This document shows positions 1-64,000 of a stretch of DNA of 64,000 nucleotides, in pieces; within the stretch, counting starts at the first letter, position 1; every line of letters begins with the position of its first letter. The DNA is taken from the NCBI GenBank assembly GCA_963922205.1, contig CAWUHX010000367.1, positions 62,001-126,000 of the forward strand, given 5' to 3'. This DNA is from Romanomermis culicivorax (Eukaryota; Nematoda; Enoplea; Mermithida; Mermithidae). Below the pieces are notes generated by a model, which saw only the letters and a program-made list of their open reading frames with translations, did no database searches and had not been told where the DNA came from. Made by a program: the position numbers and the translations under genes.

Positions 1-255
1 TCACTTTTTCTGATCTACGTGTTATACAAATTGATGACGAAAAACATCAATTGCCCAAAATACGGTACAGTAAAGTGAAAATTTATTGTAGCCACCATAT
101 ATGACTGTATTTATTGTTTATAGGGTACATAATAATGGCACGGAATGTGGTGCAATTGAAAGAAATTATGAGTCACTATAAGGAAGGTATAAGTAAGGTC
201 ACATTGAATTTATGAACATCCCCTGAAAGTATTGTAACTGCGAATATATTTAAAG

Positions 256-3200
256 TCATACTGTAACTGTAATTTTCCTTTTCGTCAAATTATTAGCTGC
301 TCTGTCCGAGGAATCTTGACTACTGCAATAAATTCCTGCGACCACATAGTTCACTTTTTGCGGCAACGGTGAAATCCTACGCTTTTGTTTCGTGGCTTTT
401 TCTCCGACTATCAAATAACTGATCAAAGCGTATTCCATCAACGCACCAAAAACCATAAAATAACAAACGACTAGATAAATGTCCACCGCTTTGGCGTAAC
501 CGACTTTGGGCATCTGCTCGCTGGTCAACGAAGTTAGTGTGGTCATGGTCAAAATGGCTGTTATGCAAAGAGTAACTCGAGCCGGCGCCGATTCCCTATC
601 TATCCAAAACGAAACCCACGAAGTGGCCACAACAAAAACACTCGGCTGGTAGATTTGAAGGTAATAGTATCGGATGGACCGGATGAATTTAAATTTGCAC
701 GATAATCGCGAATAATTACCTGAAAAATCAATTCATCGAAAATCAAACTTTTCCATGAAAATGGTCAACTGTAACCAATAGATTTATATTGGATGGTTTA
801 CTGTACTTTATAGCGTTTTTATTTTCGCACGCAAGTTGCCGAAAAAGTACGAACTATATTCCTTTTATTCTGAAATTATACACGGGTCGAAGTTTCGGCA
901 AATGCAGTCTTGCTTACAGTCCATTTTTCTCGAATGCATCCAAATTATAAGAGTGGAAAGTACGCATACAATTTGACATTTCTACTATTTTCCTCTAAAC
1001 CATAAGTCGCGCAGGACTGAAAATGTGTGGTCATAAAAATATTTTGAGTGAAAAGTTACATCGTAAAAGCTTTTTGCAAACGATTTCGATGAAATACTTA
1101 TTTTTGTTATTTTTCAATTTAGAAGCGTTCTATAAAAAACGAACACTGGGAAATCAATTGCGGTAGTCTTATTTTTGAAAAATGATGATCATCAATTAAT
1201 TAAATGCATTATGAAAAAAATTCCTCGAATAGGTTCATTGAGTTTTCAGTAATTTAATAGGCGGTTGGCTGCAATGATCATTTTTTGCGTCGGTGTAAAA
1301 TCACAGATGAGCAAGTGTAGGAATACTCCGATAAGAAACCGAATCGCCACTGCGTATATCTTCAACGTAGCGTGATTTATCCATCCAAAAAATGCTTCTG
1401 ATGCTCAAGTAAAACTTTGATTTGTCATATATACTTTCAAACTTACAGTAATTTTTTTAATTTTTATCCCAACGTAAACCTTCATAAATTATAATAACTA
1501 CAGGTTGAAATATGTGAAAGCACATTCGTTTTGTAAGAACACCCCAATCTTCAAATATGCGACTGAGATCGAAGATCTAATTCAGCTTTTAGGGAATTTT
1601 GGAGAATGGTGTCGATCGGCCTTGAAAATAACTAGAAATCCTTTCTGTATAGTAGCAAGACATACCCAATGTTAAGTTGCATGATTCTTTCTCAGCCGTG
1701 AGCTTGTGATGTTTTTCATTGAAATGCTCCTAAATAATAAACTGGAAAGCAAGTACTATTTCATATTTTTCTGCATGTCGCAAAAGACCGGAAGTTTGTG
1801 AGCATATCCAATTAGCCTTTTTATAATTTTTGAGCGAAAAAATCTAGTCGAAGCTTAGTAAACCATTTGAATGACATTACTGATTTTTGTCATTTTTCAA
1901 TTTAGAAGCGAAGGCTAAACTCCATATTTCACAAGAAACGATTAAATTACATTACAGAAATCATTTAAAACTGTCTCATTCACTTCTGTAGATATGGTTT
2001 GAAACTCAGAAACGATTTTTAATTTCGACTTTCCCAAATTTCGGAAAATGCCACGAATAACATTCAATAAAATTTTATTCTTGAGTTTGACTATTTTTAT
2101 GTTATCGTCACCTGTACTAAGTATTTGATCAGTTTCTTCCACGATCATGTCGTCCATTGTAAAAGTGGGTAGTCTCAAATGTTCGTCGATTTTGACAGGG
2201 CTATGGCCGTCGTCGTGCCAGTGCAGCTTTATGTCTTCAGTAGAATACCCATCTATGAATCCACAACCAATCATGAAGTAATTGTCAACTGTATGATAGT
2301 ACCAACTTACAACTTTCTACTTCAAGTGTGCAGAGTTGAGTGTCAAATGGAAATAGATGCAGATTCATTGGACAAGCAGCCGTAATGGTAATTCTATAAA
2401 AGACATAATAAAATTCTATCGAAACTACTTACTTCAATTTACAAAGAACTCGACTCGTCGACTGCAGTCTGTTTCTCTTGAAATGATTTTGAAGAATAAA
2501 TTTTTACGTTTTTCTGCTAAATCATGTGTGTCAGATAGGAGGGGAAATCTGTGGGCTTACTCAACCTTCGAAATTTCTTGCGTCAAAAATCTTACAGTAA
2601 GAGCATCGTGTAAATGACTTCGAGGTCAGCACTTTTTGTCATCTTTCAATTTAAAAGCATTTTATGAAAAACAGACTATAAAGTCAAGCATGAATGTGAA
2701 ACGATTTCAGAATTTTGCAGCAACGTCCTGTTTGAGCGATGTGTTCAGAAATGAGTTCCCGATTTGGAATAACTTCACCTCTGAAAAGTTGTTATTCGTC
2801 CATTCGTCCGCAGTATAGTGAAGCTGCTATTCACGGGCGAATTGTGCAATTTAGCACGTTTTTCGTTCGGAAAAAATGTGTCCGGGATCCAAATATTGTT
2901 CACGAAATCTACATCTGTAACCACAAATGAAATATTTCTATCAGAAAGCTTCAACAACACTTTCACGTTTTGACGCGGTGACTCAAAATTCCGACGAACC
3001 TTGGACGCGAATACTTTTGTTGAAAATATCGTGCTTCCAGGCTAGTCTCGGATCCTTCCACATTTGTTTGATATCAAAGTCCAGAGTATAATCCTGCGGA
3101 AAGCCAAATGACGAAAAAAGACAAAAGACAAAAAATAAAAACAAAAAATTGAGCAATAGTCTGGAATTGAAGTCGTGAAAATTCAAGCCAATTTTTTGTT

Positions 3201-6200
3201 TCGCAAACATTGCAAATATTTCCTTCCTTCCTTACTTTCTATTGTTGCTCAAATACCTAAAAGTCTAAAGTACCATGTCTAGTTCGGATATCGACGATAT
3301 CTTCGTCACGTGCAATGTAACTGCTACGTCAACGGGTTCACCTAGGAGATAACATTTTTGGAATTTTTCATTACATCATGACTGCAAATTTCAGTAACAT
3401 CCACATTCTGAAGTATTCCTTAATAAATCTTCAAAAAAAGCACTGAATTGATAAGTAGGACACATGTAATTCGCGAGAATCTGAGTTGAATTCAAATATC
3501 ATTCCAAAGACTAGTAGTGTTGTGGCATTCCTCTGCACCTAAAACCTGATCGAGAATCTACTTGGGATTCTACTGTGGTCGAAGAACATTCCTGTGTAGA
3601 ACCGTTTTTACACTGCCCACTTGTCGTGTCTGCTCAGCCTGTACTGAAGAAAGAAGTACCACGCCACATTTTCAGCTGCTTAGAAATGGTTGAAGCATAG
3701 AACTCTAGAACATCTGCGCCACCGCATGACAGTTTCTTTTTATTATAGTACATACTTTATGGCTGTTCAATGATCAAAGAATCAGCAGATTCGGGAGAGT
3801 TTTGGGCGAAAGTCACGAGGTGTCTCCTATTTCAGCATGCTCCAGAGACTTTTCTCATGAATTATATTTCTGAACATGGAAGGTATATATTGGGAACAAG
3901 ATAAACTAGGGAAACCTTTTTGCAAATAAAATACGTGAAAACTTTATCTTTGAGAAACACTAGAAATTTACGAGGCCGGTTTCATGAAACAGGCTTAAGG
4001 CCCCGTCATGCTTCACAGCGCGGCGCCGGTTGTTCTATCTATACTAAAAAGCGGTGCCACCTTTGAAGTATGAACAGGTTTTTGTAATTTTTGCGGCGCC
4101 GCCATCAGGTTTCAACTGAACCGAAATTTTCGAACAAGTTATGTGTTCTAAAATTGTAGCATACTGTTCTAACATATTGTTGGATACTGTGACATCTAAA
4201 CAAGTAGTTGAATCATATTTTTCACTTGATGGTGAATTCTGACACTTGTCAAATTATTTTACCAAATTGATTACTCGATTTACTAAGAAGTTGATCACTC
4301 AATTTGCAGTGAAGACATTAATGTGTAAAAATTATGAATATGCAAAGTAGGTGTAAGCATGTTCCTACAGCAAGTGTACTCGCACATTTCGATTGTGTCT
4401 TTATTCCCCCAACGTTCTTTTTCCGCAAATATGCCGATTGTCCGAAAGTTCATATTTCCCGTAGGTTCCGATTCCCCGAATAATGAATAAATTTCCTCTT
4501 TACCCAAAAAATGCATTAGTCCCTATTCCCTGAACGTCCCGATTTCCCGAATACTAGGGAAAGGATGGATCCACTTTAAATCTGGGTCCTAAACAGCAGG
4601 TCCGACCGGACCCAGATCAGATCTGGATCCTGTATATAGCACATATGTGAATGAATAATCGGGTATGGCCCGATACCGCGAAAGGCCCGATACCGCGAAC
4701 AGGCCCGATACCGCGAAAGGCTCGATCCCGCGAAAGGGCAGGCCCGTTACCGCGAAAGGCTCGATAACGCGAAAATTTTACAGGCATATGCAAAACATTT
4801 TTCGTACAAAAAAAAAAGATTTAATTAAGATAAAAAATAAAACAATTAAAAATGATAAATTAAAGATTAAAGAATTAAAGAGCTTATTTATGCACTACTG
4901 CAATGAAACTCTTACAGGTGTGGGTGGTCTGGGAGTGCCTATCTCATACATACGGATTTTAAAAAGACGCATATTAAATGAGCTTTCAAAAGCTAAAAAT
5001 AGGCATACACATCCAAAAAATGTTTTTTTGCTCAAAAATCACGAAAAAGTTGGTAATTTTGAATTTAATATTCTATCGAATTTCTGTCGTTCGGATCAAA
5101 AATATGGATCCGCACGAATTTCAGTACTTAATGAACGAAATTCACCAATATTTGCGTTACATCAGGCATCTGGTTGGAAAAAAATCACGCGTAGTTGTTG
5201 TAGAAGATTAAATTTAGGCGGTATGAAAAAAAATGTTTGACTTTTGTAGAAGAAAAATAAAAACGTTCCTTTGTTTTTGAGTCCTAATGAATTATCATAA
5301 AAGATACGCTACCATAGAATAATATAAAGTTTTCGCGGGAACGAGCTCCTCTACGTATAAGCATACTACAACGGTATAACATACTGAGCCTTTCGCGGCA
5401 ACGAACCCCCCTACGTATAAACATACGACAACAGTATAACATATACAATTTTCGCGGGAACGAGCCTTTCGCGGGAACGGGCCTTTCGCGGGAACGGGCC
5501 TTTCGCGGGAACGACCCCCAATCTGAATAATCGTGTATATGTATTCAATTTTTCAAAATAAATTTATATAAATTGATATTTCTCAGCAGTTCAAGAGCTA
5601 TTAATCGTTGGAATGAGAAGAAAATTGATGCAAGAGCCCAAAATCTTTAGACTAGACTTTTCTGCAAGCTTCTATTTGCACCGTGCAGGAATGATTGATT
5701 TTTATTTTTCTTTTGCGCTTTTTATTTTTCGATTTTTTCGTATTTTTCGTATTTCGCATTTGTCGAAACGAGCAATACACATTATTTGAGAAGAGCAGAA
5801 TCCAAAAGTAAAAAAGCGGCGTTGTAACCGCGCGGTGAAGTATGACAGGGCCTTTAAGGCCCGTTTATACTCCACGCGAGCATTTTCAACCAATCATAAT
5901 GCTCGCGGAACAAGTATAGACGTTCATTTGCCCAGGAACAAGTATAAACGTACATTTGCCCTATGCAGGCGCTCGCTTAAAATGCAATGCGCGCGCAAAA
6001 AGTATAAACGTAAAAAATTAGCTCGCGCATAGCACAAAAATCGAGCGCGTACATGTAAAAGCGCGATCGCGAACAAATAGAACATGTTCTATTTTTGCGA
6101 GAGCGTACGATTTTCAATTTTCAATCATGAGTTTTTTGGGTTTTTGAAGAATTTTTGATGAATGGTATAGAAAACATTAGGTAACGACCATACATGCACA

Positions 6201-8016
6201 GCATAGAAATTCTGCTGAGGGTCAGCCAGGACAGGAGGTAGAATACAAATTTTTTTCGTTCTTGATAATGAAAAAAAGGTCTTAGAAAGGTCTTCTGACG
6301 TCCAAACAGCATATTTTCACAACTATATTAGTCAGATATGAGAAATAACTTGCTTAGACAGAACTTTTTGAAGTTTTAATGTTACTCGTTTGCAATCAAG
6401 TATGCTTTGTCTAGAAAAATTTTTAAACTACAGCATCATTTCCCTTTTTCTGACGACTTTCTCTTCTCTCTTGCTCATTTTCCTTCGTCAACTTCTCAAT
6501 CATAGCTAGTTGAGTCAAATCTGCTGGGGGTCAGCAAGACTCTGCTGGGGGTCAATAAAAATCTGCTGGGGTTCAAAACCCCCCAAACTCCCCACCCCAC
6601 GTTCATGTATGGTAACGACCGTTAACCACTTTCCCAAATGTGATACGATAGAGAAAACACACAAAAGCAGCATTTAAAATTACTGAAATTGAAAAAAATG
6701 TCAACGATAAGTGGGAAAACAACAAAAAACAGGGTGGCCAGTTCTCAAAATGAAATTCCCAGTTACTTCCCGGTTTTTCCACCCTTAAAAAAATGACAGG
6801 CTTGAAAATTTTTGCATGAAAAATCAAAATATGTTTGAAAATTTTATCTTTTTTCCTTTTTATCTTTTTCCCCCACAGATAAAATCTATGTGAAAACTCC
6901 AAAACCCAAAAATCGGCAAATTTAGCACCTAGAAAAACCCAGTCCCTGCCAGCCCTTCGTCTAATATACTGGACCTTCGAGCTGAAAAAATGCGTCTGGC
7001 GAATAAACTATATTCACTTAAAACCTATTTCGGCGCGGGGTACCGAAAAAATCGATTTTTAGCTTTGTAACACAATCTCCATAAAAAATTCCCCTAAACC
7101 TTTTACACAGAATTGCGTGAGAAAAAAAAATTTTTACACGAGTCCAAAAAGTTGACAGAAAATGGGTTTTAAAAAAGTAAAAATACAAATCACAGTACAG
7201 TATGAATGGTTCTTTAGATTAGGAAGTTAATCTTTCGTCTATAAGGAGAAACAACACACAATGCTCGCGATTTTGTTCTAAATGCTCTCGCTGCTCGAGC
7301 GAAAGCATTTGGTACGCGCTTTTGCGCGCGCATTTCTTCGTAATTTCATTCGCGTACGCGCTCACGCGCGCCATCGAGTACGCGCTGACGCACGCTATCG
7401 TGTACGCGCTCTCGCTCGCGTGGAGAGTATAAACGGGCCTTTAAGCTCCAGCTGAACTACAGCTTAAGACCCATCTATACTTTTTTCGCTAAAAAACATA
7501 CGCAAGCGATTTGCTCTTCAAGTATTGAAGCAATTTCAGTATATAATACATCGTAATGTAGATATTGAAATTTCCGATCGAAAGATACCCAACACTTTCG
7601 ACAAGCATCTACTGAGCGCTTTAAATCCAGCTTTGACGCAAGAAACGTAAGGAACGCAAGATGCTTACAAAATATCTGATTTCTGCCACACCATGCAAAT
7701 TTTTTTTGCAAAATATACTTCACTGGGTAGAATTCGTCGAGATCTTTCTTGTGCACAGAGAAAATGAGGGATTCGTTCGATTTTGATCGTTGCAATCACT
7801 TGCGACAGATTTTCGAGAAAAAAGTATAGATGGGCCTTTAGGCTGTAGTTTAACTCTATACATTATTCCGCTGACGTCTTAATGTGCTAGCTGTCAAAAC
7901 AAACCCCGTACTTTGATGCTTTGATCTTACCTCCATAGTTAGGCCTTAACCTTCGATCATAAATGTCCTTGCTGGTCACTTGATCGAGTATTTCACTGGC
8001 ACTTACCAAACGATCA
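256..8016 (-). CDS. GABA-A/LGC-like Cys-loop anion channel subunit, multi-exon, partial at both ends
   Basis: Exons joined by eye with consistent phase: 8016-7931, 3341-3274, 3093-3000, 2914-2779, 2393-2311, 2252-2112 and 719 to about 256; all have AG acceptors and GT donors. In order they encode the N-terminal extracellular part ([12 protein letters not shown], then [11 protein letters not shown]), [30 protein letters not shown], and a Cys-loop with exactly 13 residues between its cysteines ([15 protein letters not shown]). Then come [23 protein letters not shown] and TM1-TM3. [18 protein letters not shown] places a Pro-Ala-Arg motif before TM2, the mark of anion-selective channels. Family role: ligand-gated chloride channel in the plasma membrane, pentameric. 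TGNYSRLSC is GABA-A-like; the ligand cannot be read. The last exon runs to a TGA at 256-258 in the TM3-TM4 loop without TM4, so a further exon is probably off the left edge. The signal-peptide exon (above 8016) was not found. The 3342-7930 intron is packed with transposons. Confidence 0.88.
720..2111. repeat. Intron of the channel gene with decayed TA-MITE ends
   Basis: This 1.4 kb intron separates the TGNYSRL exon from the preceding exon. It holds remnants of the 245 bp TA MITE family described at 62062-62306: near 1100-1145 and 1885-1915 it repeats the right-end string of that family (caatttagaagc followed by a ctataaaaaac-like end). The phrase 'aactggaaagcaagtactattt' near 1740-1765 matches its left interior. 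No open coding segment with splice sites was seen here. Confidence 0.5.
3999..5853. mobile_element. TTAA-flanked GGCCC(T)GTCATACTTC non-autonomous element, interrupted copy
   Basis: The element starts ggccccgtcatgcttc just after TTAA (3995-3998) and ends gaagtatgacagggcct just before TTAA (5854-5857). Its ends are inverted copies and TTAA is the flanking tetramer, as in piggyBac-type insertions. Its interior (GC-palindromic blocks such as gcggcgccgcc, then cgaaattttcgaacaa...) matches 20228-21437. The MULE-like element 4662-5523 sits inside. No transposase is encoded, so it is non-autonomous. It lies in the 4.6 kb intron of the Cys-loop channel gene. Confidence 0.7.
4662..5523. mobile_element. 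TIR element with tandem 17-18 bp terminal repeats and 10-bp direct repeat, MULE-like
   Basis: Both ends consist of several tandem copies of a GGCCCGTTCCCGCGAAA-like unit in inverted orientation (left 4666-4775, right about 5330-5515). TGAATAATCG occurs at 4652-4661 and 5524-5533, a 10-bp direct repeat that fits a target-site duplication. A 10-bp duplication with long terminal repeats suits Mutator-like elements; class is an inference. An ORF of 191 codons (4665-5240) runs through the left repeat but has no recognisable domain and is probably incidental. Confidence 0.65.
5858..7440. mobile_element. TTAA-flanked GGCCCGTTTATACTC element
   Basis: Left end ggcccgtttatactccacgcg follows TTAA 5854-5857; right end cgcgtggagagtataaacgggcct precedes TTAA 7441-7444. 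Length is 1583 bp. Both flanks are rich in gcgcgc/ctcgcg words (5870-6060 and 7260-7430). It holds the nested MITE 6189-6611. No transposase reading frame was seen. The left TTAA is shared with the element 3999-5853, so one probably inserted in the duplicated target of the other. Confidence 0.75.
6189..6611. mobile_element. 423 bp hAT-like MITE with 8-bp target duplication
   Basis: GTAACGAC occurs immediately outside both ends (6181-6188 and 6612-6619), a perfect 8-bp duplication typical of hAT insertion. The termini CATACATGCAC and GTTCATGTATG are inverted. Right-end sequence is unusual: ctgctgggggtcag repeated, then a C-rich stretch. A second copy lies at about 20500-20835 inside another TTAA element. 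Non-coding. Confidence 0.8.
7468..7837. mobile_element. 370 bp TTAA-type MITE, GRCCCATCTATACTTTTTTC termini
   Basis: Left end gacccatctatacttttttc follows TTAA (7464-7467); right end gaaaaaagtatagatgggcct precedes TTAG (a decayed TTAA). The interior is open on the minus strand for about 106 codons (7795-7475) but has no ATG, so it is most likely a gene or transposase remnant. It is the third TTAA-type element in the same channel-gene intron. Confidence 0.65.
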
Positions 8017-9056
8017 CTGAAAAAATCAATTAGCCACGTGAACATGGTTATGATCTCAATAGAATTTAGTTAAAAATAAGGTTACATACATGGAAGACGG
8101 CAAGGATTCACACATTTCAGACCGGTCGAAAAACGTTAACCCGACCCAAAAAATGGTCTTAAGGCGAGCAAAAGTTTTTTGTTGCAAAATATAGCAAGTT
8201 TCACAACAATTGATGGATATGGGATCTACTCAAAAATATGGCTTAAATCGAAATATCCTCATTTTTTATGGAATTGCAAGCGGTTGAAATTTGTTTAGAC
8301 TTTATTTGACCCAATGCAGAATTACCCTGCTCCTGTTATTTGAAGTTCGCAGTTGCCACACTTTCACATTCACCCAACCGTGTCAGCTATACAATGTGCA
8401 GTATGCAACGTACTTTCTGAGACTTGTAACTCCACTAAGCAAAAAATATTCGAAAAGCATCAACAGTGGTGAGTATTGGACTGCCATTTTGCGACATTTA
8501 ATCCGAAAGAATACTCGTTAAGCCTTAAATTTTATAGTTCTTTCGCACTTGTTGAACATATGCAAATTAAAAATATGTCTTGATCGGGCGTCTTTCTCAC
8601 TGAAACACTATCTTTTTTTATTATGCATCTGCTTCTTTTCTATACTAGTATTTTATTTCTTCGTCAAACATAAAAAAATTGACATACATATTAAGTGCGT
8701 TCTAACGGTTGTTGAATGGCATTTATAAACTTGTGAGCTACGCTGCATATGGATCAAATATGTAAATGACAAATTCATGTTTTTTCTTGTGAAATGCAGG
8801 AAAAGCTGATCTGCTTATACGAGAAACATTCTGATATTCCCTAGCCATGTTGGAAAGCGGGATAATGTGTTCAAAATGTTAAACCCACGGAGTCAAGAAA
8901 ATAAGTTGCCCATAAGGCGTTCAATGCAAACCATATTTTGACAATATTTTTTGCAAAGTAAACAATGTTGACGGTCATACAAAAGGTTTGTGTAGCAGTT
9001 TTTGCACGGTACGAAGATCTGAAACCTTCCACGACTAAAAAGATGGCAGTTTTTAG
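8017..9056. other. AT-rich stretch upstream of the channel exon; no gene recognised
   Basis: This is the upstream side of the minus-strand channel gene, so its missing first exon should be here or further right. I saw no segment with a signal peptide, start codon and matching donor. No repeat boundary is clear. Confidence 0.4.
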
Positions 9057-9200
9057 ACAACCAAGCAGAGAAAAAATAGGGGAAAAAGAACCAAATTCTG
9101 CTTTTAAATTGGGTGTTCGAGCATATCATGGGGGCGCGATAGCGACAACCTTTAATATACTTGGACCATCAAGTTCGCGTCATCCTCCAGAGCCAAAACG
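9057..9200 (+). CDS. Candidate internal exon, unrecognised
   Basis: An acceptor (gcagtttttag, ending 9056) precedes an open segment and a strong donor GTAAGAG starts at 9201. The reading includes AFKLGVRAYHGGAIATTF and NILGPSSSRHPPEPKR; composition and codon use look coding, unlike the flanks. The frame stays open upstream to an ATG at 8965, so it could also be a first exon. I do not recognise the family, and no neighbouring exon was found. Confidence 0.35.
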
Positions 9201-9234
9201 GTAAGAGCTAGTTTTTTCATAATTTCGAACTTAG

Positions 9235-9530
9235 GGACAAACTACGGGGTGCATTTGACGTCTATCTGCAAACACCACTATGTGGTGCCATAAACATGCA
9301 AAAAACGGCCCTTCTTGGGGCTTCTAGTTCCAGCATGTCCCACATTGGGTGTTGCATCTCCGAGCTCAATACTTCGCCCAAAGCATTTACCTGGTGTCCC
9401 TCAAATTAAACTTTTTTCTTTTCTGAAAATATCCCCTCTATCCAATTATACCATGGCCCAAAGTTCCGAAAACCTCCAAAATTCTATAATTTTGTTATGT
9501 AAAGTTTATGGCTTCAAAAAAAAGTAATTT
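9235..9530 (+). repeat. Dispersed repeat, second copy at about 53820-54100
   Basis: Shared strings include aacatgcaaaaaacgg, a cttctagttccagca/ccccagttgcatca block, and the end 'aaaatcccc...ttcaaaaaaaa'. The copies diverge but stay collinear for about 280 bp. No coding frame. Confidence 0.6.
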
Positions 9531-9798
9531 TTTGTATATTGTTTGCTGTTTGTTTCTTTAAGCATGATGTATTCATTCCCACATGCTTGCATGCATAAAA
9601 TCGTGGGGAGTTATATGATGTGCATGTGGTCATTTGACCACCTTGGCCCGCAATGGTTAAGGCGAGGCAATGGTTAAAGATAGGCAATTGTTAAGGATAG
9701 GCAGAACAAGTTGTCCTCAACTACCTGGGTACATGACCCTGAGGGATTCCAGTGGATGGGGCGACAGCATGTCTGAGCTTGCTTGACGTGGCCACAGG

Positions 9799-9960
9799 GT
9801 CACTTCCACCATCGGTTCACATCCACCATCGGTTCACTTCCACCACCGGGTCATTTCCGCCACTGGATCATTTTCATCAGCGGGTTATTTCCAGCAACAG
9901 GTATTTTTCACCACCGGATCATTTCCACCACCGAGTCACTTTCGCCGCCGGGTCATTTCA
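9799..9960 (+). repeat. Minisatellite, 17-18 bp unit (cacttccaccaccgggt)
   Basis: About nine to ten imperfect units of 'tcacttccaccaccggg' type follow one another. Two frames stay open through it only because the unit lacks stops. Confidence 0.75.
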
Positions 9961-10046
9961 GTCACGGGCCGGTGATTATCGGAGCTCCACCTGGATGGAC
10001 TATCAGAGCTCCGCCTAGTTGAACTGTACGACCAAACGTCCAGATC

Positions 10047-10290
10047 AAGTGAGACACAGTTGTCCCCATGTGAAACCAGCCGTCCGCATGCGAGATGCAG
10101 CCATCTGTGGGTGAGACGCAGCCGCCTACGAGTGAGACGCAACTGTTTGCGTGTGAGACACACGTGAGTGACACGCAGCCATTCCCAAGCGAGATGCCAC
10201 AGTCCGCAAGTGAGACGCTGCCTTCCACAAGTGAGAGACAGCCATCCACAAGTGCGATGCAGCTGTCCCCAAGTGAAACGCAGCCGTCTT
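10047..10290 (+). repeat. Minisatellite, 21 bp unit (agtgagacgcagccgtccaca)
   Basis: About eleven imperfect 21-bp units. Because 21 is a multiple of three, the plus frame reads as heptads near SETQPST and the minus frame as a Cys/Ser/Leu heptad. No splice sites or start fit a gene, so it is called a non-coding minisatellite. Confidence 0.75.
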
Positions 10291-10539
10291 CAGGCATTAT
10301 GACTATCTATCAGAACTTGCTCAAATTATAGAGTTTCAACTAGTCGAAGCAAAATGAACCAAAAAAATATATAATGAAATAAAAACTAATAAAATTAGTT
10401 TTTGACCATATTTAACTTTGTTTACGTGTTTCAAGTAGTATGCAGTTTTGTTAATTTTATTTGTTAGTTTTACCAAAAGTGAGGATTCGAAGCTTCAAGT
10501 GAAGGTGACCAAATAGTAGAAAAAGGACAATAAACTTGA

Positions 10540-12268
10540 TTGGATAGTTTCCAAGCTAGAAACCTTAGTAGACTAGATTTTTGAGAACTTGGGTTAAAGT
10601 TGGAAAAAATTCACTTTTGTTGTATTGTATTTTCATTCTTTCTCATTAAAAATTTTTCCATATCTGTGAAAGAATATATTCTGCAGATTAGTGCATCAAC
10701 ACACTTTCCAACCATACATGTGCATCTCCGAAATTTTGAAGAGGGAACAGGAGGTCGATTCTGTTTCTGTGGCGATTTTTGAGACAACAAATTCAAAAAA
10801 AGTTGACCAAAAAAATTTTTTTCATAAAAATTTTTCCAGTTTCGAAACTCTTGGGGTAGTTTGTACTTCCATGTCCCCCCTCACACATGTTTGCTTCCAA
10901 CTGCGTTGGACTTTTTCTACTAAATTCAGTGTCAATAAAACAGGAATCAACTGTGGAAAAATGACACATAAAATCCTACTCGTTTTTTTCAGAAAAAAAG
11001 CTACAGGACAAAGTCTTCTTAGAACTAGATCGATTGTCCAGAATATATTTAATTCATTCATTTTATATAACATATCCTATAGAATTCACTCCGTAAGTTT
11101 TACCGATTACAATCTATAATCAAATTTATTCTCTCAGTGTAGGTACTCGGAATCCAGTTATCACAAATGCTTTTTGAAAGTATTCAACGAAAAGCATCAT
11201 TCACAGTTTTTGGATTTAAACTGAAATTTGAAGAAAGAAGACTTTTTCCGGGATTGCAGACTGGAAGCAATTTCACCCATCCCGATCGCTACCATCCTGC
11301 TCTCAAAAAAGTCGTACTTTTGCCGTGGGAGTGCGAGTAGAGTGGGGGAGTAGCGGGAACCGGATTTGGCGCACACCCGTCATATAGGCATGGCTGAATC
11401 AGGAGCTGTTTAGAGGCATTTTTGTATGCTTTACCCAGTTGTCCCATTTGCAGATGGCGCCCAATGATTGTAGCCAGGGCCAAGATGCACTGAAGGGGTC
11501 CAAGCTCGAGCTTAAGATAATCTCGGATAAAAAGACGACTCGGTTTGATCTCAAGTTTGTATAATCTCAATGTCATCAGGACTATAACGAGCTCAATGTC
11601 GAGATTATCCCCAGCTCGAGCTCTCGGGTTGCACTAACATTCTCGCATAATTTTCGTATCTCTAAAACAAATAAATATAAAAATTTCTGCAATTCCCAAA
11701 CTCGAACTTAAACCACTGTATTAGTTAATCCTTAAGTGAGTATTGTTTGTGCACTGGAAGAAAATAATCTCGACATAGCAATTAGCTCAACTGAGGATCC
11801 ACAATTTAATCCCGACGATGAGATTAACCTCAGATTGGGTTATTGCAACCAACCCCAGGTTTTTTATAGTGTTGAAGGACACTCTTTTCATCACCACTAT
11901 ACGTTGTAAAAAACAAAATATAGTATCCCCTTCCCGCGCTATTTTTCAGGTAGAGTGAGAGGCACAGTTTAGAATCGGTCAGGACTTCTATTGGTTTACC
12001 ATTTCTATACATTTGATAGAAGTCAGTCATCAGCATCATTGCATATAATATTCATTCGGAAAAAATTTACTGTAGGGAATACAATGCTCGGGGAAGGACA
12101 AGAAGCACGAAGCTGCAGACTATTCTTTTTTACAGACATGGAAAATTTTTTAATGAGAAAGAAGGAAAATTCAATATAACAAAATTGGATTTTTTAAACT
12201 CTCATCCAAGTTCTCAAAAATTTAGTCTCCTCTTTCTACCTCCTCGGTGCATTTTCCAATAAACTAAT
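10540..12268. mobile_element. Long-TIR non-autonomous element E1
   Basis: The left arm (ccaagctagaaacc...gactagatttttgagaact, aagttggaaaaaattcac) is inverted at the right arm (ttctcaaaaatttagtctcc). Copies E2 (57927-59546) and E3 (60060-62386) share arms and interior landmarks such as catggctgaatc, ccatttgcagat and gggttgcactaaca. No reading frame longer than noise. Boundaries are approximate. Confidence 0.7.
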
Positions 12269-12270
12269 TA

Positions 12271-12476
12271 TAGTCTATTTTTCTTGAAATCGTGTAAATA
12301 AGCAATTAGTATTCCATATTTTTATCATGTCAAGAATCATATGTCGCATTGTGACTGTGAATTTGTCATCCTACTCAACTAACTCTCAATTTTTTGAGTA
12401 AAAAGTCCTACAGTAGCAGTACAGCATTGTGTAAACGACATTTGTCATTCTCAATCATTTTGTAAAAAACAGACTA
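12271..12476. mobile_element. TA MITE (TAGTCTGTTTTT family), 206 bp copy
   Basis: Left end tagtctatttttcttgaaat follows TA; right end cattttgtaaaaaacagacta precedes TG. It is a member of the family defined at 62062-62306. It sits immediately after the end of E1. Confidence 0.7.
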
Positions 12477-12996
12477 TGGTTGAATTATCAACGTGTCACC
12501 AAGTGATTTGTCAGTGACTTCTTTCAGTAAATTCTAAATTTGACAGATAGAATCTTAGAAGGGCCAATTGATCTTCTTGTCGTAATTAATCTTGAAACGC
12601 GTGTTAGATTTTTCGAGTATAACCTGATTTTTTTGTTGCCATCCTGAATATTGCGATGCAAAACTGGATTTATGCAGTGTGATTTTTTATTATTCATCAT
12701 GTGTTTCGCGTTTTTTGCAGTTTTTTCCATAATTTCGGCTTTCCCGTTGTTGTGAAGAAATTCAGCGGTTTTTCTACAGTATAAACAGTTTCACTCGTGA
12801 AAATTGTGTGCCAGATTGAACCTACTTTTTTGGTTGTCGCTTCATGTATCATTTCGAAGTAAATTGGCTATAATGTTGCACCAGATTCCGTATTACACCC
12901 AAAGAAAATTTAAAACTATAATCGCGTTTATTCTCCGCTAACTAATTCGCATACTACTTTTTATCGCAATCCATATCCGACAAACGTAACGTTAAA

Positions 12997-14907
12997 ATGT
13001 ATTTGGCCGCACGGATTTCCGCTGGCGATTTTAGAGCCGGCGCCGCCTTAATGGACTCCATTTCGCCGCGCTCGCCCCCGACTTTTGTAGCTTCGGCAGC
13101 TTTTTTTGGCGGCGGCATTTTTCTAATTTTGGCCATTTCGCTCATTTTCTTCTTTTCGGCTATTATCCAATGCACGGGCGGCAAAAAAGAAGCGGCGCCG
13201 CCAAAAGTGACGACCAAAGCCGTGACGACAAAAAAAATAGTCGCCGCTGTAAAATCCGTAACGCCGACGCCGCTGGTCGCCGCCCACAATGCGCCTACGC
13301 CGGCGTCGTCGGCCCCGGTGCCTGCAGCTGTCGAGCACCAAGTTCCGACAGGCGCCGATCATCAAGCTGTGCAGCCGGCCGACGAAGGCCATTCAGGTTT
13401 GCTCATTGAAGTTTCAATTTTATAGTACTACTGTATACTTGGAGAAGTCCTGATGATTACGACTTGATAAATTTCGTGAGCATTTCATGTGGAAGTGTAG
13501 TCAGCCCATCGCAACTGCAAATAATACGGTGGTTTCGTGGAAACACATCGTACTAGTTTTAATAAAGTATTTCACAAAAACCGCAGCTTTGCCTATTTCC
13601 AATCCCATTTACCCTAAAGGCCCTGTCATACTTCACCGCGCGGTACCGCGCGGCGCCGGTTGTTCTATTCATACTAAAAAGCGGCGCCGCGCGGTACCGC
13701 CTTTGAAGTATGAATAGGTTTTTGTAATTTTTGCGGCGCCGCGCGGCGCCCCATCAGGTTTCAAATAAACCAATACACATTTTTTGAGAAGAGCAAAATC
13801 TAAAAGTAAAAAAGCGGCGCCGCGCGGTCGCGCCGTACCGCGCGGCGCCGCCTGTTAGTATGAATAGGACAACCGGTGCCGCGCGGTGAAGTATGACACT
13901 GTTATTACAGCTCCTTCAGTTTCCGGTATAACTCATCGATGAAACGACGCCGTAAAAAATGTACCGCCCCAAAAGAAGCTTACACAACGGATTTGCTTTA
14001 GGATTTTTTTTACTAAAAAATAGTACGGGTTATTCGGATAGGCTCACAGGTTTCCAGGCTTATGCGACATGGGACTTGGCAGGAAATAGTAGAAATATTA
14101 AATACTATTTGCGTACCGCTTTTAGTATTTCCAAGTATTTCGAGAAAAATCTGGGCGTATTATTAATTTTCCATGCTTTTCATTTTTCAAGTCTCGCGAA
14201 TTCAGAACTTATGGCATGAAAGCGTTTTTTTATCTTCACTCCGTATGTTATAGACAATAAAAAATGCAACTTGCATGTCGTGCTTGACTACTATGATCTG
14301 TTGTACGTGTATATTTGCAAGTTTTTTAATCCTGACGTCAGCTACATGAGAAAGGTAATTTTACTTTCATTTATTAGTAGCAGATTCGGTATCGTTTACA
14401 ACACTTTTCCCAGGAACGAGCAGCAAAAATACATCGGACGATCATGGTGGACGCCCCAAGCAAACGCCGCCGGAAATGGCGCCGACGGCCGACTCAACGC
14501 CGCCACCGGCCGCAGCGCCTCTACCGTCTCAACAACCTCACGTCGCCGTCAATAACGTCGAACCTAAATCACCGGCCCAAGCGGTGCCGACAACTTTTTC
14601 GAGCGTATTCCCTTCGTCTATAGTAAGCGGGATTTTTGGAGTCGATTTTTTTGATTTTCGGATGCGTCTTAAGTAACGCTTTGTTGAACAGAAACCGTCT
14701 TAGTAACTCTTCTGCGAGATATGTTTTGTAAATTTATATTCAGAAAGTTTCACCTTACTGTAGATATTTTACCTTCTATCGCAGGCGCCTACAAGGAAAT
14801 CTGGTTTTTCACGATCTACGGTTACTGTAGAATCATTTCAGTTGGGTAAAAAATCCTCGATAAAAGACAAAACGACCGCCAACACGCCCCATGCGCCGAA
14901 AACTTGA
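12997..14907 (+). CDS. Single-pass membrane protein, Ala/Pro/Thr-rich, three exons, 243 residues
   Basis: Exons 12997-13396, 14414-14622 and 14785-14907 join in phase (400, 209 and 123 nt; 244 codons with TGA at 14905). Splice sites are canonical: CAG/GTTTGC donor, TTTCCCAG acceptor, ATA/GTAAGC donor, TATCGCAG acceptor. Residues about 33-59 are a hydrophobic helix (AAFFGGGIFLILAISLIFFF). It is followed by GGKKEAAPP, a long low-complexity Ala/Pro/Thr/Val tail, and a C-terminus with SGFSRSTVTVESFQLGKK. Probably a type III or signal-anchor membrane protein; function not recognised. Start chosen as the first ATG of the open frame. Codons are GC-rich, unlike the AT-rich surroundings. A TTAA-type MITE (13619-13905) sits in intron 1. 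Opposite-strand frames over exon 1 are shadows. Confidence 0.8.
13619..13905. mobile_element. Short GGCCCTGTCATACTTC MITE, GC-palindromic
   Basis: Starts ggccctgtcatacttcaccgcgcgg and ends ccgcgcggtgaagtatgaca, inverted. The interior is dominated by cggcgccgcgcggtaccgcg palindromes and carries the agagcaaaatctaaaagtaaaa string also seen at 5790-5815. It is an internally deleted relative of the elements at 3999-5853 and 20228-21437. The flanking TTAA is degenerate. Confidence 0.7.
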
Positions 14908-14948
14908 ATTTGACGATGATTAGCAAAAGAAAAAGTGATCGTTGTTTG

Positions 14949-16828
14949 CAGTGTTTTTTTTTTGTGCCAAAACATGGTTTTTGGCACAAAAAAATTTGGA
15001 ATGGCACAAAAAATTTTGGGCGTTTGTGCCAATTGGCACAAATTTTTTGACTAGTCGAATGCCGAATTTCTTTGATTTTTAGTCATTCTAGGTACTGAAA
15101 ACGGAAAATTTTCTCGGCGCTGCGCGCCGAGCTCACTGTTTTTTTTCCACATTTGCACTATAATGTGGAAAAAAAATCTGGAATGTGGAAAAAATTTTTG
15201 AGGTCTTTCCACAAATGTGGAAGAAAAATTTGGGGTTTTCATATTGAAAAGATGCATTTTGGTGCATTTTAGAAGGTCATAATCTCAAAATTTTCCGGCG
15301 CTTCGCGCCGGTAATAACTTTAATAATCATCATTATTCATTAAGTAGTTCAGGCGCGGCTTTTATCATGTCTACCTTCATTTATCACTTAATCTATAATA
15401 GTTTTCATCATCTTAAACGTAGTATCTCATGTTTTAATTGGTTATCTTCAACATTTTATCATAATATTTAAGGAAGATTCGCATTTTTTCCTTTTGAGAA
15501 AGATGAATACACGTCAAGTCTCTATGATTTATGATGCGATTATTTCTTTGCTAACGTAAAATCAATTCAAAAGCTTCTTGGAAATATCTTTCGGAAATTT
15601 ATATTCTTCTTACTCATATATTTTCGACCAAGTTCATGAGAGTTTACAAATAAAATACAGATTTTAAAATTTTTCAAGTAAAATTCTAGAAATTACGACT
15701 CTTGAACACTAAATTGGAATCTAATTCTTGAAATAAATGTTCGGAAAAATGATTTTCCAGCATCCTAGAATGTCAATATACCCAAAAAATTTTCCGGCGC
15801 TACGCGCCGGAAAGTACCATCTTTTTTGGGCTTTCACTTGTCATCAGAGAGGACTTGACCATTGATTTCTTGTGTAATTCAAGTCAATTATGCTCTTGGA
15901 TAGTTTGCTACAAAACTTGTTCAACAACGCTTGTAGATTAGGCTTTTAAGTCGAACATTTCAATTTTTCTCCAATTTTAATGAATTAACTTCTCTAAAAA
16001 CACCGGAAGGCTTGAAAAAGCTCAAAAACAGTGCGATAAAGCGTCTGTGAGCATTTTTAAGCCAAAAAACGGATTTTAAGACGAAAAAAAAATTTTTCCA
16101 CATGTGGAAAAAAAATTTGACCCCTTTCCACATTTGTGGAAAAAAGTTCGTGGAAAAAAAAACAGTGGCGCCGAGTCAATTACTCAAGTATAATATAAGT
16201 CAAGTATCAAGAATCCGGAAGGATTGTATTCGAATATTAGACTTGTATGATCGCAACAAACTTTGAGATTGTCAATGATTGTAAAATTAATTAGTTAACT
16301 TCCACTGTTCATTTAGTGTGATTGGAAACCGAAATTTTTATTTTTGGTGTTTGATTCCAACAGAAAAATTGACCTTGTTGGCACAATTTTTCAACCAAAA
16401 ATTTACGCGACGTGACTTCCGCTCTAGCTTTTTTCAGGAGAAATCATCGTCGACATCCTTAATTTATTTACATCGGTGTTAAGAAGAAATCCGTAGCCGA
16501 AAATTAAAGAAAAATATAAAATGCCTGAAAAATTGTATGAAAATATCTGAGTTCTCGCAGCATCTGATTTCTTTCCGAATCGTATAGACTGTTATCTTCA
16601 TTAGTTATTCTTATCGCACTGACGTGCTTAAGATAAAATAGAGTTGGCACGATTTTTTTGCAAATTAATGCGGCAAAAGTAACCTTTAGTTATGTTTTTA
16701 TCAAACTTTTTAAAAGTTTTCAGCATGTTTTTAGGCTGGAAAAAATTTTTTGTGCCATTGGCACAAATTTTTTTGGCTCTTTGTGCCAATTGGCACAAAT
16801 GTCCGTGCACAAAAAAAAAAACGCTGCT
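14949..16828. mobile_element. TGGCAC-word hAT-like element, split by a nested 1033 bp element
   Basis: Left end (cagtgtttttttttttgtgcc) and right end (gtgcacaaaaaaaaaaacgctg) are inverted. Between the T-run and the interior the word GTGCCA/TGGCAC is repeated, including the palindrome TTTGTGCCAATTGGCACAAA at both ends (about 15026 and 16780). It carries the subfamily hairpin ctcggcgctgcgcgccgag. The 1033 bp TTCCAC-word element sits directly beside that hairpin. Non-coding. Exact ends and target duplication not resolved. Confidence 0.65.
15134..16166 (+). mobile_element. 1033 bp TTCCAC-word hAT-like element, copy 1
   Basis: Termini CACTGTTTTTTTTCCAC and GTGGAAAAAAAAACAGTG. An inverted copy of exactly the same length, 1033 bp, lies at 50437-51469. 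It has repeated TTCCAC/GTGGAA words, two hairpins (15295-15311 and 15794-15810) and no ORF. Flanks share GCGCCGAG (15124-15131 and 16167-16174), but 2 bp separate the left one from the terminus, so the duplication is imperfect. It is inserted within the TGGCAC element. Confidence 0.8.
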
Positions 16829-16829
16829 A

Positions 16830-17440
16830 TTTTATTTTATATACACTGTAGATACACGGCATACTATATGCTCGTATTTGTGAAGAAAAGCTTGTCGATT
16901 GTTTCGTCTTACCTTTTGTGATTCATTACTGAGCCCTTCTTTCAGAATAAAATTGGAATATAAAAATGGAATCGGAATAAATAAAAAATGAATTATTGGA
17001 ATATTCGTATTTTGGGAATAATTTGTTTTTGTTTCATTGCTTCAGTGCAAAACTTTATTGGGCCGTAAAGGGCCCATGTAGAAACAAACACGCCGATCTT
17101 GGAACATCTCAAGCCTAACACTTTTCACTAGATCACTACGTAAATTGATAGTACTAAAAATAAAGTCGAAATCAGATTCGGGATGGTATCTGAAAAAGGG
17201 GTTAGATTCTGATCTTGAGCTTCAGACGTTTTATAAAATCTATACTCGTATTCGTAAATCTATTTGATTGCAAGTAAATAGCTTAACTTCGTATCAGTGT
17301 ATACGATCAAGTACTCTCACGGGTAGGGTCTCAAAGTCTGGAATCACACACGCGCTATACTGCATTCGATTGCACGGCAGTCACCTGAATAAAGTTACGA
17401 TGACCATTTTTCCCATAGGACTTCTGTTCACTGAAATTTG
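16830..17440. other. Non-coding, nothing recognised
   Basis: AT-rich unique sequence with short low-complexity runs; no splice-bounded frame and no clear repeat ends. Confidence 0.4.
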
Positions 17441-17442
17441 CA

Positions 17443-17680
17443 CAAACTTGCCTTTTCCGACGGAATGGAACGGAATGCGATCGACGGAACGAAGTCGAAC
17501 GAAAGGGGAATTTTCGTCCCGTCCAGTTTGGTTAGAAGTTACCGTCGGTCGTTTTCCGCAAAACTGCAGTTTTCCTTTCCGGCCAAAAGTGGATTTTCAG
17601 GCTGAACGTTTCAAGCTGTTGACGATCCGTCCCGTTCCGTTCCATTATTCCATCGGAAAAGGCAAGTATAAACGAGTCTT
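17443..17680. mobile_element. Fold-back MITE with ggaatggaacgga arms
   Basis: acttgccttttccgacggaa near 17448 is inverted at 17640-17665 (ttccattattccatcggaaaaggcaag), and GGAACGGA-like words recur inside. The right end continues gtataaacgagtc then TTAA, resembling the TTAA families, but the left end is degraded. A 168-codon frame through it (17268-17774) has no gene-like features. Confidence 0.5.
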
Positions 17681-17689
17681 TAAAGACGA

Positions 17690-19515
17690 ACGCCGCGTCT
17701 TATGGACATTATTTCAGTTTTCACACCTGTCTAGTTCTAGTTTCAGGTATCTTTCAAATTTTCCCCATTGCTGAGATTGGGTTTAGGTGAACTTATTACT
17801 GTAGGTCTCATTTCCGCAAGCTTTAGTGTTAGTATGACCTATGAACCAAACAGATTGGTGTAACATTACTCGCGCACCTATTGGATATCGAATGCATTAT
17901 AACGTGCAAATATTTAGAATTTACAAAAGAAGACCTTCCCTCGTCCGTATAATGCTGACCGTGACTTAATCCGTGCCCTCATGAGTAGTCTTGAAAAATT
18001 CCCTACCACAAATCAAATTGATATAATCTTGGTTATGGGCATCGCATCCATGAAACATATCTATTTCGGATCCATTGAACACCCTAGTAAACAGTTCACA
18101 AGATTCCGTATAAAACTGGTATCAGGCGTATTTGTTCTTCAATGATATAGTGAATCGGAAACAAATTGTTTGAATATCAATCCTCAGCTTGATCTTGAAT
18201 ACCAATTCATTAAAAAATCAGACACTTGAACTACAAAGGAAAGTTGGATCTTATGAATCAGAGCTAAGCAAATTATGTAAAAATAAGTCACCTGAAAACG
18301 TTTCCGAAATTTGAGAATTCTATAGCGTTTTTGATCTTAATTTGATTAGAACGATAGGCATGGTATTTCGATCCAGGTGACTATGATAGTCTATAAAGTA
18401 TAACAGATCTGAAATCTATCTGAGTAGGAACTTTGATTTTTCAATCTAAATTCGGATCGATTTTCATGCTATGGTTTTGATATGTAGAGTGTGAGAGTCG
18501 ATCAGGATTCGGAGCCCACTGAGTGCGCTGCTCTACACTTAGAGGATATAATTGGGCCGACCGGAGGAGAAGGGCACCTGTCGTAAAAACGAAAAACTAC
18601 TCCAGGAAATAATCGTCTAGATTACGGCTACCTACTACTACTGCAGATGCTTACGTCAGGGCTTTACTGCTATGCAGAGAACACGGCGAGGTAATAAACA
18701 ATACAATATGTTTCGACGGTTGTTTTTCTAAGTTTAGCCGGAATCTGATAACATCGCGGCCACACACACTGGCAAAGCACGCATACACTCAGGAGACGGA
18801 ACGGAGCGTCCACAAAAGAACGCAAACAAAATTGACGACAGAAAAACCAGACTGGATGAGGAACACGGAATATTACGCCCAAAAATTATGAAACTGTGAC
18901 TTACAACTACAAAATGATTTACGTAGGGAAATAAGAGAACGAGATTTATTTACTTTTGTCGCAAACAGATAGAAAAGTGGAGAATGAAGAAAAAGGTAGA
19001 ATAGAAAAAGAAAAAGGTTCCTATGCACGGGTTTAGGGGGTTTGAGGTCACTGGTCGTGTGCTTCAGGCAGCATCACTAACGATGTTCATTCACGTGATT
19101 TACAGGAGCAAAAAAAGTAATTTTGTATTGCGAAAATTTTTGCTGCGTCCGGCTGTGCAGCTGTGCAAAACAAAATCGGTTGGTATCTTAGTGCTGTTAC
19201 CTAGGAGGAGAATGATGTGCCATGGAAGATGCTAGAACTTTCAAAACAATGTGAAACTGTGCAAATTTTCAGTCTCGGATAAATATTTGAAGTGGAAGAC
19301 GAATACTGGCAGTTTCAGTTGTGCGAAATTTTATAGATTTTTGTCGTGATTGAAGTTTTTCTTCATATTATCTTGTCATAGAAATAATTGTTTTACTGTT
19401 AGTGTGACATTCGAAAATTATGCTATATGACTAAAAAGTTTTCACAAGAGCAACTGCATATCCTAAGATTTCTTGATATTGATTTTGATTCCACGAAAAG
19501 AGTTTTAACTGTAGC
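17690..19515. other. Long stretch without a recognised gene
   Basis: Mostly AT-rich, with a GC-richer patch at 18480-18860. No start, splice-bounded frame or inverted terminal repeat was convincing. Confidence 0.4.
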
Positions 19516-19519
19516 CTAT

Positions 19520-19950
19520 TTTTTTAAATTTATGAGGGCACACTTGTATCCATTTTCCTATAGCCGGAAAGGCAGGCTTTAGGAGACTATGCGGTCATGT
19601 AAGGGCTCACCTTATATGAGAGACGCTCTTTGAGTGGTTTTGCCACCTAGTGCAAGCCACATTCAACAGATTAGCCTCTGTCTGACAAAGCAAAATTTGT
19701 TCGGCTACCTAACCATTAGTGATATAGGCCAACCTTCTCATTCGCCGCATACCACCAGGATGCTAACTGAGCTGAGTGGAACCTGGCGAGAAGCATTCCA
19801 AGCTTGTCTACTCAATTTATCTACACCAAAAGGATGATAGGCTGTGTCTACCTAGGCCAGCTAACCAGAAAAATCTGAGTCACACCCGAGATCGAACCTA
19901 GTTCCTGAGAATAGTTGTTGGAGGTGATAACCACTGGTCCGAGACAGTCT
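19520..19950 (-). repeat. tRNA-derived SINE
   Basis: Read on the minus strand, the head has an RNA polymerase III A-box-like GTGGTTATCACC (complement of 19923-19933) and a B box GGTTCGATCTC (complement of 19888-19898). Their separation is close to that in tRNAs. An unrelated body of about 350 bp follows and ends in an A-rich segment (cataaatttaaaaaaa). The head cannot fold as a full tRNA by inspection. End points are approximate, and no target duplication was fixed. Confidence 0.65.
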
Positions 19951-20227
19951 GTTGTCTGTTTTGACATTTACGAGAATTGAGGTGAAAATTTTCTAGATCA
20001 AGAATAAAAAAATGGTGAAGAAAATTCCTATGGAAAAACTGAAAAAAACTTGAGACAAGTCAGAAAAAATGAGAGAAAAAGCAGTAATTTCATTATTTAG
20101 CACAAATGACAATTTTTCATTGGTCTTTATTTGTATAAACACTAATGCATCGCTGAAGATCTTTCGAAAAATGATGCACTCGAGGGGAAGAATTTTTTTC
20201 GCTTGAAAACGAAAAAATTTGAAGCCT

Positions 20228-21437
20228 TCCCCTGAAGCCGGCGCCGGCCGGTGCCGGCTGGGAAGTATGAATAGATTTTTCTAATTTCTTCGGCGCCGCG
20301 CGGCGCCGCGCGTTACCACTTTCAAAGTTCAACTCAAACGAAATTTTCGAACAACTTCTGTGTTATAAAGCTGTAATATATTGTTGCTATGACATATTGA
20401 TGCATACTATAACATCTGTATATGCACTTCAATCACATTTTTTTACATGAATTGTGAATAATGACACTTTTCAAGTATAATTTTATCATGCCTCTTAGTA
20501 ATGCATGCACAACATAGAAATTCTGTTGGGAGTCAGCCAGTACAAGCAGCATGTTTTTTCAACATCCAAGCGGCATGTTTTTCAACCTATATTAGCCAAA
20601 TATGTGAAATTATTTGCTTGGATATCATTTTTTTAAAGTTTTAACGCTACTTCTTTGAATCAAGCATGCTTCGTTTGGAGAGATCGTTCAACTATAATAT
20701 CATTTTCTTTCGTCATGACTTTCTCTTCTCTCTTGATCATTTTTTTCGATCGTCATCTTCTCAATCATTGCAGGGTGGTCAGATCTGCTAGGGGGGTCAA
20801 TAGCCCCAAAGCCCCCTCCACGTGCACGTATGCTACATTAGGAAAAAATTCATCCTACATTCTGAAAAATCCATGATTGACAAGTTTTGGCCATGCACTA
20901 AAAAATTTTCCAGTGAAGTTTTTCCTGTAGTTTTATCCCAGAGGTATTATTTGACGTTTTCAGAAATAGATTTTCAGGAGGACTGGAAATATGTATAGTT
21001 CACTTTTATAAAATGTTTTTAAATTTAAAATGGACAAAGAATGGACCGCGCTCAAAGTCGTTTACACAAACCGTTTGCTATAGGATTTTTGGCGTAAAAA
21101 AATCTTGAGGATGAGTTGAGCAGACTGTAAATTATAGAAATATAAAATGATACTTGCTATTCACTTTTTTATTCACAAGCATTTTCAGAAAAAGAGACTA
21201 TAGGTTCTTGTGATTTCAAAATGTACAATGGAGATATGAATGTGGAAAATTATTAATATGTAAGGTAGGTGTAAACACGTTTCCACGACTTGATATTGTC
21301 TTAGCAATAAGCCAAGTGTAATTAGCAGTTCCAAAAACAATAAAAAACAACAGTGTCTGCAAATTTTTCGCGAAAGTATTTATTCAGAAAAAAAACCGAC
21401 ACCGCGCGGCGCCACTCGGCGTTGTATGGCAGGGCCT
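20228..21437. mobile_element. GGCCC-type TTAA element, second long copy
   Basis: Collinear with 4040-4260 (cgaaattttcgaacaa..., gacacttttcaagt...). It ends with tgtatggcagggcct before TTAA (21438-21441). The left end is degraded into GC palindromes (gccggcgccggccggtgccgg). A copy of the 423 bp hAT MITE (about 20500-20835) is nested inside. Non-coding. Confidence 0.6.
20500..20835. mobile_element. hAT-like MITE, divergent copy of 6189-6611
   Basis: Shares gcacaacatagaaattctg, gtcagccag, the ttgcttgg...aagttttaacg block and the C-rich right end ccccctccacgtgcacgtatg. The 8-bp flanking duplication is no longer clear. Confidence 0.6.
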
Positions 21438-21685
21438 TTAAACGTTTTCTCATCCATTAGAGTAGGGTTCTCACATAGCCATATTGGATATGATGTCTAT
21501 CACTATACGGCAACACAGCTAAAATATACTAGTGGTTGGGACTCATGGCGTGGTAGACTTTTCTACTTTTTGCTGAGAGGCCTGAGTGACCTGAAAATCT
21601 AAAATCTACTGGCTATGGTTCTGCCAGTATTCTGCACTGAGGTCAATAGTCAGTTTGCATAAGAGCAAGCACCCTGCAAGAACAC

Positions 21686-22493
21686 GGGCAAGTTCACTGG
21701 GCCAGCGGGTTCATTTGGCTAGCATATTCACTTGGTCAGGGTTTTCAGTTGGCCAGCTCAGTCAGAGGGCCAGCCAATGACTTCATAATAGCCGGCGTGC
21801 TGTAGCATAACGTGACACAGACACAATGAGAACATACATACTTTACATGGCAGAACTCATAAATAAACGACAAAAAAGTAGAGATAGTCATAAACAAAAA
21901 GGCCATAGCAAAAAGATCAGCTTGTGATCTGAAAAAGGCATGATGAGTAAAAAATTTCGACTTCAACGACAGATGATAGAATTACAGTAAAAAAAAGATT
22001 CATGTTTCAGCATGGAGATTTACTTCGATCCCTAAGCTCACCGTTTAATTATTGGGATTTTCAATCAACTTTCTGTCATCATTCTGAATCAACTCGTAGA
22101 AGATGAACCAGCACTCGTTTCCAGCTCCGTCTTGAGCACTGAAATCATTCAAACGATGGTTAACTCTTGTTAAGCTTCGCAAAAAATTACTGTAAATCGT
22201 ATAGATGCTGCAGATTTAGAACGAGTTATTTAAAGTACCTCAAAACAGTCACTGCCTCCATATGACTAATCCCATATATACCTATTTCTTGATTTTTTAA
22301 GTGAATAAAATATATCTATCAAAATGTATTTATTTTTTCAACATATCTCAAACTGCATTTAATGCTATCATTATATCTTACATACAGTACACACACTGCG
22401 ATAAAATGTCTATGCTGGTCAAAATATATACGTATTGGCTGGCCATCTGACTATGCTGGCGAAGTGAACTCGCTGGCCAAGTGGCATTCAATC
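21686..22493. mobile_element. 808 bp TIR element with 9-bp direct repeat and an embedded terminal exon
   Basis: CAAGAACAC flanks both sides (21677-21685 and 22494-22502). The ends are inverted copies built around ggccagc words: gttcactgggccagcgggtt at left, aactcgctggccaagtgg at right. A 9-bp duplication suggests a Mutator-like class (inference). It contains the exon 22045-22138. Confidence 0.65.
22045..22138 (-). CDS. Candidate terminal exon inside a transposon
   Basis: On the minus strand GATTTCAG precedes an open segment of 31 codons ending TAA. It reads AQDGAGNECWFIFYELIQND and continues DRKLIENPNN. The other two frames have stops, and composition is coding-like. No upstream exon was seen. 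It may be a captured host-gene 3' end, or the last exon of a host gene that the element surrounds. Family not recognised. Confidence 0.5.
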
Positions 22494-22903
22494 CAAGAAC
22501 ACTTATCACAGCAAGCCATATAGTCTGAGATTTATGGGGGGTTCCTATGCCACACCTTTAAGTCCGTCAGTTAATGGGAAAAAGTAATTGTAATAAAATG
22601 TCTGTTCTGCCGTAGCTGACCACAACATAGCAACACTAAACAGCATATTAAGCTGGGCATTGCCTGAAACAGTGTTCCCAATGTCTCGTTGATTTTTTGT
22701 GTATAAATGTCACGAAATGATGTCTATTTGCAGAACCCTCATCTGCTACAAAGTGATGAAAAAACGTTGTTTATAGTATGTTTTTTATAAATTAAAAAGA
22801 AATTATAGAAAAATAACCGCCCTAAAGTCGTTTATGCAAACCTTTACACGCAATCTGACATATCATTTTAAATATGTCTTTCATATATAAGTAGTTATAT
22901 GGG

Positions 22904-24925
22904 CCTGTACAGGGGGCACACTTCGACCTCAATGTGCCTTGACCGACTCGAACGTTAAATTTGATGATGCAATGTCTCCCAATTTTAATGCAATTCTTGA
23001 AATCTAACAATCTAACAGTTTTACTCGATTTTTACAAAGATTTTTGTTTGGAACACAATTTTTACATATTTGGGATATGTCTTTCGATGATTCCCTATGT
23101 AACCATTGTTTTCATGACATGTTTTTCATTTATTCGGGACACAATGTCCTATGCCTTTTTGTAACATGTGTCCCAAATACATGAAAAATGTGTCCTGAAA
23201 ACAATGGTTATGCGGAAATGATCAAAAAATGTGTTCCAAATATGTAAAAATTGTGTTTAGAACAAAAATTTTTGTGAAAAATCGAGTAAAACCATTAGAT
23301 CCTATGACCCTCTGACGTTTTTTAAATGATTTTTCACTAATACACAATACAAACAACAGACTATGGTCAACAACTGTAGTATCGATTTTTTTTCAATTTT
23401 ATACTTTGTTGTAATCTAATGGCTCTACAAAATTTTTGTACTATTTAAGCTAGTAAAAATGGGATCCTACTCTTAGAATCTGATGGCCTTTACTTGTTGT
23501 AACAAAACTTTAGTGTTAGACTTGAGGTCAGTATTACTATTGCATCTTAAGCAAGTCTCTACAACATTATAACATATAAAAAAGTTAAGTTCTAGCTGAG
23601 TACCAGCTTGGCCAGTATTTCTAAAAAATTGTTAAGCTGCAGCTGAGCAAGAGACTTAAGATTCAAGCTTAAGTCTTGAACTTAAGTCCATTCGACCATT
23701 AAGCTGGAGCTTAAGTCTGACCAGTATTACAAAAGTTAAGCTAGAGCTTAAGCTGCAGCTTCACATGAAAAAGTTAAGACTGGGGGCTAGCTGCTTTAAG
23801 TTGGTATTTTATGTTGTTATACAATAATGACTGGTCATTTGGTTATATTGCTTGGTGAAAGAGAATGTCAAGAAATCACATTTTTTGTGAATTTCTTTTT
23901 CATTTTTCATTTTCATTAAAAAGATCAACAAGAGGATCGATGGATGAATAAATTGAAGAAATTTTGATGACAAAAATGACCACAAAAAGCAAGGACAAAA
24001 AAGTGACAACGAAAAAGATGACGACAAAAATTGCAAAACTTTTCTTAGAAAATCGATAATGACTAATCACTTTACTTCATATATGCCATCCATGTTAGTA
24101 TTTTTCAATATGTTCAATGCATATAGATACTAGGTACTACTGTCGGATTATGCACACAGAAGAAAATGAACATCATAGAGACAGAATAAACCCACAAAAA
24201 ATGTTGATGCAAAAAGTTAAGCTACAACTTAAGTTTTGCTAAGCAGCAGCTTAACTTCTTAGTAATACCGACTCAAGCTGTAGCTTAACCAAGTTCCATC
24301 TTAACTTTCCACACAAAAAATACAAAGATGTAGTTAAGCAAGATGGTCATAAGCTCCAGCTCAAACTTAAGCTCCAGCTTTATAGTAATACTGGCCCCTG
24401 TTTTTCCAAGAACAATACAAAACAAAATAAACTGTCCAACAAACAATAAAACTATTGAAATGATTTATTGTAGACAAGATGGTCAATAGTTGATGCACAT
24501 GATGGTGACAAATTACCAGACAGTATAGTATTACAAATTTTAAAAAAATATAATGAGCTAAACAACTTCCTCCACTGGTGGAGTAAGTCTCTCTATAATT
24601 GTACTCCTCAGACCCCAATATAAGAGGGACACAGCCTGCAAGCATGCAAAAAAGGTAATTGGAAGCCCAATTCTGTCTGAATGGTCATACAGGTCATGAT
24701 GGTCATAATGGTAGAAAATGGTCTGCTTTATGTGTAAAACCTTGAAAAAGTCAATATATGATCAAACATCCTTTGTACAGGATCATGCTGTACTTGAAGG
24801 ACTACAAAATTATGATGTTACAAAAATGAACAGAGTGGCCACTTTGTATGTTCTATGTTGAACTCTTTGTCAAAAAAAGGAACAAATATGCATTATGCCA
24901 ACTTTTGTACTGGTATTTACACATC
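22904..24925 (+). repeat. Left Polinton TIR, interrupted
   Basis: Inverted match to 34305-35565 in blocks: ttcgacct...aatgtgcctt, the palindromic block near 23005-23300, gactatggtcaacaactgtagtatc, then gtgcatcaactattgaccat, accagacagtatagtatta and catgatggtcataatgg. The block from 23527 to 24395 has no partner and is an insertion. Confidence 0.8.
23527..24395. mobile_element. 870 bp TIR element rich in AGCTTAAG, inserted in the Polinton left TIR
   Basis: Left end gtcagtattactattgca and right end tatagtaatactggcc are inverted. The interior repeats AAGCTTAAG/AGCTCCAGCTTAA words near both ends. It is absent from the right TIR, so it arrived after the Polinton formed. No ORF is convincing. Confidence 0.7.
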
Positions 24926-25196
24926 ATTTCTGAAAAGCTGTTAGGTTAGGTTTGACACACAAAATTGTCTGAAGGGATCAATTTGCTATAGCATTTTACA
25001 AATAAAAAGGTTTTCATATGTTGTCATACTGTATTAGGGTGACTAATTCTTTTTTACTGTATGGCATTGACCACTGTCTTATATATCATTCCAGCAAAAG
25101 TTGGAATAAATGTGAAATGAAAAGGTAGGAAGTTTATAAGCACATTAAAGGTTATTATAATGTAGAAAAATTATATGTGTGAAACATGTAAAACTA

Positions 25197-25441
25197 TAGT
25201 CTGTTTTTTATAAAATGCTTCCAGATGCAAAAGTGACACAAATCAGTACGGTCGTCGAAATTGTTTACAGAAAGTTCTTACTGTAAAAGTTTTCACTCGA
25301 AAAATCGCTGAAGGTCAGGCCAGTATGCTCAGAAATTTCCAGCCCTACATGATATTTTGTTCATCAGAAAATCGCAAAAATCTGAAATACTACTTGCTTT
25401 CCACTTTCATTATTTGGAAGCATTTCAAGAAAAACAGACTA
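25197..25441. mobile_element. TA MITE (TAGTCTGTTTTT family), 245 bp
   Basis: Flanked by TA (25195-25196 and 25442-25443). Ends tagtctgttttttataaaat and catttcaagaaaaacagacta are inverted. Same length, 245 bp, as the copy 62062-62306. Confidence 0.8.
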
Positions 25442-26802
25442 TAATAAATATTGCTAGCAAAAGAAATTATGTAAGAGTATAACAAATGAGTGACAATTTC
25501 CTGGAATGTGCTCATAGTTTTATGCAATCCATAATTCTAGAAACGCTCAATCTAAAAGTTTGCTCATTTGTCTCTAAAATTTGGACAAGAATGACCACCC
25601 CATCCATAAAATTTAGCTTATAATTACATATAGCTTAGAGTAAATATCACATTAACAGTATACAGTAATTTTTTGTTTTTTCAATTTTTTTTACAGATTT
25701 TATTACAGCACAAACTTTGACTTCCCTTGACTGCATACATTTAGCTTCAACTGCACGGGAATCAATGATGCCTTGTTCTAAACAGGGTGTAAAAGAGTGT
25801 AAAGGACTCTTTTATTGGCTTAGTTTTTATGTGTTTTGTATTTTATTTTATGCTTCTATAATTTCATGGATGATGTAGGTGTTTCTGACTTAGAGTTGAG
25901 CTGCAATATATAGATTAGTATGACTATGAAAGCTGCATGAGAGTTGTCTTATGATTTTCAAACAGCTGCAGCACAGATTTTCGAGTGTATGTGTTTTGCA
26001 TTGTTTCTATTCGTTGAGTTTTCAAGATTGTTTACAAAAAATGCTATTTTCAAATGTATTTTTATTTTTTCCAGTAATTTACAGTGAATTTTATTGTGTA
26101 TAATTATTAAAAAAATATATTGCTATTAAAAACAGGGTAAAAACAGGAAAGAGAGAAAAAAGACCCTATACTTGTCGAAAAAGACCCTATACTTGTCGAA
26201 AAAAAGACCCTATACTTGTCGAAAAATCATATATTTCATTTGATATTTTGACAAGTGCATGATGTTTTTCCACTTCTGCTTTACAATGTTATGTTTTGAA
26301 GTATAACTATATGTCATGTGTTGAGAATTTACATATGTAACTTGATGCATCTTTCGATAAAGTGATAGATGCTAAAGTAAAGTAACTAAATAACACCCCA
26401 ATTTTTCTAGTATTCCAAGAAGTGTCAAGTAAAATCGATCTCTGATGTTAAATGACATTGTATTTTGAAACCCTTTTTATTTTTAATAATAAATGCAGGT
26501 AATGTGGAACCTTTCCAATTTGAACAAAGAAATGATGAGCTAAAATACATTAAAAATTCCATCAAACAAAATACAAAAACCATACAATAAGTTTGTTTCC
26601 TGTTAAATAAGCTGTATTAAACACACTCATCTATAAATCAGGCTAAAATCATTCATTTTCATAAAATAATACAATGTACTTCATCCAATTTATAATACAA
26701 ATTGTCAATGAAATCTGTGCATATTTCACATGCTTCTTCAAGTTCTACTATTAAAATCTGTGTAAAATAGCCAAAAGGTGTTGTCTTCTTCCAACCAATG
26801 GC

Positions 26803-27800
26803 CACCATTTTTTTCCTCAGAAAGATTCTTTTGAGGAAAAAAATTTAGGAACGAGGAAAAAAATTTTGGGTATGGTTCTCATTGTGGAAAAAATTTTGGT
26901 GAATTCAAAACTGAAAAGATACACTTTGTTGTTAACTTTAAAAGGCCAAAATCTCAAATTTTTCAAGGGCTTAGTCATTATTTTCTATCAGGCATGACCA
27001 TTAGCATAACTACTTCCACTTACTAACTAATGCTCAACAGGTTCTATTGATAAACTTGACTTGTCTCATTTTCCAATTGTTAACAGTCAATATTTCATCA
27101 AAAGTATAGATTTTTCATCAGTTCTCTCAATTTTTTTCTCTCAGGGCTTGGAATTTTACAGACATTTTTGACATGAAATTTTGGACTTGTAGATAATGCA
27201 GATTTAATGCATCATTCTAGGATGCATCTTTAGAACTTTATTGCATAAATATTTGTTGCAGAGATTCATTTTCCAGTGTTTTGGAATATGAAAACTCAAA
27301 AATTTTTGTGATGCCTTGTACTGGATTGAGGATCAAATTACACTTTATCTGTTCCATTTTAATCTATTTTTTAGTATTGTGAAGGTTCATTTTCCAGTGT
27401 TTTAGTAAGTGAAAATCTGAAAAATTTTTCTGATGCTCAGTGCTGGACTATGAAATGAATAAAGTTGGATAATTCTAATCAGAACCCTAGAAATGTTAAT
27501 AGCTGACAAATTCATGAGAACTCTATTGTTAATATGTTTTTTGCTTATGTGGAACAACAGAATATTATTCATCAGCTCAATCTGACTAACCTGTATAGAA
27601 TTTTCTCAATTTCATCCTCAGTTTTGCAGTTTATTGGCTCAAAAAACATAGGAATTCTTGTGTATGCTCCTAAAAACCAGAAAAAAGCACCCATGGCTAC
27701 ATTATAAACATTTTTGAAAACGTGGAAAATTTTGGGAGAGGAGCAAAAAAATTTGTGTTTGGTCCTCATGTGGAAAAAATATTTGATGAAAAAAATCGTG
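26803..27800. mobile_element. TTCCTC-word hAT-like element inserted in the Polinton, 998 bp
   Basis: Starts caccatttttttcctcag and ends with ...aaaaaaatcgtg. The skeleton matches the disrupted copy 44443-52868 almost throughout: gaggaaaaaaatttaggaac, tattttctatcaggc, agcacccatggctacattataaac. It supplies the empty-site comparison for the CTGCAC element at 45413. Non-coding. Confidence 0.75.
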
Positions 27801-28309
27801 AATAGGCATATTTGTCTTCACAAATCATCACACATCTCTGTTATTTGTTTATAGGAAGCATTCATTTCAGATGAAAAGAAACTTCAGAAAATATTGCTAA
27901 TAAGCATTTTTTTGTTTCTGCATTAAATGCTGATCTACAAATGATTTTACTACAAAAGTTTGAAATTATAATGTTTAAACTTTTATGTTGTTTTTTAGTA
28001 ACTGCAATAGCCCTTCAACCAATGCCGACATTTGTGTAGACTAGGCAATGGAGAATAAGCAACTATTCAATGGAAAAATTGTATCATAAACTGGAAAATA
28101 TAAACAGAAATTTAATTTTGAAGTATTAGTGTTGTTTTATCAGAGAATCTATTCCAAGGGAAAAAAATACTCAAAATACAACTATGCACATTCCACAATT
28201 TGTTTTTCACCATCATTTTACTTAAAGAGGCACACACACGAAACTATTGTACTACAATCAAACTAATAAAATCATCAATATTGATAAACAAATGTGATAA
28301 TTGTTTGAA

Positions 28310-28843
28310 TCATATCTTCGTTTTCGTTTTTGTAATCATAATTATTATCAATGAATTGCGATACAGTCTCCTCATCAATTTATGCCCATAAGTAGTAAAA
28401 AATATATTAGGGTAAATAGGAATCAATTTTTCCATTGCTTTGTAAGTCTTGCCATCATGCCACTCCAAGATATAACTAAAACAATTATCAATACATCCAA
28501 CTTTTTTATATAAATCAATAATTGTAGGAGGCATATTGGCATTGTAAATCAATTGATGCTCTTGATTTTTGTGACCCTTTACACAATATGATTTGAATCA
28601 GATACCTTTATAAAGGCTTTATAAAGGGACTCCACTGTATATTATAATATATAACTTTTCAGCACTAATGATGTTACAATAAATATACCAAGGATTTTTG
28701 ACACAACAGGGAATTTTCATGTTAACTATATGTTCAATAAAAGTTGAATCATCATAATCAGGATCCAAATAATTGATAAATAAACCAGAAGAGGAAAAAT
28801 GACTTTTTTCACAATTGGTAAAGGAGCTTGAAGAAGTGGACAT
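28310..28843 (-). pseudogene. Degraded reading frames inside the Polinton, unidentified
   Basis: Two minus-strand segments (28843-28619 and 28552-28310) look like pieces of one former protein, with phrases such as FINYLDPDYDDSTFIEHI and GCIDNCFSYILEWHDGKTYK. They run opposite to the polymerase and may be a lost Polinton accessory gene. I do not recognise the family. Confidence 0.35.
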
Positions 28844-29509
28844 TTCAAAGTATTATGTAAAGCATCATATTCTTTACTAATATATATAAAAATTTTGTTT
28901 CTATAATTTAGCCATTTCCAAACTTCCTAAATAAAAAATGCATTTTTCATTAGTTCATTATTGGGTTATTGGAAGAGGTTACCTGTTTAGTTAATTGACT
29001 ATTTCATCCTTTGTACAAATTGATTCATTTCAAGCTTCGGCCATTAATTTCAAGTGTCATTGTGTAGCCCAAACTAGTCCTGTATTATACATTGTCAATA
29101 ATTGATCTTTGAATTCTCAACTCATGATTTCCCAAAGTACAGTGTCAAGGTAGAAATATTTCGAACTTCAGTATAGCCCAAGTGTAGTCCATTTTTAGCA
29201 TTACTCAACTGAAATTGTTGTATCATTGATGGTATTGTCATTGTTGTCTGCAACAGTTGCATTGCTGACCGTGATGATAAGTTTTGTGTTTCATAACAAA
29301 ACAATGTATAATTTCCTAGTACAAAAACATTATAGTAGAGCAAAATAATTTAGCACAATATTTTCTGACTTTCCAACTTCCCAAAAAAGAGAGAGAATAA
29401 ACTTGGAAGCTCTGCTAAAGTTTTTGTCTATATGTAAATCAAAATTCTATATATGGTTTTGACCTTACCATATCAAGTTACTGCTATGCAATAAGAAAAC
29501 AGAACAAAA

Positions 29510-32500
29510 TTGTATGAATGTAATTTGAAACTTACAGCATTGAATATACAGATTTTGTTACGATTTTTTTGCTATAGAGAAGCAGTGTGTTTTTCAACTA
29601 TGCATCCTATATATGAAGATATTGGTTTAGAGGAAGAGTTTGAAAACATCAGTTTAGATTCATCCGATGATGCTAACATTGATCCAATCTTGGAAGATAG
29701 ATATAACTTCAGACGAAGAAGAAGAAAAAGAAGAAAATGTTGCACTATATGAAAATCCTGATGATGAAAATTAAATTTATAATTTTAAACTGTTGCGTCT
29801 TAACCCTAACAGTGCTGAATCAAATCAAGAAGGTTACAACTCTATTACTCCTGACAAATTTTTGAAATGGAGGATCATAGTATTATTAATATCCTAAATT
29901 TTTATATGCAAGGTCACAAATATTTATTACTTTTCTGCAATTTCGATCCTATGGACGATTTGAATAGTTGATTGATTCCAATTTTTCAAAGGATTATTGG
30001 TAGAGTATTGAAAAACATAGATGATGATGCTTAAGTTGACTTTTCATTCAATCATCCTGATTTAAAAGATGGGCAAGTCTTAGTTCTGTTTCAGCTGAAA
30101 CAAACTTTGGCTGATGAGCTAGTCTTCGATACTGTAAATGCTGTTTTACAATTAAAAGAGCAAGTAAATTGACAAAAGACAACCATTAATTTAAATGATA
30201 ACAGTAATTCCTCAGCAAGGTTTAGGTATCCATAATATTTATCAATACAAAATGCATAAAGACTCTTTGGAAAACAAACATTGTATTATTCAAATCAAAA
30301 ACACTGATAATATGTATTTTGCTCAAGCTCTAGTTGTTGCTATAGCTCACATTCATAAAGATGATCTGAATCTGAAATATAAGTGGGAAAATATTCGAAG
30401 ATCCAACAAACATATTGTTTTTCAAAAAAGGGTAGCTAAGCAGCTCATGCATAAAGCAGGCTCAAGCAATCATCAAGGATCTTGTGGTTTTAATGAATGG
30501 CCCAAATTTCAAGCAATTTTGCCTTATTATAAAATTAAACTTCTCTGTAAAGAGCAGTATAAAGTTTTTTGATCATAGCAATTATTGCGACTGTTGCAAT
30601 GCAGCTCACAATAAGAAATGCAGACATAGATATAAACACTTATGTAAAATGTGCTACTATAGTCCTCTCCATAATCAATTTTATGCATGAAAATGCAAAG
30701 ACTGCAATGGTTACGCTGAGAATGATGATTTTTAAATTGACATAAAAAAGTTTACACCCTAAAGCATGGAGTTTTGAAGCAACAGAAATCATCAGCTATA
30801 TGTGATTGGATCAAATGTTGTCTAGTTTGTAATGTCTTATATACTGGTTTCAATATCAAGCTGCGTAAATGCAGATACTTTACTTGTCATATGTGCAAGA
30901 AAGATGTTCTGATAAAAGTTTATAATTTTCTATATTTTACAAATGATTTTATGGGTGATCAATGTTATATGGAACTTAAAAGTGATAAAAATAGGTATGG
31001 CCCATGCATTAGCAATGATAATAATCATGATGATGATGAAAACAATCCAAATTATTTGGATAAAAATGAAATCATACAAAAATTTGTTTTTTATGATTTT
31101 GAAGGAACACAAGAAAAAGTGTTAAAGCAGAGCAAACATGATGATGTTTTGAAGCATATACCCAACTTATCTCAAGTGCATACTATATACAATGAACATT
31201 GTTGTACAAATGATGGCATCTGCAATTATTGCAAGAGAGAATGTCTTTTCAGAGGACAACAATGTCTGGAGGAATTTTGTTTTTATCTTTTCAAGAAGGA
31301 CATGAAAAATGTTACAGCAATCATACACAACTTGCGAGGTTTTGATGGTCAATTTATCATGCAATTTCTGTATTGAAATAGTCACAGTAAATTCGACCAA
31401 GGCAATAAAGGTATATGCAAATTTTCTAGAATTTTAAAAAACATTAGCATTCTTGCAGAGCTTGAGTTGATGTGTATTAGAGTCAGATCAGTTAAAATCA
31501 TTTGAAAATCACTTTCCACATTTTTTCAATGAACTGTCAAATGAAGGATATGTATGGCCATATCCTGCTCCTGATACGTACAGGTACAATAACATGAAAA
31601 ATGATGCACATCAAAAATTTTTGGAATGGTATTTTTGAAATGCAGTAATCACAGTTTTTTATTTATAATGCTTCTATTCTATTTTTAAAATTTTTAGGGT
31701 AATGTTTTCGATTCTGATAAAGAACTAGTCAAATATTGTAAAAGGGATGAACAAGTTGCATGCGATTTCATAATATTTTCATGGAAGACACTAATGTTAA
31801 TCATTTCGAAATTTCTTTCATTATAGCAAGGGTATGCAACGAAGTTTTCAAACAAATTTTTTTAAACCAAATACAATAAGATTTTTACCCTACAACAGGT
31901 ACAGACACAAAGAGACTATTATTGCATTAAAATGGATAAAATGGTATTCACATACCCACAACAATTTGTTTATATGGCACAAACTCAATGGCAGTGAAGT
32001 CCAAGTTGGTCAATATAAAGTTGATGGTATGTTGGGTAAGTTGTGATTATCTCTAAATTGATTTTTGTTAAAAATTATTTTATTGTAGGAAAAACAATTT
32101 TCAAATTCCACAAATGTTATTGGCATGTCTGTCCCAAATGTATGATTTGTCGAATTGAGTTAACAGCTGATGCTAAAATCCATGCAAAAAGAACTTATGA
32201 GTGAACAACTAGAAAAAATGTAGAACTGTAAAATATGGGTTATGTAGTCATTAAACTTTGGGAGTATGAATTCCTGAAGCATTTGTACAACAACAACAAA
32301 ATGAAAACTTTTTTTGATGCAATCAAAATTGTAGACTCAATAAATCCTAGAGACAGTGAACAAAATTTTTCTATTAATTGTTTTTAATTTTTCTGCATTT
32401 TTTGGAGGTTGTACAAATACAGTCAAATTGTATCATCAAATAAGACACAATTCAGATGGTACACCTGCAGAGAAAATTAATCATAGTGACATTTGCAGTT

Positions 32501-34139
32501 TGTACCTATATATCAACAAATATGGTAAATACCCTCTTGGACATCCTCAAATATTAATAGAAGGATTTTAAGAAGTAACTAAAGACAATTAGTGATATGA
32601 AGGTTCATAGTCAAAGGTACCATAGGGAACTTTTCAGTCAATGCATGGATACCTTAACTGGTAGAAATATTTTTCCATCTAATAAACTTTTCAGACTCTC
32701 AACATTGCACGAGTGAAGTATGCCCTTCAGGATTGAAACAATAAAACAAGAACATAAATACATCAGCAAAATATGGAAATACGAAATTATAATTCTTGAT
32801 GAATCCAAGATTTGTAAAAATTCTGGTAAATGAGCTTTAGCCAAGCTAATGTTGAACTCATTCTGGGGAAACATAAAAATTTTTACTGTTAACATTTGTA
32901 CTTAGAAAATGTTATACTTTCATAGTTTGGTCAGCATAATAATTTATTGGAAACTGTTATTCTCAACAATCCAAAAAATATTTTGACATTGTTTTCAATC
33001 CTATAAACCTTGTTAAATCAATCAATTTGATCAATGATGCTTTGATAGCCATGACATTGTCAGGGGCAAATGACAAAATGAAAAAATGAAGATTTTTGGG
33101 ATTTTATTAAAACAAATTAAGAATTTGAAAAACTACTTTTCCATGCATAAAATAAACGTGGCGCCATAATTGCTCAATAAAGTTATATCCAAATGCCCAA
33201 CAGCGAACTTTAGAAATTTAAACTAACAAATTACGAAATTTTAAGGCTAACAAAATACACTAAAATTTATTATTAGAAGATTGGTATTTATAGAAAACTG
33301 GTAATGTTAGGTTATATGGAGGAGGTATTATGGTAGATGATTACGGTAGTTAAGGTGTGGTAAAATTTAGCTAGGTTTCATTATGGTTAGATAAGGATAG
33401 GACATTGGATCAGATATTTTCGTAAGATAGCTGGACTAGGTAGCATTTGCTATGATAAATAGTTGACAGACGCATAAGGGCCAAACTGCATTAGCCCAGG
33501 CTAATGAATCAACCACGTATGCTTACTATAGGATTGGTAAGTTCAGGATTAATGTATTGATGCAAATTGGTCAAAGTTTGGAACTTTCGGGAATGGCAGT
33601 GTTAGGAACCAGTGACAGGATTACAAATATCGTCTAGAAATAATAAAAATAAGAAAACAATTTGTCATAATAAAACTACAGTAAACTGTATCTAAAAATG
33701 ATTCTTCTTTACAACATATACTCAACATAAAGATTTCAGAGAACTCATGGGTAATACAAATGCCACTATAGCTGCTAACACTATGGCCTAAGCTTGTGTT
33801 AAAATATATTCGTACCTTGAGCAATTTGGAAATCATGTTTTATATTTTGCTACAGATAGTTTAATTTATTTATCAAAAATTGGAAAACATCAACCCAGTA
33901 TACCTTTTATTTGATGTTTAAGGGAGATGACTGATGAATTACAAAATTACAGTAATGATTCATACATTACCAAATTTATCAGAGGAGGTCCAACCAATTA
34001 TGCTTTCCACATTTACAGCTCTTCAACTCGTAAAAGAGTTCAAGGTTTGACATTAACATCTGATGCAATGAAAAAAGTAAACTTTTATTCATTACAGTGT
34101 TTACTTCATGCATTTATTAAAAATAATGGACATGAATAA
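29510..34139 (+). pseudogene. Polinton protein-primed DNA polymerase B (pPolB), pseudogene
   Basis: Scattered frames in order: an acidic then basic N-terminus (29588-29752), the conserved pre-exonuclease region (AQALVVAIAHIHKD at about 30320), exonuclease I YDFEGTQ (about 31092), exonuclease II HNLRGFDGQF (about 31326) and exonuclease III KELVKYCKRD (about 31725). A CYWHVCPKC segment (about 32107) and polymerase A DICSLYLYINKYGKYPLGHP (32488-32547) follow. Polymerase C is YFATDSLIY (33841-33870), and then GGPTNYAF. The family replicates the element by protein-primed synthesis. Inactive here: many stops and shifts, Pro to Leu in motif A (normally SLYP), and the first Asp of the DTDS motif replaced by Ala. 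Short intron-like gaps with GT/AG occur near 31628-31697 and 32037-32088. Confidence 0.85.
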
Positions 34140-34304
34140 TTTGTTGTGCATAGTTTAAAAATTGGAAGACAGAAAAATAGAAAAATCATTAAATGCAAAA
34201 GCTTAAAAAGATTTTGCATTGTTTATGATACATGTGTTTTTAAATAATAATTTGTATACTTATCCTAATAGTTGGTGTTGAAATGTGAACATTTTTTGTT
34301 ACAT

Positions 34305-35565
34305 ATAATAAAATCTGTACAAAAGTTTGTGAATGCTTATTAGTTCCTTTTTTAATGAATAGTTCAACTTGTAACACACAAAGTGGTCACTTTGATCTTT
34401 TTTGTGACATCATAATGTAGCAGTGTCCAAGTACAGTATAATTCTGTACAAAGTATGCTTCATTGTATATAGACTTTTTCAAGGTTTTAGGCACAAAGCA
34501 GACCAATTTCTGACCATTATGACCATCATGACCTGTGTGACTGTTCTTAGAGTATTGTTCCTTCCATTAATTTTTTTGTACAAATGCAGGTGGTGCTCCT
34601 CTCACATTGGGGCCTGAGAGGTGCAATGTTTGAGAGACTTCCTTGGCCAGTGGCCGAAGTTGTCTAGCTCATTAGAATTTTTTAAAATTTGTAATATGAT
34701 ACTGTCTGGTAATATACTGTCTGCTATGCCTGGTAAATCAATACCAACAGGTGCATCAGCTGTTGACCACCGACTCAACAATAATTCACTTTAATAGTTT
34801 CATGTTTTGTTGAATGGTCAGTTTGTCCTGCTCATTCTTGAAAAATGCATCTAATGCTTAAATTTTGTAACAATGAGTAAAACCATTGAATTTTAAAGGT
34901 CCCGGGCATAGGATCTAATGATCTAATGATTAACTCACTAAAATTATGCAAAAATTTGGTAAAACTATTAGATTTTACTGAAAAATATATAATTTTTCAA
35001 AAAAAAATTGATACTACAGCTGTTAACTATAGTCTGCAGGATATCCATTTGGTTATGCATCTTTTAAAAACTTTTAAAAACGCCTGATCAGAGAGTCATA
35101 GGATCTAATGATCTAATGGGTTTACTCATTTTTTAAAAGATTTTACAAAAAATTTTGGTTGGGACACAATTTCTACATATTCAGGGCATGTTTCCAATGA
35201 TTCCCTATGCTAGGCATTGTTTTTGGAACATGTTTTTTACTGTTTTAGGACACATTTTTCTACAAAATGCATGGAAAATTGTGTTTTTAAACTGTGAAAA
35301 ACAGGTCCTGAATATGTAAAAATTGTGTTTTTTTTGGTTTTTTAAAATTATTTTATCTCCTGTAAAAACCAACTATTAAATCGTTAGATATCAAGAGTTG
35401 CATTAAAATTTTTGGAAGACATTGTTTCATCAATTTTACTGTCCAAGTTGTCGAAGTACATTCAGGTCGAATTTTACCCATTCAAGTTTCAGGTGTGCTT
35501 TCTACATGGAAGTCAAATTTACCCATTGAAGCTTCAGGCGTACTTTCTACACCCCCTGTATTATT
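34305..35565 (-). repeat. Right Polinton TIR
   Basis: Inverted partner of the left TIR without the 870 bp insertion. Its outer end carries a roughly 44-bp direct duplication (aagtttcaggtgtgctttct and aagcttcaggcgtactttct, 35480-35560). Confidence 0.8.
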
Positions 35566-35599
35566 CCCACATGGTTTAACAAAATTTGGATCATATTGT

Positions 35600-38330
35600 G
35601 GACTATATTTCTACACCCCTTGTATCCAGGCTTTTTTAGTCATTTTAGGAGCCTGGGCCACCAAAAGTTTGGGAATGGCTTCGTCTAGGATTCATTTTGG
35701 CTACCAAAATTTTGACCATTTATTTACATTTTAGTTCCCGTGCTTTGTGCGACAGACCTCATTCTATAATTTTTTAGCTTGGTCTATTTACCGTTTTACA
35801 ACAAATCGAAATTTCTGGGAAAAAAATTGAAAAAGGGGAAAAATACGGGAGTTTGACAAGGAAAAAATAAATTTTGTTGCAGTTAAGGTCAAAATTCTCA
35901 AGTTTTCAATTTTTTTGTGACATTATTTTTCATGCAGAGACAAGTTTGAATTCATAATCATAATGGGAGTGATTTTCATAAATTTCAAACTTAATTTTAA
36001 TTTCTTCAAACTCAGGAAAGAATGTAAAATGATATATACATGTTTTCGAGCCTTATGTTTATTGAATAAGTTATCCTTAAATCGATTTTTCCAGCAATTT
36101 AAAGCCGAACAAACATATTTTCGGGATTTTTTGGTGGAAGGAGTTTTCAATCCCAGAGAAATCAACTGATTGTGGTCACTCTACACAAAGATTATCCTCA
36201 GTGTAAACAAATGCATTTCTGTGACAGTGGCGCTAGCACATTATGTTTGTACGAAAAAATGAGTTCGTTTTCTTTGAACTCAAAAATCTCAAGAACGGTA
36301 AGGATTTGAGAAATAAAAAAACATCATTAGATGGGAAATTGATTACACTTCCGTAATATGGTTTGAATTATCAAAACTTACGTTTACATCTCAAGTTATT
36401 CACTTTACACTACAGAAAAAATCAAAATGTGTGATCTCATTTTACACAACATCTAACTGCTTCTACGGGATGGCTCAGGGGTCATTCGATAGCTCTTCAA
36501 AAAGTACTTCATTTACTTTTTTTGAACATTATAACCTAATATTTGTGTTTGAACAGAGTGTCTCAAAATTTTGAGTGATTTCAAAAATATACTTTTTCCG
36601 CCTGTAGCTCCATCAATATTGGTCTCAAAAAAGTCTAATCTAACTTAAAATGTAGATCTCGATGAAATCTTCAATCTGGCATGCACATGTAGGGGAGAAA
36701 ACTGTAAACTACGTTATCGCCGTGGAGTCATATGTCAGAAAATTCATGATTTTTTTCAGCAAGTTTATGTCGGACGTTATATCTCAATTAATTTCGGGCA
36801 TTTTTCGTCAAATAAGCATCATATGAAAGAAAAATGAAAGTTTATTAACCTCGTGAATTTTCATGGCTTTAGCTTTAGTCGTTCGTGAGAGACCTAATTC
36901 GAAAGACAAAAAAATGATAATTTTTCAGCGTTGAAATTTCGAAAAAAGTCCGATAGTTAACGAACAATCGGTAAAACAGAAAAGTACTTAGGCTCATTAG
37001 AGTCCTCGAGAAAAGTTACATCAGAATGGGAAGTCCAATTTTTATTTTGTTGAAATTTACGTTATCGCCAACATATTTATATTGACAAATTTTGACCACA
37101 ATTTTTTTTTGAAAAATTTCGTGGAATATGTTGCATAACTTTGCCAATAGTAAACAATAAAGTCTAAAACTTGTTTCATTGAATCCAGCGTTTAATATTT
37201 TATTCGCCGATTGTAAAATAAAATAATTAATCTTATTTTGATAATCACTTATTCAAGTTTAAAGTTAAGGATGCGGTTTGCCGAGCTTTCGCAGAATGGT
37301 TTTTTTTTCGGATGCGAACATTTTACGAACAAAGGCAATAATCAAAAATTTACTCGGATAGGGCACTCGAAAATTGGATGGGCTCTCCATTGACGTATAG
37401 TACTCCTTTGATTCTACAATACTCAGATTGTAATTCTTAAAATGCGTCCAAGTTTTGAAAATTTTCGGGGCGAAAAATTATTTTTTGACTTTCCTTCCAA
37501 GTTCTATAATGTTGACCTGATCAGACTATGTAAGTGTTAGATATCCATGGAAAACGCTTTTGAAACCTCATAAGATGTGTGCAACATTTTTTGTTCTTCG
37601 ATTGGTGCATCACGAGAAACGCCATCACGATTGGGCGAATTTCTTCATCAGTGCGCCACACACTTAAATTTGTGGTGTTTAGCGTGACCAAACGTGCATA
37701 TTGATTTGTTGCGCGGTGGCGTGGTTCAGAGCCACAGCTGATATGTACCGCAATCGAATCTGTCAGGGCACGGGACTTTTTTTTTAATTTTGAAATTGTT
37801 AAATTTTTTTTATAATTTCATAATCAACCTATAAATTTATCTAATAAGGATTGCAAATTTTTTAATTAATTTCCTATGAAATCTGAGTATTTCCAAAATT
37901 GCCTAAGCAAGCAAAAGAGAGATAAAACAATTTCCCCAGTTGGTACTAATGTCGGAGAGAATTTTTGTTTTGTATTGTTGTTGCTTTCTTGTTTAGCAAC
38001 GTGTTTGGAAAACCGATTTTGTGTACCACAAACGCCCAGGGTCTTATTTTAAGAATAAAGTAGAGGTGAGGTTCACCAGCCGGGAATCTTCATTTTTCGA
38101 TGAAAAACTTTTTGGCTCCTTGCGACTGAGCAATGCATAGCTGCAAATTAAAAGATTGATTATGTACCGTGTAATTAGAAGAAGATTATCGTAGAAAAGC
38201 TCCAATTTTAGTGCTTTTTCGAAAAAAAGCACTAGAAATGAAGGAATTTCCAAAAAATGTCACTGCATGCAAGTAGCCTATTACCTATATTTATGTTTGT
38301 GGGTGAGGCCGTGATCATCCAGTCAAAACG
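35600..38330. other. Intergenic stretch, no gene recognised
   Basis: AT-rich. One unit of the 97-bp repeat described at 56812-57740 lies at about 36121-36215 (ttttttggtggaaggagttttc ... gtggtcact). Otherwise no splice-bounded frame or clear inverted ends. Confidence 0.4.
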
Positions 38331-38332
38331 GA

Positions 38333-39215
38333 CATATTTCAATTTCTGATTCACTCCAAACATAAACCGCCCCTGAAAGACTGGAGGTGTGCTATTAAAT
38401 TTGTTTTTTCTTAAAATGCTTGCAATGAAACCAGCTAGCTATTTCATACATATTCGTACGATTTTCTGAAAAGCCAACAATATTATACAGAACAGAAAAC
38501 TTGTGAATAAATAACTGTTTTTTGAGTGAAAAATGAGGAAGTTTTCATATACATGTGGTAGATTTTGATGTACACTACAATACATAAATTTGATGATACT
38601 TAAAAGACGTGTGGATACTGCACTGCATCTTACGTTTTAGTTAGAATTATGAACTTCTATAATCCAATTGAGATGATCGATGCAGCGGTCGGAGAGTTTT
38701 GACAAAGTAGCCTTACTGGAGATCAAGAAATCAATTCTATACCCTTTAAATCATTAAAAAGGAGTGAAAGAATGGTTGTCATGAAGGAAAATTCATTGAA
38801 TAATCAACAAACCTTCCATAATTTTGGATAAAAGTTTATCTGCAACCTCTAGTACATGCCTGAATTATACATGCCTGAAAAAGAAAATTACTAAGTGGGA
38901 AACACTTACCATGGTTTGGTACATGAATCAATATTATATGATTTCGACTCTAGAATTTCATGGTTAGGATCTTCAGAATCTTAAAAAAAAAATCAAAATT
39001 GGTATGTTACATATACAGCTCAGGTCTGGAAGAATTGACAATGTCTAATTCTTTTACTAAATATGCAATTAATATGTCACAATACCAAATTTATTGAATA
39101 AAAATACAAGAATACACTACTCAGATTTGAAATATCTCTAATGCGACAGTTTACCGACGGTATGTCTTTCAGGGGCGATTTATGTTTGGAGTGGATCAGA
39201 AATTGAGATATTCCT
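38333..39215. mobile_element. Fold-back element, about 885 bp
   Basis: tcaatttctgattcactccaaacataaaccgcccctgaaag (38342 on) is inverted at about 39167-39212 as ctttcaggggcgatttatgtttggagtggatcagaaattga. Arms are about 45 bp. No coding frame inside. Confidence 0.65.
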
Positions 39216-39819
39216 TATGTTCATGAAACTCTTGATGTGTAATTTTACACCATCAGTTCATGGATAAACTTTGAAGTATTCAGCTGAGTAATGGGTTAAA
39301 CAAAGAAAAATTGTTCTCATGTTAATCTTTGGAGTTAATATAATCCAGAAAACTGAGCTGATAGACTTGTGACTACAAAAAAGATCAATCTTTTGCCTTT
39401 CTTGAATTGAATAAGAAAATGATTGCTTTTTTTACTTCTTTTTCAAACTCGTGAGGAAAATAGAATAATGCTGTGCAATTGAAATTCCGGACAAATTTGA
39501 TGGAATTTTTTACAGTTACAACCGTAATTATTTTGTATTTGAAAATGTTTAAACAATCAATTCTTAGCTTCTTAGAACGTTGAAATGCAGATTTTTCCGG
39601 CGCAAGAAATTTTTTTATTCATATACATTTTAAAAAAATGTCAGTATAAACAGTTTTTTGGGCGGGTGGTTTGCACTGATAAGCGAATGAAAAAAAGTAG
39701 TTCGAACTGGAGATATTCAAACTTCAAAATGTTAGTATACTAACATGAAGTGTGAAATTATCAAAGTGAGTTTTTGAATTTATTCCTTTGGTTTATTCCG
39801 GTTTTTATTCCGGTCCCTA

Positions 39820-40034
39820 TAATTTGCTCTTTATAAAATGCTTGAAAACTGATGAATGACTGAAAATAGGTATGGGGCCTCACAGTCCTTTCACACGAAG
39901 CTTTCACTGTAGGATATTTTACTCACAAATTTCCCAAACCTATGTAACATATGGTTTAGAAGGAAATGGTAAAAATACGCAAGAGTACTCGCTACCACTT
40001 TAACATATCCAAGCATTTCAAGAAAAACAGATTA
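39820..40034. mobile_element. TA MITE, degenerate copy, 215 bp
   Basis: Flanked by TA; right end catttcaagaaaaacagatta is typical of the family, left end (taatttgctctttataaaat) is degenerate. Confidence 0.6.
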
Positions 40035-40130
40035 TAGCTTGATGATTATAAGATGCTCATCTATGGTAAACAATGAAACGAAAAAGGCGTCTAGGAGGAA
40101 GTTACTCAGGATATTTTGCTCTTGGAGGCA

Positions 40131-40235
40131 TGAAGTCTCCACTACTACTTCCACTACTACCACTTCTACTGCTGCTGTTACGACTACTATTACTACTACC
40201 ATCATTATTATTATTACAACTGTTACCACCGACTA
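40131..40235 (+). repeat. (ACT)n/(ATT)n microsatellite
   Basis: Interrupted ACT/ATT trinucleotide run. It gives artificial open frames in several phases (poly-Thr, poly-Leu, poly-Val) and is not a gene. Confidence 0.9.
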
Positions 40236-40499
40236 CGCAGTATTACGCTACTTCTATTTTCCTTGTTGACATTTTTGGGCTTGGACAACTTCCTGTTCTC
40301 GGGGTTGCTAAATTTTTTACGACGCCTCGTTCATAATTTATCGCCTTTTAAACTTCGTTAAAAACGATAGCGAATGCACACTTTTTCTATTGATGTGTCA
40401 TTGGTGAAATATGTAGAAATGCAGCTTTATCGAACTTGTTTTGATGAGCGACATTTTCAAACCGAAAATCGCCAAAAAACATGAAAATTCCAAACTTTG

Positions 40500-40960
40500 G
40501 AGTAACTGTAGCGATGCGAATTTTGATTTTTATGCGGAATGACTGCTGTCACGATACTCAGCATATAAAACTACTCAAAATATCTCTTTTTCAGATATTA
40601 TTAATTTTCAACTTATCATAGGTCAATGGAGCAGAAGGTAGAATCTCTCAGAAATCGTGTCTTAAATATGTAAATTGAATGTGGTTCATTGCCAAAACCT
40701 CAATCATCATACGCGTTGTTAGCATTTCAGTCATTGATGGACTATTTGAGATCACGTTCTTCACCCTCTTTAGCGTGGTCTGTTTAATTTGAAATGTTTT
40801 TAGACAGGATTTCTGAGAAGTTCTACCTTACCTATGATAATTTGAAAATTAATCATATCTCAAAATGATATATCCTGGGTAGTTTTCTGCACTGATTTTA
40901 TGGTATCATTCGTTTTGCTTGAAAACGAATATTCACACCAGTACAGTATGCCAAAATTTG
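40500..40960. mobile_element. Fold-back element; related single arm at 63360-63530
   Basis: The left arm (tactcaaaatatctc...attattaattttcaa...tctcagaaatcgtgtctt) is inverted in the right arm (aggatttctgagaag...gaaaattaatcatatctcaaaa). The left arm also occurs at 63440-63530. Non-coding. Confidence 0.6.
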
Positions 40961-41689
40961 AAAATTGTATTTTTTGTCATTTTTCAGTGGTCTTGCTAGC
41001 CAAGCCATATTTCAGGACGGATTGATCTCATTCGATAAATAAATATTCGTTTTACACAAGAGAGAATAAGCTGTTTTGTGATATAGTATTACTGTATATT
41101 TTTGCACCTTTTAAGAGAGTTTTAAAGCGTCAAAAAATGAGCCGTCAAAATTGGGAAACATTTGTTTATGGATCTTTTCCATCAGATGCCGCAGAATTTT
41201 ATTTTCCAATTTTATAGCTAATGCATTCTTACTGTATTGATAAAATTTTCATCAAAATTTTTTTACGTTTTGGGAAGCTGTCCTGCTCTGAAGAAGGCAT
41301 ACAAACGAACATTTTACACTCTGCAAAAAAGTTTAAAGTGTCTCAAATGGAAAGCAAAAAAAGAGAAACCCTGTTTATGGGCCTTCTGGAGCATCTTCAA
41401 TAACGATGACAATTAATTTTTATCTATTATTTCTATTTTTTTATTTCTATTTTTTTATTTTATTTATATATCTTTAGTTCATGTAGCTGCGAAAGTAATG
41501 GCTCATCAACCGCACACCGTTTTGGCAGCTGCAGAGATTTTCATACACTGCTCTGTCATTCAAATATATTCTTGAATCTGGATTTACAATTAATAAAGTT
41601 ATGGGAACACGGTTCGCTTCTTTACCCAACGCATAGTAAGAAAAAATGTGGCCAGAGGTTCTGATAAATTTTCGTTGATCTAGGTTTGA

Positions 41690-41925
41690 TGGTTTCTGAA
41701 CGAAGTGCTTCAAATGAAAAATCGGAAACTTCGAAATTTTTCATTAAATTTCTGAAATTGAGTGATTGTTTGTAATCTATTTACAGAAAAACGGCGAGAG
41801 TAACTCGAATACTCTTTGCTTTATTGGAAAGGCACTGCAATCTACTACCATCTGCTCTAATTTCGTCTGGCTAACATCTCGTGATGTGAAACAGGGTGCC
41901 TTTAGATGTAGAGCACCTTCGCCCA
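41690..41925 (+). repeat. Dispersed repeat, second copy at 62410-62620
   Basis: Collinear with 62410-62620: gcttcaaatg, ttggaaaggcact, acaatc-type and cagggtgcctttag strings. Non-coding; near the assembly gap. Confidence 0.55.
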
Positions 41926-42061
41926 GTTTATAAAATATCAGACAGCCGACATTTGTTACGTAACATTAAACGCCCAGCTTCGATTTTTTCTGGCCAAATT
42001 ACTGACGAGAGAAATTTTTGTTGCATCTCTTCTGAGGCAACAACCATCGTAAATTAATCGA

Positions 42062-42161
42062 NNNNNNNNNNNNNNNNNNNNNNNNNNNNNNNNNNNNNNN
42101 NNNNNNNNNNNNNNNNNNNNNNNNNNNNNNNNNNNNNNNNNNNNNNNNNNNNNNNNNNNNN
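42062..42161. other. Assembly gap, 100 N
   Basis: Exactly 100 N: a scaffolding gap of unknown true size. Frames crossing it are artefacts. Confidence 0.99.
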
Positions 42162-42841
42162 GATCTTCATTAAATATAAAGATAGGTATCTTACATGTGC
42201 ATGGTACCAGTTTCAGGCGGGGATAAATCCCAAAATCGTTGGGTAGCAAATTTTTTTCCCAGTTTTTTTAAAAGTAGAGTTTATTTAGGATACCAACATG
42301 ATGTTCAGCTACTTCTACTGACTGGCACTTTTAATGTTCAGTGTGAATATCGATTTGTCAATAATGGAGCAAAGAAATGTTGTTGCAAAGAAACCACTCA
42401 TACATGCAGACAGGGTATGGATTTACACTACCCTAAAAAATTTTGCAGAAGTTTACTATAGGCCACAAATTTGGCAAAAATTTACTATAGGCCAAAAATT
42501 TGGCAAGGTAAAATGCAACAAACATTGTGAAAAGATTAAATTACAAAAAAGATCAATTTAAAACACAATTTATGATTAATGTTAGCAAACAACTTTGTTG
42601 AGTAATTGAAATGAAAGGAATTAAAAGATTTTATTACCTGTCGAAAAGAGCGCAAAATTACAATACAAAATATAATTAGTCGAGAACGGCGAAATAATGA
42701 ATAAATGTGAAAGATAAATTTTAGAAGATTTGAACGACTAAATTAGCGATCAAAAATAGGGATATGAGATCGAGAGTATTCGCTACAGTAAACAATTTAC
42801 TGACAAGTAATGGGAAGCGCAGGTTACATTTCTGTAATAGG

Positions 42842-43480
42842 CTAACGCGCTCCCCCAAGATAATCTGAGAAATCAATTTTGACAATTTTCATTTTGAATG
42901 TGTGTGAATTGGAAGAAGAGGAAAATTGGAAGAAGTCACCCTTTTTGTATACTGGGATTGCATTAGCAGTTTTCCACATAGATGGTAATGCTCCAGTTCT
43001 GAAGGAAACCTCGAAGATACAAGAAAGTGGATCAGCCAAACAGTTGGATAGTTTTTTCAAGAAATAGGCACATAACCCATCAGGACCCAAGGTGAGGGAA
43101 GGATTTAGTTTGCGGAGAGCAGTACGAACGAGCTCAACAGAGAATGATACATTGGAGATTTCAGACATATAGTTCTTTTGGGGAAATGTGGCATGGAACC
43201 ATCATCACTGCTGATGACTGATGTGAGATAATCATTGAAAAGTTCCGCGATCTTCATCAGGAATAATTGTGTTGCCTATGCGAATTGGGGGAATAGTTCT
43301 AATTGATTTGATTTTGGAATTCACAAATTTATAAATTTATATTTGGAATTCACAAATTATAACGTGTTGGGCAATAATGGGCTTCAAAACGTCAACAAAG
43401 CCACAATACATGTCATCTGCATTTTTACATGTAGAATTATTGATACAAAAGGCAATAAAATCTCATTTTAATGTAAAGAA
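42842..43480 (-). pseudogene. LINE reverse transcriptase fragment (jockey/CR1-like)
   Basis: 43168-42842 encodes the first part of a non-LTR reverse transcriptase: LRKLNPSLTLGPDGLCAYFL, then PLSCIFEVSFRTGALPSMWK and ANAIPVYKKGD. Upstream to about 43480, broken frames (DDMYCGFVDVLKPIIA, TIIPDEDRG) resemble the linker before the RT domain. The catalytic FADD part is missing, so this is a truncated, frameshifted relic. Confidence 0.8.
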
Positions 43481-43544
43481 TAACTATATACCTGATTTCT
43501 AAAAAAAATTACTGAAGAATAAATTCTGGTCATTTTCTATACCC

Positions 43545-43700
43545 TAAAACCCCTGACTGTGTGCATGTATGCGACCACTGATTGTACAGCTGAAGACTGG
43601 TTGGACAAAATTGACTGAAAGTAAATCCCTGACCTAAGGCCCAGCCCGGGGAATAATCCCCGGGCTCTGGCTCTCCCCCCCCCCCCCTATGCGCATGTAT
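43545..43700. repeat. Small C-rich repeat with gcatgtatg ends
   Basis: gtgtgcatgtatgcgacc at the left and ctatgcgcatgtatg at the right, with a run of about 14 C and the palindrome cccggggaataatccccggg. The ends recall the 6189-6611 MITE family. Confidence 0.4.
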
Positions 43701-43799
43701 GAAAGATATAATATTCAAGATTGCCAATTAAACATGAAATTTATAAGTTTAAGATGACCAAAACTATTAAAGACATACCTGTAATGCGAGGAGTTGGGG

Positions 43800-44335
43800 A
43801 CCCTCCCCCAACCTTGTCGGACCTCTTACAGGGACAGGCATGATTAAAGATTAAATGTTAAGTGAAGCTAGACATGCTAAAAGCATTGGCTGAGCTTGGT
43901 AATAAATAATAATGATTAACATACCTGTAATTGGGGGGATCAACCCTATACCCAACACCCCTCCCAAACTCGGAAAAATTGGGAAAAAAAAGTGGCTTTT
44001 TGGGGAAATTTTCGAAATTTTTTCGATTTTTTGGCGGTTTTTCGACCTCCCTTCCCAAAATTTTGGAAATGCTGGGACCCCCCCCCACCCCAAAATTTTG
44101 GGTTTCCCTCCCCCCAACAGGTCGGACCTCTTACAGGTATGATCATTAAAGTTATAAACGGCGGCGGGAAGCGCCGGAAAATTTTGAGATTTGAACCTCC
44201 TAAAATGCAACAAAATGCATCTTTCCAATATGAAGACCCCAAATTTTTTCTTCCACATTTGTGGAAAGACCTCAAAAATTTTTTCTACATTCCAGATTTT
44301 TTTTCCACATCATAGTGCAAATGTGGAAAAAAGTG
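43800..44335 (-). mobile_element. Truncated TTCCAC-word element carrying a nested C-rich MITE
   Basis: Minus-strand partial copy of the 1033 bp family: cattaaagttataaacggc, the gcgccgg hairpin half, cctcaaaaattttttctacattcc, ccacatcatagtgcaaatgtgg. The nested MITE occupies 43920-44141. Confidence 0.7.
43920..44141. mobile_element. C-rich hAT-like MITE, 222 bp
   Basis: Ends catacctgtaattgggggg and gacctcttacaggtatg. Flanks ATGATTAA (43912-43919) and ATCATTAA (44142-44149): an 8-bp duplication with one mismatch. Relative of 47877-48095. Confidence 0.75.
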
Positions 44336-45799
44336 TGTCGCAGAGCCGCTCTTCAAGAGAACGCACTCTCCGGAGCGTCTCTCGGTCACAGAAAATTTTG
44401 TGGAATCAATTTCCTCTCTTTCGCCTCTCCGAGAGCCAAGACCACCGCTTTTTTCCTCAAATAGGATCTTTTGAGGAAAAAAATTTGGAAATAAGGAAAA
44501 AAATTTTGGGTATGATTCTCATTGTGGAAAAAAATTTGGGGAATTCAAAATCGAAAAGATGCGTTTTGGTGCACTTTAAAAAATCAAAATCTTAAAATTA
44601 TTCGGCGCTTCGCGCCGGTCAGGGGTATAATAATCATTATTTTCTATAAGGCGCGGACGTTAGCATATCTACTTCCACTTACTAGTTAATTATCAACAGT
44701 TTCTATCAATCGAGTTAGCTCATCTCATTTTCTAATCGTTAACGGTCAGTATTTCGCTGAAAAAAACAATTTTTCATCAATTCTCTCTATTTTTTCTCTC
44801 GACGCCAAAAAATTTATGGGGGAATTCCCCCATAAATTTTTTAGAATAAAATTTTCAGCAACATTATTGTACTTACACATCACAATTTCCAAATAAAATT
44901 ATTGTATTTACATACTTTTCGTCAAACATAGAATTGAGCCACTAATCCAAGCACCTATAAACTAACTGAAAATAAGTCGTCTTTACTGCAAAAATTAATT
45001 TATTTTTATCCAGTAAATTCAAAAATTTTTTGGAAAATTCCCCCCTTTTTTGAAAATCTTGGATACGGGTATGCTCGACGCTTGGAATTTTTATAACATT
45101 TTTAACATGAACTTTTGGGTTTATTGAAAATGGAAATTGAAGACATCATTCTAGACTGTGATTTTAGAACTTCTATTCACGAAAATATCCGTTGGAGAGA
45201 TTTATTTTATAGCGTTTTAGAATACAAAAACTGAAAAATTTTTCCGGGGCTTCGCGCCGGAATGGGGAACAAATCATACTTCATCAGTCGGATTTTAATT
45301 TATTTCCCAGCGTGAATTTTCTCAATTTTTTCCTAATTTTTGCAGGTTTCTGCATCCAAAAGCATCAAAATGCTTGGGTATGCTCTTAGAATGCATAAAA
45401 AAGCACCCGTAGCACTGTTTTTTTCTGCACAGTGCAGACTTTTTAGGTTTCGTGCAGAATTTTTTGGTGATTTCTGCACCGGTGCCGAATTTTTTGAGTC
45501 GTGTGTTTGATCACATTGGATATCGAAAAGATGCATTTTGGTGCATTTTAGAAGGTCATAATCTCAAAAATTTTCGGCGCTTCGCGCCGGTTATAACTTA
45601 AATGAGCATTATTATTTATTTTCGAGCTCAAGTGCAGCTTCTAGCATGTCTACCTTCACATATCATTTAATCTTTAATAGTTTTCATTATCTTGAACGTA
45701 TTATCTCATGTTTTAATTGGTAATCTTCAATATTTTATCTTGATATTTAATAAAGATTCACATTTTTTCCCTGACACATTTTTTTGAGAAAGATCAATA

Positions 45800-47046
45800 A
45801 GGTTTCCCATTCTAAGCTCCTTCTCAAACTTTCTAAATATGGTCTCTCTGGTCCCCTTTTAAGCTGGATATCAAATTTTCTTAAATATAGATTTCAAAGG
45901 GTCAAAATTGGAAACTCCCTATCATCTCAGCTCAAAGTGTCTAGTGGTGTGTCCCAAGGTAGTGTATTAGGTCCAAGTTTGTTTCTTTTGTACATAAATG
46001 ACATTATTGACAATATCAAAAGTAAAATTTTTCTTTTTACAGATGATCTAAAAATTTTCAATGTATCAACAAATTTTATGATTCTTCAACAAGACCTTGA
46101 TACTCTTTCAAATTGGTCTACTGCTTGGCAATTACCTATATGTACTACAAAGAGTTATGTCTTGTATTTAGGTGCAAAAAACCCATCGTGTCAATATACA
46201 CTTTGTTACCAACATCTCCCATCAAACGCAAGTTATGTTAAAGATTTGGGAATTCTTATATCTCCTAATATGAAGTTTAAAGAACACTATAGATACATAG
46301 TGAAAAATGCCTATAATAGGTCTACTTTAATTTTCAAGTCTTTCGTCTCCCGTGAGAAAAATACTCTAGCAAAGGCTTTCGTTACTTATGTACGTCCAAT
46401 ATTAGAATACTGTAGTTCAGTATGAAATCCACATTTTTTAGCAGACATAAGCTACATCGAAAATGTTCAACGTAGATTTACCAGAAAGATTTTTGGTCAT
46501 AAATCAGGTTTGTCCTATGAAGACAGACTTCAAAGGCTAGGTCTACGCAAGCTTGATATTCGTAGATTAGAGTCTGGCCTCTCTACCATGTATAACATAA
46601 TCCACAAAAAAAACAATTCTAAATCCTGATGACTTTTTCTGTATAAACAACAACAATACGCGTCTTAATCATGATCTAAGATTGACAATAAAGTCAGTTC
46701 ATACTACTGCTTGCCAGTTTGATTTTTTTAACCGTTATATTAATGTCTGGAACTCTTTATCCTTTGATATCGTTAATTCTCCCAGTTTGCACACTTTCAA
46801 AGAAAAAATTAAACTTCTAAACTTTGATAATCGAATTGGGGGGTGCATGTAACTTGTTACTTTTCAAGTAACCTTTGCACCCTATTGCTGCATGATTTTT
46901 CTATTTCTTAAAATATTTACATTTCTTGCGAGTCGATTTACTAATCTTATTCTTTATATGACATTATATTATGTATTTCACTTTGCATTTTTCTTTCATT
47001 TTGTTTTGTGTGACAGCAATAAATATTTTTCATTTCATTTCATTTC
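45800..47046 (+). pseudogene. 5'-truncated LINE, reverse transcriptase C-terminal half
   Basis: 45800-46425 encodes HSKLLLKLSKYGLSGPLLSW, VSQGSVLGPSLFLLYINDI and the catalytic FTDDLKIF (usually FADD). Then come the thumb region and SFVSREKNTLAKAFVTYVRP. A TGA at 46423-46425 replaces the expected Trp codon before NPHF. The frame resumes (YIENVQRRFTRKIFGHKSGL), then slips in an A-run near 46605-46630 and continues to RIGGCM. The 3' end is a TTTCA microsatellite, as in CR1/jockey-type LINEs. Both lesions make it inactive. It interrupts the level-2 element. Confidence 0.85.
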
Positions 47047-47687
47047 AAGGTAAAGTGGGGGGGTCATTCCGTGTCAACTGATCAAGGGGTCCCCGCTCGA
47101 CCATCTTAGATTCTGCCGAAATTTTTTGTGAATGACCCCACATGTTCCAAACGAACATTCCCGAAATATTAGCCTCTGATGTGCTATATTCGTGGAGCTA
47201 GGGTCACCTGATTCACCCCATACCCAAAACTGTTCAATACGCATGTGAGATTTCATCGATTTTGAATCTTTATAATTTTGTGGCCTTTTTTCCAAAACAG
47301 CTATAAATTCGTTTTCTTATAGTTTCGAACATTCTCTTTCCAATTAAATCAATCACACATTTGACATCCAGCACCCAAGAAGTGTAAAGTGTTTTAAAAA
47401 TGACAAAATATTTGTGCACTCTAAAAGAGTGTAAACCTTGCATGCTGAAAAATAAAGCTGTGAACCTGTAACTTCACTTGTTTGATCTATTGGGGACCTT
47501 GTTCAAACCAAATTAGTTTCGACTCGTTAACTTCGATCCTTGGTTTACAATTTGAGAACACCTGCTGTGAACCCTTGCTGTGAGGTTGTCTAAACAGTAA
47601 AAATGACCTGCTGATCTCAAGTAGTTATCAAATGCCATACTCTGATCAAAGTCGCCCCTGATCAAAGTCACCCCATTTTACCTTACT
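47047..47687. mobile_element. GGTAAAATGGGG-type MITE, about 640 bp
   Basis: Left end aggtaaagtgggggggtca and right end gtcaccccattttacctta are inverted. The right end repeats ctgatcaaagtc. It abuts the LINE tail exactly, so the two arrived at adjoining points or one inserted at the end of the other. No ORF of note. Confidence 0.6.
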
Positions 47688-47876
47688 GCTTTTAAAATTT
47701 TTCAAATACAAATTCTAGAAATTGCGACTTCTAAACACAAAACTCGAATCTAATTCTTGAAATAAATGTTTGGAAAATTGATTTTCCAGCGTCGCAGAAA
47801 ACCTTTTTTGGGCTCTTACTTGTCATCATAGAGGACTTGACCGTCGATTTCTCATGTAATTCAAAGTCATTATGCT

Positions 47877-48095
47877 CATACCTGTACTTGGGGGGGGGAC
47901 CCCCACAACTTAGCCAACCATATACCCAACATCACCCAACCCCCGTCCCCCCAGTTTGGAAAAAATTAAAAAAATTTGCAAAAAATTGTGTTTTTGGCCT
48001 TTTTTGGGAAAAATTTCGACTTTCTTCGACCCCCTCCCCCCAAATTTCGGATTTACTCCCCCCCCCCCCAACTGGTCGGAGGTCTTACAGGTACG
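47877..48095. mobile_element. C-rich hAT-like MITE, 219 bp, with perfect 8-bp duplication
   Basis: ATTATGCT flanks both ends (47869-47876 and 48096-48103). The empty site is preserved at 15890 in the related 1033 bp element (aattatgctcttgg). Ends catacctgtac and acaggtacg. Non-coding. Confidence 0.85.
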
Positions 48096-50111
48096 ATTAT
48101 GCTCTTGGAATAGTTTGCTGGAAAATTTGTTCCACAATGCGGTATTACTGCGTCTGGTTCACACTCACCTTATAGCGTTAGCAACGCAAAAGGTACCTAC
48201 AGTAAACGTAGTAGCATGTTGACGTCATACAATAGACGCAAGTACTTGTGCATCGCGTTGTTTGCACGCAAAATTCAAAGCAGCTATTTGGTTACGCATC
48301 GCGGTTTCGGACGCTATGACCAAAATTTAGTCAACCTTTGACCCGAGTGACCTAAATGCTAACTTCACGAGTATAATTAGCTTGTGTTATATTTCGAAGA
48401 ATAATTATATGTTGTACTGTGTTAAATCGAGATTCAGACCAGTGATCCTCCGAATGACCAGTGGTCAACCGAATGACCAGTGGTCACTCAAGTCAACGAA
48501 CATATTTTTTGATGGAGAATTAGCCCATTAACTGGCAATTTGAATGTTATATAATTTTCACTCAAGATTGGTGCCCAGGAGTCATCCAAGTGACCAGACC
48601 AGCCGAGTGACCAGTGGTCAATCAACTCGGCGAACCTTTTCTTTGGCGGAGAATTAGCCTATAACTTCCATTTTGTGGCTAGTGATCATCCAAGTGACCA
48701 CTTCTGATGAGTGGCCAGTGGTAACTCAAATCAAAAGACGTTTTTTCTGATGGAGTACTACAAACACACAGAGTTATTATTTTTTCGTGACTCGACTGAT
48801 GTGTATTTGCATTTTTGCTCATCATCTATCGTGTTTTTTATGCTTTCCCTGTCCAATTTGTTTGTCTCTATTTCATTTGTGCTTGCTTTTTTTTCTTGAA
48901 ATGCTAATTTGCCTGATAGCTTATTTCTCAAATTTCAAACACATTTTTCACGGCTCATAAATTTCAAATTTTATTCAAATAAACATGCTAAATTGCAAAA
49001 TTGGTTTTGAAAGATATCTTATAAGATATACTTTTTCAAACATGTTCGCCTTGTTAAGGAAATATGTGAGTCTGCATTACAGCAGTATTATTGGAGCTTT
49101 TGGTTTCAAAATTGCATTTTTGCAGGTTGTTTGTGTTCTGTCCCTCAAGAAATTACAGATACAGCTCTGCCTGGTTCTGAAACTCTTTTCCCAGTGTCTT
49201 GGAAAATCTATCTGAAACAACAAATATTGAAAAAAAATTGATTTATTTGTAGCAAAAAATCATACTCATGATCAATTATAGTCGATTTTTTTCTGTTGCT
49301 GCTGAGTAATAAACCTGGAAAGCATGAGCTAGTTTCAAATTTTCGTGGATATTTTATTTTACATGTTTTATTTTTGAAGAATATTTTAGCATATTTGATC
49401 AGTTTTTTGAAAATTTTAGATCAAAACATCTGTTTTAAAGCCTAGTGAAGGTCATTTTGATGACAGTATGTATCTGCTAAAGGCATATATGATTCTATAC
49501 CTAGTGAATAATATATCTTCACTAAAAATTACTGATTATTATTTTGATTATGAAAAATTCTACTGCTGAATTGTAGTTAGTTTAAATATTCACAAAATTG
49601 TTTCAAAGTTCTGGAATAATTGGCTTTTGCTAAAATTTTATTTTCTGTCATTTTTCAGTGAAGTTTGAATTTTCTGTGAAGAAAAAGGTAAGCAGTTAGC
49701 AACTTCTCCTGAGCTTATTCTATCTTCATCATGGTGCATCATAGGGCAGGGGATTCCATTAGCAAGAAGAAAGTCTTTCTCGGAGCTTTCCATCCCCAAA
49801 ATTTAACAGATTTTTATGTTTCTTTCTCAAGGAAAATCTATCAAGTTCAAAGTTTCATACTGCATGCTGTGCAGGTTATTATTTGCATTTTCCCAAGATT
49901 TTTTGCAAGATGTACTAAGACAAAGAACGTGGGATAACACAAATTACTGTACCTTTAACGACAGTACGATATAATTCTCCAGCACAATTCTGTTTCGGAG
50001 ATAAAGGTCGATTATCCAGCTGTCCAATCGCAGGTAAGTTTGGTAGAAGACCATTAGCTATCACAAAATTGTTAGCAGATTCTTCTGAGATGCAAATGGT
50101 TGCAATTTCTA

Positions 50112-51639
50112 GGGATCGGCCGAGGGTAAAATAAAAAGCCTCGGCCTCGGCCGAGCCGAGGATTTTTGAAATCCTCGGCTCGGCCGAGGCCGAGGCCGAG
50201 GCCGAGGCCGAGGATTTTTTTAACATGATATTATATTAATACACTGGTCACTGGTAATACTAATAAGAGACTTCTTTACTCTTGCCTTTATGATCTTCAT
50301 CAAGTAATTCAAAACATAAAAAAATTTATTGTAAAAAATTTATTGTAAAAGTGTAACACTAAATAGGTAAATTAACGCAAAGATGTCTTCTATGCAAATT
50401 TTGTAGAATTTATGGAGTCAACCCGTCACTTTGATGCACTGTTTTTTTTCCACGAACTTTTTTCCACAAATGTGGAAAGGGGTCAAAATTTTTTTTTCCA
50501 CATGTAAAAAAATTTTTTTTCGTCTTAAAATCCGTTTTTTGGCTTAAAAATGCTCACAGACGCTTTATCGCACTGTTTTTTAGCTTTTTCAAATTTTCCG
50601 GTGTATTTAGAGAAGTTAATTCATTAAAATTGGAGAAAAAATTGAAATGTTCGACCTAAAAGCCTAATCTACAAGCGTTGTTGAACAATTTTTCTAGCAA
50701 ACTATCCAAGAGCACAATTGACTTGAATTACACAAGAAATCAATGGTCAAGTCCTCTATGATGACAAGTGAAAGCCCAAAAAAGATGGTACTTTCCGGCG
50801 CAAAGCGCCGGAAATTTTTTTGGGTATATTGACATTCTGGGATGCTGGAAAAGCATTTTTCCGAACATTATTTCAAGAATTAGATTCCAATTTAGTGTTC
50901 AGGAGTCGTAATTTCTAGAATTTTACTTGAAAAATTTTAAAATCTGTAATTTATTTGTAAACTCTCATGAACTTGGTCGAAAATATATGAGTAAGAAAAG
51001 TATAACTTTCCGAAAGATATTTCCAAGAAGCTTTTGAATTGATTTTACGTTAGCAAAGAAATAATCACATCATAAATCCTAGAGACTTGACGTGTATTCA
51101 TCTTTCTCAAAAAGAAAAAATGCGAATCTTCATTAAATATTATGATAAAATGTTGAAGATAACCAATTAAAACATGAGATACTACCTTTAAGATGATGAA
51201 AACTATTATAGATTAAGTGATAAATGAAAGTAGACATGATAAAAGCCGCACCTGAGCTACTTAATGAATAATGATGATTATTAAAGTTATAACCGGCGCG
51301 AAGCGCCGGAAAATTTAGGGATTTGGACCTCCTAAAATGCACCAAAATGCATCTTTTCAATATGAAAACCCCAAATTTTTCTTCCGCATTTGTGGAAAGA
51401 CCTCAAAAATTTTTTCCACATTCCAGATTTTTTTTCCACATTATAGTGCAAATGTGGAAAAAAACAGTGCTTTGATGCAGTAAACATTTTACATCAAAAA
51501 TATCCTACTTGCTTTAGAGTTGCAAATAATCCTCGGCCTCGGCCATTTTTGATCGACACCCTCGGCCGAGGCCGAGGGTGGCCGAGGGTACCAATCCTCG
51601 GCCGAGGCCGAGGCCGAGGCCGAGCCCTCGGCCGATCCC
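50112..51639. mobile_element. TIR element with CCGAGG hexamer ends and TA duplication
   Basis: Ends GGGATCGGCCGAGGG and CCCTCGGCCGATCCC are perfectly inverted and flanked by TA (50110-50111, 51640-51641), like mariner-type insertions. Both ends run into tandem CCGAGG hexamers (50145-50215, 51530-51630). Most of its length is the nested 1033 bp element. Confidence 0.75.
50437..51469 (-). mobile_element. 1033 bp TTCCAC-word hAT-like element, copy 2
   Basis: Perfect 8-bp duplication CTTTGATG (50429-50436 and 51470-51477). Ends CACTGTTTTTTTTCC and GGAAAAAAACAGTG. Near-identical to copy 1 (15134-16166) in reverse orientation and the same length, so both moved recently. Hairpins at 50795-50811 and 51293-51309. 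Deepest level of the nest. Confidence 0.88.
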
Positions 51640-53057
51640 TATCTATAATATTGGGGTTTGTGCCCTGCAGAGCCATTTTGGTGGTATAGACAGCAAACAA
51701 AAGCAAAAACAGCAGAAAAAGACAACAATAAACTAGAACTGTGAAGTTTCTACAGTAAATGGGCTACAATAGTTTAATTTTTAAGTTTAACACCATCAAA
51801 AACTCACCTTTTATATACACAGTAACCGATTTTAAACCAATAAACTTCAAAATGAGACGGAGTAATCGGGTGACCTGAGGGAGCGGTCACTTGGATGACC
51901 CTGATCACCAATCTTGAGTGAACATTAGATAACATTCAAAACGTTAGTTATAGGCTATATTCTTCACCAAAAAAAAGTTTGCCGAGTTGATTGGCGACTG
52001 CTCACTCAGATGGTCTGGTCACTCGGATGACCCACAGTCTGCTTTTATTCAAAATTACGGTGTATTTTTAGTACCATCCATCAGAAAAAACGTCTTTTAA
52101 TTTGAGTGACCACTGGCCATTCATCAGGTGTGGTCACTTGGATGATCACTAGCCACAAAATGGAAGTTATAGGCCAATTCTTCGCCAAAGAAAAGGTTCG
52201 CCGAGTTGATTGACCACTGGTCACTCGGCTGGTCTGGTCACTTGGATGACCCCTGGGCACCAATCTTGAGTGAAAATTAGATAACATTCAAAGTGCCAGT
52301 TAATAGGCTAATTCTCCATCAAAAAATATGTTCGTTGACTTGAGTGACCACTGGTCACTCGGTTGACCACTGGTCATTCGGAGGATCACTGGTCTGAATC
52401 TCGATTTAACACAGTACAACATATAATTATTCTTCGAAATATAACACAAGCATTATACTCGTAAAGTTAGCATTTAGGTCACTCGGGTCAAAGGTTGACT
52501 AAATTTTGGTCATAGCGTCCGAAACCGCGAATTGTAACCAAATAGTTGCTTTTAATTTGCGCGCAAACAACGCGATGCACAAGTACTTGCGTCTATTGTA
52601 TGACGTCAACATGCTACTACGTTTACTGTAGGTACCTTTTGCGTTGCTAACGCTATAGGGTGGGTGTGAACCAGACGCAGTAATACCTGCAGAAATTTTT
52701 TTCTGACTTTTCTGCACTGAGCAGATAGCCCGGTGCAGAAAAAAAACACTGATCCGTAGGCACATTATAAACGTTTTTGAAAATGTGGAAAATTTTTGGA
52801 AAATGAGGAAAAAATTCTGGGTCCGGTCCGGTTCTCATGTGTAAAAAATCTTCGAGGAAAAAAAGGTGGCCAAGACAGAGCAAATGCAAATATCGAGACG
52901 CAGTGAATTGCGATTTGCGAGAAACACTTCTTTGATCAGGCGCAGATAATTACAGTAAAAATATTTAGAATGGAAAAAGTTATGTTAAATAGTGCACATG
53001 TTTGTAATCTTGAGAATGTCGGACATCTTCAAGGAATCTATCAACATCGCGTCTGAG

Positions 53058-53159
53058 TCACCGGTTAATCGGAACATGAAGTTGAACCAGCCTCGGCAAA
53101 CAGAGCTCCGAAAATGATTGGAATACAAAAAGAAGGGCTTGTTCATCTTGACGCAGTTT
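53058..53159 (-). CDS. Candidate terminal exon, unrecognised
   Basis: On the minus strand AACTCTTCAG precedes 33 open codons and TGA: KLRQDEQALLFVFQSFSELC then LPRLVQLHVPINR. A second frame (ATG, 54 codons, MNKPFFLYSN...) is also open over the same stretch, so the reading is uncertain. GC-richer than its surroundings, which suggests exon origin. No upstream exon found. Confidence 0.35.
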   Translation of the reverse strand, partial: KLRQDEQALLFVFQSFSELCLPRLVQLHVPINR

Positions 53160-53819
53160 CTGAAGAGTTAGACCTTGAAAATGATAAATTAGGAATTAAT
53201 CAAACCTGAAAATCAGGTATGTAAAATAGTGTAGTTTCACACGCTGAGTATTGTTCCGGAGTTTTTTTTGCATAAAAGAAAATTCGGCGTAACTACAGTG
53301 TCATAAATTTAGAAATTTCGAATTTTTGAGCATTTTATCTTATTAACAAGCGATTCAAAATATCAAAGTGTAGAAAAGACTTAATTTATAATAAAACATT
53401 CATTATAAGCAGAGATAATTCTCAATAATAAGGTATGAAACAAATCTCGTACTTGACACTTTTTATGCTATTGAAATTATCAAAAAAAAGGTGGAAAAAA
53501 GCCGTTAAAGTCAACTGAAACTCTCTCGGGGTACCTTCCCATAAGATGCCGCAGAATTTTTTCGTCTTTTTTGTAGACACTATTGTCTAACATACTGTGC
53601 TTAAATTTCAATCCGATTTTTGTACTGTAATTGGCACGTATACTGGATTGTCATTCAAATATGTTTTTGAATTTAAATAAATCCTCAACTGATTAAGTTC
53701 AAAGAATCATTGGTGACGCGGTAGCTGGCCCCCTAAAATCTGACTAACCCCCATAGAGCAAAAGCGGTTATAGATAGAGACATGAGGTTTTTTGCATAAT
53801 ATCCGCCAAATGGGCAAAC

Positions 53820-54100
53820 ATAGGGGTGGCAAAGGTCATTGGGGGTCTATAATCAAACGGTGCTCGGTGGGGCGCCAAAAACATGCAAAAAACGGTCTTT
53901 TTTAGGGCCCCCAGTTGCATCAGGTTCCTCAATGGGTGTGCATCCGTGTACCTTGATACTTTTACCTGTGCATCTATGAAGTGTCCTCTTGAAATGTTTT
54001 TTTTATTTTTTGAAAATACTGATTTGGTCAAATTATATGAGTGACCAAAGTTCGAGAAAATCCCCTTCGTTTGGGTTCAAAAAAAAATCATTTTTTGTGA
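53820..54100 (+). repeat. Dispersed repeat, second copy of 9235-9530
   Basis: Collinear with 9235-9530 (aacatgcaaaaaacggtc, atgagtgaccaaagttcgag...). Non-coding. Confidence 0.55.
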
Positions 54101-54194
54101 AACAGATGTAGTGTTACCTGGTTATCCTTTGTGTAAAACAAATATATGTCCGTGGTCTTTTTGAAGAAGGGGTTTTCGACTGTTGGGAATTCAA

Positions 54195-56810
54195 CAGTGT
54201 TGCCAGATTAAAAAATCAAAACCGGCCAAAGGCCCCACAAAAACCAGCCAAAAGGCCAAGAAAAACTGGCCAAAACCGGCCAAGTGGTTTTTTGATCAGA
54301 AAACGCATATAAACATAATTATATAAGTACTCAAACATATTTTCATGTAAAATAAGCAACAGGTATTTCTAAAATTTATTCAATGTGAACACAGTTTAAA
54401 ATATCGTTATCCAGAATTTCTTCAATATAATTTTCAGTCTTACTGATTTCATCATTGTCATCACAGATTTGTACATCAGCATCAGTATCACAATCATAAA
54501 TTTTTGAAGTACACAAATCCAACATTTCTATGCTGGCATTAGAAAATGGTAGGCTGAGAGCTGCCATGGCAAAGGACGAGATATTGCCGAACCGAGGAGA
54601 CACGCCATTCATCTCATCATCCTGTATTACCTCAGTCCAAAAATCAACCCGATTGTTGACCTTGGTTGTCGTCCATTCACCTTTGACCAAAATGTTGTAT
54701 TCACTCAAGGCATCATAGATGCGAGAACTATTAACAGGCAAACGCCTCAACAATAATTCTATTTGGCTATTCGAGTGATGAACTGATAAGACCTAAAAAT
54801 AAGAAATATTTACTATATAGTAACACTTAACAAAGTCTAACTTTTTACTACATTGGTATGCTACTCACTTTTTTCGGTTCAAAAAAATCTAAATGTTCCA
54901 AGGCATTAACTGATGAAGGCAGTTGGTTTCAAATCTGAATATTGAAATATGTCATTCAGGTCAAATTTCAAGAATGACAAGCAGAAGATACTCTATCAAA
55001 TTCTCATCACAAAGTATCAGATCACTACCTGATGACACAACTCGACTAAAAAACTTCTGCACAGGATTAGCACCTCTTCTTTGTCTTTCGGACACAAATC
55101 GTTTTTTATGATGTATTCGTTGAATTCATAATTCAGTTCCAGCATTTGAGGGCTGTGAAGATATTGGTCGAAAGGATACTCAGCAATATTCTTTGTCAAA
55201 ATTCTAATGAAACAACCAGGCATGAGCCTGAAAATGATAAGCCAGTTAATTGCATTATTTTTTATAAACGTGAAAACATTCTGATCTGCACATGAATTCT
55301 TCACCCGATTGTATTAAGTAAACATAATTCATTAAATCTTACAACTGGTACAATGTAGTAAAGTTTTGGATTAATGAAAGGGGATTCTGTGAAGTATATT
55401 GAAACTGAAGGTTCAGCGCACAAATCGATTTTAACACTGGCAAGATGAAAATCAGGAAAGCTTTGATTTTTGTTTTGTTGTACCACTTGCCCAAATTTTC
55501 AACAGAAAACAATCTTTCTTCTTTGGAAATCTAGTAATATAAATTTTTTATACTAAAAATCAAAATATGATACTCTTATCAAACGAAAATTAAATCACTG
55601 ATGAAAAGTATAATTTCAATTCATTCCACTGCTGCCAAATACGCGATAAACATTTGTATCAACTCAGCCATCTTGTTGGAACATATCTAACAATTTTCTT
55701 TGGCAAGTCCCCACTGTTCAGAGCCGTGTAAATCTGTAACTGTCACATAAACATAAAAAATATAAAGTGGCTTGAAATTAGAAGTTTACTTGTTGATAAG
55801 TGCCTTGATGCTTAGCACTATGACTAAACCAACAGTAAGTCTGTTCAATCAATGCATCCAGATCAGTCAGCAACTTTTCAACAGCTTTACTTGCTGCTAA
55901 AGCCAACGAATGACACACACACCTATAAAAAGTAAGTGTAATTTCTATAACAACAAGGCAGAAAAATAATAAAATAAAATCTCATGAGTATTAGCTTGGG
56001 TTGTTTTTCCTTTAATTTGGAGTAAACAGAATTGTGTTGTCCTACAATGACATTGGCATTGTCGACGCCTATTCTGACCAAATTTTCTATGTTCAATTTG
56101 TCTATTTCCAGTGATTTAAGAATTTCTCCACTTATGACTTCTGCAGTACTGCTAGTTAAGCAGATCAAACTGAAAAATGTGAAATTCATATGAAAAATAA
56201 GCTAATAATGATGCATATCAAAAGTCATTATTTGTATTTTGTACTCATAAAATGTTGTGATGAGCTGATGCTTCATTTTGCTGTTATACCGGATCATGAT
56301 CCCCAAAGTTTTCTGTGTGGCAACATCAGTACATTCGTCTATGATAAGTGAAAAGTGTTCACTCTGACAAACATCGTCCAGAAGCTCAGCAAGGGATGGG
56401 CTTAGGACTTTCACGATAAGTGCTGCACACTTTGTACGATGCAGCTATAATAGAATAAGACATGAAACTTTATAAAAATCTTTGTAGTAAGTGAAACATC
56501 ATGTACAAATTAAGCAAATTAGAAATAAATTGTGCTATTATAGACTATCAAACTAGCTTTTTGTTTGGCTCAAATACCAAAAATAAGAATATTACCTTCA
56601 ACTTGTTAGCATTGTAATCGTCTGGGAATAAATTTTTAATCAGATCGCCGAGATGATCGATAGTCCTTAATGAGTTATGTTCAGCAATGAAGACTGCCAG
56701 CTTTAGTTCCATAGTTTTCAATTTTAATGCTGCTGATTTTGACTCTATTGTAAAATTTTTGGAGGTAAGAGACTTTGGACATAAGAGACACATTGGCCTA
56801 AAGGCCTAGC
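54195..56810 (-). mobile_element. hAT transposon carrying the transposase pseudogene, right end lost
   Basis: The left end CAGTGTTGCCAGATT (54195) is followed by repeated ccggccaaa words. The matching right terminus is not seen; at about 56812 the sequence passes directly into the 97-bp repeat array. A unit of the same array lies just left of 54195, so the element inserted into that array. Confidence 0.6.
54376..56793 (-). pseudogene. hAT transposase (ZBED/ZNF862-like), nine exons, inactivated
   Basis: Exons by phase: 56793-56596, 56444-56245, 56169-55981, 55922-55790, 55733-55599, 55530-55343, 55227-55029, 54934-54869, 54792-54376. Motifs in order: KLAVFIAEHNSLRTIDHL; FSLIIDECTDVATQK with the catalytic-region Asp; GVDNANVIVGQHNSVYSKLK; CHSLALAASKA; VPTRWLS; SLPFSNASIE of the dimerisation domain. 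Lesions: TGA at 55659-55661 where an Arg codon is usual after VPTRWLS; TGA at 54929-54931; and the donor after exon 3 reads AG/AT not AG/GT (55980-55979). Both stops fit CGA to TGA decay. The BED finger end is short (CLLC only). It would cut and paste DNA; now a relic. Confidence 0.85.
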
Positions 56811-56811
56811 A

Positions 56812-57740
56812 AAATATTCTATTTTTTGGTGGAAGGAGTTTCCGACCATGGGGAATTTAATAGATGCAGTCACTTTACATAATAAATAATCCTGAGTGTA
56901 AACAAACGTATTCTCATGATTTTTTGGTGGAAGGGATTTTGGATTGCACGGAATTCAGCAGATGTGGTCACTTAACATAAAAGTTAACATGCCTGTAAAA
57001 CAAGATATTTCCGTAATCTTTTTGAGGAAAGGGTTTTCGACTGTTGGGACTTCAATCAGATGGTCACTTCACACAAAAAAATTATACCAGTTGTAAACAA
57101 GCTTATTTTCGTAATTTTTTGGTAGAAGGAGCTTTCGACCACGGGGATTTCAATGGATGCGGTCACTTTACACAAAAAATAATTCCAGGTGTGAACAAGT
57201 GTATTTTTGTGATTTTTTGGTGGAAGGAGTTTCGGACTATGGGGTATTTAATAAATGCGGTCACTTTACACTAAAAAATTATGCTGATGTAAACAAGCAT
57301 ATTTTCGTGATTTTCTGATGGAAGGGGTTTTCAACTGCTGGGAATTCAGTGGATGTTGTCACTTTACACAAAAGTTAACGTGCGTGTAAAACAAAGATAT
57401 TTCCGTGGTCTTTTTGGGGAAGGGGTTTTATACCATTGAGAATTCAATGGAGAGGGTCAGTTTACACAAAAAAAATTATCCTGAATGTAAACAAGTGTAT
57501 TTTTGTAATTTTTTTGGAAGGAATTTCTGACTGCGGGGAATGCAGTCATTTTACACAAAAAATTATCAAGGATGCAAACAAGCCTATCATGGGATTTCTT
57601 GGTGATAGGGGTTTTCGACTGCAAGGTTTTCAATTGATGTGGTCATTTTACACAAAAAATAGTCCTTTGTGACAACAGAGGTATTTCTGCAATTTTTTGG
57701 GCTGAGGGTTCTTAATAATGGGGAATTACACAGATATGGT
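56812..57740 (+). repeat. Tandem array, about ten units of 88-114 bp
   Basis: Units share gattttttggtggaaggggt, tttcgactgnggggaattcaa, tggatgnggtcactttacac and aaaaaattatcctgngtgta. Starts near 56816, 56930, 57018, 57112, 57215, 57312, 57408, 57508, 57598 and 57693. Single units lie at 36121-36215 and about 54120-54194. Spaced frames of 70-80 codons through it are by-products. Confidence 0.8.
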
Positions 57741-57926
57741 CACTTAACATTCTGTTTACAATGTGTTTTACCATGCAGTTCCACATCTTTTACTCCTACC
57801 ATGAGTGAGAATTTGTAGTTTTAAGATTGTTTTTTTATCGCTTCTTTGATGTGAAGATGATCAAATTTAAAATTTCAATTTTCTTCTATGGAGGTTTTCA
57901 TGCATGGCTGAGGCCCACTAAAAAGA

Positions 57927-59546
57927 GGTGGACTAGTTTATTAGAAAATGCCCCCATGGGGCTGAAAAAAGAAGAATATACTTGCTTGCATAGTTGCCAA
58001 GCTAGAAAAAGAAGTGGATTAGATTTTTGAGAACTTAGGTTAAGTTGGAAAAAATTCACTTTTGTTATATTGGATTTTCATTCTTTCTCAAAAAAAATTT
58101 TCCATGTCTGTGTAAAAGTATATTCTGCAGCTGGTACATCAACGCCCTTTCCAACCAAACATGTGCATCTCCGAAATTTTGAGGAGGGTACAGGGTGGAC
58201 CCTAGTTTTTTGAGACAAACAATTCAGAAAAAGTTGACCGAAAAATCATTTTTTTGTAACAAATTTTCCAGTTTCAAAACCCTTGGGGTATTTTGCATCC
58301 TCATGTCCCCCCTCACACATGTGTGCTTCTAACTGGGTTGGACTTTTATACTGGATTTAGTGTCTACAAAAGGAGTCAAATGTGGAACAGTGGCACAGAA
58401 AATCCCACTCAGCTTTTTTAGAAAAGAAGCTACAACACAAAGTCTTTTTAGAACTTTGATTCTGCAAGATACTTGTTTTACATAACATATCGTATAGAAT
58501 TCACTCTGTAAGTTCTACTGATTACAAGCTATAAACAAATTCATTCTCTTCTATTCAACACAATTCAACAAAATAGCATTATCCACTGTTTTTGGATTTA
58601 AAAGGAAATTTGCAGAAAGAGCACATTTTGCCAGATTCCAGACAGGAAGCAATTTCAGGCACCCCTGTTGCCGTGGTAGTGCGAGCATAGTGGGGGAGAA
58701 CTGGGTACTTGATTTCGGGCACACCCCTAATATAGGCATGGCTGAATCAGAAGCATTTTTTATGCTTCACCATGTTCTCCCATTTGCAGATTGGTGCCCA
58801 ATGACTGTAACGAATGCCCAGTTGCACTAAAAGAGGTCTAAGCTTGAGCTCAAGATAATCTCGAACATAAAGGCGACTGGGTTTGATCTAAAGTTTGGTA
58901 TCATTTGAAAGTCAGGACTATAATGAGCTCAATGTCGAGATTATCCCCAGCTCAAGCTGTCGGGTTGCACTAACATTCTTATCTCTAAAACAAATAAATA
59001 TAAAAATGTCTGCAATTCTCAAACTTGAACTTACACCTCAGTAGTAGTTAATCCTAAAGTGAGTATTGTTTGTGCACTGGAAGAGAATAATTTGGATATT
59101 ACGATTAGCTCAAACTCAGGATCATCAATTTAACCCTGATGTTGAGGTTATCCTCATGTTGGGTTAGTGCGACCAACCTTAGGTTTCCTTATAGTTCGGA
59201 AAATGACTATAATATGCCTCCCTCACTATTTTTCAGCTAGTGTGAGAGGGAGGAGGTTCGAATTGGTCGGATGTTAGAACACTGTTGGTTTACCATTTCT
59301 TTACATTTAAAGTCATGTGCATAGAATTTTCATAGAGAAAAATTTTACTGTAGTTGATTCCAGGGGAATTACAAAGTGTACGATGCTGCAGAGAATACTT
59401 TTTCACAGACATGGAAAATTTTTTTTGAGAAAGAATGAAAATCCAATATAATGGAAGGGAATTTTTTCCAACTTTAACCTCAGTTCTCAAAAATCTAGTC
59501 CACTTCTTTTTCTAGCTTGGCAACTATGCAAGCAAGTATATTCTTC
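57927..59546. mobile_element. Long-TIR element E2
   Basis: The left arm (gaatatacttgcttgcatag, ttgccaagctagaaaaagaa, gtggattagatttttgag) is inverted at 59455-59545. Interior collinear with E1 and E3. Left outer edge gactagtttattagaaaatg; right outer edge cut short. Non-coding. Confidence 0.75.
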
Positions 59547-59586
59547 TTTTTTCTGACTGTTGTAGTGTGTTTCCACCGATTCGTAG

Positions 59587-59698
59587 AAGATTTTCAAAGT
59601 TTGTCGATTAGTCGAGGATGCGGGCAAGTCGGAAGTGGAGCGAGCTATGCGGACCATCGAAGGGTGTCTTACTGTAGCTCAATTTTGGTACGCCTGCA
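59587..59698 (+). CDS. Candidate internal exon between E2 and E3
   Basis: Acceptor ATTCGTAG (ending 59586) and donor GTGAGT (59699) bound an open segment reading KIFKVCRLVEDAGKSEVERA then MRTIEGCLTVAQFWYAC. Codon use is GC-rich and coding-like. Family not recognised; partner exons not found. Confidence 0.4.
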
Positions 59699-60059
59699 GT
59701 GAGTGTTCTCTCATTATTATTGTGTGGTATATTTTTTTGTACTAGTGCGCGTCCATGTGCTTTTTTTCTTGTATTGTTCTTCTAGCACGCGGGACCCTTC
59801 TTATTTTCTCACCCATGTATTGATTTGTATGTAAGTGTATCGTTTTTGTGTTAGGTAAAATACCAGGAGAAAGCTCTCCTCTTTCAACGTTACGTTTTAG
59901 GATAAGTTTTGTTTTGTGGGGCTTAAGTTTTGTGGGGCTTAAGTACTTAATCAATTAGTTAATCGGGTAAGCGTGGGTGTTGGAAACACATGCATTAAGG
60001 ATGATCCCTGGACCCGACTCCTGCCTGCCTCCATCTGAAGCCCGGACTATATTATCAGG

Positions 60060-62386
60060 GTATTTTCTAATAAACTAGTACAGAATATACTTGCTAGGAT
60101 AGTTGCGCAGCTAGAAAAAGGAGTGGACTAGATTTTTACGAACGGGCTAAGGTTTGGAAAATCCACTTTTGTAACATTGGATTTTCATTCTCCCTCATTA
60201 AAAAACTTCATGTCTGTGAAAAAGTATATTCTGCAGCTTAGTGCATCGACACACCTACCGACCATTGATGCTCATAGGGTGGGGGGGGTAAACTCTTTCA
60301 CTGAGACTCTGGATACCCCTGGCCGTGCACTGGAAAAAGTCAATTGACTCCCCCTGGACTTTTCAAAATCTTAAAACATGCGACAAACAGGTTTTTTGAC
60401 AAGAATTGATAAAAATTCAAATTTTTTGGAAAATCCGAAACAAAAATCATAAAAATTTACTAAAAATTTTTTTCATATGGGGAAGGACTTCCAATTTCAA
60501 AACTCTTGGGTCACATATCCCCCTTATCATCCTTCACACATGTATTCTTCCAATTGAACTGAACTTTTTTACTTGATTTACCGTCAATCCAAGAGGGAAA
60601 TCAAGTGTGGTTGACGCATAAAATCCAACTCAGGTTTTTTGGAGAAAAATCTACAGCATGAAGTTTTCTTAGAACTAGATCAAGTTTATGCTAAATATTG
60701 AAATTGTGCTGATGAGGAAAAAATATGAAATTCAAGAACAAGATTGACATGAAACATTGCCTTACAAATATGGTATTTTCATTCAACAGGCGCTATGTGT
60801 ATGCTTTTTGTTCAATGTGACATACAATTCAACGCAAAGATTGATCAAAAAGGATTATAACACATTAAGATTTCATGGCACAGAGCAGAGCAAGTTTGCC
60901 CATCACATTAACGGAGATATAAATGAGTTATTAGTGAATAGTGGTTCATATGTGGGTGCCTGATACAATCTGGTTTAACTTAAAATCAAACATGCATCCA
61001 TTTAGAGACTTGAGTTTGGCTATAATAATTATGTCAAACTAGTATGTGCATGGCTGAATCGAAAAATTTTTAAAATCATTTTTCTATGCTTTATCCTGTT
61101 GCCCTGCTTGCAGGTTAGCAATGACTGTAACCTGGGTCCATATCTACCAAAAGTTGAACCTCGAGCTCAAAGATAATTTCGAACAATAAAGCAACCACCT
61201 GTTGGGTTGCACTATTTTCTCGAATTTTTTCTATTTCTTAACTGCAAACCCTGAACCTGGGCTTAAACCCTAGTAACTATTAGCTAATCCTAAGCCTGAT
61301 GTGAGGATTGTTAGTTCAGCAAGAAAATAATATTGCCATTGTGCTTAGTTGAAAGTGAGGGTTAGTGCTTCACACTTTGAAAGTCTTATGACCTGCGTGC
61401 CTAGTCTTCACAGTACTCATGCTACCCAGGTATTTTGCTTACTCAACCTGAGTACTATATTTAAGTACTTAAACATTGGAGTATAGAAGTGTTTTACCCA
61501 TAATATCTTGTTAGAAATTCGAGTAAACAGGTCACCTGAATGCTTAGGTAGCACCCATTTTTCATTTTTTAAATTGACTTGGGTACCCAGTACAAAACAC
61601 GACTGAGGTTCAGTAATGTAATCCAAACATTCAGACTATTCTCATATTGGGTTAGTGCAACTAACCCCAGATTTTTCGTACTGACGCCCTTTCAATCACG
61701 GGCATAATTTGAAAAAAACAAAATGATTATAATATGTCAATCCCTCACTATTTTTCAACTAGAGTTAGACACATAGATTTGGATCAGTCCGGACTTACAA
61801 TGCTGTATTTCTATTGTTTTAGAATTTCTCCACATTTGAGTGGAGTCAACTAAATTAGCTTGCATATAATTTTCGTTCAGAAAAATTTTACTGTTGTTGA
61901 TACAATGCTATAAGAGGATAAAATGCACGAAGCTGCAGAATATACTTTTCCACAGACATGAAAAATTTTTTAATGAGAAAGAATGAAAATCCAATATTAC
62001 AAAAGTGGATTTTCCAAACTTTAGCCCATGTTCGTAAAAATCTAGTGCACTCCTTTTTCTATAGACTGTTTTTCATCAAATGCTTGCAAATAATGAATCT
62101 GGAAAGCTAGTACTATTTTACATTTTCAGCATTTTCTGCCATGCCGTACGTCATATGGAGCTTAAATTTAGTGACGACAATCAACTAACACTTAGAAATT
62201 TTTTGAGTGAAAAAATCTACAGTAACAGCTACATGTGCAGGATTTTTAAGTCACCTAACATTTGTGTCATTTTTCATTTTAGTAGCATTTTATAAAAAAC
62301 AGACTATAGCTGTGCAACTATCCAAGAAAGTATATTCTTCTTTTTTTCTGCCCCATCGGGGCATTTTCTCATGAACTAATTTTCAT
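60060..62386. mobile_element. Long-TIR element E3, interrupted by a TA MITE
   Basis: The left arm (gaatatacttgctaggatag, ttgcgcagctagaaaaagga, gtggactagatttttacg) is inverted at 62000-62345, split at 62060 by a MITE. Interior collinear with E1 and E2 (catggctgaatcg, gactgtaacctgggtcc). Right edge ctgccccatcggggcatttt. No gene. Confidence 0.75.
62062..62306. mobile_element. TA MITE (TAGTCTGTTTTT family), 245 bp, reference copy
   Basis: TA at 62060-62061 and 62307-62308. Ends tagactgtttttcatcaaat and cattttataaaaaacagacta. Removing it and one TA restores the E3 arm ctttttctagctgtgcaac, which matches the E2 arm. TA target and TIRs suit Tc1/mariner MITEs. Confidence 0.9.
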
Positions 62387-62409
62387 TTATCTTTGACAGC
62401 AAACGATAT

Positions 62410-62620
62410 GCTTCAAATGGGAGGTGAAAAATTTTGAAAATTTCTATTAAATTTCAGAAATCGAGTCATTCTTTGACATCTATTTGCAAGAAAACGGCAA
62501 GAATTATTCAAAAGGCCTTTGCTGTGTTGGAAAGGCACTACAATCGACTATCATCCGATTCATTTTCATCTGGATAGCATCGAGTGGTGTGGAACAGGGT
62601 GCCTTTAACCGTAGACAGAC
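62410..62620 (+). repeat. Dispersed repeat, second copy of 41690-41925
   Basis: Shares tttgctgtgttggaaaggcac and gaacagggtgcctttaac with 41690-41925. Non-coding. Confidence 0.55.
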
Positions 62621-62847
62621 GCTATTTAATTTCTAACATTAAACTCGCAGCTGAGGAATTTTTGTTGCATCCTCTTCAAGACACCCACACAACCATTCCG
62701 GGTAGATCAATGAATTTGTTTTAGTGATCCGACGCACAATTTTTTGTTTTTCTTCTTCAATCTGAACGTTTTCATTGTTTCCTGCACACCGTTGATGACA
62801 TATTTAGTAACATTAAGGAGCCTTTTTGTATCAACTTTCAGAATGCC

Positions 62848-62931
62848 AAGCCCAATTCAGATGTGCAGTCGCCGATGGTCGCCGACTGTCGGCGGCAAAA
62901 ATCCAACGATTTTTTCACTTCTGAATTGGGC
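62848..62931. repeat. Small inverted repeat GCCCAATTCAGA
   Basis: gcccaattcaga and tctgaattgggc bound 84 bp with repeated gtcgccgatggtcgcc words; a related half lies at 62955-63025 (ttctgaatagggc). Possibly a mini-element. Confidence 0.45.
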
Positions 62932-63769
62932 GTTCTGCAAATAACCTATTCATTCCATAGACTCGCCGGCTGTCGCCGATCGTCGTCGACAAAAATCCTA
63001 GGGTTTTTTACTTCTGAATAGGGCCTCAGATACCTACAGCTCCCAAAACGGATTTGCAAATCGAATTGAAATTTCAACACATTATGTTTAACATAACTAA
63101 CTACAGAGATGAAGAAAAAAATTCTGCGACGTCTTACGTGAAGGTGCCCAGAAAGACTCCAAATAATTTTTTCGGTTGATTTTGACGACCTTTTTGACTC
63201 TTTAAAAAACATAAAATGTAATAAGTGAGGAATTGGAAAAATTTTTTGGTACCTGCATAGGTAGGATAGTCTTCTGCATGTAATGAACATTTGGCTATAC
63301 AGTCGCGTCTTTTCTGAGCTGTGATATTTCAAAACATGTATACAGATTTAAAAAAGTCGAAAAATGTAAAAATTCAAAGTTTTGGTGTAGTGTAGCTGTG
63401 CCAATTTTGACTGTTGTCCTGAGTGAATGCTGTCACGGTACTGAGCATGTAAACTACTCAAAATATCTCGTTTTACGATATTATTAATTTTTCACATGTC
63501 GTCAATGGGGTAGCAGGTCGAATCTCTTAAGCCGTAGGCATACTTTACCGCAACAGTGCAGCGCGCAAGTCACCCGCAACCGGAAAAAATTTTGCGGACC
63601 GCATTACGGTTTGGTGCGGTTTACGGACCCGCAATGAGTTCTCGAGTGGAGTACTTTTTGCGGTTCTGGTAGCCGCAATTGATACAGTATATGCAATTCT
63701 GCGCTGAATAACAGTAGGTACCTGTATGTTACCAACTAGATAGCCAATTTTTTCAAAACTAGCTCTGTC

Positions 63770-64000
63770 CACGGTTTTTTCCTTGAACGGGATCTTTTAA
63801 GGGAAAAAATTCAGAAATGACGAAAAAAATTTGGACAAGGTGCATATTGTGGAAAAAATTTTCGGGAATTCAAAACCGAAAAGATGTAGTTTGGTGAACT
63901 TTGGAAGGTCAAAATCTAAAAACTTTCCAACGCTTCAAGCCACTGTTTTTTCTCCAAATCGTGCTTTTTGTGGAAAAAATTCGGAAATGGGAAAAAAAGG
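63770..64000. mobile_element. TTCCTC-like word element start, with another start nested at 63944
   Basis: cacggttttttccttgaacg then aaggg-/gtggaaaaaattttcggg words match the skeleton of 44443-44560 with decayed words. At about 63944 a fresh cactgttttttctcc terminus begins and runs off the window, a further nested insertion. Confidence 0.55.

Follow-up and report, generated by a model that had tools for sequence, protein, structure and literature searches.

How can a protein that reads about ten sites simultaneously change the word that it targets? The question is raised here by small transposon-like elements whose ends share one layout and differ in the short word repeated along it. The window is the whole 64,000-nt stretch that was analysed, and element coordinates without a locus prefix are positions in it.

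Families of gene-less elements share an end layout

A preliminary description had placed word-bearing transposon ends in eight coordinate blocks of the window, and such ends are present in 8/8. The elements and ends are as follows.

14949..15053, + strand: E2 left end, CAGTG-T10, with five GTGCC/GGCAC words at 16+, 35-, 55-, 78+ and 87- from the tip
15134..16167, + strand: E1 (TTCCAC/GTGGAA) MITE, sitting within the G+C hairpin of E2
16737..16826, - strand: E2 right end, CAGCG-T11, with words at 31+, 40-, 63+ and 71-, and GTGCA at the first site
26803..27369, + strand: E3 (TTCCTC/GAGGAA) copy, innermost word of the left end GTGGAA, without the G+C hairpin
44139..44337, - strand: truncated E1 left end
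44443..44800, + strand: E3 left end and inner part, innermost word GTGGAA, third word AAGG
45413..45799, + strand: E4 (CTGCAC/GTGCAG) left end, inner part with 84% identity to E1
50110..51641, + strand: second transposon group, tips TAGGGATCGGCCGAGGG, repeated word CCTCGGCCGAGG, host of the nested E1 at 50437
50437..51469, - strand: complete E1 of 1033 bp with the exact target duplication CTTTGATG
52690..52751, - strand: E4 right end, CAGTG-T8-CTGCAC
52762..52866, - strand: E3-type right end, T-run-CCTC, adjoining the E4 right end

The E1 copy at 15134..16167 is flanked by GCGCCGAG on either side, the left one lying two bases off the tip, and is 95.8% identical to the E1 copy at 50437-51469. 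The insertion of the latter, flanks included, was found again at L045. A matching 8-bp duplication was looked for around the E2 copy (14949-16826) and none was seen. Within the window, the two E4 ends belong to different copies; an E4 end pair lies 1.5 kb apart at C33:73081-74614.

The analysis confirmed families of small gene-less elements with a common end layout but family-specific repeated words of four to six letters. All four words claimed earlier (TTCCAC, TGGCAC, TTCCTC and CTGCAC for E1 to E4) are real, but the total is larger, since there are further words and a fifth measured family, E5 (TTCCCC/GGGGAA), with an element at L020:1845-2863. For each family one left end (100-105 bp) and one right end (80-90 bp) were scanned for the family's own word, which gave totals of 10 for E1, 9 for E2, 5 for E3, 8 for E4 and 12 for E5. 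Shuffled versions of these ends (2000 per family) had means of 0.11-0.58 and maxima of 2-6, and words of foreign families occurred 0-3 times within the measured ends of each family.

The layout is the same to a base or two. Words lie at approximate offsets of 0/+18/+38/+62/+70 on the left and 0/+14/+22/+46/+52 on the right, in fixed orientation. The proposal of a shared skeleton holds for E1, E2, E3 and E5, whose offsets agree within 1-2 bp and whose orientations are common to all four, and needs amendment for E4, which keeps the left order with a shorter first spacer. The CCGGCGC/GCGCCGG hairpin had been counted as part of this skeleton. It is not a constant component of the terminus, for the E3 copy at 26803 lacks it and every complete E1 in the window carries two.

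Among the printed ends, 19/61 have a T-side word equal to some A-side word; 2000 shuffles gave 4.65 on average and at most 13. The comparison is weak because the families are non-independent and near-duplicates were removed by eye.

Coordinated word substitution between E1 and E5

One E1 copy (GTGG) was compared with one E5 copy (GGGG). The two are alignable end to end over the whole ~1 kb, with a non-word identity of 660/749 (88%) in the interior at positions 181-940. From E1 to E5 the same transversion, T>G (A>C on the other strand), is found in 9/10 words (P about 8e-12), while only 4/30 of the remaining word columns changed. Elsewhere the change amounts to 39/153 (25%) of terminal non-word columns and 92/817 (11%) of interior ones. 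The expectation that the word is altered at nearly all positions of both ends between homologous elements is thus borne out, and E1 and E5 are complete states one substitution apart.

Uniform and mixed-word ends in the genome

Exact-pattern searches of the genome returned 192 left ends with GTGG throughout, 106 with GGGG throughout and 83 with GAGG; the reversed control pattern gave 0 matches in each of these counts. A GTGG-type first word combined with two other inner words was found at 1 end genome-wide, against the 192 all-GTGG ends (single-site mixtures lie outside that pattern), so that discordant GTGG-first ends are nearly absent. CCTC-first left ends behave otherwise: 37 have other inner words vs 83 with GAGG, and an 81-bp span is seen in 20 of the 37. 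In one more family the two halves of the palindrome differ, GCCCC vs GAGG, at 7 places among the matches listed.

E3 is itself a mosaic. We tallied 28 rows of E3 left ends, equal to 27 places because L001 and the window copy at 26803 are duplicates of a single copy. CCTC stands first in 25/28 rows and GAGG at both middle positions in 26/28, but the innermost word is GTGG in 27/28 and GTGC in the other (L010). The right ends agree, with TTCCAC at the palindrome beside an outer CCTC in 9/9.

Mixed words within single elements had been named as the observation that would speak against a concerted switch. They are present in E3, so that E3 is not uniform in its word, and together with the 37 discordant CCTC-first ends and the GCCCC/GAGG palindrome family they contradict strictly concerted switching; the near-uniformity of GTGG-first ends is the part that stands. 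We read E3, which has GAGG outside and GTGG at the innermost position, as half-switched and nonetheless able to spread. Its pattern may also be a preference for two different words at different sites. The mosaics fit replacement site by site better than simultaneous gene conversion of all sites.

Superfamily assignment and search for a partner

Target duplications of 8 bp with at most 1 mismatch flank 12 local elements (10 exact; E1 2, E3 9, E5 1), both E1 cases representing one insertion event. These duplications and the T-rich inverted tips indicate that the elements are hAT-like MITEs. The consensus of hAT terminal inverted repeats starts YARNG. The tips CAGTG and CAGCG of E2 and part of E4 match it, while CACTG and CACCG of E1, E3 and E5 have C as the third base. 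Subterminal repeats near both ends are also found, as in hAT elements. Like other MITEs, the elements are short (about 1.0 kb for E1, E3 and E5), present in many copies (83-192 exact left ends per word) and bounded by inverted tips, without coding capacity: no ORF of at least 120 residues lies within the two E1 copies of the window, and none longer than 90 residues within the L045 E1 copy.

Profile matches across the genome gave 1837 candidates for the hAT dimerisation domain and 799 for BED, 150 of each being scored. No transposase gene was found between E-type ends among 340 ends listed, of which 240 were compared by script with hAT/BED matches within 10 kb and 100 by eye; a few have a nearby match, among them C1, C3, C11, C17, C24, C28, C39, C54, C116, C142, C160 and C191. 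At the four of these loci that were read, C160, C24, C142 and C54, the matches sit outside an E-type element or within an element with other tips.

Several candidates were rejected. Two hAT genes of 864 residues, at C77 and C126, are members of a family whose tips read CAGAGCC/CAGGGCC. At C24 the hAT gene adjoins a complete E1 and is flanked by other tips, and at C142 it lies outside the E3. The BED copy at L044:1604, to which a C15 copy (L046, 351 bases) is 95% identical, is inside an element with tips TAGGGATGGGCCGG. An early idea of a BED remnant within E1 was found wrong. The longer E3 copies L013, L016 and L019 show gaps relative to the 1-kb E3, read as insertions, and no transposase was seen in the L013 copy, translated and judged by eye. 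With scoring confined to 150 candidates for each domain family, the partner may lie in the remainder. As no autonomous partner was found, we infer the link between word and protein.

Proposed mechanism and alternatives

The families resemble a natural collection of transposase docking sites in mid-switch between words, and the words most likely serve the zinc finger of a cognate transposase as subterminal sites. We propose that related transposases mobilise in trans a clade of non-autonomous cut-and-paste elements, hAT-like MITEs about 1 kb long. Their ends would each offer about five short, rigidly spaced subterminal NNNN-AAA sites. A multimeric transposase would bind these through several DNA-binding domains, most likely BED zinc fingers, such that the complex would set the spacing and the finger the word. 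Were a transposase lineage to shift its preferred word, copies with more matching sites would be mobilised better, and sites would then be exchanged one after another on an unchanged skeleton. A new transposase specificity, suggested earlier as the cause of switching, is plausible in view of the literature, and we give the whole explanation, including multi-site BED reading and successive replacement, a probability of roughly 0.6.

It is doubtful that gene conversion or template switching instead moved terminal blocks of ~110 bp from one family to another, which would have changed all words together and left the interior as it was. E4 and E1 are 84% identical inward from position 108 and share no long alignment outside it, the E1/E5 terminal spacers diverge more than the interior, and at its outermost non-word columns E5 is closer to E3 (21/26 in agreement) than to E1 (17/27). 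Such an exchange sits poorly with E1/E5 inter-word spacers that are still alignable at both ends, with the other three letters of each word being mostly retained and with the fixed two-word mosaic of E3. That the families are unrelated MITEs, alike merely through A/T runs, is hardly credible. E2 and E1 interiors do share almost nothing, their best matches being two stretches of 25 and 31 bp at the hairpin and end skeleton; E2 aside, this idea is contradicted for E1, E5, E4 and E3 by whole-length E1/E5 homology, partial E1/E4 and E1/E3 homology and offsets common to families within 1-2 bp.

Two further readings assign the words to other proteins. Membership of the P superfamily, with the words as THAP-domain sites, is compatible with the 8-bp duplications, which fall in the 7-8 bp range of that superfamily, and multiple THAP sites are described for Galileo termini (PMC3688188). 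PF21787 gave 0 candidates, against the hAT and BED numbers above, a result short of proof of absence as its control genomes were silent too; we consider this membership unlikely. Host factors, namely transcription or silencing proteins, might read the words, since short non-coding transposon motifs can serve other proteins, as in the case of the VANC targets (PMC5735166). However, at both ends the sites are confined to about the outer 90 bp, in fixed spacing and orientation, which fits a transpososome more than regulation, and we regard host factors as very unlikely readers.

Returning to transposase docking, a wider reading can be offered tentatively. The genome may hold a natural dictionary of at least nine docking words, each preceding an A-run of the one rigid skeleton. 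Together with the fixed intermediates that are half-switched, such a dictionary would record a stepwise code change of a multi-site recognition system without loss of function. GTGG, GAGG, GGGG, GGCAC and GTGCAG were measured; GGCG, GTGC, GGCT and GTAC were called by eye from few rows and are less secure. As complete, alternative and half-finished states co-occur in one genome, the order of replacement is readable from DNA. If the partner transposases are found, their BED fingers and the matching words would form a ready set of pairs, of use for a recognition code and in building orthogonal transposon vectors.

Comparison with known systems

Searches of open-licence papers turned up no account of this word-swapped pattern. 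Several transposase-binding sites per element are known from Galileo (THAP sites) and Herves (CGATTCAT sites), but the accessible portions of those reports yielded no series of related families with words exchanged on one skeleton. In Hermes, a hAT element, the BED domain recognises two sites that form a quasi-palindrome internal to the inverted repeat, and the left and right sites are asymmetric (PMC10368747). Our elements resemble it in that short sites recur internal to the inverted repeat, two of them form a palindrome, the left and right arrays are asymmetric and the target site has 8 bp. Hermes is one element with one motif (AAGT/C), whereas here at least five measured families place different words on one spaced skeleton.

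In Arabidopsis, VANC targets are repeated motifs that vary among related elements, and the non-coding motifs of VANDAL diverged together with the protein that reads them (PMC5735166). Those are tandem anti-silencing repeats in MULEs, while ours are dispersed tip sites with rigid spacing. The closing parallel is with CGGBP and hAT-19 BED proteins: according to PMC8097297, these related hAT-derived proteins have widely different motifs, and for four proteins encoded by hAT elements the motif matches subterminal regions in the model of the protein's own transposon. That diversity is known from the protein side, whereas the present families provide a DNA-side series of switched sites.

Five transposon families with one end layout

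The eight coordinate blocks that the preliminary description had read as transposon ends are all ends of short transposons. These belong to small non-autonomous families, E1 to E4, and a fifth, E5, was found in a 340-kb local sequence set.

Repeated terminal words of the five families (word; offsets from the tip, with orientation)
E1: TTCCAC/GTGGAA; left 14+, 32-, 52-, 76+, 84-; right 17+, 31+, 39-, 63+, 69-
E2: TGGCAC/GTGCCA; left 16+, 35-, 55-, 78+, 87-; right 31+, 40-, 63+, 71-
E3: TTCCTC/GAGGAA; left 16+, 34-, 54-; right 16+, 61+
E4: CTGCAC/GTGCAG; left word order retained, first spacer shorter
E5: TTCCCC/GGGGAA; left 14+, 52-, 76+, 84- (position 32 reads CGGG); right 15+, 29+, 37-, 60+; complete at local locus L020:1845-2863, duplication CAACAAAA

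The two ends of each family hold 5 to 12 copies of its own word, and the ends of other families 0 to 3, with shuffled-sequence means of 0.11 to 0.58. Twelve local elements (two E1, nine E3 and one E5) are flanked by 8-bp target duplications when up to one mismatch is allowed, and in 10 the duplication is exact; for E2 a matching duplication was not seen. The E1 of the window and that of locus L045 have identical flanks and represent a single insertion, duplicated together with its surroundings.

The E1 at window 15134-16167 is nested in an E2 (14949-16826), within the G+C hairpin of the latter (15113-15130), with GCGCCGAG on both sides. Both complete E1 copies of the window carry the CCGGCGC hairpin twice (window 15295-15311 and 15794-15810; 50795-50811 and 51293-51309), and E3 and E4 have similar hairpins.

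The window belongs to contig C367, from an assembly of 359 Mb and 595 contigs. Besides many repeats, it contains an ion-channel fragment (PF02932) and a reverse-transcriptase fragment (PF00078). Window 21030-30000 matches C367:146001-154988 (L024), about 63 kb away on the same contig, with 99.6% identity over 8988 bp, which can be read either as a recent duplication or as an uncollapsed haplotype.

Change of words between and within families

E1 and E5 align over the full 1 kb with 85.7% identity. In nine of the ten E1 words, E5 shows T>G (A>C on the opposite strand), while changes affect 4 of the 30 remaining word columns, 39 of 153 terminal non-word columns and 92 of 817 interior ones. The enrichment has a hypergeometric P of 8.3e-12, for which a factor of about 12 should be allowed as column and change were chosen post hoc. 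Thus, one identical letter is replaced in nearly every word copy at both ends, with interiors about 11% diverged. The comparison is of a single E5 copy with a single E1 copy; both are families, since genome-wide counts show many copies.

These counts used exact patterns covering three left-end words, with the reversed pattern as control. GTGG left ends were found at 103+89 places, GGGG at 53+53 and GAGG at 36+47, and every reversed control gave 0. Discordant patterns required both inner words to be changed, so that mixtures at a single inner site fall outside the counts: a single place has CCAC first and GTGG at neither of the two inner sites, and 37 places have CCTC first and GAGG at neither. 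Twenty of these 37 ends span 81 bp, and concordant GTGG, GAGG and GGGG ends mostly 86-90.

E3 left ends were tallied from the half-site TTCTCATT, giving 28 readable rows at 27 places, as the rows of window 26803 and L001 are one duplicated copy. Of the 28 rows, 25 have CCTC as first word, 26 have GAGG at the two middle sites, and 27 have GTGG at the innermost site (GTGC in L010). In all nine E3 right ends of elements with duplications, the outer word is CCTC and the palindrome carries TTCCACATGAGAA. The all-GAGG ends are a further set, because none of the 40 listed E3 places recurs, by eye, in the complete list of 83.

Patterns with other letters after the T-run occur at 404 and 325 places (reversed controls 1 and 0). 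Among 120 listed rows with letters, which also hold many degraded E1 to E5 ends, further words were called by eye, with less certainty than for the five measured families:
C12:863105 and C15:546832, GGCG ends
C34:1304273 and C36:1544905, GGCT ends
C1:790434 and others, GTGC ends
C3:707273, GTAC end

At least seven places among the listed rows (e.g. C1:974406, C22:954369) have, by eye, unequal palindrome halves, GCCCC or a relative against GAGG. The proposal that each element carries one word, switched in concert, is supported by E1 and E5, where nine of ten words changed across both ends, but not by the two-word E3 mosaic or the unequal palindromes.

The E3 mosaic suggests that sites were replaced successively. 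The data leave room for an exchange of whole ends between families: E4/E1 similarity breaks at position 108, and terminal spacers are more diverged than the interior between E1 and E5.

A second transposon group

Two further elements share the tip type TAGGGAT(C/G)GGCC and differ in repeated word, CCTCGGCCGAGG vs GGATCCGGATC:
Window 50110-51641, element enclosing the E1 at 50437; tips TAGGGATCGGCCGAGGG, word CCTCGGCCGAGG
L044:461-2005, BED-bearing copy; tips TAGGGATGGGCCGG, word GGATCCGGATC, 8-bp duplication

A related copy in L046 has an open 64-residue BED frame. One tip type with different words may thus occur in this group too, where BED frames are present.

Relation to hAT transposons

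An autonomous relative was not found among the 150 scored of 1837 candidates for PF05699 (hAT dimerisation) or the 150 scored of 799 for PF02892 (BED finger). When hAT/BED matches were compared with 240 listed ends by script and 100 more by eye, about 12 neighbours lay within 10 kb; in all four examined, the match either lies beyond the element or is enclosed by different tips. The P-type transposase model (PF21787) has 0 matches in the genome, and control genomes are equally silent. Since the relative was not found and these controls are silent, hAT membership of the E families is provisional.

A putative right end at C11:7321 lies 1.6 kb from a hAT dimerisation match (C11:8911) in the expected orientation. 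On the minus strand, window 53300-57500 holds a stop-ridden remnant resembling a hAT gene by eye, whose 138-residue ORF is without a Pfam match. L041 and L042 contain two open 864-residue hAT genes in apparently recent elements (tips CAGAGCC/CAGGGCC, 3896 bp, exact 8-bp duplications).

The hAT tip consensus is YARNG. The ends of the E families resemble those of hAT elements: words keep their offset and orientation at each tip, target duplications are 8 bp long, and two words form a palindromic pair. In Hermes, BED domains bind a quasi-palindromic pair of sites that follows the inverted repeat, and the arrays at left and right ends are asymmetric (PMC10368747). The motifs of hAT-derived BED proteins differ widely, and for four hAT-encoded proteins they recur in subterminal regions of the respective transposon models (PMC8097297). 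On these grounds, we take the words as putative transposase docking sites, and the word series as a possible record of changed specificity.
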